From contig NZ_AP022583.1 in the NCBI RefSeq assembly GCF_010731635.1, forward strand, positions 3,224,001-3,288,000: 64,000 nucleotides of DNA, written 5' to 3'. Position 1 is the first letter of the stretch; the number at the start of each line of letters is the position of its first letter. Below, piece after piece: positions 1 through 64,000 of the stretch. Below the pieces are notes generated by a model. It made no database searches and was not told the origin of the DNA. It saw only the letters and a list, made by a program, of their open reading frames with translations. Source of the DNA: Mycobacterium noviomagense (GTDB lineage: Bacteria > Actinomycetota > Actinomycetes > Mycobacteriales > Mycobacteriaceae). Made by a program: the position numbers and the translations under genes.

Positions 1-1
1 G

Positions 2-2762
<2,761 letters not shown>

Positions 2763-2792
2763 CCGGGTGACCCGGCGGATAGTTCCGCGAAA

Positions 2793-2840
2793 AGACGCAA
2801 AAGCCCCCATTTCCTGCGGAAATTGGGGCCTTTTGCGTCT
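2793..2840. terminator. Long inverted repeat after serB2, likely terminator
   Basis: Two arms of about 21 bases, beginning AGACGCAAAAG and ending CTTTTGCGTCT, pair almost perfectly around a 5-base loop. The repeat lies between serB2 and the ABC ATPase gene and is followed by GCTCG. Its outer sequence recurs after gatA (40927-40986), so this is a copy of a dispersed element that serves as a terminator here. Confidence 0.7.
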
Positions 2841-2869
2841 GCTCGCCGGGGGTACGGCACGATGGTCGG

Positions 2870-3712
2870 GTGCCCGAAACCGGAAGCGACGCAGTCGACC
2901 CTGATCTGCTCATCGACTTCAGACGCGTTTCGCTACGCCGGGGTGGACGTGTTCTGGTGGGCCCGGTGGACTGGGCAGTCGAGCTCGACGAACGCTGGGT
3001 GATCGTCGGACCCAACGGTGCGGGCAAGACGTCGCTGCTGCGGATCGCCGCCGCAGCCGAGCACCCGTCGTCGGGTGTCGCCTACGTGCTCGGCGAACGG
3101 CTGGGGCGGGTCGACATGACCGAGCTGCGTTCTCGTGTGGGGTTGAGCTCGTCGGTGTTGGCGCAACGGATTCCCGGCGACGAAGCGGTGCGCGACCTCG
3201 TCGTCTCGGCGGGCTATGCGGTATTGGGCCGATGGCGCGAACGCTACGACGACGTCGACTACAACCGTGCCATCGACATGCTCGAGAGTCTGGGCGCCGA
3301 ACACCTGGCCGACCGCACTTACGACACGCTCTCGGAAGGTGAGCGCAAGCGCGTGCTGATCGCCCGAGCGTTGATGACCGACCCCGAGCTGCTCCTGCTC
3401 GATGAGCCGGCGGCGGGACTGGACTTGGGCGGGCGGGAAGAGCTGATGGCGCGGCTGACCGACCTGGCCGCCGACCCCGACGCCCCGGCGCTCGTCCTGG
3501 TCACCCACCACGTCGAGGAGATCCCCCTCGGCTTCAGCCACTGCATGCTGCTCTCCGAAGGGCAGGTGGTCGCAGCGGGCTTGCTGCCCTACGTGCTTAC
3601 CGCCGAGAATCTTTCGGCGGCGTTCGGCCAGTCGATCGCCGTGGACGTCATCGACGGCCGCTACTTCGCCCGGCGGACCCGCGCCCGCGCAGCCCACCGG
3701 AGACACTTATGA
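2870..3712 (+). CDS. ABC transporter ATP-binding protein (Rv3041c-like)
   Basis: Stand-alone ATPase of an ABC system, 280 residues. Walker A GPNGAGKT (47-54), signature LSEGE (154-158), Walker B LLLLDEP (174-180) and the H-loop histidine (213) are all present, so it should be catalytically active. No permease gene is adjacent, and the substrate cannot be read from the sequence; the fold resembles iron- or molybdate-type importer ATPases (ModF/YlmA-like). The start is GTG, shortly after the inverted repeat. Its stop overlaps the next start (ATGA), so it is translationally coupled to the NUDIX gene, as in the M. tuberculosis order Rv3041c-Rv3040c. Confidence 0.9.
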   Translation: MPETGSDAVDPDLLIDFRRVSLRRGGRVLVGPVDWAVELDERWVIVGPNGAGKTSLLRIAAAAEHPSSGVAYVLGERLGRVDMTELRSRVGLSSSVLAQRIPGDEAVRDLVVSAGYAVLGRWRERYDDVDYNRAIDMLESLGAEHLADRTYDTLSEGERKRVLIARALMTDPELLLLDEPAAGLDLGGREELMARLTDLAADPDAPALVLVTHHVEEIPLGFSHCMLLSEGQVVAAGLLPYVLTAENLSAAFGQSIAVDVIDGRYFARRTRARAAHRRHL

Positions 3713-4524
3713 CCGCACCGACGGACGAGCAGTTCGTTCCGTTGACACCGCGGCCCGCCGCGACCGTCATGCTGGTCCGTGACACCCCAGACGGCATCGC
3801 CGTCTTCCTCATGCGGCGGCACTCGGCGATGGAGTTCGCGGCCGGGGTCATGGTGTTTCCCGGCGGCGGCGTGGACGACCGCGACCGCAACGCCGACATC
3901 GCCTGGACCGGGCCGGCACCGAGCTGGTGGGCGCAGCGGTTCGGCATCGAGACCGACCTGGCCGAGGCGCTGGTATGCGCGGCCGCGCGGGAGACCTTCG
4001 AAGAATCCGGGGTGCTGTTCGCCGGGCCGGTCGACGACAAGCACGGCATCGTCAGCGACGCCTCGGTGTACGGCGAATCGCGCCGCGCGCTGGCCGACGG
4101 GACGCTGTCGTTCGCCGACTTCCTGCGACGGGAAAACCTGGTGCTGCGCGCCGATTTGCTGCGTCCGTGGGCGAACTGGGTCACCCCGGAAGCCGAACGC
4201 ACCCGCCGCTACGACACCTACTTCTTCGTCGCAGCGCTACCCGAGGGGCAGCTCGCCGACGGGGAAAACACCGAATCCGACCGCGCCGGCTGGACCACGC
4301 CCGAGGCCGCCATCGTGGACTTCGCTGCCGGACGCACCTTCCTGCTACCGCCGACCTGGACCCAACTGGATTCGCTGGCCGGTCACACCGTCGCCGAGGT
4401 GCTGGCGGTCGAGCGCCGGATCGTCCCCGTACAGCCAGACCTGGCGCGCAAGGGCGACAACTGGGAAATCGAGTTCTTCGACTCCGATCGCTACAACCAG
4501 GCGCGTGGCCGGCGGTGGCCGTGA
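3709..4524 (+). CDS. NUDIX hydrolase family protein (Rv3040c-like)
   Basis: 271-residue NUDIX-fold protein, expected to cleave a nucleoside diphosphate linked to another moiety; the substrate is unknown. The NUDIX box is partly recognisable: MVFPGGGVD (48-56) and, after an unusually long insert, RETFEESGV (94-102), which matches the REUxEExGU core. The long spacing between the two parts resembles NUDT19/NUDT7-type CoA-directed enzymes rather than MutT. Four-base overlaps with both neighbours place it in one operon with the ABC ATPase and EchA17. A CoA-ester role would fit the enoyl-CoA hydratase next to it, but that is inference. Confidence 0.88.
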
Positions 4525-5261
4525 GCGAGTTCGTCAGCGTCTACCTGGGGGCTGACCATCCCGGTGTGGCCACTCTGGTGTTGTCGCGGCCGCCCACCAA
4601 CGCGATGACCCGCCAGGTGTATCGGGAGATCATTGCGGCGGCTGCCGAGTTGGGCCGGCGCGACGATGTGGCGGCGGTGATCCTGTTCGGCGGCCACGAG
4701 ATCTTCTCCGCAGGCGACGACATGCCCGCGCTGCGGGCGCTGAGCCCTCAGGAGGCCGAGACCTGGGCGCGGGTGCGCCACGAGGCTATCGAGGCCGTCG
4801 GCGCCATACCCAAGCCCACTGTCGCTGCGATCACCGGCTACGCGCTGGGCGCCGGCCTGACCCTCGCCTTCGCCGCCGATTGGCGGGTGAGCGGGGACAA
4901 CGCGAAGTTCGGGGCGACCGAGATCCTGGCCGGCCTGATTCCCGATGGCGCGGCGATGGCGCGGCTGACCCGCACGCTTGGGCCCAGCCGTGCCAAAGAA
5001 CTGGTGTACAGCGGGCGTTTCTTCGGCGCCGAAGAGGCGTTGATGCTCGGCGTGATCGACGAGATGGTGGCACCCGACGACGTCTACGACGCGGCCGCGG
5101 CGTGGGCAGGCCGGTTCGTCGAAGGCCCGGCACACGCGCTGGCGGCTGCCAAAGCCGGCGTCGACGACGTCTTCGAGCTGAGTCGCTCCGAACGGCTCGC
5201 CGCTGAGCGGCGCCGCTACCTGGAGGTGTTCGCCCGCACCTGCCACCAAGACGACGGTTAG
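4521..5261 (+). CDS. echA17: Enoyl-CoA hydratase/isomerase family protein EchA17
   Basis: Crotonase-fold protein of 246 residues. The oxyanion loop FSAGDD (62-67), the GYALGAG segment (106-112) and the FGATEIL segment are recognisable. The second catalytic glutamate position (E134, in FGATEI) is kept, but the first, normally in GGGCELA, is replaced by threonine in GAGLTLA (around 114). Classical two-glutamate hydration is therefore doubtful; isomerase, hydrolase or altered hydratase activity is possible. GTG at 4521 overlaps the upstream stop codon (GTGA). Order and size match Rv3039c of M. tuberculosis. Confidence 0.9.
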
Positions 5262-5264
5262 GCT
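5259..5264 (+). promoter_or_regulatory. TAGGCT -10 hexamer, leaderless start
   Basis: TAGGCT fits the mycobacterial TANNNT -10 consensus and ends eight bases before the ATG of the following methyltransferase gene. There is no Shine-Dalgarno sequence between them, so the transcript should begin at or just before the start codon. The same geometry is seen before the hexapeptide acyltransferase, gatC and others. Confidence 0.6.
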
Positions 5265-5272
5265 GGCGTCTC

Positions 5273-6256
5273 ATGACGAGGAGTTCCAAAGTCGCCGGCG
5301 AACCGTCGCCCCAGCCGCACGCCACGGCCGAACAAGTAGAGGCGGCCCGCCACGACAGCAAGCTGGCCCAGGTGCTCTACCACGACTGGGAGGCCGAGAA
5401 CTACGACGAGAAGTGGTCGATTTCTTACGACCAGCGCTGCGTGGACTACGCGCGGCACTGCTTCGATGCCGTCGTGCCAGAAGAGGAGATCCGCGTCCTG
5501 CCCTACGACCGGGCGCTTGAGTTAGGCTGCGGCACAGGGTTTTTCCTGCTCAACCTGATCCAGTCGGGGGTTGCCCGGCGCGGTTCGGTCACCGACCTGT
5601 CGCCGGGCATGGTCAAGGTCGCCACCCGTAACGGGCGGTCCCTGGGTTTGGAGATCGACGGCCGCGTCGCCGACGCCGAGGGCATTCCCTACGACGACAA
5701 CACATTCGACTTGGTGGTGGGACACGCTGTGCTGCACCACATCCCAGAAGTCGAGCTGTCGTTGCGAGAGGCTCTCCGGGTGCTGCGGCCAGGAGGGCGG
5801 TTCGTATTCGCCGGCGAGCCGACCACCGTCGGCGACCGCTACGCTCGCACGTTATCCACGCTGACCTGGCGCATCACCACCAACGTCACCAGGTTGCCCG
5901 GCCTGGGCGGCTGGCGGCGCCCGCAAGCCGAACTCGACGAATCCTCACGCGCCGCCGCGCTGGAAGCTCTCGTCGACCTACACACCTTCACACCGGGCGA
6001 ACTCGAGCGGATGGCCGTCGACGCCGGCGCCGTACAAGTTCAGACCGCCACCGAGGAGTTCAGCGCAGCGATGCTGGGCTGGCCGCTGCGCACCATCGAG
6101 GCGGCGGTGCCGCCCGGCCGGCTGGGCTGGGGTTGGGCCAAGTTCGCGTTCACCGGCTGGAAAACGCTGAGCTGGGTGGACGCCAACCTCTGGCGCCGGC
6201 TGGTGCCCAAGGGCTGGTTCTACAACGTCATGGTCACCGGGGTAAAGCCGTCCTGA
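5273..6256 (+). CDS. Class I SAM-dependent methyltransferase (Rv3038c-like)
   Basis: 327 residues. The SAM-binding motif I is ELGCGTG (83-89), followed by a DLSPGMV strand and the post-I acidic segment, and by HAVLHHIPEVELSL, typical of methyltransferase-11/25 domains. The substrate is unknown. The C-terminal third (about 240-327) is outside the methyltransferase core and is rich in tryptophan and basic residues, perhaps for membrane or substrate contact. It begins at an ATG preceded by a leaderless-type -10 and is followed with a 4-base overlap or less by another methyltransferase-fold gene, as in Rv3038c-Rv3037c. Confidence 0.88.
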   Translation: MTRSSKVAGEPSPQPHATAEQVEAARHDSKLAQVLYHDWEAENYDEKWSISYDQRCVDYARHCFDAVVPEEEIRVLPYDRALELGCGTGFFLLNLIQSGVARRGSVTDLSPGMVKVATRNGRSLGLEIDGRVADAEGIPYDDNTFDLVVGHAVLHHIPEVELSLREALRVLRPGGRFVFAGEPTTVGDRYARTLSTLTWRITTNVTRLPGLGGWRRPQAELDESSRAAALEALVDLHTFTPGELERMAVDAGAVQVQTATEEFSAAMLGWPLRTIEAAVPPGRLGWGWAKFAFTGWKTLSWVDANLWRRLVPKGWFYNVMVTGVKPS

Positions 6257-7419
6257 AGTTCGGGCTCGACGACGTCGCCTACCTGCGATCGGAATCGGGC
6301 GCCGCGGCGCTGCAAGCGGTCGCCGGGTACGCGTTCGCCGAGGCCACCCGCGTCGCAGATATCGCCGCGGTGCGGGCCCGGTTCGGCGAGCGCGCGCTGG
6401 TGCTGGTGGAGACGACCCTGCTGCGCCGCCGGTCGACAGCCAAGCTGGCCGGGTTGTGCGACGTGTCGACCTGGCTGTTCACCGACGAGGCGCTGCAGCA
6501 GGCCACCGCGGGCCCGGTGGCGAAACACCGGGCTAGCCGGCTGGCCGGTCGCGTGGTGCACGACGTGACGTGCTCGATCGGGACGGAACTTGCTGCGCTG
6601 CGCGCCGTGGCGCCGCGGGCGGTGGGCAGCGACATCGACCCGGTACGGCTGGCGATGGCGCAGCACAACCTCGGGAACGCGGTCGACCTGTGCCGCGCCG
6701 ACGCGCTACATCCGGTGACCCGCGACACCGCAGTGGTCGTCGACCCGAGCCGGCGCGACAGCGGTCGGCGGCGGTTTGACCCACGCAACTACCGGCCCCC
6801 ACTCGATCAGCTGCTCGACGTCTACCGTGATCGGGATTTAGTCGTAAAGTGTTCTCCCGGAATCGATTTCGACCGCTTACAGTTCGACGGCGAGGTCGAG
6901 GTGACGTCGTATGACGGCAGCGTGCGAGAAGCCTGTCTGTGGTCGGCAGGGCTGGCCGAGTCGGGGGTGCGCCGCCGGGCCAGCATCCTTGACCGCTGCG
7001 AGCAGATCACTGATGCCGAGCCGGACGACTGCCCGGTGCGGCCCGCCGGGCGGTGGATCATCGACCCCGACGGCGCTGTGGTGCGCGCGGGCCTGGTCCG
7101 CCACTACGGCGCCCGGCACGGGCTGTGGCAACTCGACTCACAGATCGCCTATCTCTCCGGCGACCAGCTGCCTTTCGGGCACCGTGGCTTCGAGGTTCTC
7201 GAGCAGCTGCCGTTCAGCAAGAAGCGGCTGCGGCATGCGCTGGCCGCACGGGATTGCGGCCCGTTGGAGATCCTGGTGCGCGGTGTCGATCTGGACCCTG
7301 ACGCGCTGCGGCGTCGGCTGCGGTTAGGCGGCAGCCAACCGCTGTCAGTGGTGGTGACCCGCATCGGCTCGGGGTCTGCGGGTAGTGCGACGGCGTTCGT
7401 TTGTCGTGCCTCGCGATAG
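6253..7419 (+). CDS. Methyltransferase-fold protein with C-terminal THUMP-like domain (Rv3037c-like)
   Basis: Protein of about 388 residues. A Rossmann methyltransferase core includes the HDVTCSIGTEL motif-I region and an SDIDPVRLAMA segment, and VVDPSRRD stands where DPPY occurs in nucleic-acid methyltransferases. The C-terminal part (from about residue 300) matches the THUMP-like domain that follows this core in actinobacteria. An RNA substrate is plausible but unproven. The start is uncertain: no ATG or GTG fits. A CTG at 6253 touching the previous stop gives the expected length; a TTG at 6133 would overlap the previous gene by 120 bases. Confidence 0.8.
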   Translation: MKFGLDDVAYLRSESGAAALQAVAGYAFAEATRVADIAAVRARFGERALVLVETTLLRRRSTAKLAGLCDVSTWLFTDEALQQATAGPVAKHRASRLAGRVVHDVTCSIGTELAALRAVAPRAVGSDIDPVRLAMAQHNLGNAVDLCRADALHPVTRDTAVVVDPSRRDSGRRRFDPRNYRPPLDQLLDVYRDRDLVVKCSPGIDFDRLQFDGEVEVTSYDGSVREACLWSAGLAESGVRRRASILDRCEQITDAEPDDCPVRPAGRWIIDPDGAVVRAGLVRHYGARHGLWQLDSQIAYLSGDQLPFGHRGFEVLEQLPFSKKRLRHALAARDCGPLEILVRGVDLDPDALRRRLRLGGSQPLSVVVTRIGSGSAGSATAFVCRASR

Positions 7420-7452
7420 CGCCCAGGTAGGCTGGCGGCAGTTGCTTTTCTG

Positions 7453-7476
7453 ACGGCGCTCACGCCGTTTTGTCTT
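7453..7476 (+). terminator. Intrinsic terminator after the THUMP-like methyltransferase gene
   Basis: A six-base stem ACGGCG/CGCCGT with loop CTCA is followed directly by TTTTGTCTT. This is a textbook, if short, rho-independent terminator. It separates the preceding operon from the secreted-protein gene. Confidence 0.65.
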
Positions 7477-7495
7477 GGCGGGGATAATTCGACGC

Positions 7496-8182
7496 ATGCG
7501 TAATTGGATAGTGGCCGCGGTGCTTGCTGCTGCGATGCTGGTGACCTGGTGCGTCGGCCCAGCGGTGCGCGCGCAGTCGCCGTGCGCAAGCCTGGGCGGA
7601 ACCGTCGACGGCCAGATGTGCCAGGTGCAGGCGTCCAACCCCACCTACGCGGTCAATATGAGCTTTCCGGCCGACTATCCCGACGAGCAGGCGATGACCG
7701 ATTTCCTCACCCAGAACCGTGACGGGTTCGTGAGCGTGGCGCAGACGTCAGCGCCGCGCGACGTGCCGTACCAGATGGACGTCACCTCCGAGCAGTACCA
7801 GTCCGGCCAGCCGCCGCGTACCCGCAGCGTGGTGCTCAAGGTGTTCGAGGATCTCGGGGGCCCGCGTCCGTCGACCTTCTACAAGGGGTTCAACTACGAC
7901 CTGACCCGGCATCAGGCGGTGACGTTCGACACGCTGTTCGTGCCCGGGGCCAAACCGCTGGACAGCATCTATCCGATCGTGCAGCGTGAGTTGGGCCGCC
8001 AAAGCGGGCTCGGCGGGGCGGTACCACCAGGCGTGGGCCGAGACTCTTCCCACTACCAGAACTTCGCCATCACCGACGACGAGCTGATCTTCTACTTCGC
8101 ACCGGGTGAACTGCTGCCACCGGCCGCCGGCGCCAGCCAGGTGCGGGTGCCGCGCAACGCGGTCCCGCCGCTGACGGTATAA
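7496..8182 (+). CDS. Secreted protein of the MPT64/TB22.2 family (RsiV-like domain)
   Basis: 228 residues with a clear signal peptide: MRNWIVAAVLAAAMLVTW, then small residues up to AVRAQS, which gives a signal peptidase I site near residue 26. The mature part resembles secreted antigens TB22.2 (Rv3036c) and MPT64, which share an RsiV/DUF3298-like domain. Two cysteines at the start of the mature region (CASLGG and MCQV) probably form a disulfide. I chose ATG at 7496; an in-frame TTG 21 bases upstream would put extra residues before the signal peptide. The function is unknown; the family is exported by the Sec route. Confidence 0.88.
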   Translation: MRNWIVAAVLAAAMLVTWCVGPAVRAQSPCASLGGTVDGQMCQVQASNPTYAVNMSFPADYPDEQAMTDFLTQNRDGFVSVAQTSAPRDVPYQMDVTSEQYQSGQPPRTRSVVLKVFEDLGGPRPSTFYKGFNYDLTRHQAVTFDTLFVPGAKPLDSIYPIVQRELGRQSGLGGAVPPGVGRDSSHYQNFAITDDELIFYFAPGELLPPAAGASQVRVPRNAVPPLTV

Positions 8183-8204
8183 GCGCTGACGATATGAGGC
8201 GGCG

Positions 8205-9536
8205 CTACTTCGGCGCGAAGCTGTAAACCTGGCCATCGCTGGTAGCTGTAACCACGCGGCGATCGTGGCCGATCGACACGCCCACGGGATAGCCGGTGGC
8301 TTTGGGCAGCGGATAGCTGTTGAGGGTATGGCCGTTGGCCGGATCGACGACCAGCAACGACAATCCCGGCGCGCCCGGGCCGGGAGTACCGGTGACCACC
8401 GTGTAGCCGACGCCTGCGCCGGCCAGGCTCGACGACGACAGCGGGCTGATGTCGTCGCGGCGCCACAGCGGTTGGGCGTGGTCACCGGCGTCCTTGAAAG
8501 CGGCCAGTCGGGTGTCGGGGCCGCCGCCGGACACAATCAATCCGCCCGGCGACACCGCGGGCGGTGTCTGGGCCAAAAAGTGCAGCGGCACAGACCATTT
8601 CGGTTTGCCGTCGGCGGTGTTGAGCGCCCACAGCCGCTCGTCGCGGCCATTGACGTAAACCGTCGACCCGTCAGCGGAGAGCACCGGGCTGGCCAGCACC
8701 CCGGCGGCGACTGCGTCGCTGGTCCATTCCCGGGTCAACAGCGGATTCTGCGCAGGGTGGTACTTCAGCGCCACCAGCACCGCAGCCTTAGCGCCCGGCT
8801 GCCACAGGCCGATCACCACTGTCCCGCTAGACGGGGCGAAGGCCGGCGCCGCCGCGACCGGACAGCCTGACCGAGCCGGAGCGCAATCGGTCAGCCCTCG
8901 GATCGGATCGGTCGGGTCGACGCCGTCCACCAGATCGAGCGGGCTGCCGACCACAGTGCCGCGATGCGCGTCGAACACCACGACCTGGCCGAGGTGCGTG
9001 ACTACGAGCAGCCGACCTCCGTCGACAAGCCTTGGGGTAGAAGGCATCCCAATAACCGGGGCGCGCCAGCGAGTCCACTGCGTGGGCGGGAACGACAGCA
9101 TCGCCCCCGGCTGACCGACGTAGACGTTGTCGAAGCCGTCGAACAAGGGGCCGGCGAAGTCGCCGCCCTGAACCAATCGGACGCACCAGCGTTGCCGGCC
9201 GTTGTCGGTGTTCTCCCACTCCATTAGCGAACAGCCGCTTGGGGTTTGCGCGTTGAGCACCAGCCAACCGCGCGTGCTGAGCGCCGGACCCGCCGCCAAG
9301 CTGCCCTTGACCGAGCGAGTCCATTGCAGCGCCAGCGTCGTGGCGCCCGCGTTCGAGGTGTAGCTGCTGTTGGCCGCATCGCCGTACTGGGCCGGCCAAC
9401 CCTGGGCGGGCGCGGCGTCCACCCACGAGTCGGTGTTGCCGCACCCGGCGAGCGTGATCACCGCAAGTACCGCAACGGCCCGCGGTGCGCGGCGATTGCG
9501 CTCCCTACGGCGAAAGATGGCGTTATATGCCTCCAT
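8205..9536 (-). CDS. Lipoprotein with PQQ-like beta-propeller (Rv3035-like)
   Basis: 443 residues. The N-terminus has a basic stretch, a hydrophobic run and the lipobox LAGC, so it should be a lipid-anchored surface protein. The rest consists of repeated blades with segments such as GWLVLNAQ, VFDAHRGTVVGSP, LWALNTADGKPKW and LLVVDPANG, typical of PQQ-binding-like repeats. No catalytic residues of quinoprotein dehydrogenases are evident, so a binding or scaffold role is more likely. The ATG at 9536 was chosen because it places the lipobox about 30 residues in; a longer frame extends to 9614. It converges on the TB22.2-like gene, as Rv3035/Rv3036c do. Confidence 0.85.
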   Translation of the reverse strand: MEAYNAIFRRRERNRRAPRAVAVLAVITLAGCGNTDSWVDAAPAQGWPAQYGDAANSSYTSNAGATTLALQWTRSVKGSLAAGPALSTRGWLVLNAQTPSGCSLMEWENTDNGRQRWCVRLVQGGDFAGPLFDGFDNVYVGQPGAMLSFPPTQWTRWRAPVIGMPSTPRLVDGGRLLVVTHLGQVVVFDAHRGTVVGSPLDLVDGVDPTDPIRGLTDCAPARSGCPVAAAPAFAPSSGTVVIGLWQPGAKAAVLVALKYHPAQNPLLTREWTSDAVAAGVLASPVLSADGSTVYVNGRDERLWALNTADGKPKWSVPLHFLAQTPPAVSPGGLIVSGGGPDTRLAAFKDAGDHAQPLWRRDDISPLSSSSLAGAGVGYTVVTGTPGPGAPGLSLLVVDPANGHTLNSYPLPKATGYPVGVSIGHDRRVVTATSDGQVYSFAPK

Positions 9537-9642
9537 AACCCGCACGCTCGTCGTACGACGGCGGGGGAGTCGCCAGAACACGGTGCCGAGAGTAGCGGGT
9601 GCCGCTCTAGTCATGCCCTATTGCCCGGCTCCGCGGCGCGGA

Positions 9643-9726
9643 TCCCTCGTCGTCATCGGGCTAGGCTTGGTGGGCCGACTCCTCCTCGGGACGCTGTGCG
9701 TCCCTCGTCGTCATCGGGCTAGGCTT
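9643..9726 (+). repeat. Pair of 26-bp direct repeats upstream of the acyltransferase gene
   Basis: The same 26 bases occur at 9643-9668 and 9701-9726, 58 bases apart. Each copy ends in CTAGGCTT and thus carries a TAGGCT -10 hexamer. The downstream copy is correctly placed for a leaderless start at 9734; the upstream copy would give a longer leader. It looks like a local duplication of the promoter. Confidence 0.75.
9720..9725 (+). promoter_or_regulatory. TAGGCT -10 hexamer, leaderless start
   Basis: TAGGCT ends eight bases before the ATG of the hexapeptide acyltransferase gene. No ribosome binding site lies between, which fits a leaderless transcript. It is the downstream member of the duplicated promoter segment. 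Confidence 0.6.
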
Positions 9727-9733
9727 TTCGGCC

Positions 9734-10471
9734 ATGACCACCATGTGGGGAGCACCGCTGCATCGGCGCTGGCGGGGATCTATGCTGCGCGACCCACGAC
9801 AGGCCAAGTTCCTGACCATGGCATCGCTGAAGTGGGTATTGACCAACCGCGCGTGGACCCCGTGGTATCTCGTGCGTTACTGGCGGCTGCTGAAATTCAA
9901 GCTGGCCAACCCGCACATCATCACCCGCGGCATGGTGTTCCTCGGGAAAGACGTCGAGATTCACTGCACCCCGGAGCTGGCACAGCTGGAGATCGGCCGC
10001 TGGGTCCACATTGGCGACAAGAACACGATCCGCGCCCACGAGGGGTCACTTCGGTTCGGCGACAAGGTGGTGCTTGGCCGCGACAACGTCATCAACACCT
10101 ACCTCGATATCGAGATCGGCGATTCGGTGCTGATGGCCGACTGGTGCTACATCTGCGATTTCGACCATCGGATGGACAACATCATGATGCCGATCAAAGA
10201 CCAGGGCATCGTCAAGAGCCCGGTACGGATCGGGCCGGACACCTGGGTAGCCGCGAAGGTGACCGTGCTGCGCGGCACCACGATCGGCCGCGGGTGTGTG
10301 CTCGGATCGCACGCCGTGGTCAAGGGCAACATCCCGGATTACTCGATTGCGGTCGGCGCACCGGCCAAGGTGGTCAAGAATCGGCAGCTGGCGTGGGAGA
10401 CCTCGGCGGCGCAGCGTGCAGAACTGGCGACGGCGCTGGCCGACATCGAACGCAAAAAAGCTGCCCGCTAG
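9734..10471 (+). CDS. Acyltransferase with left-handed beta-helix hexapeptide repeats (Rv3034c-like)
   Basis: 245 residues. From about residue 75 on, imperfect [LIV]-G-x4 hexapeptides recur (IGRWVHIGDKN, IEIGDSVLMAD, VRIGPDTWVAAKVTVLRGTTIGRGCVLGSHAVV), ending in IAVGAPAKVVK, the usual end of acetyltransferases of the maltose/virginiamycin type. The catalytic histidine of this family is probably in CDFDHRMD. It likely acetylates or acylates a sugar or lipid at the cytoplasmic membrane; the acceptor is unknown. It is the last core gene before the carotenoid island and its stop overlaps that of tspO. Confidence 0.86.
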   Translation: MTTMWGAPLHRRWRGSMLRDPRQAKFLTMASLKWVLTNRAWTPWYLVRYWRLLKFKLANPHIITRGMVFLGKDVEIHCTPELAQLEIGRWVHIGDKNTIRAHEGSLRFGDKVVLGRDNVINTYLDIEIGDSVLMADWCYICDFDHRMDNIMMPIKDQGIVKSPVRIGPDTWVAAKVTVLRGTTIGRGCVLGSHAVVKGNIPDYSIAVGAPAKVVKNRQLAWETSAAQRAELATALADIERKKAAR

Positions 10472-10947
10472 CGGTTGAGCCGCCAGGTATGGGCGGACAT
10501 GACGGTGGCGAAAGCACACCACAGCGGATACGGCAACAGCACCAGCCCGGCCCGCGGCTCGGCCTCGGCGGTGCGCTTGGTCAAGTCGGCGCTGCTGAGA
10601 GCCAGCGCAGCGGCGCCCACCGCCGACAAGCCGAGTCGGCGGTAGCGGAAAAACAACCAACTCCATCCCGCGTTGAGCAGCAAATTGACGACCAGCGCAG
10701 AGATGTAGCGGCGTGCCTTGCGAGGTTGGCCGGCGGTGCGCAACCGGTCAATGACCACCGCCGAGGTTCCCGCGATGTCGGCATACAGCGAAGTCCAGGC
10801 GATCGGGAACACACCACTTGGGGGGACGTACGCAGGCTTGGTCAGCCGCGTGTACCAGGCAGATGTATGCGTGCGGCTGGCGATGCTGCCGGCCGCTGCG
10901 GCCGCAGCGACGCCCAGCGTTGTTGCTCCCAAGGTGCGCATCGTCAT
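10468..10947 (-). CDS. TspO/CrtK (MBR) family membrane protein
   Basis: 159-residue integral membrane protein with about five hydrophobic segments. The family signature is visible in KPAYVPPSGVFPIAWTSLYA and the later NAGWSWLFF segment with its tryptophans. TspO proteins bind porphyrins and tetrapyrroles; in Rhodobacter TspO (CrtK) modulates carotenoid and photosynthesis gene expression in response to oxygen and light. Its position here, divergent from the isopentenyl diphosphate isomerase gene and sharing the MarR-type dyad at 10990-11018, supports a link with pigment or photo-oxidative stress. The stop overlaps that of the convergent acyltransferase gene by four bases. Confidence 0.9.
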   Translation of the reverse strand: MTMRTLGATTLGVAAAAAAGSIASRTHTSAWYTRLTKPAYVPPSGVFPIAWTSLYADIAGTSAVVIDRLRTAGQPRKARRYISALVVNLLLNAGWSWLFFRYRRLGLSAVGAAALALSSADLTKRTAEAEPRAGLVLLPYPLWCAFATVMSAHTWRLNR

Positions 10948-10989
10948 GGTGCCTTTTGTTTGTGCGGCGTCTGCCCGAGGGGCTATTAT

Positions 10990-11018
10990 TTCAGCTACTT
11001 AAGTATTAATCAACTGAA
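10990..11018. promoter_or_regulatory. 29-bp dyad A, putative MarR operator (tspO / fni)
   Basis: Arms TTCAGCTACTTAA and TTAATCAACTGAA flank a 3-base centre GTA. It stands between the divergent tspO and fni genes. The arm length, spacing and TTCAnnnnnTTAA pattern match the dyads at 14198-14226 and 25686-25714, which also lie at promoters of the carotenoid island. This AT-rich element stands out in very GC-rich DNA. Confidence 0.7.
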
Positions 11019-11123
11019 TGACCTCCGGGGATGTGGAGATGTCGCACCCCGAAAGGCAGCGATTGTGATTAGCCGTCGCGTCGGTGGCAATACCACGTCA
11101 ACAGGCTTCACCGAAAGAGCACC

Positions 11124-12242
11124 ATGCACCGAGCACCAGCAACCCGACGGCGGCCCGCTGCCGCGACAAAACCGGATGCCATGACGTTTGACGAGTCCGC
11201 ACTGCCCACCCGGAAGCGACGCCATATCGACGTGTGCCTCGGTGACGACGTTTCCTACCGTGGTGTCACGACCGGGCTGGAGCGCTATCAGCTGCCCTAC
11301 AATGCGCTGACCCAGACCAGCCTGGCGCAGGTCGATTTGTCCACCGACTTTCTCGGTGCGCGGTTACGGGCCCCGGTACTGATCGGCGCAATGACCGGCG
11401 GCTCCGATCTGTCGGCCACGATCAACCGCAACCTGGCCGCAGCAGCGCAGCGGCTCGGAATCGGCATGATGCTCGGGTCGCAGCGGATCATGCTCGACAA
11501 CGCACTCGGTGAGCAGGCCGCAGCCAGTTTCACCGTCCGCGATCTGGCACCGGATATCTTGCTGATCGGCAATATCGGCTTAGCGCAACTGACGAAGTGC
11601 GCGGTGCCGGATATCGAGAAGGCGCTCGACCGCGTTGGCGCCGATGCACTTGCCGTGCATACGAATCCGTTGCAGGAGGCGGTCCAGTACAACGGCGACA
11701 CCAATTTCTCGGGATCACTCGAGAGGTTGCGCGACGTCGCCGCCGACCTCCGATTTCCGATGCTACTCAAGGAAGTTGGGCATGGGATAGGCGCCGATGC
11801 GGTGGCCCAGTTGCTGGGTCCTGCCGGGGAGCCGGCGGTGGCGGCCATCGATGTCGCCGGTGCGGGAGGCACATCATGGTCGCGGGTCGAGCAGTTCGTC
11901 CGCTACGGCGAGATCCGCTACCCCGACCTGGCCGAATGGGGTATCCCGACTGCACGCGCGATCGTGGAGGTGCGTCAAGCGCTGCCGGCTATCCCCCTTG
12001 TTGCCTCCGGCGGCATCCGCACCGGTATGGATGCTGCCAAGGCGCTCGCGTTGGGCGCAGACGTGGTGGCGGTTGCCCGGCCACTTCTTGCCCCGGCGAT
12101 TGAATCTGCCGCTGCCGCAACGACTTGGTTGCATCGCTTCATCGACGAGCTTCGGATCTGCCTGCACGGCTGCGGCGCGCCGGATCTGCATGGCTTGCGC
12201 GATGTCGGTGTGACGTTGGCGCCGTCGCCACAAGCCGGGTGA
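11124..12242 (+). CDS. fni: Type 2 isopentenyl-diphosphate delta-isomerase (FMN dependent)
   Basis: Interconverts IPP and DMAPP, balancing the precursors for GGPP. The 372-residue product has the TIM-barrel FMN-enzyme signatures [59 protein letters not shown] and [26 protein letters not shown], the last binding the FMN phosphate. ATG at 11124 has a fair ribosome binding site (GAAAGAG); an ATG at 11181 would give 353 residues and starts nearer to the conserved part. It is four bases from the glycosyltransferase gene and lies behind dyad A, so it is probably under the MarR regulator. Confidence 0.93.
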
Positions 12243-12245
12243 TCG

Positions 12246-13499
12246 ATGGCAGTAATCCTGGCATACAGCTCACCGTCAGTCGGCCATCTCTTTCCGCTCA
12301 ACGCGCTGCTGTGCGAACTCGCGCAGCGGTGCCACCAAGTCCACGTGTACACGATGGCTGACGAGGTGCGCAGGATTCGGCAAGGCGGACTGCACGCCGA
12401 GCCCGTCGATCCGCAGATCGAAGCTGTCGTCGCCCGCGACTGGCTGGCGCACAGCGCTCTTGGCGTGTTGAAAATGTCGATCGACGTGCTTTGCCGGCGT
12501 GCGGTGTTGGAAGTCGAGGATCTGCGTACTGCGATCGATCGGGTGCGGCCCGACGCGGTGATCGTCGACGCGAACTGCTGGGGCGCCATGTCCGTCGCGG
12601 AGGCAGCCGGCATCCCCTGGTTGGTGTTTTCACCGTTCACCCCTTATCTGCGGTCTCCGGGCGTACCCCCCTTCGGCCCCGGACTGCGCCCACTGCCGGG
12701 AATCATCGGTGCTGCCCGCGACGCGTCGATGCGCCCGTTCGTCAGGCACCTGTTCGACGGACCGATGTTGCCGCGTATCAACGCTGTTCGCGCGGACTTA
12801 GGCTTGGCGGCCGTCAAAACGGTTGACGAATTGATGCGGCGCGCGCCACTGGTGTTGGCTGTCGGTGGGGAACCGTTCGAGTATCCGCACCCTGGCTGGG
12901 GAGACGCGGTGCACCTGATAGGTGCGTGCGCGTTCGAGCCCACGCCGACCAGGGCGCACGACTGGGCCGCCGCCATCGATCGACCCTTGGTACTGGTTAC
13001 CACGTCGTCGATCAAGCAGGCCGATACGGTGCTGGCGGAAACCGCATTGCAAGCACTGGCCGATGACCCGGTCCACGTCGTCGCGACCTTCCCCGCGGGT
13101 GTGCCAGCGCGGCTGTATCCGCCGTCCAATGCGACCGTGTGCCGATTCGTCCCGCACGGCGTGGTGCTCGATCGCGCCTGCTGCGCCATCACTCACGGGG
13201 GGATGGGTGCCACGCTCAAGGCACTGGACCGCGGTGTGCCGGTTTGCGTTGTGCCGTTTGCGCGTGATCAGGCGGAGGTTGCGCGCCGGGTGCAAGTGGC
13301 TCGGTGCGGTACCCGGCTGCCGGCGAAGAAGCTCACCGCGTCTCGGCTACGCACAGCGGTTTACGAGGCGATGACGATGCGCGACGGCGCACGGCGGGTG
13401 GCAGCCGGTTTACACGCCACCGGAGGTGTCGCTCGCGGAGCCCACTTGATCGAGCACCGCCTACTCGGCTCGACCACGCGAACGGCGGCTGCCGAATAG
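12246..13499 (+). CDS. UGT/MGT-type glycosyltransferase, CrtX-like
   Basis: 417 residues with a GT-B fold of the GT1 family. The N-terminal domain begins with LAYSSPSVGHLFPLNALLCELAQR (the HxxP acceptor loop), and the C-terminal nucleotide-sugar motif is FVPHGVVLDRACCAITHGGMGATLKALDRGVPVCVVPFARDQ, with the conserved HGG and the final D/Q. This is the architecture of zeaxanthin and macrolide glucosyltransferases. Co-transcription with fni and the nearby crt operon suggest a hydroxylated carotenoid or other isoprenoid as acceptor; that is inference. The converging marR gene ends five bases away. Confidence 0.85.
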   Translation: MAVILAYSSPSVGHLFPLNALLCELAQRCHQVHVYTMADEVRRIRQGGLHAEPVDPQIEAVVARDWLAHSALGVLKMSIDVLCRRAVLEVEDLRTAIDRVRPDAVIVDANCWGAMSVAEAAGIPWLVFSPFTPYLRSPGVPPFGPGLRPLPGIIGAARDASMRPFVRHLFDGPMLPRINAVRADLGLAAVKTVDELMRRAPLVLAVGGEPFEYPHPGWGDAVHLIGACAFEPTPTRAHDWAAAIDRPLVLVTTSSIKQADTVLAETALQALADDPVHVVATFPAGVPARLYPPSNATVCRFVPHGVVLDRACCAITHGGMGATLKALDRGVPVCVVPFARDQAEVARRVQVARCGTRLPAKKLTASRLRTAVYEAMTMRDGARRVAAGLHATGGVARGAHLIEHRLLGSTTRTAAAE

Positions 13500-13504
13500 G
13501 GCCG

Positions 13505-14068
13505 TCACCGCGTGATCTTGCGACCTCTGTTGGCTTTTGGAGCGGCCCGCTGCGCGGTTGACGATCCGCGACGCTCTGCATGCAGTTCGTCTTCAAACGT
13601 CGACATCGCGGTGATCATCGCCATGAACACACGGTGCGCGGCAATCAGATCCCTGTTCGGCAACTCGGCGAGCTCGGCGCGCAGATGGGCGCCGAGCGGG
13701 CTGAAAAACTCGTGCGCCAACGCCATACCGCTGTTTTCGTAGCGAAGCAGCGACTTTCGCCGGTCCGCGGGGTCAGGTTCGCGTCGGATGTGACCCGCCT
13801 CGATCATGCGGTCGACGAGGTAGGTAATCGCCGCAGGGGTCACGTTCATGCGTTCACGCAGTTGTGCCAACGTCAAGGGTTTTCCCGCTGTTTCGGCGAC
13901 CATGATGTGCAGTAACGCATGGAAGTCGCCGCCGCTTACCTCGTGTTGACGCGCGAAGTGCCGGCCTATGCGATCGGACTGCGCGGTGATCGCCCGCATA
14001 TCGGCCGACATCAGCTTCTCCAGCTCAGCTCGGCCCGGCGGTGGATTGTTAGTCCCGCGCTTGGTCAC
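13505..14068 (-). CDS. MarR family transcriptional regulator
   Basis: About 187 residues. The winged-helix region is visible as GGDFHALLHIMVAETAGKPLTLAQLRERMNVTPAAITYLVDRMIEAGHIRREPDPADRRKSLLRY, with the wing motif DPADRRKS. A basic C-terminal tail follows. It is expected to be a dimeric repressor responding to a small ligand or oxidant. I chose GTG at 14068 (VTKRGTNN); an in-frame GTG at 14149 would add 27 residues without similarity. It lies downstream of dyad B and is flanked by carotenoid genes, so it is the best candidate for binding the three dyads of this island, including its own promoter. Confidence 0.88.
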   Translation of the reverse strand: MTKRGTNNPPPGRAELEKLMSADMRAITAQSDRIGRHFARQHEVSGGDFHALLHIMVAETAGKPLTLAQLRERMNVTPAAITYLVDRMIEAGHIRREPDPADRRKSLLRYENSGMALAHEFFSPLGAHLRAELAELPNRDLIAAHRVFMAMITAMSTFEDELHAERRGSSTAQRAAPKANRGRKITR

Positions 14069-14192
14069 CTCACCGCATCCTTTTCCGCCGATACGCCGAA
14101 CAGCGTATCGGAATCCCCTGGACGACCAGCGCAGCCAGTAATTCCACACAGCATGTCGTGTCGCGATGCCATGGCGTACCTTCGCCCCGCAT

Positions 14193-14220
14193 TTGACACC
14201 ACAATCTTAACTATTAAGCT
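14193..14220 (+). promoter_or_regulatory. Sigma-A-like promoter overlapped by dyad B
   Basis: TTGACA (14193-14198), a 16-base spacer and TAAGCT (14215-14220) form a good plus-strand promoter for the gene pair leading to the photolyase. The putative MarR dyad begins at the last base of the -35 box and covers the -10, so binding there should block RNA polymerase. Confidence 0.6.
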
Positions 14221-14226
14221 ATTGAA
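14198..14226. promoter_or_regulatory. 29-bp dyad B, putative MarR operator (marR / photolyase operon)
   Basis: Read on the minus strand, arm TTCAATAGCTTAA, centre TAG and a second, weaker arm TTAAGATTGTGGT. The first arm and TTAA of the second match dyads A and C. It lies between marR (minus) and the operon leading to phr (plus), the position expected for autoregulation. Confidence 0.6.
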
Positions 14227-14291
14227 ATACATCACTCGGTGCGTATCGCAGCGCTCAATGGGGCGCGGAAGCTGCCCATGAAGGACCAACA

Positions 14292-14765
14292 CTGACACAG
14301 CACGAAGACGGTTCAGCTCGCGGCGGTGCGCGCGGGCGTCCCGACGGCGCGGACGACGCCGCGGTCCGTGCCGCGGGCAAGGTGACGGAGGCGTTGGAGA
14401 CAACCGAGCGGGCCCGCGGGCACCTCTACTCCTTTCATCAACTCACCGGCCGTGCCGACCTGCTGCTCGACGACGCCGTGCAGCTGCTGCGCGAGGCGGG
14501 CCACCCGCGGGCGGCCGAGCACATCTGCGAAGAATTGATCGGCCGCAACGTGCTTCCAGGCAGGTGGAGTTTCCAGGTCGTCGAAGACTACGACGACGCC
14601 TACTACCGGTGCTTTCGGGACATGGAAAGGCTGGTGCGGCAACAACTTACGGCTGGCCGGCGCCACGTCTTCGAAGCAGAGCTCAAAGAGCAGCGGCGCA
14701 TGCACGGCCCCCGGGCACACCGCGCCGCCCCGCCCGAGTCGGTCCCCGACCCAACAGAGGAGTGA
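14292..14765 (+). CDS. Conserved hypothetical protein, probably helical
   Basis: I do not recognise a functional family. The conserved part (VTEALETTERARGHLYSFHQLTGRADLLLDDAVQLLREAG... ending RRHVFEAELKEQRR) looks like a helical bundle with many charged residues; related proteins occur in other actinobacteria, to my memory. No membrane segment or signal peptide. The start is uncertain: GTG at 14382 gives 127 residues, while the frame stays open upstream to a CTG at 14292 behind AAGGA, adding a glycine-rich, charged segment. The stop is four bases before the SDR gene, so both belong to the operon behind dyad B. Confidence 0.6.
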   Translation: MTQHEDGSARGGARGRPDGADDAAVRAAGKVTEALETTERARGHLYSFHQLTGRADLLLDDAVQLLREAGHPRAAEHICEELIGRNVLPGRWSFQVVEDYDDAYYRCFRDMERLVRQQLTAGRRHVFEAELKEQRRMHGPRAHRAAPPESVPDPTEE

Positions 14766-14769
14766 AGCG

Positions 14770-16242
14770 ATGCGCTGCGTGATATTAGGGGCCACCGGCT
14801 ACCTCGGCACCCGCCTGGTTCCCGAACTGCTGGCGGCCGGACACGAGGTGCGGGTCATGGCCCGCCAGCCGGCAAAGCTCGAACGCGTGCCGTGGCGCCG
14901 CCGCGTCGAAGTGATCGAAGGCGACGTCACCGACAGCGCTCAGGTACGACGAGCGCTCGATGGCCAACAGGTTCTCTACTATCTGGTGCACTCACTGCTG
15001 CGGCCCGACTTCGTCGACTTCGACGCGCAAGCCGCATCGACCGTCGCCAGCGTCGCCGGTCCAGCCGGACTGTCGCGCATCGTCTATGTGGGCGGCCTGA
15101 TCCCCGACCAGCAGCGGCTGTCGGACCACCTGGCGTCGCGTGCCGAAGTCGGACGGCTGTTGCGGGAATCCGGAGTCCCCACCGTAGAGCTGCGGGCGGC
15201 AGCGATCATCGGCGCAGGGTCGGCGAGCTTCGAGATGTTGCGCTACCTCACCGAACGGCTGCCGCTGATGGTCACTCCGCGGTGGCTGCGCACCAGGGTT
15301 CAGCCGATCGCGGTCCGCGACGTCCTGTACTACCTGAGGGAGGCGGCCGAACTGCCGCCCGAAGTGAACCGGTCCTTCGACATCGGCGGTCCCGACACTT
15401 TCACCTACACCCAGATGATCGGCAAATACGCCGCGATCGCGGGGCTGCAGCGCCGCATCGCGCTTCCAGTACCGGTATTGACGCCGTGGTTGTCCTCGCA
15501 GTGGGTGAACCTGATAACTCCCATCCCGCGCATGCTGGCCGCGTCACTGATGGAGTCGCTGGAAAACGACGTCGTGTGCGCGGACCACGACATCGCCGAA
15601 TACATTCCGGATCCGCCGGGCGGGCTGACCCACTACGAAGAGGCGGTAGAACTCGCATTGGCGTGCGTGCGCGACGGTGAGCTGCACACCCGCTGGTCTC
15701 GGCCCGACGCCGCCGAATCACCATCGCGGCCACTGCCGACCGATCCGCACTGGGCCGGCGGGTCGCTGCACACGCATCTGTGCGAACGCCGCCTCGACGC
15801 CGATCCGGCCACCCTCTGGCATGGCGTCGAATCGATCGGCACCGACCACGGTTGGCCGGCGGCGCCGTTGGCGTGGGCACTGCGAGGGTGGTTTGGCCGA
15901 GTCGCCGGCATGGCCGGGATCAGGTTGGCACGTCGCCATCCGCACCGACTGCATTCCGGTGAGGCGCTGGATTGGTGGCGCGTCGAACACGTCGACCGGC
16001 CACATCTGGTGCGGCTGCGCGCAGACGTCCCGCTGCCAGGTCGGCTATGGCTTGAGCTGTCGGTGGGCGACGACGGCAAGGGCGGAAGCATTTACCGACA
16101 GCGCGCGCTCTTCCAGCCCTACGGCCTTGGCGGCGAAGCGTTCTGGGCGGCGTCAGCACCGTTTCGTGACGTGATCTTCGGCGGTATCGCCCGCGACATC
16201 ACGGCGGCCGGCGCACAGCTGAAAGACCGCGCAGAGGTGTAA
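14770..16242 (+). CDS. SDR/NmrA-like NAD(P)-binding protein with C-terminal DUF2867 domain
   Basis: 490 residues. The N-terminal Rossmann domain starts with VILGATGYLGTRLVPELLAAGHEV (the GxxGxxG dinucleotide motif) and carries YYLVHS and VYVGGL strands, as in atypical SDRs of the NmrA type without a clear YxxxK. The C-terminal half (about 320-485) matches DUF2867, a SRPBCC-like domain that often follows this Rossmann domain. It could reduce or sense a lipid or quinone; the substrate is unknown. A ribosome site GAGGAG lies 6 bases upstream. It is between the small helical protein and the photolyase in one operon. Confidence 0.82.
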   Translation: MRCVILGATGYLGTRLVPELLAAGHEVRVMARQPAKLERVPWRRRVEVIEGDVTDSAQVRRALDGQQVLYYLVHSLLRPDFVDFDAQAASTVASVAGPAGLSRIVYVGGLIPDQQRLSDHLASRAEVGRLLRESGVPTVELRAAAIIGAGSASFEMLRYLTERLPLMVTPRWLRTRVQPIAVRDVLYYLREAAELPPEVNRSFDIGGPDTFTYTQMIGKYAAIAGLQRRIALPVPVLTPWLSSQWVNLITPIPRMLAASLMESLENDVVCADHDIAEYIPDPPGGLTHYEEAVELALACVRDGELHTRWSRPDAAESPSRPLPTDPHWAGGSLHTHLCERRLDADPATLWHGVESIGTDHGWPAAPLAWALRGWFGRVAGMAGIRLARRHPHRLHSGEALDWWRVEHVDRPHLVRLRADVPLPGRLWLELSVGDDGKGGSIYRQRALFQPYGLGGEAFWAASAPFRDVIFGGIARDITAAGAQLKDRAEV

Positions 16243-16272
16243 CGCACCGCGCAGAGGTGTAACGCACCGCGC
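16226..16272 (+). repeat. 20-bp tandem repeat (2.35 copies) spanning a stop codon
   Basis: The unit ACCGCGCAGAGGTGTAACGC occurs at 16226-16245 and 16246-16265, followed by the first seven bases of a third copy. The TAA stop of the SDR-DUF2867 gene is in the first copy, and the second copy repeats it. It looks like a recent slippage duplication in the gap before phr. Confidence 0.85.
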
Positions 16273-16308
16273 TGCAATGCTTCTCGCCTGCGCAGAAAGG
16301 GCACCACT

Positions 16309-17667
16309 ATGGCCGTCACAATGGCATTGTTCACCAGAGACCTGCGCGTCTATGACAATCCGGTTCTCAGTGCCGCCCACCGGGCGGGTGAGCGGATAGC
16401 CCCGGTGTTTGTGCTCGACGAAGCAATACTGTCCAGCAGCTATATGACATCCAACAAGGCCCACTTTTTGGCCGCTGCCCTCGCCGAACTCGACGGCGAG
16501 CTACGCCGCCGTGGCGGACGTCTGATCGTGCGTCGCGGATCGGTGGTGAGCGAAGTCGAGCGCCTTGTGGTGGAACACTCGATCACCGAAGTGCATGTGG
16601 CGTCCGACGTCAGCTCGTATGCTGCGCGCCGTGAACACCGGTTGCGGGAGCGGCTCGCCCGGCACAGATGCAGCCTCGAAGTGCACTCGTCGAGCGTCAC
16701 CTTGTCCGAGCCGGGTGAGCTGACGCCGGCCGGGGGAGATCACTTCTCGGTTTTCACGCCGTACTACCGCAAATGGCTACATGCCGTTACGCGCCGTGTG
16801 CTGCCTGCGCCGTCGAGGCTGAAAGTCGTTGACACGCAAAGCGAGCCGCTTCCGTCCGGAGGGCAACTGTGTACCCACCCGGCATCGCCCAAATTGACTG
16901 TTGGCGGGGAAACCACTGCCAGGCGGCTGGTGAAGACATGGCTCGGGGCCCCGGTCGACGAGTATCACAGATACCACGACGACCTGGGCGCCGACGCCAC
17001 GTCGCGGCTGTCGGCATATCTGCACTTCGGGTGCATCTCGCCGGTCGAGCTTGTCTATCGCAGCCGGTCTTCGACCGAGGGATGCGCGGCGTTCATCCGC
17101 CAAATCGCTTGGCGGGACTTTTATGCCCAGATGCTGGCCGCTCGGCCGGACACCGCTCGCAAAGACTACCGCGGCAATAACGACGGCTGGCAGCACAACC
17201 CCGCCCTGTTCGACGCGTGGTGTCGGGGCCAGACCGGGTATCCCATCGTTGACGCCGGGATGCGCCAACTAGCTGCGGAAGGATGGATGCACAACCGGGC
17301 TCGCCTGATCACTGCAAGCTTTCTGACCAAAACGCTGCGGTTGGATTGGCGCCTTGGCGCGCAACATTTCATGAGCCTGCTTGTCGACGGGGACGTGGCC
17401 AACAACCAACTGAACTGGCAGTGGGTGGCCGGCACCGGCACCGATACCCGTCCCTACCGCGTGCTCAACCCAGTGCGGCAAGCCGAACGCTTCGACGCCA
17501 ACGGCGACTATGTGCGACGTTGGGTTCCCGAACTCGCCCACATCACCACGGCGAAAGTGCACAGGCCGTGGGAACTCGAGCCGAACGCGGCGCCGGACTA
17601 TCCGTCCCGCATTGTCGATCACCGCGCGGCTGTTGCTGCCTCACGCGGCGCCAGCGGCGGGCTTTAG
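16309..17667 (+). CDS. phr: Deoxyribodipyrimidine photolyase
   Basis: Class I CPD photolyase of 452 residues; uses FADH and light to split pyrimidine dimers. The N-terminal antenna domain begins MALFTRDLRVYDNPVLSAA; the C-terminal FAD domain shows QIAWRDFYAQML, PIVDAGMRQL, WMHNRARLITASFL, DGDVANNQLNWQWVAGTG and NPVRQAERFD, all standard FAD and DNA contacts. A GAAAGG ribosome site lies before the ATG. Photolyases often accompany carotenoid genes; the shared promoter region with marR suggests co-induction by light. The stop overlaps that of the convergent DUF2784 gene. Confidence 0.95.
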   Translation: MAVTMALFTRDLRVYDNPVLSAAHRAGERIAPVFVLDEAILSSSYMTSNKAHFLAAALAELDGELRRRGGRLIVRRGSVVSEVERLVVEHSITEVHVASDVSSYAARREHRLRERLARHRCSLEVHSSSVTLSEPGELTPAGGDHFSVFTPYYRKWLHAVTRRVLPAPSRLKVVDTQSEPLPSGGQLCTHPASPKLTVGGETTARRLVKTWLGAPVDEYHRYHDDLGADATSRLSAYLHFGCISPVELVYRSRSSTEGCAAFIRQIAWRDFYAQMLAARPDTARKDYRGNNDGWQHNPALFDAWCRGQTGYPIVDAGMRQLAAEGWMHNRARLITASFLTKTLRLDWRLGAQHFMSLLVDGDVANNQLNWQWVAGTGTDTRPYRVLNPVRQAERFDANGDYVRRWVPELAHITTAKVHRPWELEPNAAPDYPSRIVDHRAAVAASRGASGGL

Positions 17668-18032
17668 CACTTTCGGCGTAAGTGGCTCCAGCCGAATACG
17701 ATCCACGAGACGCCGGCCGCCACGAAGGCGAGCAACTGCGCAATTCCGGTGCGGTTCGCGGGATAGCACACACCGGCGATGTAGCGGTCGACGAAACCGG
17801 ACGCGGGTAAGGGATTCATGCCGGCTCGCGTGCGCGCCGACTGCTCGACCTGGGTGAGCGGACACGGGAAGCCCAAGACGACAACGCCGGCACCCCAGAG
17901 GACGGCCGGTATATGCAGCAGGATGCCGCGCGGCCAACGCAGCGCCAAGAACCCGCCGCTCGGCAGATAGATCAAGTAGGCGAAGTGGACGCCGACGGTG
18001 GCGCCGACCACGACGCAATACAGCTTGTTCAT
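17664..18032 (-). CDS. DUF2784 family membrane protein
   Basis: 122-residue protein with about three hydrophobic segments (YCVVVGATVGVHFAYLIYL, LLHIPAVLWGAGVVVLG, LLAFVAAGVSWIVFGW) and conserved CPLTQVE, matching DUF2784. The function of the family is unknown. It starts 17 bases after the Rieske gene and is the last gene of the carotenoid operon. Co-location may mean a membrane partner for the Rieske protein, for instance in pigment tailoring or electron supply, but nothing in the sequence proves this. Confidence 0.75.
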   Translation of the reverse strand: MNKLYCVVVGATVGVHFAYLIYLPSGGFLALRWPRGILLHIPAVLWGAGVVVLGFPCPLTQVEQSARTRAGMNPLPASGFVDRYIAGVCYPANRTGIAQLLAFVAAGVSWIVFGWSHLRRKC

Positions 18033-18049
18033 CGGTGGTCGCGCCACGG

Positions 18050-19048
18050 CTAGGTTGCACCGGTACGCAGCCGGTAACGCCGCTCGGCATAAGCCAAGTC
18101 GTCGTGCCAGAGCCGGGCGGCGGCACGGCGCATCAGCCACGCGATCAGCGGGCCGGCCCGGCGTGCCTGCCGAAAGCCCTGACGGTCGGAGCGTGCGATC
18201 ACCGCTTCGATCACTGCGGTGCGGGAACGGCCGGTGGCGTCGGAACCGATTGGGGTGGCGTGGGTTTCGACGACACTGCCTGTTCCTTCGCCGTCCACGA
18301 TGCGCATGACGATGGTGCGTGCCTCTGGGCTGGTGAATTCGGCGACGGCCGGTACGCCCAGGCGGCCGATGCGGAACGTCACTGCGACCAGGAACTGGTC
18401 GGCCTCCTCGGTCGGAGTGGTCAGCACCTTCAGCTGGGTGAACGAATACGGGTGGTACCAGGAGCCATGCCATGGATCGAGCCGGTTGGCGATGACGTCT
18501 TGCGGCTCGCAGACACCGACCACCCGTGTGACGGCGTGCAGGACGTCGCCGCTGGGCCTAGCGGGAAGCACCGGCTGCTCCAGCGGCGCCTCGCCGCCCG
18601 CGTCGTCGAGACGCACCCACGACAGCACACCGTCGTCGTAACTCGGTAAGGTCTTCCAGCCGCATCGTTCTGCGTGGGGGTCCAGCGTCAGCCCGTGCCA
18701 GCGGCAGACCAACGCGCCCTCGCGCACTGTCGCGGTGGCCAGATCGGCGCCCAAGTGCGGACAGGCCCCCGGGCCGACATGCAGCCCGTCATCGTCTCCT
18801 CGCCAGGCGACCAGTTCGACGCCGGCGACGCGAGTTCCGAACGGACGGCCGTGGCGCACTTCTCGACTTGCTGCGAACGCATACCAGTTGCCGGTCGGCC
18901 GACTCTGGGATCGGTTCAGCGCGGCGTCGATGATCGCCGGTTGGGCGTCGCCGTATGTCGGGCGCTGCGCGGCCCACTCGGACTTCGGAAGGTGTTGCAC
19001 GGGCCAGTCTTTGGGCCACCGCCGGCGCATGTGACCGCCGATGTTCAT
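18050..19048 (-). CDS. Rieske [2Fe-2S] protein with DUF5914-like C-terminus
   Basis: 332 residues. The Rieske motif is intact: CPHLGADL followed 17 residues later by CRWHGL (C-x-H ... C-x2-H). The C-terminal region has the SRPBCC-like look of Rieske oxygenases (HSGEAL-like features are absent; NRLDPWHGSWYHPYSF occupies the usual iron-site zone with D and H residues). It is coupled to crtU by an ATGA overlap. Similar Rieske genes with DUF5914 sit in other actinobacterial carotenoid clusters. The likely role is oxidation of isorenieratene or an intermediate, which is inference from context; an electron-transfer role is the alternative. Confidence 0.8.
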   Translation of the reverse strand: MNIGGHMRRRWPKDWPVQHLPKSEWAAQRPTYGDAQPAIIDAALNRSQSRPTGNWYAFAASREVRHGRPFGTRVAGVELVAWRGDDDGLHVGPGACPHLGADLATATVREGALVCRWHGLTLDPHAERCGWKTLPSYDDGVLSWVRLDDAGGEAPLEQPVLPARPSGDVLHAVTRVVGVCEPQDVIANRLDPWHGSWYHPYSFTQLKVLTTPTEEADQFLVAVTFRIGRLGVPAVAEFTSPEARTIVMRIVDGEGTGSVVETHATPIGSDATGRSRTAVIEAVIARSDRQGFRQARRAGPLIAWLMRRAAARLWHDDLAYAERRYRLRTGAT

Positions 19049-20568
19049 CAGCTCCACCGCCTTTCCCCAGTGGCCAGCCGGCCCAGCAGCGTCGAACGTC
19101 CCCGGTTGGGAACCGTGCACAGCGGGTGGCCGGCGAGTCCCCATTGCGTCAACAACTGGTTTGCGGCCGACCATCCGGTGGTGGCCGCGCGTTCCATCAG
19201 CGCGACCGGCAGGTCGATGCGGATGCCGTCGCCGGCCAGCACCAGGCCCGGGTGCGGTGTCGTCACGCCCGGCCGGTGAGCATGGGTACCCGGCGCGAAC
19301 AGCGGACAATCGCTTCGGCTCAGCACCTTTCGCCAAACCACCTGTGCGCTCACGGTTTCCGGATAGATCGCGTGCAGCTGCCGCAGCATCTTGTTGTCGG
19401 ACACCGTGGATTGCACGGCGTAGGAGTGCAGCTCCACAACCGAGCCGCGATGTTGTTGTGACCAGCGGGCCGCTTCGCGCTCGTAGCGTTCCAGCACGCT
19501 GATGTTGTCCAGCGGCTCATGGCCGGCGGTCCCCAAGAAGGCAGGCCGCTGCGAAGCGACCGGCCGGTCAAGCCACAGCCGCTGCACCACAAACGGCGGC
19601 GCGGTGCGCAGTCTGCGTATCCGTGCCCGCCACACGTCGTCGCCGAGTTCGGGTGACGCCGCGACGATCTGCTGCAGACCGGACACATCGGTGGCCAGCA
19701 CGACGGCGTCGGCGTCGAGGTATTCCCCGGAATCGGTATACACCCGAAAGCGGTTCTCCTGGCGGCGGCCGACGCTGGTCACCTTGGTGCCCGGGCGAAA
19801 TCCTGCACCCTGCTCTGAGAGGTAGCGCTGGAGCGGCGCCCACAGGGCGGTGTCGAAGTTCGCGTTGGCGACGTCGAAAATCAGGCCCTCGCTGGAGCCG
19901 AGGAAGTAGATATGAAACATCGTCGCCAACTCGGCGGCCGACAATTGACCCGGGTCGGCGAAGAAGCTGCGCGAGAACACCTCGAAGGCCAGATGGCGTG
20001 CCGCGTCAGGAAAGTTGATGGCCTTGAGGAACGTTTCGGCGTCGAGGTGGTCGAGCCGCCGATAGATCTCCGGCACCGACACCGCGGCCAGTGGTGCCGC
20101 CGCCCGTGCGTTGAGCCGGGCCAGATTCCGCAGCCGAAAAGTGGGGCTGCGCAACGCAAATGCGATCGCATTCCAGGGAGGCGTGCGGGGCAGTCCGCGA
20201 AAGCTGTCGCGGCGGCCGGCGCCGTCGATGAGCGGATAATCGTCAACTGCGGTGAGCATGGATAGCTGCGGGTCGATGCGGCGCAGCAGCGCCCGCAAGT
20301 TGTAGTACTGGCGGAAGAAGGCGTGAAATCCGCGGTTCATCGGCCAGTGTGCGCCGTCGTGCTGCTCGGTCCAGCCGCCGACCCGTCCGCCGAGGTAGTG
20401 CTCGCGTTCGACGATGTCCACCTGGATTCCGCGTTCGGCGAGCCCGGTAGCGGCGGCCAGCCCAGCGATGCCGGCGCCGACCACGACAGCGCGTGGCCGG
20501 GCCGGCAGCGCGTCAGCACTGGTCAATCCGGGCGGCGCCGGATGAATCTGGCGACGGTGATCGGTCAT
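19048..20568 (-). CDS. crtU: Isorenieratene synthase (beta-carotene desaturase/methyltransferase) CrtU
   Basis: Converts the beta-ionone rings of beta-carotene to aromatic phi rings by desaturation and methyl migration. 506 residues in the CrtI-like FAD superfamily: FAD motif VVVGAGIAGLAAATGLAERG (26-45), then ERE and GGRVGGW. The segment MNRGFHAFFRQYYNLRALLRRID distinguishes CrtU from phytoene desaturase, and the C-terminal FAD motif is GLVLAGDGIRIDLPVALMERAATTGWSAAN. It starts at an ATG overlapping the crtT stop. With crtE, I, B, Yc and Yd it completes a route to isorenieratene (leprotene), a pigment known from several mycobacteria. Confidence 0.9.
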   Translation of the reverse strand: MTDHRRQIHPAPPGLTSADALPARPRAVVVGAGIAGLAAATGLAERGIQVDIVEREHYLGGRVGGWTEQHDGAHWPMNRGFHAFFRQYYNLRALLRRIDPQLSMLTAVDDYPLIDGAGRRDSFRGLPRTPPWNAIAFALRSPTFRLRNLARLNARAAAPLAAVSVPEIYRRLDHLDAETFLKAINFPDAARHLAFEVFSRSFFADPGQLSAAELATMFHIYFLGSSEGLIFDVANANFDTALWAPLQRYLSEQGAGFRPGTKVTSVGRRQENRFRVYTDSGEYLDADAVVLATDVSGLQQIVAASPELGDDVWRARIRRLRTAPPFVVQRLWLDRPVASQRPAFLGTAGHEPLDNISVLERYEREAARWSQQHRGSVVELHSYAVQSTVSDNKMLRQLHAIYPETVSAQVVWRKVLSRSDCPLFAPGTHAHRPGVTTPHPGLVLAGDGIRIDLPVALMERAATTGWSAANQLLTQWGLAGHPLCTVPNRGRSTLLGRLATGERRWS

Positions 20569-21287
20569 TGCGCATACCCGAGGAAAGTGTGCACGATGTT
20601 GGTTTCCCAGCCGGGCATCGTTTCGCTGTGCACCGCGGTGAAGCCCGCGTCAATTAGCCTGTCGCGGAACCGAGATGCGCCATCGAAGCCCAAAACGCTG
20701 CGCCATAGATAGCGGTACAGCGCCGTGTGGCGGGTACGCCACCAGCCGGCGGGGATGATGATGCCCCAGCACACCGCATGCCATACCCACGTAGCGCGCT
20801 GGGAGTCACGCACCGAGTACTCGTGGACCGCCAAGGTGCCGCCAGCTCGCAGCAGCGTGCGGAAGGCCCGAAGTTGACTATCCGGGTCGGCCAGGTTGCG
20901 CACGAGGTATGCCGCGAAAATCGCGTCGAACGGTCCAGTGATGCCGTGTTCGGCAAGTTCTTCGACCGGCGCGTGCACGAAGCGCACGGACGGCGGCCAC
21001 TGTTTCGCCCGCGCCGCGTCGAGCATGCCTTGTGACGCGTCGACCGCGACAATGTCGGCGTGCGGGGCGACGGTCAGCAGTGCTTCCGTCGATGCCCCGG
21101 TGCCGCATCCGGCGTCGAGGAGCCGTAGCCCTCGGCCGCGGTCGGGCAGCCGCAACCGTCGTGCTGAAAGGCGAAGGTGAGCATGGTATTCGGGATTGGC
21201 GTCGACGAGCCGGTCGTAGGCTGCGGCGCCCGCGTCGAACGCGGCCGGCACGTCGGCGGGGGAAAGGCGGGTGTTACCGGCGCGCAC
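20565..21287 (-). CDS. crtT: SAM-dependent methyltransferase CrtT
   Basis: 240 residues. Motif I LLDAGCGTGASTEALL, then VAVDASQGMLDAAR and FDAIFAAYLVRNLADPDSQLRAF mark a UbiE/COQ5-like methyltransferase. A gene of this type, crtT, stands between the cyclase and crtU genes in Streptomyces isorenieratene clusters; its exact substrate is unsettled. GTG at 21287 overlaps the crtYd end by 14 bases and has GGGAG seven bases upstream. Four-base overlap with crtU follows. The context supports pigment biosynthesis strongly, the precise reaction weakly. Confidence 0.82.
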   Translation of the reverse strand: MRAGNTRLSPADVPAAFDAGAAAYDRLVDANPEYHAHLRLSARRLRLPDRGRGLRLLDAGCGTGASTEALLTVAPHADIVAVDASQGMLDAARAKQWPPSVRFVHAPVEELAEHGITGPFDAIFAAYLVRNLADPDSQLRAFRTLLRAGGTLAVHEYSVRDSQRATWVWHAVCWGIIIPAGWWRTRHTALYRYLWRSVLGFDGASRFRDRLIDAGFTAVHSETMPGWETNIVHTFLGYAQ

Positions 21288-21579
21288 GTTGACGCTCCCA
21301 GAGCAGCAGCACGGCGGTGACGAGGGCGAAGCCGAACAGGAAATCTTCGATCGGGATGTCGAACGGGAATCGCAGGCTGGTGATGTGGCGGTCGTCGTAC
21401 ATGACGATCGGAGCACGAAGTTTGGTCAACCATCCGTCGACCAGGATCTGAAATCCAAAGACGATCAGCATCGACAACCAGTAGGCGCTGCGGCGGAAGA
21501 TTCCGGTGTGCAGCACGGCGAATTCGAGCGTGCACACGGCGAGCACCGCGAGGACGGCGGGCGCGGTATAGCCGATCAT
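21274..21579 (-). CDS. crtYd: Lycopene cyclase, second small subunit (CrtYd)
   Basis: 101-residue membrane protein with three hydrophobic helices and the motif FDIPIEDFLFGFALVTAVLLLWE. It is one half of the heterodimeric lycopene beta-cyclase of actinobacteria; the PxE(E/D) motif is shared with CrtYc and with the fused cyclases of fungi and archaea. ATGA overlap with crtYc implies stoichiometric translation. A QILVDGWLT segment precedes the motif, as in other CrtYd proteins. It should form beta-carotene from lycopene at the membrane together with CrtYc. Confidence 0.88.
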   Translation of the reverse strand: MIGYTAPAVLAVLAVCTLEFAVLHTGIFRRSAYWLSMLIVFGFQILVDGWLTKLRAPIVMYDDRHITSLRFPFDIPIEDFLFGFALVTAVLLLWERQRARR

Positions 21580-21896
21580 CGCCGGTTGACCCGGTCCAGG
21601 ATGGCGCTTACCGCGTTGTAGGTCAGCAGCGCGCACAGCGGAATGACGATGAAGAACAGCACCTCCTCGATCGGCACATGCACGGGGACGAAGGCGCCGA
21701 GGACGTACGTGGGATTGTACGTCCACACGTGCGCGGCCACTGCCGCCTCGTCCCACAGTAAAAACACTGCGGCGACGGGTAGCACCGCGCGGGCGACCCG
21801 ACCTGGTTGGCGGTACACGCCGGGGCCGAACAGCTCCAGCGGCGCCGTGATCGCCAGACATGCGGCAAGGACGAGTAGGTATTGCCACCGATCCAT
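21576..21896 (-). CDS. crtYc: Lycopene cyclase, first small subunit (CrtYc)
   Basis: 106 residues, three predicted helices: WQYLLVLAACLAITAPLELF, AVLPVAAVFLLWDEAAVA and the motif VHVPIEEVLFFIVIPLCALLTYNAV. The PIEEVLFF motif is the hallmark of this cyclase superfamily. It works with CrtYd as a heterodimer. It is coupled by ATGA overlaps with both crtB upstream and crtYd downstream. The same two-gene arrangement is known from Mycobacterium aurum and Brevibacterium. Confidence 0.88.
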   Translation of the reverse strand: MDRWQYLLVLAACLAITAPLELFGPGVYRQPGRVARAVLPVAAVFLLWDEAAVAAHVWTYNPTYVLGAFVPVHVPIEEVLFFIVIPLCALLTYNAVSAILDRVNRR

Positions 21897-22852
21897 CAGG
21901 AGCTGCCTGGTGGGTTAGCGCCGGCTGGTCGCAGGGCGCGAGCTTGCCACGAATGGATCAGGCCGGCGCCGGCGACCCGCAGCCGACGGGCAGTGCCGAC
22001 GGTGGCGCGTCGGCTGAACACCGCGAAGTCGCTGGCCTCGATGCGGTCCAGAATCTCCGAGTACAGCGTCAATGCGGTTGCCACACAAGGTCGCGAGCGT
22101 GGCGCAAGCAACGCGACGCCGTCGGCCGCGTAGCGGTAGATCTGTCGAGTACGGTGGTGCTGGTCGGCTAGGGCGCGGCGTACCCGGGGATCGGTGCGGC
22201 GGTGGCGGTGACACCACATCAGCACCTCACGGTCGACGCCGTAGGCGGCCAGCTCGTCGGCGGGCAGGTAAACCCGTTGGCGCACAAGGTCTTCGTCGAT
22301 GTCGCGCAGAAAATTGGTGAGCTGGAAAGCTGTGCCGAGCGCGGCCGCGTATGGTGCGGCCTCATCAGCCGGGACGACGGTGCCCAGGATCGGAAGTAGC
22401 TGCAGGCCAATCGCTTCCGCTGAGCCTTTGATGTAGCGGTTGAGTGCGGTGCGGTTGGGATAGTCGGTGACGGTCAGATCCATCCGCATCGAGGTCAAAA
22501 AGTCGTCGAACAGTTCAGAAGCGATGCCGTAGCGACGTGCGGTGTGGCTGACCGCAGCCAGCACCGGATGGTTTAGGTGATCGCCTCCGGTGAAGAGCTC
22601 GTCGCACAAGCCCTGCAGCCGCTGGGCCCGCGTGCTGGTGTCCAGGCCGGGGTCGAGGTCGTCGAGAATGTCGTCGGCGTAGCGGGCAAAGCCGTACAAC
22701 GCGTGCACCGCCGGACGTTGATCCGGGGCCAGCAGCCGAGTGGCCAGAAAGAAAGTGCGGCCGTGTTCGGCGTTGATTTCGCGGCAGCGTCGGTATGCCT
22801 CGCGCAGCCGCGCATCACCGATACCGGCGGCATCCAGTTCGGCGCGGATCAT
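21896..22852 (-). CDS. crtB: Phytoene synthase CrtB
   Basis: Condenses two GGPP to phytoene, 318 residues. Both aspartate-rich motifs are present: YADDILDDLD (around 58) and NFLRDIDEDLVRQRVYLP (around 170), the second also a squalene/phytoene synthase signature. YIKGSAEAIGLQLLPILG is conserved too. The ATG overlaps the crtI stop and the stop overlaps crtYc. I chose the ATG at 22852 since a longer open frame upstream lies wholly within crtI. Confidence 0.95.
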   Translation of the reverse strand: MIRAELDAAGIGDARLREAYRRCREINAEHGRTFFLATRLLAPDQRPAVHALYGFARYADDILDDLDPGLDTSTRAQRLQGLCDELFTGGDHLNHPVLAAVSHTARRYGIASELFDDFLTSMRMDLTVTDYPNRTALNRYIKGSAEAIGLQLLPILGTVVPADEAAPYAAALGTAFQLTNFLRDIDEDLVRQRVYLPADELAAYGVDREVLMWCHRHRRTDPRVRRALADQHHRTRQIYRYAADGVALLAPRSRPCVATALTLYSEILDRIEASDFAVFSRRATVGTARRLRVAGAGLIHSWQARALRPAGANPPGSS

Positions 22853-24369
22853 CGCAGCGCGGCTTTCGTGATGACGCGTCGCGTCGAGTGTCCGACCGTG
22901 CCGGTGATGCGGTCGGCGGCCAGGCGCCCGGAGATCAAGGCGGTTGGCACACCAACGCCGGGGACCGTGGAGGACCCGGCCAGCACCGCATTGTCGACGC
23001 CCCGCACGACATTGGCCGGCCGGAACGGCCCGGTCTGGGAGAACGTGTGGGACAACGCAAACGGTGTTCCGGCGGCCATACCTTGACGCGCCCAATCAGC
23101 GGGGGTGACGGCGTGCAGCACATGCGCGCCGTCACACAGGCCGGGAAGCAGCCGGTCTTCCACGAGGTTGACGACGTATTGGGCGTACTCCTCACCGATG
23201 CTGGACCAGTCGATGTTGGAGTGGGTGAGATTTGGCGCCGGTGCCAGGACGTAGAACAGATCGTGACCGGCCGGAGCCAGGCTCGAGTCGCTGGCGGTGG
23301 GCCTGGTGACTAGCAGCGACGGGTCCTGCATCAGTCGACCGTCACGGACGATGTCATCGAATGTCTGCTCCCACGCGTCGCCGAACACGATGCTGTGATG
23401 CGCCGCTTCCGAATGCCTGCGCGGACAGCCCACGTGGACGACGACCGCCGACGGCGCGGGCCGCAGGTTTCCCAGGCGGCGCGGCCGATGGCCTAGCAGT
23501 GCATATGTTTGGGGCAGCTCAGTGGTCAGAACGACTGCATCGCAGTCGATCTCATGGCCCCGGTCAGTGCGGACGGCCACGACGCGGCAGTCGGTGCGTT
23601 CGAGTTCGGTGACCGTGGCACCGTAGTGGAATCGCACCCCGGCGTCGGTGGCCGCGGCGGCCAAGGCATCCGGTAGGGCCCGCATCCCGCCGCGCGGAAA
23701 GAAAACCCCGGCAACGGTATCCATGTAGGCGATGACCGCGTAGACCGCAAGAGCATGCTGCGGCGCGACACCGGCGTAGAGCGACTGGAAGGTGAACACC
23801 CGCCGCAACCGCGCATCGCTGATGTAACGCTTGACCATGGTGTCCCACTTGCGGAATCCGCCGATTGCGGCCAGCCGCGCCAGCTGCGGGGTAAGCAGCG
23901 AAAGGGGCGAGTCGAAGTTTCGGGCGATGAATCCGTCGAATTCGGTGCGGTACAGCCGGATCAGCCAGTCTCGCAGCCGGCGGTAGCCCGCTGCCTGCGT
24001 GCCGTCAGCGAATTCCGTTATGGCCGCGGCCATGTGCTCGGGATCGCTGTGCACGTCGAGGCTGCTGCCGTCGGCGAACACCGCACGGTAGGCCGGATCG
24101 AGCGGGAGCAGCTCTAGTCGCGCCGAGATGTCTTCGCCGACGGCGCCGAATGTGTCGTCGATGAGGTCGGGCATCGTCAGCACCGTGGGTCCGGTGTCGA
24201 GCCGATAGCCGTCAACATCGAGCCGGCCCGCGCGGCCCCCGGGCCAGGATTCGCGCTCGACCACGGTGACTTCACGACCGCGACCGGCGAGGTGCAGCGC
24301 GGCCGAAAGCCCCGCAAATCCCGCGCCGATCACGACCACCCGATCGCTGCGTCCGGCGACGGTGCGCAT
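22849..24369 (-). CDS. crtI: Phytoene desaturase CrtI
   Basis: FAD-dependent four-step desaturase that turns phytoene into lycopene. 506 residues. FAD-binding VVVIGAGFAGLSAALHLAGRG (11-31), ERESWPGGRAG, YRLDTGPTVLTMPDL, FQSLYAGVAPQHALAVYAVIAYMD and the C-terminal GSSTVPGVGVPTALISGRLAADRI are characteristic. It acts at the membrane. It lies 28 bases after crtE and is coupled to crtB. Confidence 0.95.
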   Translation of the reverse strand: MRTVAGRSDRVVVIGAGFAGLSAALHLAGRGREVTVVERESWPGGRAGRLDVDGYRLDTGPTVLTMPDLIDDTFGAVGEDISARLELLPLDPAYRAVFADGSSLDVHSDPEHMAAAITEFADGTQAAGYRRLRDWLIRLYRTEFDGFIARNFDSPLSLLTPQLARLAAIGGFRKWDTMVKRYISDARLRRVFTFQSLYAGVAPQHALAVYAVIAYMDTVAGVFFPRGGMRALPDALAAAATDAGVRFHYGATVTELERTDCRVVAVRTDRGHEIDCDAVVLTTELPQTYALLGHRPRRLGNLRPAPSAVVVHVGCPRRHSEAAHHSIVFGDAWEQTFDDIVRDGRLMQDPSLLVTRPTASDSSLAPAGHDLFYVLAPAPNLTHSNIDWSSIGEEYAQYVVNLVEDRLLPGLCDGAHVLHAVTPADWARQGMAAGTPFALSHTFSQTGPFRPANVVRGVDNAVLAGSSTVPGVGVPTALISGRLAADRITGTVGHSTRRVITKAALR

Positions 24370-24397
24370 CAGCGAGCGGCTTTCGGCCGCGAACGGC

Positions 24398-25654
24398 TCA
24401 TTGGCTGCGCTCCGTGCACTCGACGGCCATGTTGTCCAGGGCGTGGTGAACCGATTCGTCGATGTCCATGTCGCCCAGTTCTTTTCGGGCGGATTCCACC
24501 CGGCTCGTGATCATCTCCTCGACCCATTGCACCGCACCCGTCGCCACGATCAATGCCCGCCAGTGGTCGAGCGCGCTGTCGTCGATGTCGTCGCTGTTCA
24601 TCAGTTCGGTGAGTTGACGACGGGTCGGTGCGTCGGCCAGTTGGTGTGCGGCCATCACAACGCTGGTCGGCTTGCGTTCGATGAGATCGCCACCGCTTGG
24701 CTTGCCTGTCGTTGACGTCAACCCGAAGACGCCAAGCACGTCGTCGCGCAACTGAAAGGCTTCACCCACCGCTGCGCCGTATCGGCCAAGCGCTGACATC
24801 GTGCGATCACCGCAGCCGGCCATTGCGGCGCCGATCTCCAACGGCCGCCGCACCGTGTAGTTGCCCGACTTGCGTCGCGCGACATCCAGGACGGCGTGCA
24901 TGGTCGGCAAATCCCTGGCGTCGCTCGCCAAGTCGGCGAACTGGCCGAGCGCCAGCTCGGTGCGCATGGCGTCGTAGCGCGGCCAAGCCTGCTGCAGGCG
25001 GCGTGGCGCCACGCCGCTCTCGCGCAGCATCTGTTCCGCCCAGATCAGGCACAGGTCGCCAAGCAGAATTGCCGCCGATTCGCCGAACCGCTTCGACGAT
25101 CCGGATAACCCGCTGTCGCGGTGCCACCCGCTGAACTGGATGTGCGCCGCGGGACGGCCTCTCCGCGTCGCCGATGCATCCATGACATCGTCTTGCAGCA
25201 GCGCGAACGCGTGCAGCAGTTCGAGACTGGCAGCGGCGCGCAGCGCCGGGTCGCTGCCGAACCTTCCGGCCAACCACCCCAGGTACATGAACGTGGAGCG
25301 CAGGCACTTGCCACCGGACACGAACTGGGTCAGTATGTCGCCCGCCACGTCGACGCCTGCCTCGTCCAGCTCCACGCACCGCTCAGCGACGAAATCGGCA
25401 ACGTGGGTCAGCACGGCTTGGCGCACGCCGTTTCGCCACGCGCCGAAGCTGCCCGGGTCCGGCCAGCATCGTTCCGTCAGCGCTGCCGGCATGCGTTCCC
25501 GTGCAGGCGACAATTCGTAAACCTCGCCCACCGGCGCCCCTCTCCTCGGTTTGGACTGCTGCCGGCCCGAACGGCTCGAAGTCACGCTGAGTACCCCGCG
25601 GTTGCGACGCCAAACACACTGGTCCTGTGTCGAGACGCCAGGTCGGCGAGGCAC
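24398..25654 (-). CDS. crtE: Geranylgeranyl diphosphate synthase CrtE (IdsB type)
   Basis: Trans-prenyltransferase supplying GGPP to CrtB. FARM motif LLHAFALLQDDVMD and second aspartate motif LRDDVLGVFG are both visible; the second reads DDxxG, common in actinobacterial members. GGKCLRSTFMYLGWL provides the diphosphate-binding GK...R. The start is uncertain: GTG at 25654 gives 418 residues; GTG at 25585 (395) or ATG at 25492 (365, behind GGGAA) are closer to usual length. It is the first gene of the pigment operon, directly downstream of dyad C. Confidence 0.9.
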   Translation of the reverse strand: MPRRPGVSTQDQCVWRRNRGVLSVTSSRSGRQQSKPRRGAPVGEVYELSPARERMPAALTERCWPDPGSFGAWRNGVRQAVLTHVADFVAERCVELDEAGVDVAGDILTQFVSGGKCLRSTFMYLGWLAGRFGSDPALRAAASLELLHAFALLQDDVMDASATRRGRPAAHIQFSGWHRDSGLSGSSKRFGESAAILLGDLCLIWAEQMLRESGVAPRRLQQAWPRYDAMRTELALGQFADLASDARDLPTMHAVLDVARRKSGNYTVRRPLEIGAAMAGCGDRTMSALGRYGAAVGEAFQLRDDVLGVFGLTSTTGKPSGGDLIERKPTSVVMAAHQLADAPTRRQLTELMNSDDIDDSALDHWRALIVATGAVQWVEEMITSRVESARKELGDMDIDESVHHALDNMAVECTERSQ

Positions 25655-25685
25655 GGCAGTGCGGTAGCTCCGACAGCAATACTCG

Positions 25686-25714
25686 TTCAGTAGTTTAACC
25701 TTTAACTTACTGAA
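25686..25714. promoter_or_regulatory. 29-bp dyad C, putative MarR operator (crt operon / TIGR03085 gene)
   Basis: Arms TTCAGTAGTTTAA and TTAACTTACTGAA with centre CCT; the arms differ from perfect dyad symmetry at only two positions. This is the best of the three copies. It sits 32 bases before the longest crtE frame, and on the other side 46 bases before a -10 for the plus-strand gene. Confidence 0.75.
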
Positions 25715-25759
25715 AGATACTAGCTGTGGCTAGTGGGCGCAGCCAACTCGCGATTCACC

Positions 25760-25765
25760 TATCGT
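25760..25765 (+). promoter_or_regulatory. TATCGT -10 hexamer, leaderless start
   Basis: TATCGT (TANNNT) ends six bases before the ATG at 25772, so transcription should begin at the start codon. Dyad C lies upstream of the matching -35 region. Confidence 0.55.
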
Positions 25766-25771
25766 GAGGCC

Positions 25772-26395
25772 ATGAACGCTGCTCAGCGCGAGCGCTCCGC
25801 GCTCGTCGACACCTTGCGAGCCGTCGGGCCCGACGCGCCGACCCTCTGCGCCGGTTGGACGGCCCGCGACCTGGCTGCTCACTTGGTGGTGAGGGAACGG
25901 CGTCTGGATGCGACCGCCGGGATCGCGCTGCCGATGCTCGCCGACTACACCGCCAAGGTGCAGGCGAAGACGGCGCAGTCGCACTCCTGGGAGGAGCTCG
26001 TCGAGATGGTGTCGTCCGGTCCGCCGCTGTATTCACCGTTCAAGCTGCTGGATCCGGTGGTCAACGTCGGCGAGATGTTCATCCATCACGAGGACGTCCG
26101 CCGCGCCGTTGACGGCTGGCAGCCACGCGCGCTGGATCAATCGATCGTCGCAGCGCTTCGCCGGCCGCTGGGCTTGATGAGCCGGATGACGCTCGGCAAA
26201 GCGCCCGCGCAGGTCCACCTTCGGACACCTGACGGGAAACGCATCGGCCGTGTCGGGCGTGGTGAGGTGGTGACGGTGACCGGCGAACCGCCGGAGCTGC
26301 TGTTGTTCGTCGCCGGCCGCGACGCCGCCCGCGTCGAGTTCGGCGGAAATCCCGACACCGTGACTGCCGTCGGGGCGGCGCGGCGGGGCCTGTAG
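25772..26395 (+). CDS. TIGR03085-type protein of the mycothiol-dependent maleylpyruvate isomerase/DinB superfamily
   Basis: 207 residues. Starts MNAAQRERSALVDTLRAVGPDAPTLCAGWTARDLAAHLVVRERR, the usual opening of TIGR03085 proteins, a four-helix DinB-like fold with metal-binding histidines (HLVV; EMFIHHEDVRRA). The mycothiol-dependent isomerases are relatives, so a thiol-dependent detoxification role is possible, but the substrate is unknown. I prefer ATG at 25772 over a GTG at 25733 because of the conserved N-terminus and the leaderless -10. It is divergent from crtE and may share dyad C. Confidence 0.82.
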   Translation: MNAAQRERSALVDTLRAVGPDAPTLCAGWTARDLAAHLVVRERRLDATAGIALPMLADYTAKVQAKTAQSHSWEELVEMVSSGPPLYSPFKLLDPVVNVGEMFIHHEDVRRAVDGWQPRALDQSIVAALRRPLGLMSRMTLGKAPAQVHLRTPDGKRIGRVGRGEVVTVTGEPPELLLFVAGRDAARVEFGGNPDTVTAVGAARRGL

Positions 26396-26430
26396 TCGCT
26401 ACTGCGCCGTGCGCGCCCGGCGCTCCCGAT

Positions 26431-27654
26431 CTAACGATCCGGCAGCGCGTGTTCGATGATAGGAACCCGCGAAAGTGGTTGGCGCTCACGGCGTTTGGCA
26501 GCCAGGTAGACCTGCGCGGTTTCGTCGGCCACGGTGCCCCAATCGAAATCCGAGGTGAGCCGATCGCGGGCGGCTCGGGCGCGTCGCTGGGCGGCATCGG
26601 GGTCGTCGAGCGCCGTGCAAACGGCGGCGGCCAGGCGGGCGACGTCGCGCGGCGGGCACGACAGCCCGGTCTGTCCGTCGATCACCGCTTCGCCCAGGCC
26701 GCCGATGTTCGAGGTGACCAGGGGGATGCCGGCCGCGGCGGCCTCCAGCGCCGCGAGCCCGAACGGCTCGTAGTGGCTGGGCAGCACGGCGACGTCGGCG
26801 CGGTGCAGCACCTGGAGCAGCTCGTCGTGATCGAGCCGCCCGGCGAAGGTGGTCGCCTTGAGCACTCGGTGTTTGCGGGCCTGCTCGACCAGCCAATCCT
26901 GCTGTGTGCCATCACCGGCGATGGTCAACGTGGTGCCCGGATGGGTGCGCCGGATCCGCGGCAACGCGGCGATGAGGTCGTGCACGCCTTTCTCGTATTC
27001 CAGCCGGCCGACATACAGCAGTTCAGGCGGCCCGGTGCGCGGGCGCCGCGGCGCGAACGGCCAGCGATCGGCATGAATTCCGTTGGGAATGACCGCGATC
27101 TCGGCCAGGCCAGGTCCGAACAGCTCAGTGATCTCGTCGCGCATTGACGCCGAACAGGTGATCAGCGAATCGGATTCGCGCACCAGCCAGGACTCGATCG
27201 CATGCACCTGGCGGCTGATCGCGCCGGACACCCATCCGGAATGCCGACCCGCCTCTGTCGCGTGGATGGTGGAAACCATTGGCACGTCGTAGAATTCGGC
27301 TAATGCGACGGCTGGGTGGGCCACCAGCCAGTCGTGCGCGTGCACGACATCGGGGGTGAAGTCCAGAGACAGTCCGGCGCGAACCATGGCATGGCCCATA
27401 GCCAGTGTCCAGGCCATCATGTCGGTGCTGAAGCTGAACTCGTGCGGATCCTGCGCGGCCGCGACGACTCGGACGCCCTCGCTGATGTCGTCGGACGAGG
27501 GATGCGTGCTCGGGTCGGTGCCGGTGGGACGGCGCGACAACACCACAACGTCGTGGCCCGCGGCGGCCAGCGCGGTCGACAGGTGATGGACGTGCCGGCC
27601 GAGCCCGCCGATCACCACCGGCGGGTATTCCCACGACACCATGAGGACCCTCAT
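26431..27654 (-). CDS. Alpha-1,4-glucosyltransferase (GT4, Rv3032-like)
   Basis: 407 residues (M. tuberculosis Rv3032: 414). In M. tuberculosis it elongates the alpha-1,4-glucan of 6-O-methylglucose lipopolysaccharide and contributes to glycogen. GT4 features: WEYPPVVIGGLGRHV at the N-terminus, HAHDWL, CSASMRDEI, NGIHADRWPF, LLYVGRLEYEKGVHDLI, and the E-x7-E retaining-transferase motif in SHYEPFGLAALEAAAAGIPLV. The start MRVLMVSWEYPP at 27654 is the family start; a longer open frame upstream runs through the intergenic repeat. It follows the GH57 gene Rv3031, with which it works. Confidence 0.92.
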   Translation of the reverse strand: MRVLMVSWEYPPVVIGGLGRHVHHLSTALAAAGHDVVVLSRRPTGTDPSTHPSSDDISEGVRVVAAAQDPHEFSFSTDMMAWTLAMGHAMVRAGLSLDFTPDVVHAHDWLVAHPAVALAEFYDVPMVSTIHATEAGRHSGWVSGAISRQVHAIESWLVRESDSLITCSASMRDEITELFGPGLAEIAVIPNGIHADRWPFAPRRPRTGPPELLYVGRLEYEKGVHDLIAALPRIRRTHPGTTLTIAGDGTQQDWLVEQARKHRVLKATTFAGRLDHDELLQVLHRADVAVLPSHYEPFGLAALEAAAAGIPLVTSNIGGLGEAVIDGQTGLSCPPRDVARLAAAVCTALDDPDAAQRRARAARDRLTSDFDWGTVADETAQVYLAAKRRERQPLSRVPIIEHALPDR

Positions 27655-27673
27655 GCGGACGCCCACTTCCGCT

Positions 27674-27733
27674 GCGAGCGTGCGCAAAATGCCGCCCACG
27701 ACGGCGTGTCGGCGTACAGACACGCACGCTCGC
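27674..27733. repeat. Inverted repeat between the glucan genes
   Basis: Perfect 11-bp arms GCGAGCGTGCG (27674-27684) and CGCACGCTCGC (27723-27733); the left arm is followed by CAAAA. It resembles, in its GCGAGC...GCAAAA outer part, the elements after serB2 and gatA. It lies between two genes of one operon, so attenuation or mRNA processing is possible. Confidence 0.6.
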
Positions 27734-27748
27734 GCCGCAAAACGGGCG

Positions 27749-29326
27749 TCATCGCGGTAGCCTTCGCGCGTCGAGCGCCCCGAACAGCCCGTCGGCGCGG
27801 TTCCAGCCGTCGGCCAGCCGCTGGGCAACCTCGCGCCGGCCGGACGCCAGGGCGCCGGCGATCTCGCGGGTGGCGTGCGCGTGCAGGTGGGCCCGGTAGC
27901 GGGCGTAGTCGGCCGCGGAGTCTTTGCTCACCATGAACGGCCAGTCGCTGGACACGGTCAGAAGGGTTTCCCGCAGGATCTGGTCGGCGATGTGATCGCG
28001 CGGGGTGGGGCCGTCCAGTGGCGCCGTCTGGGCCAGGGCCTTGTCCACAGTGGAGAGCGCGGTGTCGACCACTTCGGCGTTGAGCTGCACCAGGTCGGCC
28101 ACCTTGTCGCCGGCCCACACCTGCCAGTCTTTGCCGGAACCCCAAGAGCTGGGCGGTAATTCGACCGCCGAGCCGACGAAGCCGTCGGCGATCGCGTCTG
28201 AGAGCGTGCCGACGCGCACACCGGCCGCCGGCAATGCCCGCAGCACCCGCTGCAGCCACACCGGCCCCTCGTACCACCAGTGGCCGAACAGTTCGGTGTC
28301 GAAGGCGGCGATGACGTGCGCCGGCCGGCCGATGCGCTCGGATTCGTCGATCAGTCGGCGGCGAACCACGTCGACGAAGTCGGCGACATGGGTGTCGACC
28401 GTGCGGTCGGCGCGCTCCGGATTGTAGGGCGCCTTGGCGTCCGAGGACACGTTGCGGCCTGTTACCCGTGCGGGCTTCAAGCCGGTGAGGTGGTCATAAG
28501 TGTGGAAGTCGCGGTAGGCGGCATGGCCGGGATAGCCGGATTTCGGCGACCACACCCGGTAGCTGACCTGCAGGTCGCGGCCGAACGCGACCACGTCGGT
28601 GTCACCGACCGGGCGCCCCAGCGCGGTGTCGCCGCGCAGCGACGGCCCGTCGACCATGAAATGCGTCACTCCGGCCGCCGCGTAGTCGTGTTCCATGCCT
28701 GGGGCATAAGCGCATTCGGGGGCCCAGATCCCCGCGGGCGGGTGGGCCAGTCGTTGCCCCGCGTCCGCCAACCCTTCGCGTAACGCGAATTCGCGCAGCC
28801 GGGGATGCAGCAGCGGCTGGAATGGGTGCGCCAGCGGACCGCCGAGCAATTCCACCGTGCCGGCGTCGATCAGGGCGCGCAGCAGCGGGCTGCCGCCATG
28901 GCGCCACAGAGTCGCGAAGTCGTCGAGCGCCTGGTCAGCATCGATGGACTCACGAATCCCGAAGGCACGCAACGCCTTCGGCGAACAGGCTGTCACCGGC
29001 CCTGCTGACGCACCCGGCCTCAGGCTGGCAGCCTCGGCCGCGCGCAGCCGCCAGTTCGCCAGCCAGTGGTACATGCCGTCCAGGCAGTACGGGTCGTCAA
29101 GCTGGGCGGTCACCACCGGCGTCATCCCCAGCGTGATCAGCCGGTGCCGGTCCTCCTCGGCCAGTGCGCGCAGCACCCGCAGCAGCGGCAGATAGGCCGC
29201 CGACCAGGATTGGTAGAGCCATTCCTCGCCGACCGGCCAGCGCCCGTGGTGAGCCAGCCACGGCAGATGAGTGTGCAACACCAGGGTGAACAGACCCGGC
29301 ACCGGGGCAGAAGCTCGCTCGCTCAC
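27749..29326 (-). CDS. GH57 family 1,4-alpha-glucan branching enzyme (Rv3031-like)
   Basis: 525 residues (Rv3031: 526). Glycoside hydrolase family 57 protein with FTLVLHTHLPWLAHHG at the N-terminus (first conserved motif), GIWAPECAYAPGMEHDY (catalytic glutamate motif E/C), FDTELFGHWWYEGP (catalytic aspartate region) and a helical C-terminal domain. In M. tuberculosis it is assigned to branching the glucan of methylglucose lipopolysaccharide. It overlaps the upstream methyltransferase stop by four bases (ATGA). Cytoplasmic. Confidence 0.92.
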   Translation of the reverse strand: MSERASAPVPGLFTLVLHTHLPWLAHHGRWPVGEEWLYQSWSAAYLPLLRVLRALAEEDRHRLITLGMTPVVTAQLDDPYCLDGMYHWLANWRLRAAEAASLRPGASAGPVTACSPKALRAFGIRESIDADQALDDFATLWRHGGSPLLRALIDAGTVELLGGPLAHPFQPLLHPRLREFALREGLADAGQRLAHPPAGIWAPECAYAPGMEHDYAAAGVTHFMVDGPSLRGDTALGRPVGDTDVVAFGRDLQVSYRVWSPKSGYPGHAAYRDFHTYDHLTGLKPARVTGRNVSSDAKAPYNPERADRTVDTHVADFVDVVRRRLIDESERIGRPAHVIAAFDTELFGHWWYEGPVWLQRVLRALPAAGVRVGTLSDAIADGFVGSAVELPPSSWGSGKDWQVWAGDKVADLVQLNAEVVDTALSTVDKALAQTAPLDGPTPRDHIADQILRETLLTVSSDWPFMVSKDSAADYARYRAHLHAHATREIAGALASGRREVAQRLADGWNRADGLFGALDARRLPR

Positions 29327-30120
29327 GCGCGCACCGCAATCGCGACCAAGTCGAGGCTGTCGTCGATATCCCGGTCGCCCGCCTCGACGATCTCGAAGTC
29401 AGCCGTGGTGACCGCGGCGACGTCGGCCAGCAGCTCAGCAGGCCATGGCGCGTCGGCCACCGCACGCGCGATCTGCGCGTCGATGATCGACCCGCCGTGC
29501 CGAGCATCCATTTCCTGCAGGCGCGGCCCGTGGAAGACGCCGCTCATCGTCACCCCGGAAAATCCGTTGTCAACGAGCAATTGCGTAAGCTCGCCGGCGT
29601 TGAGCTCGCGGGTGTGAAACGGGTTGATCGGGGTGTCGCGGCCCGGCGAGAACGTGATCCGATTCGGTGTGGACACCATCAGCGCCCCCGCAGGACGCAG
29701 GACTCGGGCGCACTCGCGCAGAAACTGTGGCTGATCCCACAGATGCTCGATGACCTGAAAGCTGACCACCGCGTCCACCGAACCGTCGGCCAGTGGCAGC
29801 TCGGTCAGGTTGGCATGCACCGCCTCCACCCCGGTGTAGCGGGCGCGGACGTGCGCTACCGCGGCGTGGTCGTAGTCGACTGCGATGACGCGGCGCGCCG
29901 CGCGGGCAATCAGGTCGGCGCCGTAGCCTTCGCCGCAGCCCGCCTCAAGCACCTCGAGGCCCGCGCACCCCTGCGCCAGCCGCTGGTAGACAACCTCGTG
30001 GCGGCGGAACCAGTAGTTCTCCTCCTTGAGGCCGGGCACGGTGCGCTCGCCGGTCAGCACCAACGCGGCGTCGGCCGGGGGCGGCGAGTCGACGCCGGCG
30101 GGATTCTTGATGGCGTTCAT
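29323..30120 (-). CDS. SAM-dependent methyltransferase (Rv3030-like)
   Basis: 265 residues. Motif I is VLEAGCGEGYGADLIA, followed by VIAVDYDHAAVAHV and VVSFQVIEHLWDQPQFLRE. In M. tuberculosis Rv3030 belongs to the methylglucose lipopolysaccharide cluster and has been proposed to methylate the glucose residues, so the three minus-strand genes (methyltransferase, branching enzyme, glucosyltransferase) act in one pathway. ATG at 30120 is supported by a -10 hexamer eight bases upstream; a longer frame to 30198 would run through that promoter. Confidence 0.9.
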   Translation of the reverse strand: MNAIKNPAGVDSPPPADAALVLTGERTVPGLKEENYWFRRHEVVYQRLAQGCAGLEVLEAGCGEGYGADLIARAARRVIAVDYDHAAVAHVRARYTGVEAVHANLTELPLADGSVDAVVSFQVIEHLWDQPQFLRECARVLRPAGALMVSTPNRITFSPGRDTPINPFHTRELNAGELTQLLVDNGFSGVTMSGVFHGPRLQEMDARHGGSIIDAQIARAVADAPWPAELLADVAAVTTADFEIVEAGDRDIDDSLDLVAIAVRA

Positions 30121-30128
30121 TGGAAGGC

Positions 30129-30134
30129 AGGCTA
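30129..30134 (-). promoter_or_regulatory. TAGCCT -10 hexamer, leaderless start
   Basis: On the minus strand TAGCCT ends eight bases before the ATG at 30120, matching the leaderless geometry seen elsewhere in the window. It would drive the methylglucose lipopolysaccharide operon. Confidence 0.55.
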
Positions 30135-30262
30135 TCCTGAAGCGCCCGATCGACGAATGGTTCACCTCCAGACAGACGTGGGAACACCCCCTCGGCAACA
30201 GGGGAGGAGCCGGGCAGTGGGTCTATCACCACCCGCTATGGTGTGAGAGCGAAACCGCACAA

Positions 30263-30282
30263 AAGTTACCGGCTAGTAACTT
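30263..30282. promoter_or_regulatory. Palindrome upstream of etfBA, candidate operator
   Basis: Perfect seven-base arms AAGTTAC and GTAACTT flank CGGCTA, 76 bases before the fixA start. The GTTAC-N6-GTAAC layout resembles TetR-type operators of lipid-metabolism regulators. The regulator cannot be named from the sequence. Confidence 0.5.
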
Positions 30283-30357
30283 GCGGCTGCGCACACACGT
30301 ATCCGAGTCTTGCCGCCGCCGGCTGCAGGACTCCTTCGAGGAGGACGAACCACAGTC

Positions 30358-31158
30358 ATGACGAACATCGTGGTCCTGATCAAGCAGGTCCCAGACACTT
30401 GGTCGGAACGCAAGCTCCGCGACGACGATTACACCTTGGACCGCGAGTCGGCCGACGCCGTGCTGGACGAAATCAACGAGCGTGCTGTCGAAGAGGCGCT
30501 GTTGATCCGCGAAAAGGAAGCCGCCGACGGCGTCGAAGGCTCGGTGACGGTCCTGACCGCCGGCCCGGAGCGGGCCACCGAGGCCATTCGCAAGGCCCTG
30601 TCGATGGGCGCCGACAAGGCCGTGCACTTGCTCGACGACGGCATGCGCGGCTCGGATGTCATCCAGACCGGGTGGGCGCTGGCTCGCGCGCTGGGCACCA
30701 TCGAAGGCACCGAACTGGTCATCGCCGGTAACGAGTCGACCGATGGCGCGGGGGGCGCGGTGCCGGCGATCATCGCCGAGTACCTCGGCCTGCCGCAGCT
30801 GACCCACTTGCGGAAAGTGACGGTCGAGGGCGGCAAGATCATCGGCGAGCGCGAGACCGACGACGGCGTGTTCACCCTCGAGGCGTCACTGCCCGCGGTC
30901 ATCAGCGTGAATGAGAAGATCAACGAGCCCCGGTTCCCGTCCTTCAAGGGCATCATGGCCGCCAAGAAGAAAGAAGTCACCACGCTGACGCTGGCCGAGA
31001 TCGGGGTTGAGCCCGACGAAGTTGGCCTGGCCAACGCCGGTTCGAAGGTGCTGGCCTCGAACCCCAAGCCGCCCAAGACCGCCGGTGAGAAGGTCACCGA
31101 CGAAGGCGACGGCGGCACCAAGATCGCCGAGTACCTGGTCGGCCAAAAACTCATCTGA
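30358..31158 (+). CDS. fixA: Electron transfer flavoprotein beta subunit
   Basis: 266 residues, the same as M. tuberculosis FixA (Rv3029c, EtfB). ETF takes electrons from acyl-CoA dehydrogenases and passes them to the quinone pool through an oxidoreductase. Recognised by MTNIVVLIKQVPDTWSERKL, NERAVEEALLIRE, ALSMGADKAVHL, AGNESTDGAGGAVPAIIAEYLGLPQLTHL (AMP/FAD contact) and the C-terminal EYLVGQKLI. ATG at 30358 is preceded by GAGGAGGAC; an upstream in-frame TTG adds 16 unrelated residues. The etfA gene follows after 34 bases. Confidence 0.95.
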   Translation: MTNIVVLIKQVPDTWSERKLRDDDYTLDRESADAVLDEINERAVEEALLIREKEAADGVEGSVTVLTAGPERATEAIRKALSMGADKAVHLLDDGMRGSDVIQTGWALARALGTIEGTELVIAGNESTDGAGGAVPAIIAEYLGLPQLTHLRKVTVEGGKIIGERETDDGVFTLEASLPAVISVNEKINEPRFPSFKGIMAAKKKEVTTLTLAEIGVEPDEVGLANAGSKVLASNPKPPKTAGEKVTDEGDGGTKIAEYLVGQKLI

Positions 31159-31192
31159 CGACCCCTACACCGAAAGACACGGAAAACAAGCC

Positions 31193-32149
31193 ATGGCTGA
31201 AGTACTGGTGCTCGTCGAGCACGCTGAAGGCGCGCTGAAGAAAGTCACCGCCGAACTGTTGACCGCCGCCCGCCGGCTGGGCGAACCCGCCGCCGTAGTG
31301 GTCGGCACACCCGGCACGGCCGAGCCGCTGATCGACGGGCTCAAGGCTGCCGGTGCCGAGAAGATCTACGTCGCAGAGTCCGACGTCGTCGACCAGTACC
31401 TGATCACTCCCCAGGTCGACGTGCTGGCCAATCTCGCCGAATCGTCCTCACCGGCGGCAGTGATTCTGGCCGCCAGCGCCGACGGCAAAGAGATCGCGGG
31501 CCGGTTGGCCGCGCGGATCGGCTCGGGACTGCTGGTCGACCTCGTCGATGTCCAGTCCGGCGGCAAGTTCGTGCACTCCATCTTCGGTGGCGCGTTCACC
31601 GTCGAGGCCGAAGCCACCGGCGACACCCCGGTGATCACCGTGCGAGCCGGTGCTATCGACGCTGAACCGGCCGAAGGTGCGGGTGAACAGGTCACCGTCG
31701 AGGTGCCCGAGCCCGCGGAAAATGCCGCCAAAGTCACCGCCCGCCAACCCGCTGTCGCCGGCGACCGCCCGGAGCTCACCGAGGCGAGCATCGTGGTGTC
31801 CGGTGGACGTGGGGTCGGCAGCGCGGAGAACTTCCGCGTGGTCGAAGAGCTGGCCGACTCGCTGGGTGCTGCCGTCGGCGCCTCGCGCGCGGCCGTCGAC
31901 TCCGGCTACTACCCGGGCCAGTTCCAGGTGGGCCAGACCGGAAAGACGGTGTCGCCGCAGCTCTACATCGCGTTGGGGATCTCCGGGGCGATCCAGCACC
32001 GCGCCGGCATGCAGACCTCCAAGACCATCGTCGCGGTCAACAAGGACGAAGAAGCCCCGATCTTCGAGATCGCGGACTACGGCGTCGTCGGCGACCTGTT
32101 CAAGGTGGCCCCGCAACTCACCGAAGCGATCAAGGCCCGCAAGGGCTGA
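31193..32149 (+). CDS. fixB: Electron transfer flavoprotein alpha subunit
   Basis: 318 residues, equal to M. tuberculosis FixB (EtfA). The C-terminal FAD domain shows [37 protein letters not shown], then [57 protein letters not shown], the ETF-alpha signature. It forms a heterodimer with FixA. In M. tuberculosis two more genes lie between fixB and iscS; here iscS follows directly after a strong hairpin. Confidence 0.95.
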
Positions 32150-32160
32150 CCGATTCGCTG

Positions 32161-32187
32161 CGGCCCCGCACCCCGCGTGCGGGGCCG
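32161..32187 (+). terminator. GC-rich hairpin after fixB
   Basis: A perfect 11-base stem, CGGCCCCGCAC with GTGCGGGGCCG, and a five-base loop CCCGC. There is no U tract, as is usual for mycobacterial terminators. It separates etfBA from iscS. Confidence 0.7.
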
Positions 32188-32208
32188 TTGGCGTCTGGCG
32201 CCCGCCGG

Positions 32209-32214
32209 TATCCT
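32209..32214 (+). promoter_or_regulatory. TATCCT -10 hexamer, near-leaderless start
   Basis: TATCCT ends nine bases before the ATG of iscS and lies right after the terminator hairpin. The transcript would have at most a few leader bases. Confidence 0.5.
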
Positions 32215-32223
32215 GGGCGGGTC

Positions 32224-33402
32224 ATGGTGTACCTAGATCACGCCGCCACCACCCCGATGTATCCCGCAGCCATCGAGGCGATGACGGCTGTCCTGGGCAC
32301 CGTCGGTAACGCTTCGTCGCTGCACACCACCGGCCGCGCGGCGCGCCGCCGGATGGAGGAGTCGCGCGAGTTGATCGCCGACAAGCTGGGCGCGCGTCCC
32401 TCGGAGGTGATCTTCACCGCGGGCGGCACCGAAAGCGACAACCTTGCCGTCAAGGGCATTTACTGGGCGCGCCGCGACGCTGCGCCGCGCCATCGCCGCA
32501 TCGTCGCCACCGCGGTGGAGCATCACGCAGTGCTCGACGCGGTGACCTGGCTGGCCGAACACGAAGGCGCCGAAGTGACGTGGCTGCCCACCAACTCGGA
32601 TGGGTCGGTGTCGCCGGCCGCGCTGCGCGACGCACTCGACGGGTACGACGACGTGGCGCTGGTGTCGGTGATGTGGGCCAACAACGAGGTCGGCACCGTC
32701 ATGCCGATCGCCGAACTAGCAGCCATCGCAGCCGAATTCGACGTGCCGATGCACAGTGACGCGATCCAGGCGGTGGGCCAGCTGCCGGTCGACTTCGCCG
32801 CCAGCGGTCTGTCGGCAATGAGTGTGGCGGCACACAAGTTCGGTGGTCCGCCTGGTGTCGGCGCGTTGCTGTTGCGCCGCGACGTCAGCTGCGTGCCGCT
32901 GACGCACGGTGGCGGCCAAGAGCGCGACATCCGTTCTGGCACACCGGACGTCGCGGGCGCCGTTGCGATGGCGGCGGCGGCGCAGATCGCGGTCGACGGG
33001 CTGGAGGCCAACAGCGCGCGGCTTCGCTCTCTGAGGGACCGGCTGATCGACGGTGTCCTCGCGTCGGTTCCCGACGCCCACCTCAACGGTGCACGAGAGC
33101 CGCGGTTGCCGGGCAACACACACTTCACATTTGACGGTTGCGAGGGCGACGCGCTGCTGATGTTGTTGGACGCCAACGGAATCGAATGCTCGACCGGCTC
33201 CGCGTGTACCGCAGGAGTCGCACAGCCGTCGCACGTGCTGCTGGCGATGGGTGCCGATGCTGTCAGTGCCCGCAGCTCGCTGCGACTGTCGCTGGGGCAC
33301 ACCAGCGTCGAAGCCGACGTCGACGCGGCGCTGCAGGTGCTGCCCGGTGCGGTGGCGCGCGCTCGGCAGGCCGCGCTGGCCGCCGCGGGGGTGTCGCGAT
33401 GA
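32224..33402 (+). CDS. iscS: Cysteine desulfurase IscS
   Basis: PLP enzyme that takes sulfur from cysteine for iron-sulfur clusters and tRNA thiolation. 392 residues (M. tuberculosis 393). Start [22 protein letters not shown] segment [31 protein letters not shown], the PLP lysine in [14 protein letters not shown] and the active-site cysteine in [11 protein letters not shown] are all present. It overlaps mnmA by four bases, which fits delivery of sulfur to MnmA for 2-thiouridine. The ATG at 32224 is chosen over an upstream TTG because of the -10 hexamer and homology. Confidence 0.95.
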
Positions 33403-34472
33403 AAGTTCTCGCCGCGATGAGCGGCGGCGTCGACTCGTCGGTGGCCGCTGCCCGGATGGTGGATGCGGGCCACGACGTGGTCGGTGTGCATCTCGCGCTG
33501 TCGAGCGCACCCGGAACGCTGCGCACCGGCTCGCGAGGGTGCTGTTCCAAGGAGGACGCCGGCGATGCCCGGCGAGTCGCCGACGTGCTGGGAATCCCGT
33601 TCTACGTATGGGATTTCGCGGAGAAGTTCGCCGAAGACGTGATCGACGACTTCGTGTCGTCCTATGCCCGCGGAGAAACCCCGAACCCCTGCGTGCGCTG
33701 CAATCAGCGGATCAAGTTCTCGGCGCTTTCGGCGCGGGCGTTGGCGTTGGGTTTCGATGCCGTGGCCACCGGCCACTACGCCCGGCTCTCCCAGGGGCGG
33801 CTGCGCCGGGCGGTCGACCGGGACAAGGACCAGTCCTACGTGTTGGCCGTGCTCACCGCCGACCAGCTGCGCCACGCGGCGTTCCCCGTCGGCGACACGC
33901 CGAAGCCACAGATTCGAGCGGAGGCCGCCCGCCGCGGCCTGGGGGTCGCGGAAAAGCCCGACAGCCATGACATCTGCTTCATTCCGTCGGGCGACACCCG
34001 GGCTTTTCTCGGCGAGCGTATCGGGGTCCGGCGCGGCAGCGTCGTCGACGCGCGCGGTACGGTGCTGGCCGAACACGAGGGTGTGCACGGGTTCACGATC
34101 GGGCAGCGCAAAGGTCTGGGCATCGCCGGCCCCGGCCCGGACGGTCGACCTCGCTACGTGACCGCGATCGACGCGGCGACCGCAACCGTGCGGGTGGGTG
34201 AGGCCGCCGACCTGGACGTGTGGACGCTGACCGGGCGCGAACCGGTGTTCACCAGCGGAACAGTGCCGCGCGAACCCGTCGAGTGTGCGGTTCAGGTCCG
34301 TGCCCACGGCGAAACTGTCTCCGCCACAGCGGAATTGAAGGGTGACACGCTCGTGGTTGCGCTGCACGATCCGTTGCGGGGCGTCGCCTGCGGGCAGATG
34401 CTGGTGCTGTATCGCCCGGACCCCGAGGGCGACGAGGTGATCGGCAGCGCCACCATCGCCGGCACCTCGTAG
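33399..34472 (+). CDS. mnmA: tRNA 2-thiouridine(34) synthase MnmA (TrmU)
   Basis: 357 residues. Thiolates U34 of Lys, Glu and Gln tRNAs. PP-loop SGGVDSS (8-14), catalytic cysteine in NPCVRCN and second cysteine in [18 protein letters not shown] and C-terminal beta-barrel regions are all visible. Coupled to iscS (ATGA), its sulfur donor. In M. tuberculosis trmU is followed by esx, PE and PPE genes; none is present here and lpqA comes next. Confidence 0.95.
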
Positions 34473-34478
34473 TTGTTG

Positions 34479-35105
34479 CTAGCTGGGCACTTTGGCCGTG
34501 ATGTTGGTCATCACGATGCCGGGTACCGACTCGGGAAAACCGCAGAAGGTCACTTCCACCAGAACCACTGACTTGACCCGGTAATCGCGCCCGCAGGCAC
34601 CCGGCCTGGTGTGCAACGAATCGTCCTCGGCGTTCCAGTCGCCGACCAACAGCCACCCCGCCGAAGTGTCCGCGCAGTGCTCCACAGTGGTGACCAGGGT
34701 GTGGAAGCTGCGGCGTGCGGTGTCGACGTCGCGATATCCGGCCGCGCCTTCGGAGATCAGCGCGCCTTTCGGCGGGTACTGGAACGTCGTCTTGTGAAAC
34801 TGCTCGATATCTGTGCCGAACGTCGCGGTGTCGGCGTAGAAGAAGCGGCATTGCGGCGGAGCTGATTGAGCCAGCGAGTCCAAATCCACCGGTTGGCTGG
34901 CGTCCATGGTCGGGATGATGGTGAGGTCGTCCCCGGTGCCGGTGATCGCGCGCATCCGCGACTGATCCAGCAGCACTTCGTCGACGTCGATGCCCGAGAG
35001 GGCGCCAAGGTGTCCGAACGCCGGTACCGCTGTGCCGCCTACCACACGGGTGCAGGCTGCGGCCAACAGCGCCACGCAACACCACACCAGCAGCGGTCGC
35101 GACAT
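34479..35105 (-). CDS. lpqA: Lipoprotein LpqA-like, PknH-like sensor domain
   Basis: 208 residues with signal peptide MSRPLLVWCCVALLAAAC, the lipobox LAAAC giving a lipidated cysteine at 18. The mature region resembles the extracellular PknH/sensor domain, with four or five cysteines (QCRFFY, EHCADTSAGW, GACGRDYR, FCGFPE) likely in disulfides. Size and neighbours match LpqA (Rv3016). The ligand is unknown. It faces the convergent mnmA gene six bases away and is divergent from the MetE-like gene. Confidence 0.85.
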   Translation of the reverse strand: MSRPLLVWCCVALLAAACTRVVGGTAVPAFGHLGALSGIDVDEVLLDQSRMRAITGTGDDLTIIPTMDASQPVDLDSLAQSAPPQCRFFYADTATFGTDIEQFHKTTFQYPPKGALISEGAAGYRDVDTARRSFHTLVTTVEHCADTSAGWLLVGDWNAEDDSLHTRPGACGRDYRVKSVVLVEVTFCGFPESVPGIVMTNITAKVPS

Positions 35106-35152
35106 AGCTCTTCGGGTCCTTCCCTGGATCGAGCGTAGTCGCGGCGCGCCAG

Positions 35153-35158
35153 TACGGT
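35153..35158 (+). promoter_or_regulatory. TACGGT -10 hexamer, leaderless start
   Basis: TACGGT ends six bases before the ATG at 35165, the exact spacing for transcription to start on the A of the start codon. Confidence 0.55.
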
Positions 35159-35164
35159 TGTCCG

Positions 35165-36181
35165 ATGAGTGTTTTCGCGACGGCTACCGGCAACGGCTCG
35201 TGGCCGGGCGACTCACCGCGTCAAGCTGCCGAGGTCGTCGTCGGTGAACTGGCGGACGCGTTGGCCCACCTTGTCGAGCTGCCGGCCCGCGGAGTGGGTG
35301 CCGACATGATCGGGCGTGCGGGCGCGGTGCTGATCGACGTAGCCATCGACACGGTGCCGCGCGGTTACCGCATCGCCGCTCGGCCCGGCGCGGTGATGCG
35401 CAGGGCGGCCAGCCTGCTCGCCGAGGACATCGACGCACTGGAAGAGGCGTGGGAGAAGGCGGGACTGCGTGGCAGCGGCCGCCCGGTCAAAGTGCAGGCC
35501 CCCGGGCCGGTCACGCTGGCTGCGGAACTGGAGCTTGCCAATGGACACCGGGCGATCACCGACCACGGTGCCGTGCGCGATCTCGCCGCGTCCCTGGCCG
35601 AGGGCGTCGCTACACATCGCGCGGAGGTATCCCGCCGGCTCGACACCCCTGTCGTGGTGCAGTTCGACGAGCCGTCGCTACCGGCGGCGCTGGCCGGCCA
35701 GCTGACCGGCGTGACTGCGCTGACTCCGGTGGATCCGATCGATGAGGCACTGGCCATCGCATCGTTGGACACTTGTGTCGCCGCCGCCGGCGCTGACGTG
35801 CTGCTGCATAGTTGTGCGTGGTCATTGCCGTGGAAGACGTTGCATGCCAGCGGTTTTCATGCCGTGTCGATTGACGCCAGGATCGCACAGCACACCGCGG
35901 AACTCGACGGTATCGCGGAATTCATCGAATCGGGGCGCAGCGTGATGCTCGGCGTCGTGCCTGCCACCACACCGGCGCAGCGGCCGTCGGTAGAAGAAAC
36001 CGCCGCCGCCACCGTCGCGATCACCGACCGGCTCGCTTTTGCCCGCTCGCAACTGCGTGACCGCATCGGCATCACCCCGGCATGTGGTCTGGCCGAAGCC
36101 ACCCCGGAATGGGCCCGCACCGCCATCGCCCTGGCCAGGCGGACCGCCGAGGCGTTCGCCGAAGACCCCGACGCCATCTAG
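35165..36181 (+). CDS. MetE-like (cobalamin-independent methionine synthase fold) protein, Rv3015c-like
   Basis: 338 residues, about the size of the C-terminal catalytic half of MetE. TIM-barrel features: QAPGPVTLAAELELANG, VQFDEPSLPAALAG, LLHSCAWSLPWKTL, DARIAQHTAELDGI, ML-GVVPATTP and ITPACGLAEATPEWA. The zinc-site H and C (HSCAW; TPACGL) are kept. No N-terminal folate domain, so the true methyl donor and acceptor are unknown; archaeal MetE-type or catabolic thiol methyltransferases are alternatives. Order matches Rv3015c next to ligA. Confidence 0.85.
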   Translation: MSVFATATGNGSWPGDSPRQAAEVVVGELADALAHLVELPARGVGADMIGRAGAVLIDVAIDTVPRGYRIAARPGAVMRRAASLLAEDIDALEEAWEKAGLRGSGRPVKVQAPGPVTLAAELELANGHRAITDHGAVRDLAASLAEGVATHRAEVSRRLDTPVVVQFDEPSLPAALAGQLTGVTALTPVDPIDEALAIASLDTCVAAAGADVLLHSCAWSLPWKTLHASGFHAVSIDARIAQHTAELDGIAEFIESGRSVMLGVVPATTPAQRPSVEETAAATVAITDRLAFARSQLRDRIGITPACGLAEATPEWARTAIALARRTAEAFAEDPDAI

Positions 36182-36273
36182 GCCGACGGCGTTGTCGCGT
36201 CGGTGGGACGCCGCGATCGACCGGCTGCGGGCATACGTCAAACAGTGACGGCGCTCTCGTCGGAGGCCTCCGA

Positions 36274-38370
<2,097 letters not shown>

Positions 38371-38377
38371 CCCTCGT

Positions 38378-39043
38378 TCAGCGCAGCATCGTCGCGACGA
38401 TGCCGGCCAGATACCCCAGCCGCGCCACCTCCGACGGACGGAAAGCCGGTCCACCGGGCCGGCCCAGCATCACCGCGGTGTGTGGGTCGCCCAGGGGCGC
38501 CGCCACCAACGTGGTGTCCATATCGCGCCAGGCCTTCGGCACCCAGTCGTCAGCGCCGTCCAGCGCCTCGGCGCGCTGGATCGGCAGCCACGGCGCCGAC
38601 TCCACCTTCGTTTCGGGTGCACCCGGACTGCCGACCATCACGTCCAGCCCGGTGCCGGTCTTGCACACCACCGTGCACCAGCCCACCCGCAGCACTCGCG
38701 GGGCTTCGTCGGCCAGCACCTTCAGCCGGGAATCGTTGTCGCCGGCCGCGGCGATGTGGTCGAGGAGCTCGAGCTCGCGGTGAGCTTCCAGTAGCCCGGT
38801 ATGCGGCCGCAGGCTGTCGACCCGAATGCCCTTGAGCGCTTCGGCCGCGGTGATCAAGGTGTCGGGCATCGCCCCGGGCGGCAGCTCGACCACCAGGTCG
38901 TCGATCGCATACCCGGATACCCGGTCCACCACGTCGAGCGACAAAATGTCGGCTCCGACCGAGCCGAGCGCCACGGCCAGAGAACCGAGGCTGCCCGGTC
39001 GGTCCACCAACTGGACACGCAGCAGATACGACGGCACGCGCAC
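38378..39043 (-). CDS. ACT domain protein (Rv3013-like)
   Basis: 221 residues. N-terminal ACT domain (LRVQLVDRPGSLGSLAVALGSVGADILSLDVV, about 8-75), then a region without a clear family (LGRPGGPAFRPSEVARLGYLAGIVATML at the end). ACT domains bind amino acids, so this may be an amino-acid-sensing regulator; no DNA-binding or catalytic domain is seen. It converges on ligA (7-base gap) and is divergent from gatC, as in M. tuberculosis. Confidence 0.83.
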   Translation of the reverse strand: MRVPSYLLRVQLVDRPGSLGSLAVALGSVGADILSLDVVDRVSGYAIDDLVVELPPGAMPDTLITAAEALKGIRVDSLRPHTGLLEAHRELELLDHIAAAGDNDSRLKVLADEAPRVLRVGWCTVVCKTGTGLDVMVGSPGAPETKVESAPWLPIQRAEALDGADDWVPKAWRDMDTTLVAAPLGDPHTAVMLGRPGGPAFRPSEVARLGYLAGIVATMLR

Positions 39044-39121
39044 ACTGTGACACAGCGATGCGCCGATGGCATTTCGGCCGGGCTGCCGTCGGCTGTGTGA
39101 CGGCCGCCCCGAGCTGACGAC

Positions 39122-39127
39122 TAGGCT
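39122..39127 (+). promoter_or_regulatory. TAGGCT -10 hexamer, leaderless start of gatC
   Basis: TAGGCT ends eight bases before the GTG of gatC; the bases CTAGGCTTTTCGG are the same as those before the acyltransferase gene at 9734. It would drive gatCA. Confidence 0.6.
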
Positions 39128-39135
39128 TTTCGGTC

Positions 39136-39444
39136 GTGTCCCAGATCTCCCGCATCTCCCGTCAGGAGGTCGCGCACCTGGCTCGGCTGGCCCGCCTGGC
39201 GTTGACCGACGCGGAGTTGGACAGCTACGCCAGCCAACTCGACGCCATCTTGACCCACGTCAGCGTGATCCAGGCCGTCGACGTCACCGGCGTCGAAGCG
39301 ACCGACAACCCACTCAAAGACGTCAACGTCACCCGGCCCGACGAGATCACCCCGTGCCTGACCCAGCAGGAAGCGCTTGCCCAGGCGCCAGAGGCGGTCG
39401 AAGGCCGGTTCGCTGTGCCGAAGATCCTCGGCGAGCCGCAATGA
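39136..39444 (+). CDS. gatC: Asp/Glu-tRNA amidotransferase subunit C
   Basis: 102 residues. Small subunit that stabilises GatA and GatB in the complex that amidates Asp-tRNA(Asn) and Glu-tRNA(Gln). Family features: [50 protein letters not shown] and the [21 protein letters not shown] tail. GTG start, leaderless -10. Its stop overlaps gatA (ATGA). Confidence 0.95.
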
Positions 39445-40925
39445 CGGACATCATCCGGCTGGACGCGGCGGCGCTGGCCGCCAAGATCGCCGCCAAGGAA
39501 CTGTCGTCCACTGAGCTGACCCAGGCTTGCCTGGACCAAATCGAGGCAACCAACGACCGCTACAACACCTTTCTGCATGTGGCGGCCGATGAAGCGTTGG
39601 TCGCGGCGGCCGCCGTCGATAACGCACTGGCCGCGGGCGAGCCGCTGCCGTCGCCGCTGGCCGGCGTGCCGCTGGCGCTCAAGGACGTGTTCACCACCGC
39701 TGACATGCCCACCACCTGCGGATCCAAGATCCTCGAGGGCTGGCAATCGCCGTACGACGCCACCCTCACCATCCGGCTGCGTGCGGCCGGCATCCCGATC
39801 CTGGGCAAGACCAACATGGACGAGTTCGCGATGGGCTCGTCGACCGAGAACTCCGCCTACGGCCCCACCCGCAACCCGTGGGACGTCGAGCGGGTGCCCG
39901 GCGGCTCGGGCGGTGGTACGGCGGCGGCTCTGGCCGCGTTCCAGGCGCCGCTGGGCATCGGAACCGACACCGGCGGCTCCATCCGCCAGCCCGCCGCGCT
40001 GACCGCCACAGTCGGCGTCAAACCCACCTACGGAACGGTGTCGCGCTACGGGCTGGTGGCCTGCGCGTCGTCGTTGGATCAGGGCGGCCCGTGCGCGCGC
40101 ACGGTGGTGGACACCGCGCTGCTGCACCAGGTGATCGCCGGGCATGACGCCAAAGACTCCACCTCCGTCGACGCGCCGGTGCCCGACGTGGTCGGGGCCG
40201 CCAAGGCGGGCGTCGACGGCGATCTGCGCGGTGTGCGCATCGGCGTTGTCCGCCAGCTACACAGCGGCGAGGGTTACCAGACCGGTGTGCTGGCATCGTT
40301 CAACGCCGCCGTCGAGCAGTTGACCGCACTCGGCGCCGAGGTGAGCGAAGTCGATTGTCCGCACTTCGATTACGCGCTGGCCGCCTACTATTTGATCCTG
40401 CCCTCGGAGGTGTCCAGCAACCTGGCTCGCTTCGACGCCATGCGCTATGGGCTGCGCGTCGGCGACGACGGCACGCACAGCGCCGAGGAGGTGATGGCCC
40501 TGACTCGGGCCGCCGGATTCGGTCCAGAAGTCAAGCGGCGCATCATGATTGGCACCTACGCGCTGTCCGCCGGATACTACGACGCGTATTACAACCAGGC
40601 GCAGAAAGTGCGCACCTTGATCGCCCGAGATCTCGACGAGGCGTACAAAACCGTCGACGTGCTGGTGTCGCCGACGACACCGACGACCGCGTTCCGGCTC
40701 GGGGAGAAGGTCGACGATCCGCTGGCGATGTACTTGTTCGACCTGTGCACGCTGCCGCTGAACCTGGCCGGCCACTGCGGCATGTCGGTGCCGTCCGGGC
40801 TGTCGCCGGACGACAACCTTCCGGTCGGGCTGCAGATCATGGCGCCCGCACTGGCCGACGATCGGCTCTACCGGGTGGGCGCGGCGTACGAGGCAGCACG
40901 CGGACCGCTGCCGTCGGCCGTCTAG
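39441..40925 (+). CDS. gatA: Asp/Glu-tRNA amidotransferase subunit A
   Basis: 494 residues; releases ammonia from glutamine or asparagine for the transamidation. Amidase-signature Ser-cisSer-Lys triad: lysine in PLALKDVF, cis-serine and nucleophile in the glycine-rich [12 protein letters not shown] and [22 protein letters not shown] segments. Starts [16 protein letters not shown] at an ATG overlapping gatC. gatB is 2.5 kb further on, separated by pfkA and an inserted ATPase gene. Confidence 0.96.
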
Positions 40926-40926
40926 C

Positions 40927-40986
40927 GCGAGCAGTCGCAAAAGTGCCCTGAAGCCGGGCATTTTGGGTGACTTTGCGTCTGCTCGC
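40927..40986. terminator. Inverted repeat after gatA, likely terminator
   Basis: Outer arms GCGAGCAG and CTGCTCGC, middle arms CGCAAAAGT and ACTTTGCG, and an inner hairpin TGCCC/GGGCA followed by TTTT. It is a second copy of the element after serB2, sharing CGCAAAAG and GCGTCTGCTCG. Confidence 0.7.
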
Positions 40987-41020
40987 GCCACTGAAGCGAT
41001 CCACCCGGCAAGATGAGGAC

Positions 41021-42052
41021 ATGCGGATCGGGATTCTCACCGGGGGTGGCGACTGCCCGGGGCTCAACGCCGTCATCCGGGCGGTGGTGCGCACCTGCGA
41101 CGCCCGCTACGGCTCGACGGTGGTCGGCTTTCAGGACGGTTGGCGCGGGCTGTTGGAGAACCGGCGCATCCAGTTGCACAACGACGACCGCAACGACCGG
41201 CTGCTGACCAAGGGCGGAACGATGCTGGGCACCGCCCGTGTGCATCCCGACAAGCTGCGGGCCGGGTTGAACCAGATCATGCAGACCCTCGACGACAACG
41301 GCATCGACGTGCTGATCCCGATCGGCGGTGAAGGGACCTTGACGGCGGCGCACTGGCTGTCCGAGGAGAACGTTCCGGTCGTCGGGGTGCCGAAGACGAT
41401 CGACAACGACATCGATTGCACTGACGTGACTTTCGGGCATGACACCGCGTTGACGGTCGCCACCGAGGCCATCGACCGGTTGCACAGCACCGCCGAATCG
41501 CACCAGCGGGTCATGCTGGTGGAGGTGATGGGCCGGCACGCCGGCTGGATCGCATTGAATGCGGGCTTGGCATCCGGTGCTCACATGACGTTGATTCCCG
41601 AACAGCCCTTCGACGTCGAAGAGGTGTGCCGGCTGGTCAAGCGACGCTTCCAGCGAGGTGACTCACATTTCATCTGCGTGGTCGCCGAGGGCGCCAAACC
41701 GGTTCCCGGATCGATGAATCTGCGGGAAGGCGGTATCGACGAGTTCGGGCATGAACGGTTCACCGGTGTGGCCGCGCAGCTGGCGAGTGAGGTGGAGAAA
41801 CGTATCAACAAGGACGTGCGGGTGACGGTGCTCGGGCATGTCCAACGCGGTGGCACACCGACCGCCTTCGACCGGGTGCTGGCCACCAGGTTCGGGGTCA
41901 ACGCGGCCGACGCCGCACATATCGGCGAGTACGGGATGATGGTGTCCCTGCGCGGCCAGGACATCGGCCGCGTGCCGTTGGCGGATGCGGTGCGCCAGCT
42001 CAAGCTTGTACCAGAGAGCCGCTACGACGACGCCGCCGCCTTCTTCGGGTAA
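41021..42052 (+). CDS. pfkA: ATP-dependent 6-phosphofructokinase
   Basis: 343 residues, identical in length to M. tuberculosis PfkA. Commits fructose 6-phosphate to glycolysis. ATP site [27 protein letters not shown], the catalytic [33 protein letters not shown] and the fructose site [14 protein letters not shown] are present. The ATG at 41021 gives the family N-terminus; an upstream in-frame TTG would run into the terminator repeat. Confidence 0.96.
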
Positions 42053-42184
42053 CGCGACCCGGTCAGCGGCCAAACGATTACGCGACCGTAGGCTGCTGTT
42101 CACCCGTATTCCATACATGTTTCATGCAATTTGCTGCGTCAAACGAGTAGCCGAGCAATCAAAACGGGTGTTACCGTCGGAAAT

Positions 42185-43348
42185 ATGAATAACCGCGGTC
42201 CGTATCGCGGTGTCATTCACCAGGGGGTGCCCTCGGCGCAGCCGTCGGGGCAGCCCGGCACGCGCCGATTCACCCGCGGGCGACCGCGGACAGCCAGCCC
42301 CGACAACGCCCAGCGGGCCTACGGCCGAGATGCACCGCCCGGTCCACCGCAGCCGGACCAGGCACTACCCGAAGCATCCACGGTCCCGGCGGCTCCTACG
42401 CCTGCGCCGGTTGAGCAGGAGCCGCAGTTAGGGTGGGACACCCTCGACCGGCTGGAACAGTTGGAGAAAATCCCGACTGACAGCATGTGGCGAAATGTGC
42501 TTTCCGGAATCTCCCGACTTAGCGTTCGTCCCGACGCTCGGCGGAAATACGAAACGAGTTTGCGCGATCGCGTCTGCGTCCCCGTTGGCAGCGAATTTCC
42601 TATCGCGGTACTGGGCCTTAAAGGCGGCGTCGGAAAAACGGCGGTGGTTGAGGCGCTTGGCTCGACATTCGCGCAGCTGCGCGACGACCGGGTGATTGCG
42701 GTGGATCTCGCCGGCGGTGACCTCGCCGGCCGGCATGGCCGCCGAAATCGGCTGAGCCTGCTCGACCTCGTCGCCGGAGCAGCGGCGGCGCGTTATATCG
42801 ACAGGCGAACGCATACATGTCGGAACAGTTCGGGCCTGGAACTGCTCGGTCTTCCGGACTATGCCAACACCGATTGGCTGATGAGCCGCGACGACTTCGC
42901 CAAAGCGTTTTCCATTCTGCGCAGCCATTATTCGGTGATGTTGATCGATTGCGGCAGCGCACTGAAGTCCAGCATGATGGAGGCGGTGCTCTCGGAGTCA
43001 CGGGCCCTGGTAGTGGTAACGAGCGCATCGATCGACGCCGTCCGGAAGACGAAGACGACATTGAAGTGGTTGCGCCGCAATGGATACCGGAACCTGATTG
43101 AATCAGCGGTGCTCGTGATAAACCGCACCGAAAAAGGCAGACCAAACAGGCTGGCAGCCAAGGAACTTGAGGGGTTGGCGCAGCGGTTCCCGCCGGACCG
43201 TGTCGTGACCTTGCCATTCGATCGTCATGTGCATCAGGGCAAGGAGATCACTCTGAAGCAGTTGAGCAAGCGGAGTAGGCGTCGCTACCTGGAGATGGCG
43301 GCTGCGCTGGCGGACATGTTCCCCAGTCGCGGAACGTCGCCTGCGTAA
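42185..43348 (+). CDS. EspI/MinD-like ATPase with proline-rich N-terminus
   Basis: 387 residues. The first 85 are proline- and glutamine-rich and probably disordered; the rest is a ParA/MinD-type ATPase with deviant Walker A KGGVGKT (146-152), a VDLAGGDLAGRH segment, VMLIDCGSA (Walker B zone) and a C-terminal DRVVTLPFDRHVHQGKEI...KRSRRRYLEMAAALADMF. This C-terminus is that of type VII secretion ATPases such as EspI (Rv3876), but no other ESX gene is nearby. AT content is higher than in the flanking genes. It interrupts the pfkA-gatB pair of M. tuberculosis. Regulation of, or coupling to, an ESX system elsewhere is inference. Confidence 0.8.
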   Translation: MNNRGPYRGVIHQGVPSAQPSGQPGTRRFTRGRPRTASPDNAQRAYGRDAPPGPPQPDQALPEASTVPAAPTPAPVEQEPQLGWDTLDRLEQLEKIPTDSMWRNVLSGISRLSVRPDARRKYETSLRDRVCVPVGSEFPIAVLGLKGGVGKTAVVEALGSTFAQLRDDRVIAVDLAGGDLAGRHGRRNRLSLLDLVAGAAAARYIDRRTHTCRNSSGLELLGLPDYANTDWLMSRDDFAKAFSILRSHYSVMLIDCGSALKSSMMEAVLSESRALVVVTSASIDAVRKTKTTLKWLRRNGYRNLIESAVLVINRTEKGRPNRLAAKELEGLAQRFPPDRVVTLPFDRHVHQGKEITLKQLSKRSRRRYLEMAAALADMFPSRGTSPA

Positions 43349-43426
43349 CAACGCGATTGAGTGACGGCTGTCACCACTAGCAGCCCCGACGGAGCGTGCG
43401 AATGGCGCCGACGAAGGCGCCCCAAC

Positions 43427-43432
43427 TACGAT
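43427..43432 (+). promoter_or_regulatory. TACGAT -10 hexamer, leaderless start of gatB
   Basis: TACGAT ends seven bases before the ATG of gatB. It gives gatB its own promoter, needed since an unrelated gene lies upstream. Confidence 0.55.
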
Positions 43433-43439
43433 CTAGCTC

Positions 43440-44960
43440 ATGACGGTTGCTGCGAAGGTCACCCGGGCTGAGCTGCTCGATTACGACGACGTGATCGCGC
43501 GCTACGAGCCCGTGCTGGGCCTGGAGGTACACGTCGAGCTGTCCACCGCCACCAAGATGTTCTGCGGGTGCCCCACCGCATTCGGCGCCGAACCCAACAC
43601 TCAGGTGTGCCCGGTGTGTCTGGGGCTGCCGGGCTCGCTGCCGGTGCTCAACCAGGCTGCGGTGGAGTCGGCGATCAGGATCGGGCTGGCGCTCAACTGC
43701 GAGATCGTGCCGTGGTGCCGGTTCGCGCGGAAGAACTACTTCTATCCCGACATGCCGAAGAACTACCAGATCTCGCAGTACGACGAACCGATCGCGGTCA
43801 ACGGCTACCTGGATGTGCCACTGGAGGACGGCACCAGCTGGCGGGTCGGCATCGAGCGCGCCCACATGGAGGAAGACACCGGCAAGCTGACCCACTTGGG
43901 CAGCGAGACCGGCCGCATCGAGGGGGCGACGACGTCGCTGATCGACTACAACCGCTCCGGTGTGCCGCTGATCGAAATCGTCACCAAACCGATCGAGGAA
44001 ACTGGCGCCAGGGCGCCCGAGATCGCCCGAGCCTATGTGACGGCGCTCCGAGACTTGTTGCGTACCTTAGGTGTTTCCGATGTTCGGATGGACCAGGGTT
44101 CGATGCGCTGCGATGCCAACGTGTCGTTGAAGCCGGTCGGTGCCATCGAGTTCGGCACCCGCACCGAGACCAAGAACGTCAACTCGCTCAAGAGCGTCGA
44201 AGTCGCGGTCCGCTACGAAATGCAGCGCCAGGGCGCTGTTCTGGAATCCGGTCGCCGGGTCATCCAGGAAACCCGGCACTTCCACGAAGACGGCTACACC
44301 AGCCCCGGCCGCACCAAGGAGACCGCCGAGGATTACCGCTATTTCCCCGAACCCGACTTGGAGCCGGTGGCGCCCAGCGCTGAACTCGTCGAGCAGTTGC
44401 GCGAAACCATCCCCGAGTATCCATGGTTGCGGCGCAAGCGGATTCAGCAGGAGTGGGGGGTTTCCGACGAGGTGATGCGTGATCTGGTCAACGCCGGCGC
44501 CGTCGACCTGGTTATCGCGACCGTCGAGCAGGGCGCGCCCAGCGAGCAAGCCCGGGCCTGGTGGGGAAACTTTTTAGTGCAGAAGGCCAATGAGTCCGGC
44601 GTCCAGCTCGACGAACTTCCGATCACCCCGAGACAGGTCGCGGCCGTCATCGCGCTCGTCGGCGAGGGCAAGCTGTCGGTCAAGCTGGCTCGCCAGGTCG
44701 TCGAGGGGGTACTGGCAGGCGAGGGTGAGCCCGAACAGGTGATGAACGCTCGCGGCCTGGCGGTGGTGCGCGACGACTCGCTGATTCAGGCAGCGGTCGA
44801 CGAAGCGCTGGCCGCGAACCCCGACATCGTCGAGAAGATCCGCGGCGGCAAAGTACAGGCAGCCGGCGCAATCGTGGGTGCGGTCATGAAGGCCACCAAG
44901 GGCCAAGCCGACGCCGCACGGGTCCGCGAGCTCGTCCTCGCCGCCTGCGGGCAAACCTGA
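43440..44960 (+). CDS. gatB: Asp/Glu-tRNA amidotransferase subunit B
   Basis: 506 residues. tRNA-binding and kinase-like subunit that phosphorylates the mischarged aminoacyl group. Family motifs: [80 protein letters not shown] and [22 protein letters not shown] segment, then the helical and YqeY-like tail that ends in [14 protein letters not shown]. The cysteine pairs of the zinc site are kept. Confidence 0.96.
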
Positions 44961-44981
44961 CGGCGCCGATCACCCGCCGGG

Positions 44982-45000
44982 CCACCCGAATGGGTGGTTT
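44982..45000 (+). terminator. Intrinsic terminator after gatB
   Basis: Stem CCACCC/GGGTGG with a GAAT loop, followed by TTTGT. It ends gatB transcription before the GNAT-AAA gene. Confidence 0.6.
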
Positions 45001-45098
45001 GTCGCGGCGCTGATTGCTGCAGCGTGTATTCCTTCTTGTCGGCGCGCCGTTGCGCACAGGCCGACGCCGGTCATGCACGTATCAGGAGGTAGCACGCG

Positions 45099-46376
45099 AT
45101 GCCTCCGTGGCGCCTCCGCGACTTTCACGACGACGACCTCGACCAAGCGATTTCGGTCTGGGACACCAGCCGCCAGCCAGGTGAGTCATCGCCGGTGTTT
45201 CCGATCTCCGAGGTGGTCTCGTCCGCCAGGTCGGGTCAGCCCGCTGTGGTCGCCGTCGTCGGCGACGAGCTTGTCGGCATCGCCGTGGCCCAGCACCACG
45301 GTGAACGCGCGTGGGTTTCGATGGTCGGACTCAGCAACCGATGGCGCAATCGGGGCATTGGCAGCGCGCTGCTGGCCGAACTGGAACTGCGGCTGCGCTC
45401 GCTTGGTGTGCGGCGGATCGCCGCGCTGCTGCCCCCGGATGCCACGGGGACGACAGCGCTGCGCAATTCCGGGTACCACGAGCGGACCGAACTGGTGTAT
45501 TTCGAGAAGGTCGACCCTGTCGGCGCGGCGGACGCAGGGCTGCTGGCCGAGCTGGGTGGGCAACAGATGCCCCGGGGACTGTGGCAGGCGATGGCCGGCA
45601 TGGAGAACGAGAAACAGATCATCGAACGCCGGATTGTGCTGCCGTTGACCGAGCCGGACGTCGCCGAGCAGTACGGAGTCTCACCGCCCAAGGCGGTGAT
45701 CTTGTTCGGGCCGCCCGGGACCGGCAAAACCAGCTTCGCCAAGGCCGTCGCCGGCCGACTTGGCTGGCCGTTCGTCGAGCTTTTCCCCTCTCGGTTGGCC
45801 GCCCCCGAGGTGGCCATGGCCAGCGCGCTGCGGGAAGCCTTCACGACGCTGATGGAACTGGAAGCCGTCGTGGTCTTCATCGACGAAGTCGAAGAGATCG
45901 CCGGATCCCGCTCCGGCGTGCCATCCGATCCTGCGCACGGCGCCACCAACGAGCTGCTGAAGCTGATCCCGGCGTTTCGCCAGCGAGACGAGCGGCTGCT
46001 GATCTGCGCAACGAACTCGGTGCATTTACTCGATACCGCGTTTCTGCGGCCCGGCCGATTCGACTACATCATTCCGGTCGGACCGCCGGATGCCACCGCG
46101 CGCGCCGCGATCTGGACCAGATACCTCGGCCAGTCCGCCGGCTGCGTCGATGTCGGGGCACTGGTCCAGGCCAGCGAAATGTTCACCCCGGCCGACATCG
46201 AGTTCGCCGCCCGTAAAGGGGCGCAGTGCGGCTTCGACCGCGAGATCGAGTTTCGTCGCGGCGAGCCGGCCTGCACACAGGACTATCTCGGGGCGATCAA
46301 TCAGACCCGCCCATCGCTCACCGAGGCCATGCTCACCGAATTCTTCGACGATATCGAGCAGCACACCCGGCTCTGA
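45099..46376 (+). CDS. GNAT acetyltransferase fused to an AAA+ ATPase
   Basis: 425 residues with two domains. Residues 1-137: GNAT fold with the acetyl-CoA loop RNRGIGSALL (83-92) and ALRNSGYHERTELVYFEK at the end. Residues 160-425: AAA+ module with Walker A GPPGTGKT (204-211), Walker B VVVFIDEVEE (257-266), sensor-1 ATN (304-306) and arginine finger RPGRFD (317-322), as in FtsH/VAT-type unfoldases. A near-perfect AGGAGGT ribosome site precedes the ATG. All key residues of both domains appear intact. The fusion suggests ATP-driven handling of an acetylated protein, but the target is unknown. Confidence 0.85.
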   Translation: MPPWRLRDFHDDDLDQAISVWDTSRQPGESSPVFPISEVVSSARSGQPAVVAVVGDELVGIAVAQHHGERAWVSMVGLSNRWRNRGIGSALLAELELRLRSLGVRRIAALLPPDATGTTALRNSGYHERTELVYFEKVDPVGAADAGLLAELGGQQMPRGLWQAMAGMENEKQIIERRIVLPLTEPDVAEQYGVSPPKAVILFGPPGTGKTSFAKAVAGRLGWPFVELFPSRLAAPEVAMASALREAFTTLMELEAVVVFIDEVEEIAGSRSGVPSDPAHGATNELLKLIPAFRQRDERLLICATNSVHLLDTAFLRPGRFDYIIPVGPPDATARAAIWTRYLGQSAGCVDVGALVQASEMFTPADIEFAARKGAQCGFDREIEFRRGEPACTQDYLGAINQTRPSLTEAMLTEFFDDIEQHTRL

Positions 46377-46388
46377 CGCGACAGCCGA

Positions 46389-47450
46389 TCACCAAGGAGG
46401 CGGTGCGGCGCCCCTGCCGAAGCCCCAGGTCGACTGTCCCAGCCTCGGCTTCTGGCGATCTTGAGGTGGATGAGGCCGAAATTGCGCTGCCAGAATAGGT
46501 TCCGCATCGGTGCCCGCGGTCAAGGCCAGACACGGCGCGCCGAATTCACACGACTGACAATGGCGGTCGAACGTCGGGTAAATCGCCGGCGCGTTGCACA
46601 TGTCGATTGCCTCGGCCGCGATCAGCATGCCGACCGCGCCGATCTCGGTGCGGCTTCGGCGAATGCGGGTTCGTCGCAGCAGGCCGGCGGTGCGCTGCTG
46701 GACGCGGCCGGGCGCGTCGGGTCGCGATGTGCGGGCGGTCAACCGCCTGTGTTGCGGGATCGACCGGCCACCACCGCTGCCCTCGCTTTGGCGGACCCGT
46801 TGTGCCGCGCCGGGATCCGGCGAGGGCAGATCGAGCGGACCGCTGAGACGTACCTCGTTGTGGATGGTGCCCGAGATCTCCATGCCCAAGTACTCCTGCT
46901 CCCAGGCCCAACATTGCGCGACGGCCGACTCGTCGCGAATCAGCATCTCCAAGTCCTGCCATTCATCATCAATCCGATGGCAAACCACCCAGTATTCGTC
47001 TGCAGCGTCGACGACGAGCAAATCGATCCGGCAGGCGTAGATCACCGCAGAGCCGTCGGTGCTTTGCAAGCCCCGTTCCGGGTCGCGCGGATCGGGCAGC
47101 AACCCTTGGACCTCGTGTTCGACCTTGACCGGCGCGAAGTCGTCGATCGTGCTCGCCCAGGCGTCGTAGGTGTCGAGCAGCGCGTCCGCGGTCGGTAGCC
47201 CGTGCGCCGCGTCAGCTTCGTCCAGAGAACGTCTGGCGGCCTTATGCACCAGCGATTGCTTCAACTCGTGGGGCCAGTCCCAGGTGCCGGGGTAGTAGTA
47301 GACGGCCAGCGCATCTTTGAGCGCGGCCGGCACGGCGGGAGCCGTGACGTGGACGGGCTCAAGACCACGGCGGTGCGGCGAGGCGAAATCCCATTGCCGC
47401 CGACACCGTTTGAATCGGGCGCGGTCGTCTGGACTGATTCGGTACTGCAT
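46389..47450 (-). CDS. RecB/Cas4-like PD-(D/E)XK fold protein with cysteine cluster, probably inactive nuclease
   Basis: 353 residues. The N-terminus (RFKRCRRQWDF) and C-terminus (CQSCEFGAPC, cysteines 298, 301, 307) together give one early and three late cysteines, the layout of the iron-sulfur staple in Cas4, AddB and related nucleases. Between them, IYACRIDLLVVDAADEYWVVCHRI resembles the nuclease motifs, with the aspartate present but the usual E-x-K replaced by VVCHR. It is therefore a likely degenerate nuclease that binds DNA or serves structurally. A low-complexity charged insert (around 225-255) interrupts it. No Cas or Add genes are near. It converges on the GNAT-AAA gene. Confidence 0.6.
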   Translation of the reverse strand: MQYRISPDDRARFKRCRRQWDFASPHRRGLEPVHVTAPAVPAALKDALAVYYYPGTWDWPHELKQSLVHKAARRSLDEADAAHGLPTADALLDTYDAWASTIDDFAPVKVEHEVQGLLPDPRDPERGLQSTDGSAVIYACRIDLLVVDAADEYWVVCHRIDDEWQDLEMLIRDESAVAQCWAWEQEYLGMEISGTIHNEVRLSGPLDLPSPDPGAAQRVRQSEGSGGGRSIPQHRRLTARTSRPDAPGRVQQRTAGLLRRTRIRRSRTEIGAVGMLIAAEAIDMCNAPAIYPTFDRHCQSCEFGAPCLALTAGTDAEPILAAQFRPHPPQDRQKPRLGQSTWGFGRGAAPPPW

Positions 47451-47465
47451 GGTGCGGACCGTTGG

Positions 47466-47777
47466 TCAATGAAAGTGGGGCCACGGTTCGTCGACCGGCC
47501 AGCGACACCGGTCAGTGTGCGAAGCCATCGACTCCAGCTCGGCGAGCAGGTCGTCGAAAAACGCCTGCAGTTGTCCTCGATCGTCTAGCGGCCATGCCGC
47601 GGAGAATGACATCCAGGCGTCGGGCTCGGGTTTGGCCGATGGCCGTAAATCGGCGGTCTCGCTGCCGAACGGCACGATGCACCAGTCATATTCGTCGGCG
47701 CGCCGCTCGAGATACACGACGTTATCGCGACCGGGGCGTGCCGCCTCGATCGAGGCGAACAGCTCGTCACGCTTCAT
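47466..47777 (-). CDS. Small conserved hypothetical protein
   Basis: 103 residues, start MKRDELFASIEAARPGRDNVVYLERRADEYDWCIVPFG, rich in acidic and aromatic residues and ending DEPWPHFH. No membrane segment or signal peptide. I do not recognise a family. It ends 15 bases before the start of the RecB-like gene, so the two are probably co-transcribed and may work together. A longer open frame extends to 48155 but overlaps the promoter and gene on the other strand. Confidence 0.6.
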   Translation of the reverse strand: MKRDELFASIEAARPGRDNVVYLERRADEYDWCIVPFGSETADLRPSAKPEPDAWMSFSAAWPLDDRGQLQAFFDDLLAELESMASHTDRCRWPVDEPWPHFH

Positions 47778-47855
47778 AGTGCGCCCCGCCGGTACAGCAT
47801 AGCTCTGCGGCGTCGCCGTCCGAAAATTTCGCCTGCACATGGGCAATTCGGATCC

Positions 47856-47880
47856 GGTTTGGGCCGGATAGCCGGGGGTA
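47856..47880 (+). promoter_or_regulatory. SigF-type promoter
   Basis: GGTTT (47856-47860), 15-base spacer, GGGTA (47876-47880), then C. This matches the mycobacterial SigF consensus GGTTT-N15-17-GGGTA and lies 57 bases before the disordered-protein gene. SigF responds to stress and stationary phase. Confidence 0.6.
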
Positions 47881-47937
47881 CCCGCCACTGGTGATCCGGC
47901 TGCGTGGTGTGTGCGCGGCGGGTCATGAGGAGGAGTC

Positions 47938-48396
47938 ATGGAAGAAACCACACCTGGCGGCCAGCTGTCGGAGGAGCCGCAGTCTGAACGCGGCGAAACC
48001 GGATCGCGCGACACCGGCTCGGAGCCGAGTGGTGGACCTACCGACCGGCCGGAGGGCGCGGTACCACAAGAATCGGTCCCCTCGCACGGCGGGACGGAGG
48101 AGGCCCAAATTGGCGGCACCGGAACTCTGCCTCCCCAGGGCAGCGAGCCGGCCATGCCGCCCTATGAGGGACGACAGACCAGCGCTAAACCAACCGGTGA
48201 AGGTGCTGAAGGGGGCGTCAAACCCGTTGAATCGTCGTCATACAAGGCTTCCGCACCGGGGAGCGGCGAAGGTGGCGCAACGGCATCACCCGGCGATCAC
48301 CAGCCCGCGGCGGAACAACCCGAGACGGACCTAGACGACGACCGGGTCGGCCCGGCGCACACCACAGGCACCAGTCGGGGTGAGGACCGGCTCTAA
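47938..48396 (+). CDS. Acidic, intrinsically disordered hypothetical protein
   Basis: 152 residues composed mostly of E, G, S, T, P, D and Q, with no hydrophobic core and almost no aromatic residues. No known domain. It has a strong ribosome site (GAGGAGG) and a SigF-type promoter, so it is likely to be a real gene expressed under stress. Such hydrophilic proteins can protect against desiccation or act as flexible linkers; this is speculation. Codon positions keep the usual high third-base GC of real mycobacterial genes. Confidence 0.6.
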   Translation: MEETTPGGQLSEEPQSERGETGSRDTGSEPSGGPTDRPEGAVPQESVPSHGGTEEAQIGGTGTLPPQGSEPAMPPYEGRQTSAKPTGEGAEGGVKPVESSSYKASAPGSGEGGATASPGDHQPAAEQPETDLDDDRVGPAHTTGTSRGEDRL

Positions 48397-48405
48397 GCCG
48401 CACCG

Positions 48406-48429
48406 CCGGCACTTATACCGGCACTTATA
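48406..48429 (+). repeat. Perfect 12-bp tandem repeat
   Basis: CCGGCACTTATA occurs twice in tandem just after the stop of the disordered-protein gene. Its role is unknown. Confidence 0.8.
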
Positions 48430-48530
48430 ACTGAGCCATCAACACCGGCGCCGTTCGAGAGCAACCGGCGTTCCGGCGCCGAAGGATGCCTGGCGACGAT
48501 TTGCGGGTCCTTCACGAAACCGCGCCAGAT

Positions 48531-48569
48531 GCAAATCGCTTGCATCACAACCAGTTGCAAGTGATTGGC
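48531..48569. promoter_or_regulatory. 16-bp inverted pair, candidate operator of the hydrogenase operon
   Basis: GCAAATCGCTTGCATC (48531-48546) and, in reverse orientation, GCCAATCACTTGCAAC (complement of 48554-48569), 13 of 16 identical, seven bases apart. The first copy also contains the perfect small dyad GATGCAA/TTGCATC. It lies about 140-175 bases upstream of the promoter, where an activator might bind. Confidence 0.5.
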
Positions 48570-48705
48570 AGGACGGCTGGTGCTTGGCTTACCTGCACTC
48601 GGACATGAGCGGCTGCGGTTGACGGCTCAGAATACTCTGCGGCGGGCCAAAATTGACGAAAAACGAGAAGCTTCGGAAAGGTTATCCGGATTTGCTGGCA
48701 GACCG

Positions 48706-48734
48706 TTGACAACGCAAGTTTGTGCGAGTAGACC
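48706..48734 (+). promoter_or_regulatory. Sigma-A-like promoter for the hydrogenase operon
   Basis: Perfect -35 TTGACA (48706-48711), 17-base spacer, and TAGACC (48729-48734) as an imperfect -10. The predicted start is near 48741, leaving a leader of about 75 bases before hhyS. Confidence 0.5.
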
Positions 48735-48816
48735 CAAAAATTAGCGCCGCGTAAGCGGGCCGACGGTCGACTCCGGCGGTGTTAGGGACCCCAGCCCGGC
48801 CCCGGAAAGCTGCGGT

Positions 48817-49872
48817 ATGCCAACGGAAGCAGCAGTCAAAGCAGAAGAAACCCTGATCCATGTGCTGTGGATCAACGCGGGCCTGAGTTGCGACGGTGAT
48901 TCGGTGGCGTTGACTGCCGCCACCCAACCCAGCGTCGAAGAGATCGCGCTCGGCGCGCTCCCCGGGTTGCCCAAGATTGCCGTGCACTGGCCGCTGATCG
49001 ACTTCGAATGTGGGCCAAACGGCGGCGCCGACGACTTCCTCGAGTGGTTCTTCAAGGCCGACCGGGGTGAGCTCGAACCGTTCGTGCTCGTCGTCGAGGG
49101 CTCCATTCCCAACGAGCAGATAAAAGAGGAAGGGTATTGGTGCGGGTTCGGCAATAACCCCGCGACCGGTCAGCCGATGACGACCAGTGAGTGGCTCGAC
49201 CGACTCACACCGAAGGCGACCGCGGTGGTCGCGGTCGGCACCTGCGCCACGTATGGCGGCATCCACGCGATGGCCGGTAACCCGACCGGCGCGATGGGCG
49301 TCCCTGACTACCTGGGCTGGGACTGGAAAAGCAAGGCGGGAATCCCGATCGTCTGTGTTCCCGGTTGCCCCATTCATCCCGACAACCTCGCAGAAACCCT
49401 GACCTACCTGCTCTACATGGCAACCGGGCAGGCGCCGATGATTCCGCTCGACGACGCGCTTCGCCCGAAGTGGCTCTTCGGTAACACCGTGCATGAAGGC
49501 TGTGACCGCGCCGGCTACTACGAGCAGGGCGATTTCGCCACCGAGTACGGTTCGCAGAAATGCATTGTTAAGCTTGGTTGTTGGGGGCCTGTTGTCAAAT
49601 GCAATGTGCCCAAGCGCGGTTGGATCAACGGTATCGGCGGTTGCCCCAACGTCGGTGGGATCTGCATTGGATGCACCATGCCGGGGTTCCCGGACAAGTT
49701 CATGCCGTTCATGGATGAGCCGCCGGGGGGCAAGGTCTCGACAACCGCGTCGGGGTTGTATGGCTCGGTCATCCGCAATCTGCGCGGAATCACCGGCCGC
49801 ACCGTCGACAAGGAGCCGCGCTGGCGGCGCAAGGGAACAGAACTCACTACGGGCGCCCGCCGCACTTGGTAG
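48817..49872 (+). CDS. hhyS: Group 1h [NiFe]-hydrogenase small subunit
   Basis: 351 residues; carries the iron-sulfur relay from the NiFe site. Where most hydrogenases have CxxC for the proximal cluster, this protein has C25-D-G-D28 (NAGLSCDGDSVALT), the three-cysteine, one-aspartate ligation described for actinobacterial-type hydrogenase. Other ligands are in VGTCATYGG, VPGCPIHPDN, HEGCDRAGYYE, CWGPVVKCNVPKRGW and GGCPNVGGICIGCTMPGFPD. No Tat signal peptide, so it is cytoplasmic or attached from inside. These enzymes oxidise H2 at atmospheric levels in starving mycobacteria. GGAAAG precedes the ATG. Confidence 0.93.
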   Translation: MPTEAAVKAEETLIHVLWINAGLSCDGDSVALTAATQPSVEEIALGALPGLPKIAVHWPLIDFECGPNGGADDFLEWFFKADRGELEPFVLVVEGSIPNEQIKEEGYWCGFGNNPATGQPMTTSEWLDRLTPKATAVVAVGTCATYGGIHAMAGNPTGAMGVPDYLGWDWKSKAGIPIVCVPGCPIHPDNLAETLTYLLYMATGQAPMIPLDDALRPKWLFGNTVHEGCDRAGYYEQGDFATEYGSQKCIVKLGCWGPVVKCNVPKRGWINGIGGCPNVGGICIGCTMPGFPDKFMPFMDEPPGGKVSTTASGLYGSVIRNLRGITGRTVDKEPRWRRKGTELTTGARRTW

Positions 49873-49911
49873 TCCGGGCGTACAGACCTCACCTCAAGAG
49901 AGAGAAGTTCG

Positions 49912-51711
49912 ATGACAACGATCATTCCCGAGCCTTCCCAGGCTAAGCGCGAACCCGGCCAGCTGGTCGAGATGGCGTGGGATCCGATCACCCGGATCGT
50001 GGGCAGCCTCGGCATCTACACCAAGATCGACTTCGACAACAAAGAAGTGGTGGAATGCCACTCCACGTCGTCGATCTTCCGCGGCTACTCGTTGTTCATG
50101 AAGGGCAAGGACCCGCGCGACGCGCACTTCATCACCAGCCGCATCTGCGGGATCTGCGGTGACAACCACGCCACCTGCTCGTGTTACACGCAGAACATGG
50201 CATACGGCGTCCAGCCGCCGCATCTGGGCGAGTGGATCGTCAACCTCGGTGAAGCTGCGGAATACATGTTCGACCACAACATCTTCCAGGAGAACCTGGT
50301 CGGAGTGGACTTCTGCGAGAAGATGGTCTCCGAGACCAATCCCGGTGTGCTGGCGAAAGCCGAGAACACCCCGGCGCCGCATGCCGACATGCACGGGTAC
50401 AAGACGATCGCGGACATCATGCGATCGCTCAACCCGTTCTCCGGCGAGTTCTACCGCGAGGCATTGCAAACCAGCCGGTACACCCGGGAGATGTTCTGCC
50501 TCATGGAAGGCAGGCACGTCCATCCGTCCACGCTGTACCCGGGTGGTGTCGGCACCACCGCCACCGTTCAGTTGATGACCGACTACATGACTCGACTGAT
50601 GCGCTACGTCGAGTTCATGAAGAAGGTCGTGCCCATGCACGACGACCTGTTCGACTTCTTCTACGAGGCGATCCCCGGTTACGAGAAGGTCGGTCTACGC
50701 CGCACGCTGCTGGGCTGCTGGGGTTCTTTCCAGGACCCCGAGTACTGCAACTTCTCCTACAAGGACATGGAGTCCTGGGGCCGCAAGATGTTCGTCACAC
50801 CGGGTGTGGTGGTCGACGGCAAGCTGGTCACCACATCGCTGGTGGATATCAACCTGGGCATCCGAATCCTTTTGGGCAGTTCGTATTACGACGACTGGAA
50901 CGACCAGGAGATGTTCGTCAAGACCGATCCGCTCGGAAACCCGGTGGACCGTCGGCACCCATGGAACCAGCACACCAACCCGCATCCGCAGAAGCGGGAC
51001 ATGGACGGCGGCAAGTACAGCTGGGTGATGTCACCGCGATGGTTCCACAACGGTGACCACTTGGCGCTGGACACCGGCGGCGGGCCGCTGGCCCGGCTGT
51101 GGGCGACCGCGCTGGCCGGCCTGGTCGACATCGGCTACGTCAAGTCCACCGGTCATTCCGTGCAGATCAACCTGCCCAAGACCGCGCTGAAGGGCCCGGT
51201 CGAGTTGGAGTGGAAGATTCCTCAGCACGGGTCCAACACGATCGAGCGTGACCGGGCGCGCACCTACTTCCAGGCCTACGCGGCGGCCTGCGCGTTGCAC
51301 TTCGCCGAGAAGGCGCTCGCAGAGATCCGGGCCGGGCGTACCAAGACCTGGGAGAAGTTCACCGTGCCCGACGAAGCCATCGGCTGCGGCTTTACCGAGG
51401 CGGTGCGCGGCGTCTTGAGCCACCACATGGTGATTCGCGACGGCAAGATCGCCAACTACCACCCGTACCCGCCGACGCCGTGGAACGCCAATCCGCGCGA
51501 CGTCTACGGCACGCCGGGACCCTACGAGGACGCGGTGCAGGGCCAGCCGATCTTCGAGGAGAACGACCGGGAGCACTTCAAGGGCATCGACATCATGCGC
51601 ACGGTGCGCAGCTTCGACCCGTGCCTGCCCTGTGGTGTGCACATGTACCTGGGCAAGGGCAAGACACTGGAGCGGCTGCACTCGCCGACGCAAACCGCTA
51701 CCGGGGAGTGA
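49912..51711 (+). CDS. hhyL: Group 1h [NiFe]-hydrogenase large subunit
   Basis: 599 residues. NiFe ligands: L1 motif RICGICGDNH (77-86; cysteines 79 and 82) and L2 motif DPCLPCGVH (569-577; cysteines 571 and 574). Twenty-two residues follow His577, the extension normally removed by a maturation protease after nickel insertion. The ribosome site AGAGAGAAG lies before the ATG, 39 bases after hhyS. Electrons go to HhyS and eventually the respiratory chain. No protease gene is found in the window, so it must be encoded elsewhere or be among the unknown proteins. Confidence 0.95.
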   Translation: MTTIIPEPSQAKREPGQLVEMAWDPITRIVGSLGIYTKIDFDNKEVVECHSTSSIFRGYSLFMKGKDPRDAHFITSRICGICGDNHATCSCYTQNMAYGVQPPHLGEWIVNLGEAAEYMFDHNIFQENLVGVDFCEKMVSETNPGVLAKAENTPAPHADMHGYKTIADIMRSLNPFSGEFYREALQTSRYTREMFCLMEGRHVHPSTLYPGGVGTTATVQLMTDYMTRLMRYVEFMKKVVPMHDDLFDFFYEAIPGYEKVGLRRTLLGCWGSFQDPEYCNFSYKDMESWGRKMFVTPGVVVDGKLVTTSLVDINLGIRILLGSSYYDDWNDQEMFVKTDPLGNPVDRRHPWNQHTNPHPQKRDMDGGKYSWVMSPRWFHNGDHLALDTGGGPLARLWATALAGLVDIGYVKSTGHSVQINLPKTALKGPVELEWKIPQHGSNTIERDRARTYFQAYAAACALHFAEKALAEIRAGRTKTWEKFTVPDEAIGCGFTEAVRGVLSHHMVIRDGKIANYHPYPPTPWNANPRDVYGTPGPYEDAVQGQPIFEENDREHFKGIDIMRTVRSFDPCLPCGVHMYLGKGKTLERLHSPTQTATGE

Positions 51712-51714
51712 TGC

Positions 51715-52629
51715 ATGCAAGATCGCCCCGAGGAGCTCGAGGGGGATGCGCGATGGCGTACGGCGGGCGATCGTATCCAGACGCTGCTGGACGCCACGTC
51801 GGCGGGCGGGGCCGCCGCACGTGAGCGTGCCGAGCAGCTGGTCCGGGAGGTAGTCGAGCTCTACGGCGCGGGTTTGGCCCGGATCGTGGACATGATCGGC
51901 GATCCGGCGCTTGTCGACCGACTGGCGACCGACGACTTGGTGGCCAGCCTGCTGCTGGTGCACGGCCTGCATCCGCACGACGTCGAGCGGCGGGTCTCTG
52001 ATGCGCTTGACCGGGTGCGGCCGTATCTGGGTTCGCACGGCGGCGACGTGCATCTGCTCGACATCGTCGGCGACACCGCTCGATTGCAGTTCTCCGGAAG
52101 CTGTAAGAGCTGTCCATCCTCAGCGGTGACACTGGAATTGGCCGTCGAGGACGCCGTGCGCGCTGCTGCGCCCGAGATCGTGTCGATCGAAGTCGTTGCG
52201 GCCGAGTCTGATTCATCGGCAGGCATGATTCCGGCCGAATCGCTGCTGGCCAGAGTGCACGCGAACGGGGCAGCGCCGACGGCGTGGCACCAGGTGCCCG
52301 ACTTGGCCGAACTCGCCCCCGGTGAAGTCGGCGGCTTCCGCGTCGCGGACTTGCCCGTGCTGGCCTGCCGAGTCGGCGAGCAGCTCTACGCCTACCGCGA
52401 CCACTGCCCGGTGTGCGCAGGATCGCTGGCCGGCACGGCGCTGCACCATTCGGCCGGCACCGGTGAACCGGTGCTGCGCTGTCCGCGATGTCACAGCCAT
52501 TTCGACGTCGTGCATGCGGGCGCCGGGCTGGATGATCCAGCGGCACATCTCGATCCGATCCCGCTGCTGGTCCGCGACGGGGTGCTGTCGCTGGCGGTGC
52601 CTGTGGAACCGATGGGCGCACCGGCATGA
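51715..52629 (+). CDS. hhyE: NifU-domain plus rubredoxin/Rieske-like protein (HhyE type)
   Basis: 304 residues. Middle domain: NifU C-terminal type, RPYLGSHGGDVHLLDIV ... GSCKSCPSS (cysteines 130 and 133). C-terminal domain (190-300) has the beta-sandwich pattern of Rieske proteins, but the metal motifs read HCPVC (231, 234) and CPRCHSHF (256, 259, H260): four cysteines in knuckles rather than CxH and CxxH. A rubredoxin-like or mixed site is thus possible. In M. smegmatis the equivalent HhyE is needed for hydrogenase function and probably relays electrons. It starts three bases after hhyL. Confidence 0.85.
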   Translation: MQDRPEELEGDARWRTAGDRIQTLLDATSAGGAAARERAEQLVREVVELYGAGLARIVDMIGDPALVDRLATDDLVASLLLVHGLHPHDVERRVSDALDRVRPYLGSHGGDVHLLDIVGDTARLQFSGSCKSCPSSAVTLELAVEDAVRAAAPEIVSIEVVAAESDSSAGMIPAESLLARVHANGAAPTAWHQVPDLAELAPGEVGGFRVADLPVLACRVGEQLYAYRDHCPVCAGSLAGTALHHSAGTGEPVLRCPRCHSHFDVVHAGAGLDDPAAHLDPIPLLVRDGVLSLAVPVEPMGAPA

Positions 52630-53249
52630 CCAATCCGTATGACGTGCTCTCGCGCATCACTAGCCGGCGCACACCCGAACCAGTGGGCCAGCGCTGCGAA
52701 ATGTGCTCCGAATCCATCGCCGACACGCACCAACACGTCGTGAATGTGGCCGGCCGGCAATTGATGTGCGTGTGTCGCGGCTGCTATCTATTGTTCACCG
52801 ACCAGAAGGCCGAGCTGAAGTACCGCGCGGTGCCGGACCGCTATCTGGCTTTCCCGGACTTCAAGTTGGACCGCCGCACATGGGAGGCGCTGCAGATCCC
52901 GGTCGGGATGGCGTTCTTCTTCCGCAACTCGGTGCTGGATCGCATGGTCGCGTTCTATCCCGGACCGGCGGGCGCATGCGAATCCGAACTCGATCTCGAC
53001 GCCTGGACCGCCATCAGCGCTGACGAACCCCGTGTCGGCCTGCTCGCCGACGACGTCGAAGCGCTGCTGGTGCGCGTGCCCGAGATCGGTGAACCGATCT
53101 GTTACCTGGTGCCGATCGACGCCTGCTACGAGTTCGTCGGGAACCTGCGCCAACTGTGGCGCGGCTTCGACGGCGGACAGGAAGCCCGCGAGTTTATCGA
53201 CGCTTTCTTCGCCACGCTCGCCGCCCGCAGTGTGGAGCGACGACCATGA
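52626..53249 (+). CDS. DUF5947-type hydrogenase-associated protein
   Basis: 207 residues. An N-terminal cysteine cluster (CEMC at 24-27, CVCRGC at 48-53) could bind zinc or iron. The remainder has the repeated pattern of a conserved actinobacterial protein found beside group 1h hydrogenases; I do not know its role. Overlaps hhyE by four bases and the next gene by four, so it is strictly co-translated. An accessory or assembly function is inferred from context only. Confidence 0.75.
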   Translation: MTNPYDVLSRITSRRTPEPVGQRCEMCSESIADTHQHVVNVAGRQLMCVCRGCYLLFTDQKAELKYRAVPDRYLAFPDFKLDRRTWEALQIPVGMAFFFRNSVLDRMVAFYPGPAGACESELDLDAWTAISADEPRVGLLADDVEALLVRVPEIGEPICYLVPIDACYEFVGNLRQLWRGFDGGQEAREFIDAFFATLAARSVERRP

Positions 53250-53887
53250 GCGACTTCTCGTTCAAGGTCGCCGACGTGGTTCCAGAGCCCTACGCTGTCA
53301 CCCCGACGCTGACCGCGCGGGTCGGCATCTGTGCGCCGGACGACGAACCAGTGCACGCGATCGCTCTGCGCTGCCAGGTGCGCTTCGAACCGTTGCGGCG
53401 CAGCTATTCCGACGAAGAGGCCGGCGGCCTCACCGACTTGTTCGGGCCACGGGAACGATGGGCAACCACCCAGCGCACCTTCCTGTGGCAGCACTGCGCG
53501 GCGATGGTGCCGGGATTCACCGGGGCCACGGAGGTGGCGCTTGGGCTGCCGTGCACCTACGACCTCGAGATCGCGGCGGCCAAGTATTTCCACGCATTGC
53601 GCGACGGTGCGGTGCCATTGCAGTTCCTGTTCAGCGGAACGGTATTTACGGCGGGTGAGCGCGGCTTTTCTGTGCGGCAAGTGCCGTGGGATTGCGAGGA
53701 CCGCTACGACATGCCGGTCGCGGTGTGGCGGGATCTGATCAGCCGACACTACCCGAACAGTGGATGGGTGCGGTTGTCTCACGACACGGTGTCCGCGCTG
53801 GCCGCCTACAAGTCGGCGCAAGGGTTCTTGGATCTGGATGACGCGGTGTCGGCGCTGCTGGCCGCGGCTCGCGAGGAGGTTCCATGA
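53246..53887 (+). CDS. DUF6084-type hydrogenase-associated protein
   Basis: 213 residues. Segments LTARVGICAPDDEPVHAIALRCQVRFEPLRRSY, ATEVALGLPCTYDLEIAAAKYFHAL and VPLQFLFSGTVFTAG suggest a compact beta-rich fold. No metal motif or membrane segment is evident. I chose ATG at 53246, which overlaps the previous stop; an in-frame upstream start would lie inside the previous gene. The family is known only from hydrogenase clusters, as far as I recall. Confidence 0.75.
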   Translation: MSDFSFKVADVVPEPYAVTPTLTARVGICAPDDEPVHAIALRCQVRFEPLRRSYSDEEAGGLTDLFGPRERWATTQRTFLWQHCAAMVPGFTGATEVALGLPCTYDLEIAAAKYFHALRDGAVPLQFLFSGTVFTAGERGFSVRQVPWDCEDRYDMPVAVWRDLISRHYPNSGWVRLSHDTVSALAAYKSAQGFLDLDDAVSALLAAAREEVP

Positions 53888-55236
53888 CCGCGAACTGGGA
53901 CCGCGCCCGCAGCGTCGCCGACGCCGTGCTCTATGAAGGCTATCTGCTGTACCCGTACCGCGCGACGTCCGGCAAGAACCAATCCCGTTGGCAGTTCGGC
54001 GTTCTGGGGCCGCCCGGTGCGGCTGCCGCGGGGATCGGCGAAGACGACCGCATGTCGGCGCAGTTTGTCGTCGACAACGCGGACGCGGTCAAACTGGTCC
54101 TGCGCTTTCTGCAACTGCAGCATCGTAGCGCCGAGCGCGACACGGGTTGCCGACGCTACCAACCCGTCGACGAGCTGACGACCTCGGCCGGGTCGTGGCT
54201 GTCCTGGGATGAGGCGGTCGAATGCGAGGTGAGTTTCGGTCCTTTCGAGTTGGCTGAGCCGCCAGGGACGTGGACGCTGCCGGTGACCGTGGCGGCGGGC
54301 ACCGACATCGAAGCGGTCGGCGGCGGCCGGCTGGTGCGCAGCAGGCAGGAGATCCATGCGTCGCTTACCGTGGGCGTCGAACACGACGACGGCCTGGACC
54401 GTGTCAGCCTCACCGTGCAGAACACCGGTGCAACGGCGGCAGACAAAGACGATGCGATCGCCAGATCCCTGATCGGTACCCATATCATTGCGGAAGCCGT
54501 TGGCGGCAAGTTCGTTTCGCTGCTCGAGCCGCCCGAACGCGCCGTCGCCGCGGTAGCACGCTGTGAACAGCACCGGTGCTTCCCGGTGCTGGCCGGCCCG
54601 CAGGGTGAACACGACCTTCTGTTGATCTCGCCCATCATTCTCTACGACCATCCGGAAGTCGCCGAGCAGAGCCAAACCGCGCTCTATGACGCTACCGAGA
54701 TCGACGAGATCCTCACTCTGCGGGTGATGACCATGACCGGAGAAGAGAAGGCGCAAGCGCGCGCTACCGATCCGCTGGCAGCCCAGATCATCGACCGCTG
54801 CGACGCGATGTCACCGGAGGCGATGCAGCGCCTGCACGGTGTGCTGCGCGATCCGCACCCGGCTACCGCTGAAACGCGGCTCATCCCCGAGATACCCGAG
54901 GGCGTCGAGTGGTGGGATCCTCTGGCCGACAACGCGGTCCGCCCAGAAATTGACGCCGTTCTGGTCAACGGTGTCCGAGTGGCGCGGGGCAGCAGGGTAC
55001 GGCTGCATCCGGGGCGCCGCGCCGACGCACAAGACCTCTTTTTCGCCGGCAAGACCGCTCGTGTGACGTCGGTGCACGAAGACGTCGACGGCAACCAGCA
55101 TGTCGGCGTGGTTGTCGAGGAGGACCCGGCGGCAGACCTGCACGACTGGTACGGCCGCTACCTCTACTTCTCTCCTGACGAAGTAGAACCGCTGGATTCG
55201 CGACACACTGAAGAAAGGAAAGCGACATGGAGATAG
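53884..55236 (+). CDS. Hydrogenase-associated protein of unknown function, 450 residues
   Basis: The protein starts MTANWDRARSVADAVLYEGYLLYPYRATSGKNQSRWQFG. It has a beta-rich N-terminal half, VSLTVQNTG and HIIAEAVGGKFVSLLEPPE in the middle, and a C-terminal part with GSRVRLHPGRRADAQDLFFAGKTARVTSVHEDVDGNQHVGVVVEEDPAADLHDWYGRYLYFSPDEVEPL, a small barrel-like domain. No cofactor motif is evident. The ATG overlaps the previous stop. The tail overlaps the next, tiny membrane gene by ten bases. Conserved with group 1h hydrogenases; role unknown. Confidence 0.75.
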   Translation: MTANWDRARSVADAVLYEGYLLYPYRATSGKNQSRWQFGVLGPPGAAAAGIGEDDRMSAQFVVDNADAVKLVLRFLQLQHRSAERDTGCRRYQPVDELTTSAGSWLSWDEAVECEVSFGPFELAEPPGTWTLPVTVAAGTDIEAVGGGRLVRSRQEIHASLTVGVEHDDGLDRVSLTVQNTGATAADKDDAIARSLIGTHIIAEAVGGKFVSLLEPPERAVAAVARCEQHRCFPVLAGPQGEHDLLLISPIILYDHPEVAEQSQTALYDATEIDEILTLRVMTMTGEEKAQARATDPLAAQIIDRCDAMSPEAMQRLHGVLRDPHPATAETRLIPEIPEGVEWWDPLADNAVRPEIDAVLVNGVRVARGSRVRLHPGRRADAQDLFFAGKTARVTSVHEDVDGNQHVGVVVEEDPAADLHDWYGRYLYFSPDEVEPLDSRHTEERKATWR

Positions 55237-55346
55237 TCGGTTGGATCGCCATTGCGATCGTGGCGCTTGTCGTTTTGGCGGGGGTGGTGATGGGACTCAT
55301 CTCTCTTCCGGACGCGCGTCGCTACCTCAGGATTCGGCACATGTAG
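55227..55346 (+). CDS. Small single-span membrane peptide (DUF6893-like)
   Basis: 39 residues. A hydrophobic helix (about 4-26: VGWIAIAIVALVVLAGVVMG) is followed by a basic tail LPDARRYLRIRHM, so the C-terminus should face the cytoplasm. The ATG overlaps the end of the upstream gene and has AAAGGAAA as ribosome site. Similar tiny proteins accompany group 1h hydrogenase genes. It may anchor the hydrogenase or HhyE to the membrane; this is inference. Confidence 0.75.
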   Translation: MEIVGWIAIAIVALVVLAGVVMGLISLPDARRYLRIRHM

Positions 55347-55523
55347 CAGTCTCGGCCTCGTCTCGCGTATCGCTGGCGCGACTAGGATGAGTTCAACGGG
55401 CGTGTTAGTCCGTGCCGAACGAAACGGTGTGATCCCGACGTGTGCTAATCGGTGGATGAACCCGAGCGGCAGGAAGGTCCAGCCGCCCGGCTGCCGTGTG
55501 CGAGAAGCCGCTTGGTGGTCGAA

Positions 55524-57896
55524 ATGACCGACACGTTGCTGCGCTCGGAAACCGTTCGGCAGCGGTTCACCGTGACCGGTGTGGTCCAAGGTGTCGGGTT
55601 TCGTCCCTTCGTCCACCGGATCGCCACCGACCTGCACCTGGCCGGGTTTGTCGGGAACGACTCGGGCGCGGTCTTCGTCGAGGCGCAGGGATCGCGGCCA
55701 AGCTTGGCCGAATTCGGTCGGCGATTGCGCACCGACGCACCACCGCTGGCGAACATCAGCAACGTCGAAGTCGTCGACATCGAAGCCACAGACGACACCG
55801 GATTTCGCATCGTGGAAAGTCAGACGGTCCTCGGCGCCACCACGCCGATCCCGCCCGATATCGCGGTGTGCGACGACTGTGTCGCCGAGCTGTTCGACCC
55901 CACCGACCGCCGCTACCGGCATCCCTTCATCACCTGCACCAACTGCGGGCCGCGGTTCACCATCATCCGAGCGTTGCCGTACGACCGGCCGACAACCACG
56001 ATGTCGGCGTTCGCCATGTGTGAGCGCTGCGCCGCCGAATACCACGACCCGGCCAACCGGCGATTCCATGCCCAGCCGATCGCGTGCCCTGACTGCGGGC
56101 CGTCGCTGTGGTTTTCGTCTGTCTCTGAACGAGTGGACGGACCCAATGCCGCACTGGCCGCGACGCAGCGGGCACTGGCCGCCGGTGCCGTCGTCGCGAT
56201 CAAGGGAATCGGCGGCTATCACTTGGCGTGCGCCGTCGACGACGAGTCGGCGGTCATCGGCCTGCGCGCACGAAAGGCGAGGGGCGCCAAGCCCTTTGCC
56301 ATGCTAGTGCGCGACCTCGGTGTCGCCCGCCGTTACGCCAGAATCGACCACACCGAGGCCGCGATCCTGTCCAGCCCGGCCCGCCCGATCGTGTTGCTGC
56401 GGCGACGCCCCGACGCACCGGTCGCCGGCGCCGTTGCACCCGGCAGTCCGCTGCTAGGGCTGATGTTGCCGTACTCGCCGATCCATCACCTGCTGCTCGC
56501 CCCGGTCCCCGGCGCGGACGAACCAGTGCCGGATGCGCTGGTGCTCACCAGCGCCAACCGCTCCGACGAGCCGATCTGCTTTACCGAAGACGATGCGGCA
56601 CAACGACTCTCGCTCCTCTGCGATGCGGTGCTCGACCACGACCGGCCGATCCACGTGCCCTGCGACGACTCGGTGGTGCGCGTTGTCGACGGTCGCGAAC
56701 TGCCGATCCGCCGATCCCGCGGCTACGCGCCGCTACCGGTCGACATCGGCCGACAAGGCCCGGCCGTCCTCGCCGTAGGCGGCGAACTGAAGAACACCTT
56801 CTGCCTCACCGACGGCCCGCGCGCATTCATGTCCGGCCACATCGGCGACATGGCCACCCTGGAGACGCTGCGGGCCTTCGAGCGCGCAGTCGGTCAACTC
56901 AGCGAAATTCGTGGTGCGCCAATGCGATTAGCCGCCGACCTGCATCCGGGGTATCAGACCCGCGCCTGGGCCGAGCGGCATGCCGGCGGCCGTCCGCTGG
57001 ATCTCGTCCAGCACCACCATGCCCATGTCGTGTCGCTACTGGCCGAACACGGCCGCCTCGGCGAACCTCTCATCGGTGTTTCCTTCGACGGAACCGGCTA
57101 CGGCACTGACGGAACCATCTGGGGCGGTGAGGTTCTAGCCATCGGGTCCGACAGCCACCGCTTTACGCGGGCCGGGCACCTGCTGCCGGTGCCACTGCCT
57201 GGCGGCGATGCCGCGGTACGCAACCCCTGGCGGATGGCGCTATCTCAGCTGTGGGCGGCTGGCATCGGCTGGACTCCCGACCTTGCCCCGGTCACCGCGG
57301 CCACCACCGCCGAATTGCGCTTGACCCGTTCGCAATTAGACAGTGGTGTTGGTTGTGTGCCGTGTTCGAGCATGGGGCGGCTATTCGACGCCGTCGCCTC
57401 GTTGCTGGGTGTGCGGCATCGCATCGACTACGAGGCGCAGGCCGCCATCGATCTCGAGGTACTGGCCGAGACGGCAGGCGAGACGGTGGCGGAGTTGCGG
57501 TTCGATGTACTGCCCGACGGGCTGATCGACCCGACCGGGATGGTGCGTGCGATGGTGTCGGCGCTGCGCGCCGGGGCAACGCCTGCTGCGTTGGCGGCGG
57601 GCTTCCACGAGGCGGTCGCGGTCGCCGTCGCCGAGGTGGTCGGTCTGGTCGCGGGCGACGTGCGCTTGGTAGGCCTCACGGGTGGGGTATTTCAGAACGT
57701 GCTGCTGGTGACTGCATGCCGGCAGCTGTTGCAGCAGGCGGGATTCGAAGTGCTGACCCACCACACGGTTCCGCCCAACGACGGTGGGCTGGCGCTCGGT
57801 CAGGCCGCGGTCTCCGTCCTGGCTGCACTGGATGGCGCGCGTAGCGAGTCTGCGGAAGGCAACGGTGTTGGTGACAAGGAGGTGGTACGGCAATGA
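55524..57896 (+). CDS. hypF: Carbamoyltransferase HypF
   Basis: About 790 residues; makes the thiocarbamate on HypE from carbamoyl phosphate, the source of the cyanide ligands. Domains in order: acylphosphatase ([14 protein letters not shown]), two zinc fingers (CDDC...CTNCGPRF and CERC...CPDCGP), YrdC-like ([13 protein letters not shown]) and Kae1-like ([32 protein letters not shown]). The ATG at 55524 gives the family N-terminus; GTG at 55452 would add 24 residues. It follows a 177-base gap containing TAGGAT (about 55377), a possible internal promoter. Confidence 0.94.
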
Positions 57897-58609
57897 CTAC
57901 CACCGCGATTGACCGCGGCCTGGGCGCCGACCTGACGGCCGATCTGGCCGCTACCGCGTTCACCTTGGCCAAACGGTTCGCAGCCGGCGCCACCATGTGG
58001 TCCATCGCGCCCGGTTGGGAGCCGCACGCCCTACATATCGCGGTCGAGTTCATCCATCCTGTGATCGTCGGCAAGCGGGCACTGCCAGCCGTGGCGATCA
58101 CCGGTCCCGACGTCGTCGACGTGGTCCGGGTATCGGTGCGCCCCGGCGACATCGTCGTCGCGGTGTCTGGCGCCCACGACCATCAAGTCCGCTCGGTGAT
58201 GCGCCGCTGCCCGGCATGGGGTGCCACCACCGTCTGGATCGGCAGCGGGGAGCGGCCTCGGGCCGGCATGGCCGATCATGTGCTCTGGCTTGACGATCCC
58301 GATCCGCGCGTTCCCGCGACCGGAGGTTTCGTGCTGTTCTACCACCTGCTGTGGGAGCTCACCCATGTCTGCTTCGAGCACCCCGGGTTGCTGAAGCAGG
58401 AAGGCGCCGAAGATGTTTGCGTCACCTGCAGCGACGAAGGCCGGCTCGGGGAGGTGCTCGCCCCGTCGGCGGAAGGGTTGGCCGAGGTGCGCACCGCCAA
58501 GGGGATCGAGACCGTCGCCACCACACTGGTCGAGCCGGTCGCTGTCGGTGATCTGGTGCTCGTGCACGCCGGGACTGCGATCAGCAAGCCTGACGAGGAC
58601 GTGCCATGA
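57893..58609 (+). CDS. SIS-like domain fused to a HypC-like domain
   Basis: 238 residues. Residues 1-165 resemble the sugar isomerase (SIS) fold, with [31 protein letters not shown] as in phosphosugar-binding proteins. Residues 170-238 resemble HypC ([16 protein letters not shown] ... [19 protein letters not shown]), but the essential N-terminal Met-Cys of HypC is internal here (C176, C179). It cannot act exactly like HypC. Four-base overlaps with hypF and the next SIS gene. A role as alternative chaperone or regulator of maturation is speculative. Confidence 0.8.
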
Positions 58610-59268
58610 GCGAAGAACCCACGAACTTCCTGTACCCGTTCATCGACGCCCAGGAGAACGACTCGACGTCGCTGCTGGCCGACCTGACCGCGTCAGCGCG
58701 AGCCAAGGCGGCGGAAAGCCTTGCGCTGCGCCGCTCCACGCTGGACGAAAATGTCGAACTGCTGAGCACCGCAGCCACCGAAATGGCGCGTCGCTTCGCC
58801 GAGGGTGGGCGATTGTTCACGTTCGGCAACGGCGGAAGCTGCACCGACTCCACCACACTGGCAAGGCTTTTCGCCCGCCCGCCGATCGGTACGCCGCTGC
58901 CGGCGTGGTCGTTGACCGCCGACCAGGCGATCTTGACCGCACTCGGCAACGACGTGGGCTTCGAGCTGGTGTTCGCCCGCCAGTTGATCGCCCGCGCCAA
59001 GCGGGGAGACATCGCGATCGCGATGTCGACCAGCGGCAGCTCGCCCAACCTGATGGCCGGATTGCGAGAAGCGCGCCAGCGCGACATGTACACGATCGGG
59101 TTCGCCGGATACGACGGCGGCGCGTTCGCGAAAAGCGAGGATGTCGATGCGTGCTTCGTGGTCCGGTCCCAGAGCGTGCACCGGATTCAGGAGTCACAAG
59201 CCCTGTTGGGCTACGAGCTGTGGTTAGCGGTGCACGAACAGATGGCTGGACAGCGAGCGGAGGCCTGA
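58606..59268 (+). CDS. SIS domain protein, GmhA-like
   Basis: 220 residues. GmhA/DiaA-type SIS fold: EMARRFAEGGRLFTFGNGGSCTDSTTLARLF, ALGNDVGFELVFARQLIARAKRGDIAIAMSTSGSSPNLMAGL (phosphosugar loop STSGSS) and YTIGFAGYDGG. Sedoheptulose-7-phosphate isomerase is the named relative, yet no heptose pathway gene is here. It is translationally linked to the SIS-HypC fusion and hypE, so it likely serves hydrogenase maturation, perhaps as a partner of the first SIS domain. Confidence 0.85.
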   Translation: MSEEPTNFLYPFIDAQENDSTSLLADLTASARAKAAESLALRRSTLDENVELLSTAATEMARRFAEGGRLFTFGNGGSCTDSTTLARLFARPPIGTPLPAWSLTADQAILTALGNDVGFELVFARQLIARAKRGDIAIAMSTSGSSPNLMAGLREARQRDMYTIGFAGYDGGAFAKSEDVDACFVVRSQSVHRIQESQALLGYELWLAVHEQMAGQRAEA

Positions 59269-60380
59269 TGAGCAAGCCGGCAAGCGAATACCTCTCGTCG
59301 GGACCACGTTTCGCCGAGGGCGAGGTGATCGAGCGCATCGAATCGTTCCGCAGGCGCCGGCCGCGGCTGCTCGACGACCACATCACGCTTGCGCACGGAG
59401 CCGGCGGAAAGGCCTCGGCTGCCCTGGTCGATGCCGTGTTTATGGAAGCCTTCCGTAATCCGCTTCTGGCGTCGCTCGGCGATGGCGCCGTGCTCAGCTT
59501 ACCGAGCGGCGAGCGGCTGGTGCTGTCGACTGATTCGTTTGTGGTGCAGCCCAGGCGGTTTCCGGGCGGGTCGATCGGGGAACTGGCGGTACACGGGACC
59601 GCCAACGACTTGGCGGTGGCAGGCGCTGTGCCGCAATGGATTTCGGCGGCATTCGTCTTGGAAGAGGGTTTCCCGATCGCCGAGCTCAAGGACATTGTCG
59701 CCGACATGGCGGCGGCGGCGGCCCAGTCGGCTGTGCAGATCGTCACCGGGGACACCAAGGTGGTGCCCAACGGGGCAGCTGACGGGCTATTCATCACGAC
59801 AACCGGGGCCGGCGTCATTCCATCGGGGCGGCGACTGTCTGCGCAGTCCGTTCGCCCCGGCGACAAGGTGTTGTTGTCGGGTTCCATGGGCGATCACGGT
59901 ATGGCGGTGATGCTGGCCCGCGGTGATCTGGCGATCGAGGCCGATATCTGTTCGGACACCACGTCAGTGAGCCCGTTGGTGGAAGTGCTGTTGGCGGCTG
60001 CGCCGTCAACCCGCTGGCTGCGCGACCCGACCCGGGGCGGGGTGGGCACGGTGTGTAACGAACTGGCGCAGGCCTGTGGTTTGGGGGTGGTGCTCGACGA
60101 GGAGCGGCTCCCGGTGCACCCCATGGTCAGCGGCGCGTGTGAGCTGCTGGGCATCGACCCGTTGTATGTCGCCAACGAAGGCAAATTCGTCGCTGTGGTC
60201 GCGCCCGAGGAAGCGGATGTCGCGCTGTCAGCGTTGCGGTCACATCCGCTGGGGGCCGAGGCGGCCGAGATCGGGCAGATCGTCGCGGAGCCCGCGGAAA
60301 CGGTGGTGGTGCGCACCGGGTTCGGCGGTACCCGCATTGTCGACATGCTGGTCGGTGACCCGTTGCCGCGGATTTGTTGA
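59268..60380 (+). CDS. hypE: Hydrogenase maturation protein HypE
   Basis: 370 residues; dehydrates the thiocarbamate to a thiocyanate, used for the CN ligands. ATP-binding features: ITLAHGAGGKASAALVDAVF, LSTDSFVVQPRRFPGGSIGELAVHGTANDLAVAGA, IVTGDTKVV and DPTRGGVGTVCNELA. The C-terminus ends in PRIC, the conserved cysteine tail that carries the carbamoyl. ATG overlaps the previous stop (TGATG). Confidence 0.95.
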   Translation: MSKPASEYLSSGPRFAEGEVIERIESFRRRRPRLLDDHITLAHGAGGKASAALVDAVFMEAFRNPLLASLGDGAVLSLPSGERLVLSTDSFVVQPRRFPGGSIGELAVHGTANDLAVAGAVPQWISAAFVLEEGFPIAELKDIVADMAAAAAQSAVQIVTGDTKVVPNGAADGLFITTTGAGVIPSGRRLSAQSVRPGDKVLLSGSMGDHGMAVMLARGDLAIEADICSDTTSVSPLVEVLLAAAPSTRWLRDPTRGGVGTVCNELAQACGLGVVLDEERLPVHPMVSGACELLGIDPLYVANEGKFVAVVAPEEADVALSALRSHPLGAEAAEIGQIVAEPAETVVVRTGFGGTRIVDMLVGDPLPRIC

Positions 60381-60452
60381 AGAACGTGGCGATCGCAAGC
60401 GCGGCGAAGCCGGGCGCAGCGGGTCGCCACAGAAAAGAAATAGGAGCTCACC

Positions 60453-60725
60453 ATGTGTCTTGGAATTCCGGGGCGGATCGTCGAAATCACCGACGCCGAC
60501 AACTACTTGGCGAAGGTCGATGTCAGCGGCGTACAGCGCACAATTAGCGTGCGGCTGCTCGAGAACGATACGCCGCAACCCGATGACTGGGTGCTGGTGC
60601 ACGTCGGCTTCGCGATGGCCAAGATCGACGAAACCGAAGCACTACTCACGTTGGCGGCGGTCAAGAAGATGGGCGACGCGTACGCCACCGAGATGGAAGC
60701 TTTCGACTCAACCGCGATCGTCTGA
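60453..60725 (+). CDS. hypC: Hydrogenase maturation chaperone HypC
   Basis: 90 residues. Starts MCLGIPGRIVEI, with the essential Cys2 for carrying the Fe(CN)2CO unit, then VDVSGVQRTISVRLL and DDWVLVHVGFAMAKIDETEA. AGGAG lies before the ATG. It works with HypD and HypE and then delivers iron to HhyL. A second HypC-like domain is fused to the SIS protein upstream. Confidence 0.95.
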   Translation: MCLGIPGRIVEITDADNYLAKVDVSGVQRTISVRLLENDTPQPDDWVLVHVGFAMAKIDETEALLTLAAVKKMGDAYATEMEAFDSTAIV

Positions 60726-60740
60726 CCGGAAGGCCTTGCT

Positions 60741-61877
60741 ATGAAATTCGTCGACGAGTTCCGTGACCCGGCGGCCGCCCGCAAACTGTTGGTCGCGATC
60801 AAGCACTTGGCTGGGGAGCGCGACCATTTCAAGTTCATGGAGGTGTGCGGCGGCCACACCCACACGATCTATCGGCATGGCATAGAACACTTGCTGCCTG
60901 AGAACGTCGAGCTGGTACACGGCCCCGGCTGCCCGGTGTGTGTGATCCCGATGGGCCGCATCGACGATGCGATGTGGCTGGCCGAGCAGCCCGACGTGAT
61001 CTTCACGTGTTTCGGCGACATGATGCGGGTGCCCGGTTCGAAAGGCAGCCTGTTGGATGCAAAGGCGCGCGGTGCCGACGTGCGCTTCGTCTACTCGCCG
61101 CTCGACGCGCTGAAGATTGCGCTCGACAAGCCCGACAAGCAGGTGGTGTTCTTTGCCATCGGCTTCGAAACCACGGTTCCGTCCACCGCGGTCACTCTGG
61201 TGCGCGCCCGCGAACTCGGTTTGAAGAATTTCAGCGTGTTCTGCAACCACGTTACGATCGTGCCGCCCATCAAGGCGATCCTGGAGTCACCGGATCTGCG
61301 GCTGTCCGGCTTCATCGGGCCCGGGCATGTGTCGACGGTCGTCGGCAACCGGCCATATCGGTTCGTGCCGGAGGTGTACGGAAAACCGTTGGTGGTGTCC
61401 GGGTTCGAGCCGCTAGACATCCTGGCGTCGGTGGCGATGCTGCTGACTCAGATCCGCGAGGGCCGCTGTGAGGTGGAGAACCAGTATTCGCGGGTGGTGC
61501 CGGAAAACGGCAACCCGGCCGCGCTGAAGCTGATGAGCACAGTGTTCGCGCTGCGCCCGCACTTCGAATGGCGTGGGCTGGGCTTCATTTCGCAAAGCGC
61601 CTTGCGGCTTTCCGACGACTTCGCCGATTTCGACGCCGAACTGCTTTACGCGATGCCGGGGGTGCGAGTCGCCGACCCGAAGGCCTGCCAATGCGGTGAG
61701 GTACTCAAGGGAGTGCTGAAGCCCTGGGAATGCAAGGTTTTCGGTACCGCGTGTACTCCGGAGACGCCGATCGGCACCTGCATGGTGTCCCCGGAGGGCG
61801 CGTGCGCGGCCTACTACAATTTCGGGCGGATGCATCGCGATGCCATCAAGCTCGTGGGGTCGTCGGGACGGGCATGA
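60741..61877 (+). CDS. hypD: Hydrogenase maturation protein HypD
   Basis: 378 residues; scaffold for assembling the Fe(CN)2CO unit. Conserved EVCGGHTHTIYRHG, HGPGCPVCV and GFETT; the C-terminal four-cysteine [4Fe-4S] site is in KACQCGEVLKGVLKPWECKVFGTACTPETPIGTCMVS. It begins 15 bases after hypC with AAGG as ribosome site and overlaps the next gene (ATGA). Confidence 0.95.
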   Translation: MKFVDEFRDPAAARKLLVAIKHLAGERDHFKFMEVCGGHTHTIYRHGIEHLLPENVELVHGPGCPVCVIPMGRIDDAMWLAEQPDVIFTCFGDMMRVPGSKGSLLDAKARGADVRFVYSPLDALKIALDKPDKQVVFFAIGFETTVPSTAVTLVRARELGLKNFSVFCNHVTIVPPIKAILESPDLRLSGFIGPGHVSTVVGNRPYRFVPEVYGKPLVVSGFEPLDILASVAMLLTQIREGRCEVENQYSRVVPENGNPAALKLMSTVFALRPHFEWRGLGFISQSALRLSDDFADFDAELLYAMPGVRVADPKACQCGEVLKGVLKPWECKVFGTACTPETPIGTCMVSPEGACAAYYNFGRMHRDAIKLVGSSGRA

Positions 61878-62620
61878 CAGCACCTGCGGTGGTCGCGCGC
61901 GGGGCGGAGATGTTCGCCCGCTACGCCTATGCGCCGAACGCGCTGGGCTATTGCGGCCCGCCCTTGGGAGCCACGCTGCGGGACGGCTCAGTGGACGAGG
62001 TGCGCGATGCGGCGACGAAATTCTCCGGCGCGTGGCCTTATTTGCAGGTGCTGTCGAGCATGACCGGGATCGATGACCCGCTCGACTACCGGCTGGTCGA
62101 GTCGTATTGGCTGGGTGGCGGTCTCGGCGCGGGGCTGGACCCGGCGCAGTTCGTGGATGAGCTGCTGGCAATAATCGGCCCGCAGGCGGGCCGCTACTGG
62201 TCGCATCTCGGGCCGGATTTGGTTGATGAGGCGGCAGCCAACCACTGCTTCCACGTGTTCGGCATTTATCCGTGGTCGCGGCTGCTGGGCCGCGGACTCG
62301 ACGAGCACCCGTTGAGTGTCCTCGACAATTGCCGAATCACCTGGGGCACGGTGCTTTCCCGTAACGGCGACGGCATCGAGGTGTCGTGCCGGGAGCTGGC
62401 ATGGGACGGTCGCGCGTTTGGGTTGTCCGAGCCGGCGGCGCGTCGACTGGAGGTGTGGGCCGACGGATACAGCGCGGTACCCGATGTGGCTGTCGGCGAC
62501 GAGGTCGCGATCCACTGGGGTCGGCTGTGCGGCCGGCTGCAGCCCGACCAGATCGAGGCGTTGGCCGACAGCACGGTACGCCAACTGGATGTGACCAACC
62601 AGCGGCTCGCGCGGATGTAG
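61874..62620 (+). CDS. DUF6390-type hydrogenase-associated protein
   Basis: 248 residues. Starts MTAPAVVARGAEMFARYAYAPNALGYCGPP and has LPYLQVLSSMTGIDDPLDYRLVESYWLGGG-type segments with several histidines (CFHVFGIYPWSR). C-terminal GDEVAIHWGRLCGRL resembles a small barrel. The family is known from group 1h clusters; role unknown. It is translationally coupled to hypD and is the last hydrogenase gene. It is one of the few proteins here that could replace a missing maturation factor, without proof. Confidence 0.78.
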   Translation: MTAPAVVARGAEMFARYAYAPNALGYCGPPLGATLRDGSVDEVRDAATKFSGAWPYLQVLSSMTGIDDPLDYRLVESYWLGGGLGAGLDPAQFVDELLAIIGPQAGRYWSHLGPDLVDEAAANHCFHVFGIYPWSRLLGRGLDEHPLSVLDNCRITWGTVLSRNGDGIEVSCRELAWDGRAFGLSEPAARRLEVWADGYSAVPDVAVGDEVAIHWGRLCGRLQPDQIEALADSTVRQLDVTNQRLARM

Positions 62621-62668
62621 ACGCGCTTGGCGGCAACAATTTCTTGCCCGTCAGTCCATGATGATCGG

Positions 62669-63157
62669 ATGGGCGACGAATCTTTCGACCGACTGGTCGC
62701 GATGCTGGACTACACCATGTACGTGGTCACCACGCAGGCCGGGGGCCATGCATCCGGGTGTCTGGTCGGCTTCGCGACCCAAACCAGCTTGCAGCCACCC
62801 CGATTTCTCGTCGGGATTTCCAAGCGCAACCACACCTTCGGGGTGGCCTGCCAATCCGACTATCTCGCCGTGCATCTCGTGGCACGCCGCCACATCGAGT
62901 TGGCTCGGCTGTTCGGAAGCCAAACCGGTGATCGGATCAACAAATTCGAGCACTGCTCCTGGTTCAGTGGGCCCGAGGACATGCCCATACTCGACGACGC
63001 GGCGGCCTGGTTTGTCGGCAAGACACTGAGCCGCATCGATCTCGGCGATCATGTCGGTCACCTGCTGGAGCCGGTCAGTGCCTATGTCTGCGAAACGTCC
63101 GAGGACCTAGTCAGTTTTTCCGACGTCGTCGACCTCGAACCCGGCCACGAAGCGTAA
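62669..63157 (+). CDS. Flavin reductase-like FMN-binding protein (Rv3007c-like)
   Basis: About 162 residues. Starts MGDESFDRLVAMLDYTMYVVTTQAGGHASGCLVGFATQTSLQPPRFLVGISKRNHTFGVACQSDYLAVHLV, the split-barrel FMN domain of flavin reductases. It probably binds FMN and reduces it or a substrate with NAD(P)H; partner unknown. An in-frame TTG at 62627 would add residues of no similarity. The family member Rv3007c sits at the same place near lppZ, which marks the return to the core order after the hydrogenase insert. Confidence 0.88.
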   Translation: MGDESFDRLVAMLDYTMYVVTTQAGGHASGCLVGFATQTSLQPPRFLVGISKRNHTFGVACQSDYLAVHLVARRHIELARLFGSQTGDRINKFEHCSWFSGPEDMPILDDAAAWFVGKTLSRIDLGDHVGHLLEPVSAYVCETSEDLVSFSDVVDLEPGHEA

Positions 63158-63181
63158 GGCGCGCTGTACCTGACTATCCGG

Positions 63182-64000
63182 CTAGGTCTTGTCGTCGTTG
63201 CTGCGCGGGAAGCCGCCGCCCTGCGGGAAGAGCGGGAACACCACATCGTCGAGCTTCTCCGCGTCACCGGCGGTCTTGTTGACCGTCGCGCCCCAAACGT
63301 TTCCGTCCGGCGCCATCCGCACCGCCCAGGCGTGGGCGTGGGTGTCCTGGCGGACGACTTCTGGTTCACCGGTGACTGCACCGGTCGCCGGAGCAAGATG
63401 CACCGCCACCGTTTGCTTCGTGTTGATCAGGTTGACCAGGACGGTGCCGTCCAGGGCCGCGCACCCGGCGACGCCGGGCCGGTTGGGCCAGGTCCACACG
63501 GTCGAAACTCGCGAGTCCCGCGAGATCCGCTGCAACCGGTCGGCGGTCGGTCCGCGGTCGAGAACGTAGAGCGAACCGTCGACGGGATCGGTGCACAGCC
63601 CGCCGCCTGAGCCGATGCCAGTGAGGGCCGTGGTCGGCGGGGCCTGGTTGAGTGTCGTCGGCTGTTCGATCCGAATCACTTTGCCGGCCAGCGACCCCGG
63701 GTCGGCGGCCGCCGCGGGGTTACCGGCATCGCCGGTCAGCACCACCAACGTGGTTTTGCTGGTGAAGTGCAGCGCGCCGGTGTTGCCGGTGGCGCCCTTC
63801 GGAATGCCGGTCAGGATGTCCTTGGGAATGTCACCGTCAGCGATGCGGATGACCCGGTTGTCGCTGGGCGTGCTGACGTAGGCGTACATCAGTCGGTCTT
63901 GGGAATACGTCGGCGACAGCACGATGTCCATCAGCCCGCCGTCGCCGGACGGGTCGACCGGGATGACGGTCTTGACCTTCGGCTCGGCGCTGACCGACAC
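63182..64000 (-). CDS. lppZ: Lipoprotein LppZ, 5' truncated (glucose/sorbosone dehydrogenase-like propeller)
   Basis: The C-terminal 272 residues are in the window; the N-terminal signal peptide and lipobox lie beyond the right edge. The visible part is a beta-propeller with GLMDIVLSPTYSQDRLMYAYVST, LVVLTGDAGNPAAAADPGSLAGKVIRI and VDGSLYVLDRG, as in LppZ (Rv3006) and sorbosone/glucose dehydrogenase-like proteins. Whether it binds PQQ is unknown. It converges on the flavin reductase gene, ending 25 bases from it. Confidence 0.9.
   Translation of the reverse strand: MSVSAEPKVKTVIPVDPSGDGGLMDIVLSPTYSQDRLMYAYVSTPSDNRVIRIADGDIPKDILTGIPKGATGNTGALHFTSKTTLVVLTGDAGNPAAAADPGSLAGKVIRIEQPTTLNQAPPTTALTGIGSGGGLCTDPVDGSLYVLDRGPTADRLQRISRDSRVSTVWTWPNRPGVAGCAALDGTVLVNLINTKQTVAVHLAPATGAVTGEPEVVRQDTHAHAWAVRMAPDGNVWGATVNKTAGDAEKLDDVVFPLFPQGGGFPRSNDDKT

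What the first reader, a model, noticed from the sequence alone, without database searches (positions are those of the whole stretch)
10990..25714. Three matching 29-bp dyads define a MarR regulon for the whole carotenoid island
Arms TTCAGCTACTTAA/TTAATCAACTGAA (10990), minus-strand TTCAATAGCTTAA/TTAAGATTGTGGT (14226-14198) and TTCAGTAGTTTAA/TTAACTTACTGAA (25686) share the pattern TTCAnnnnnTTAA-N3-TTAA, equal arm length and equal spacing. They sit at three divergent promoters: tspO/fni, marR/photolyase operon, and crt operon/TIGR03085 gene. One MarR gene is inside the block. The simplest reading is one repressor switching pigment, precursor supply, DNA repair and TspO together.
Basis: partly seen in the sequence, partly recalled or inferred. 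Interest (0 to 1): 0.8.

Follow-up and report, generated by a model that had tools for sequence, protein, structure and literature searches.

The report
Repressor sites uniting pigment and photolyase
Three matching DNA sites in a mycobacterial pigment island look like the switch points of one repressor that holds down carotenoid pigment, its precursor supply, DNA photo-repair and TspO together, and similar sites recur in many relatives, including before genes already known to be turned on by light in one of them.

Summary
The three 29-bp dyads are real and are the only matches at <=2 mismatches in the 4.78-Mb genome. The MarR gene among them is, by sequence and position, an orthologue of CrtR, the repressor behind light-induced pigment in Mycobacterium kansasii. 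In 396 genomes of the genus the dyad occurs in 220 of 265 with this MarR and in 1 of 131 without. A site is present at 75 of 75 crtE promoters in MarR-bearing loci and at 0 of 15 in MarR-less genomes. Sites recur before crtE, fni, MmpL-tspO-photolyase, hyp158 and a second MarR. In six of eight M. kansasii relatives a site lies directly before mmpL2-tspO-phrB, a locus reported as light-induced with CrtR's role unknown. Where the full dyad has decayed, one 13-bp arm survives in 29 of 30 promoters, so the dyad is probably two operators, one per divergent promoter. The regulator class is known; I found no report of this operator, of photolyase/TspO control through it, or of the double-operator anatomy. 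Nothing was tested at the bench.

The parts
10990..11018 (.). dyad 1, double operator between tspO (-) and fni (+)
   Evidence: 16/16 fixed bases; same position in relatives
14198..14226 (.). dyad 2, between crtR (-) and hyp158-DUF2867-photolyase (+); right arm 8/8, left (crtR-side) arm 6/8
   Evidence: recurring site before hyp158 or DUF2867 in relatives
25686..25714 (.). dyad 3, upstream of the crtE operon (-); TIGR03085 gene on the other side
   Evidence: site at 75 of 75 crtE promoters in MarR-bearing loci
13505..14068 (-). crtR, MarR-family repressor, 187 aa, start GTG 14068
   Evidence: Pfam MarR_2; start by shared Shine-Dalgarno; alignment A1
10468..10947 (-). tspO
   Evidence: PF03073 E 3e-32
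11124..12242 (+). fni, type-2 isopentenyl diphosphate isomerase-like
   Evidence: PF01070; position as fni beside crtR in M. kansasii; the enzyme name is inferred
12246..13499 (+). glycosyltransferase, MGT-like, behind fni
   Evidence: beside fni in many fetched relatives
14292..14765 (+). hyp158, conserved small protein (start uncertain)
14770..16242 (+). NAD(P)-binding/DUF2867 protein
   Evidence: PF11066, PF13460
16309..17667 (+). DNA photolyase of a type rare in the genus
   Evidence: PF03441, PF00875; relatives of 65-67% identity in 3 of 197 other genomes at E <= 1e-110
17664..18083 (-). DUF2784 protein, end of crt operon (start uncertain; the scan used the longer ORF to 18473)
18050..19336 (-). 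Rieske/DUF5914 protein
19048..20568 (-). FAD amine-oxidase family enzyme, called crtU here
   Evidence: the name crtU is recalled
20565..21416 (-). UbiE-type methyltransferase
21274..21888 (-). lycopene cyclase (crtYc/Yd-like)
   Evidence: PF18916
21896..23095 (-). crtB phytoene synthase (start uncertain)
   Evidence: PF00494
22849..24369 (-). crtI phytoene desaturase
   Evidence: PF01593; assignment by order and family
24398..25654 (-). crtE polyprenyl synthase (start uncertain)
   Evidence: PF00348
25733..26395 (+). TIGR03085 gene; probably a bystander at dyad 3
   Evidence: TIGR03085; beside the site in 4 distinct fetched loci

Best explanation
The dyads are operators of CrtR, the MarR protein encoded at 13505-14068. 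With no inducing signal CrtR sits on them and blocks divergent promoters: tspO and fni-glycosyltransferase; crtR itself and hyp158-DUF2867-photolyase; and the crtE operon. An inducing signal, probably light acting through an unknown metabolite, releases CrtR so that pigment, its C5 precursor balance, photo-repair and TspO rise together. Each 29-bp dyad is probably two 13-bp palindromic arms, each binding one CrtR dimer and facing one promoter. Shown here: the sites, their recurrence, their absence where the regulator is absent, clustering of promoter-like hexamers beside them at some promoters, and survival of single arms. Shown by others in M. kansasii: a crtR mutant de-represses crtE, mmpL1 and fni; and crt genes, crtR, fni, phrB, tspO and mmpL2 are light-induced. 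Inferred: binding, repression in this organism, the light signal, dimer count.
For: Unique sites. Both 220, dyad only 1, MarR only 45, neither 130 of 396 genomes (tables). Reversed-pattern control 16 matches against 393. crtE promoters with a site >=5 bits: 75/75 with the MarR, 0/15 without (Fisher 2e-17, kinship ignored). Control neighbour gene GT4: 0 of 13 promoters. Of 79 named loci 77 hold a site. A matrix trained without the window and without M. kansasii relatives finds sites there before mmpL2-tspO-phrB (6 of 8 loci) and crtE, and before fni in some, matching published light induction and crtR de-repression (PMC9861118, passages). AITY of the HTH is invariant in the 12 aligned MarR proteins of both paralogues. 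28 of 31 genomes in which only the window-type MarR was found keep a dyad (read off). In G117 the window-type photolyase carries its own dyad about 44 bp upstream. TANNNT hexamers pile up 19-20 bp after the dyad on the mar side (15 and 18 of 75; null maximum at any one offset 5) and 3 bp after it on the MmpL side (12 of 97; null maximum 5). One arm intact in 29 of 30 decayed sites, shuffles 2.5%.
Against: No binding or expression data for this protein or this genome. Co-occurrence counts ignore shared ancestry. Part of the 75 crtE promoters trained the matrix. 45 MarR genomes lack the dyad at <=2 mismatches (30 of their loci examined; 29 keep one arm). fni promoters carry a site in 48 of 90, tspO in 21 of 77 (many lie inside operons), hyp158 in 13 of 26, DUF2867 in 8 of 24 (>=15 bits). 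crtR's own promoter carries one in 5 of 101 window-type genes. Among M. kansasii relatives no fni site reached 5 bits in M. persicum, M. ostraviense or M. gastri. TANNNT clustering was weak or absent at crtE (6 of 74), fni (5 of 47), tspO (2 of 19) and hyp158 (0 of 13), and no clear one stands on the window's fni side (by eye). In C. glutamicum phrB was not light-induced (PMC6739363, passage). 23 of 183 sites had no assigned gene. M. kansasii itself was not among the named loci returned.
Confidence: 0.86

Rival explanations
1. The dyads are operators of another DNA-binding protein, and the MarR merely lives in the same island.
For: The crtE dyad is about 11 kb from crtR; most window-type crtR genes have no site of their own (5 of 101 do).
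Against: The dyad follows this MarR across 396 genomes, also in the 17 fetched loci L105-L121 where the dyad lies beside the MarR paralogue and no crt cluster like the window's was seen. Sites are missing from crtE promoters where the MarR is absent. No other regulator was tested for the same pattern.
Confidence: 0.07
2. CrtR controls the crt and fni promoters, but the photolyase and TspO links are accidents of gene order: those genes only share a divergent promoter region with a true target.
For: Window dyad 2 lies between crtR and the photolyase operon, dyad 1 between tspO and fni; divergent regions always have two sides.
Against: In M. kansasii relatives the site lies before mmpL2-tspO-phrB away from crtR and fni, a locus reported as 27- to 32-fold light-induced. 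In 5 of these 6 sites the arm facing the operon is 8/8. In G117 the window-type photolyase has its own dyad.
Confidence: 0.1
3. The dyads are chance A+T-rich palindromes or promoter spacers without a binding protein.
For: A+T-rich spots are common at promoters (general knowledge; no call).
Against: 0 matches in 100 shuffles of the window; 393 against 16 control matches in 396 genomes; the one control gene examined, GT4, has none in 13 promoters.
Confidence: 0.01

Closest known systems
CrtR of Mycobacterium kansasii / M. marinum (PMC9861118, passages seen; Gao 2003 only as cited there)
   Same: Orthologue by sequence (61-64% to relatives with the order crtE-I-B-Y-mmpL-crtR and convergent fni) and by position; the mutant de-represses crtE, mmpL1, fni; crt and photolyase loci are light-induced.
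   Different: No operator was found described (the terms palindrom, motif and operator do not occur) and control of the other light-induced loci was left open. Here the site is defined and found before the photolyase locus in relatives; in the window the photolyase is another type at another place.
CrtR of Corynebacterium glutamicum (PMC5401885, PMC6739363, PMC7432914, passages seen)
   Same: MarR repressor of a carotenoid operon, autoregulated, TTAA essential for binding, footprint about 52 bp, light-inducible, binding inhibited by GGPP in vitro.
   Different: [quoted passage not shown] the footprint paper could not find inverted repeats; phrB not light-induced. Here several 29-bp double sites and photolyase/TspO/MmpL targets.
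LitR/CarH B12-dependent MerR photoreceptors
   Same: Works like it in outcome: light-dependent control of carotenoid genes (passages).
   Different: Different protein family; the window protein matched only MarR-type and winged-helix models.

Membership tests
CrtR (actinobacterial MarR regulators of carotenogenesis) | MarR-type winged helix | tested here: met
   PF12802 E 1.7e-12, PF01047 E 4.4e-11
CrtR (actinobacterial MarR regulators of carotenogenesis) | encoded near a crt cluster | tested here: met
   crt operon 17.7-25.7 kb, crtR 13.5-14.1 kb
CrtR (actinobacterial MarR regulators of carotenogenesis) | mycobacterial synteny: crtR convergent with fni | tested here: met
   fni-glycosyltransferase (+) runs towards crtR (-) in the window; relatives; M. 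kansasii order
CrtR (actinobacterial MarR regulators of carotenogenesis) | operator at the crtE and own promoters | tested here: met
   dyads 3 and 2; the own-promoter site has 2 mismatches; presence by sequence only, binding not shown
CrtR (actinobacterial MarR regulators of carotenogenesis) | TTAA required in the operator | tested here: inconclusive
   TTAA elements nearly invariant in 81 sites, which were selected by the pattern; requirement needs mutants
CrtR (actinobacterial MarR regulators of carotenogenesis) | DNA binding, and inhibition by GGPP | not testable with these tools
   needs purified protein
CrtR (actinobacterial MarR regulators of carotenogenesis) | light-induced targets | not testable with these tools
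   only literature on M. kansasii
LitR/CarH | MerR-type DNA-binding domain with B12-binding domain | tested here: not met
   only MarR-type and winged-helix matches

The most novel reading that the evidence does not exclude
CrtR and its paralogue run a genus-wide photoprotection regulon through a double operator: two 13-bp dimer sites back to back, each silencing one of two divergent promoters and able to be lost on its own. The old core is a MarR-MmpL transporter pair found beyond the genus; pigment, IPP isomerase, TspO and two unlike photolyase genes were recruited to it by gaining the site. The inducer may then be a light-made product handled by MmpL/TspO, such as a tetrapyrrole derivative, which would point to the missing light signal of photochromogenic mycobacteria.
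Probability: 0.3. Interest if true: 0.78.

Novelty: new variant of a known kind. Interest (0 to 1): 0.6.

Why it matters
Light-induced pigment has served to classify mycobacteria since Runyon (1959, as cited), and the M. kansasii study that characterised CrtR said it was unknown whether CrtR also governs the other light-induced genes. A defined operator gives a testable answer, predicts the regulon in many species, supplies exact DNA for binding and mutation tests, and narrows the search for the signal: the co-regulated MmpL and TspO are candidates for handling it.

Tried and rejected
Rejected: chance palindromes; dyad as a common genomic motif; dyad as a mark of one species. Left open: one dimer per 29-bp dyad against two; single-arm survivors favour two, and the 52-bp C. 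glutamicum footprint (passage) is compatible. TIGR03085 as target: beside the site in 4 distinct fetched loci, which share the crtE region, so not supported. Led nowhere: in 10 loci from other genera of the family and order, 7 had no site of 5 bits or more, 1 had weak ones (5.1 and 6.7) and 2, from one genus, had sites of 21 and 36 bits. NCBIfam gave no model above its cut-off for the MarR. Sequence search of solved structures gave only remote MarR-family proteins. G170, the one genome with a dyad and no MarR found, was not followed up.

Limits: one search listed only part of its matches, so gene contexts come from fetched regions, not from all 393 matches. Contexts used 60 regions chosen by me named loci (the best 80 of 252 candidates), with overlap of genomes between the two sets. 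Both sets were picked by dyad or MarR, so they cannot show how often dyads stand elsewhere. MarR was scored on 7 candidates per genome at E <= 1e-15. Of 131 MarR-negative genomes 80 were searched for crtI (list checked); 19 had it; in 4 of these crtE was not detected in the stretch and they were left out of the 15. Of the 45 MarR-only genomes 43 gave a match and the best 30 loci were scored; a divergent MMPL gene stands beside the MarR in 29 of these 30, and the exception, L332, is also the one without an intact arm. In one search the site threshold was 8 bits.
Full report
Observation. The three dyads are at the stated places. Two match the pattern TTCAN5TTAAN3TTAAN5TGAA perfectly; the middle one has two mismatches in its crtR-side arm. 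No other window position matches at up to 3 mismatches, and none of 100 shuffles gives a match. In the whole genome of 4,779,798 bases there is no other match at up to 2.

Genes. Pfam and NCBIfam confirm TspO, an FMN enzyme in fni's place, a glycosyltransferase, a MarR, a NAD(P)-binding/DUF2867 protein, photolyase, polyprenyl synthase (crtE), phytoene desaturase-like FAD enzyme (crtI), phytoene synthase (crtB), lycopene cyclase, methyltransferase, FAD and Rieske enzymes, DUF2784 and TIGR03085. A Shine-Dalgarno shared with relatives sets the MarR start at 14068.

Two MarR paralogues. Search of 396 genomes of the genus found this MarR (E <= 1e-15) in 265. The listed matches fall into two types: A (window type, about 60-77% identical) and B (about 50-61%). 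In the fetched loci type A mostly lies behind the crt operon, convergent with fni; four loci (L126, L127, L130, L134) have the order crtE-crtI-crtB-crtY-MmpL-marR with convergent fni, the order reported for M. kansasii crtR. Type B commonly lies divergent from an MMPL transporter, with the dyad between them; in some loci it stands divergent from crtE instead. In the alignment of 12 proteins of both types the helix stretch AITY is invariant. The own genome has one match only.

Site and regulator go together. 220 genomes have both, 1 the dyad only, 45 the MarR only, 130 neither (Fisher 5e-64, ignoring kinship). The reversed control pattern gives 16 matches against 393. Of 31 genomes in which only type A was found, 28 have a dyad (read off the tables). 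In 17 fetched loci with type B and no crt cluster like the window's, the dyad lies between MarR and MMPL. The sharpest control: of 80 MarR-negative genomes searched, 19 keep crtI; 15 have a readable crtE promoter and none has a site (best score in the stretches -7.3 bits), while 75 of 75 crtE promoters in MarR-bearing loci score at least 5 bits and 74 at least 15. Some of these 75 helped to train the matrix; the 15 did not. Both sets contain close kin.

Where the sites are. In 79 named loci 77 hold at least one site of 8 bits or more, 183 sites in all: 60 before crtE, 37 before fni, 60 before an MMPL gene, 15 before hyp158 (one site can count for two divergent genes), others before marR, tspO, DUF2867 and photolyase; 23 unassigned. 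One unassigned kind lies just before a 766-aa ORF that matches MMPL at 23% (L093). All three window positions are thus recurring ones for the target genes, but a site at the window-type crtR's own promoter is unusual: 5 of 101.

Link to published light response. PMC9861118 (passages) reports 14 light-induced genes in M. kansasii at four loci: crt genes, mmpL1, crtR, fni; phrB, tspO, mmpL2; two fasciclin genes; a PE gene. A crtR mutant de-represses crtE, mmpL1 and fni. It states that a role of CrtR at the genes beyond carotenoid metabolism is unknown. A matrix from 81 sites, trained without M. kansasii relatives and without the window, was run on the photolyase loci of eight relatives: G245 and G260 (unnamed), M. 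ostraviense, M. persicum, M. simiae, M. innocens, M. gastri, M. attenuatum. In six a site lies directly before mmpL2-tspO-phrB (L253, L254, L256, L257, L258, L260; 15 to 33 bits). In L255 (G260) a 40-bit site lies about 1.5 kb away beside a type B gene. L259 (M. gastri) has none; there only a piece of the MMPL gene and no tspO were seen, and the photolyase match holds a stop. 3 Mb of simulated sequence gave one hit at 8 or more and none at 10. A crtE site was found in six of these relatives' crt loci (G245, M. innocens, M. persicum, M. ostraviense, M. simiae, G260). An fni site was found in G245 (15.6 bits), M. innocens, M. attenuatum and M. simiae, but scored below 5 bits in M. persicum, M. 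ostraviense and M. gastri and in L134, G260. I did not look at the fasciclin and PE genes.

The photolyase was recruited more than once. Many relatives have photolyase type 2 behind tspO. The window lacks it there and has another type (30-44% identical to type 2) behind hyp158-DUF2867, with dyad 2 in front. That type occurs in 3 of 197 other genomes at E <= 1e-110. In G117 it has its own dyad about 44 bp upstream (30 bits); in G005 a 16-bit site lies before DUF2867 in the same region; G209 has the photolyase and crt genes but no MarR found and no site.

Anatomy and mechanism. In 30 loci from genomes with the MarR and no full dyad, 29 keep one arm at 7 or 8 of 8 fixed bases upstream of the MarR, against 2.5% in shuffles. 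In 27 it is scored as the arm on the MMPL side. The divergent MMPL gene is present in 29 of 30; the exception, L332, is also the one without an intact arm. Some surviving arms, such as TTCAGTTTCTGAA, are near-palindromes by themselves. In five of six photolyase-locus sites the arm facing the operon is perfect, and in window dyad 2 the arm facing the photolyase operon is 8/8 while the other is 6/8. This suggests two adjacent one-dimer sites, each for one promoter. The hexamer TANNNT piles up 19-20 bp beyond the dyad on the mar side (15 and 18 of 75) and 3 bp beyond it on the MMPL side (12 of 97), with a null maximum of 5 at any offset; crtE (6 of 74) and fni (5 of 47) barely exceed theirs, tspO and hyp158 do not. 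Where it holds, an arm would cover the -35 region or the spacer: steric repression, an inference. In the window the crt operon and crtR are separated by plus-strand genes, and crtR has its own site.

Signal. Light is reported for M. kansasii and C. glutamicum; GGPP inhibits binding of C. glutamicum CrtR in vitro (passages). For this organism the signal is unknown. Co-regulation of MmpL (in relatives) and TspO is the only local hint.

Literature. The listings (open-licence library) showed no paper on this operator in mycobacteria; passages found by term in PMC7755587, PMC12632256 and PMC10470612 do not describe it. Papers outside the library were not seen.

Verdict. The regulator is a known kind; the operator, its double anatomy and its reach to photolyase and TspO are the new part. 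On checking, the M. kansasii-relative count was mended to six of eight and the own-promoter count to 5 of 101; neither changes the odds.

Noticed in passing
window 25719-25734: A short perfect inverted repeat (ACTAGC-TGTG-GCTAGT) stands next to dyad 3 on the TIGR03085 side; meaning unknown.
   Followed up: no
L086 16555 and 16681; L098 18027 and 18110; L124 6030 and 6154; also L019 and L020: Several relatives carry two dyads about 80-145 bp apart; in L086, L098 and L124 they lie between a MarR gene and crtE, perhaps one per promoter or a looping pair.
   Followed up: no
L293-L302: A divergent MarR-MMPL pair occurs beyond the genus (9 of 10 fetched loci have MMPL beside the MarR), with a clear dyad in the two loci of one genus of the same family.
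   Followed up: partly
L148 9914 (M. gastri): No crt genes were detected in the 20.6 kb around crtR, yet crtR keeps a 26-bit site 44 bp before it.
   Followed up: no
L120, L137-L140, L143: In several species the type B site stands before an MMPL-cytochrome P450 pair instead of MMPL-tspO-photolyase; what it exports or oxidises is unknown.
   Followed up: no
G170: Only genome of 396 with a dyad (<=2 mismatches) and no MarR at E <= 1e-15; one such case is within the rate of the reversed control (16 in 396).
   Followed up: no
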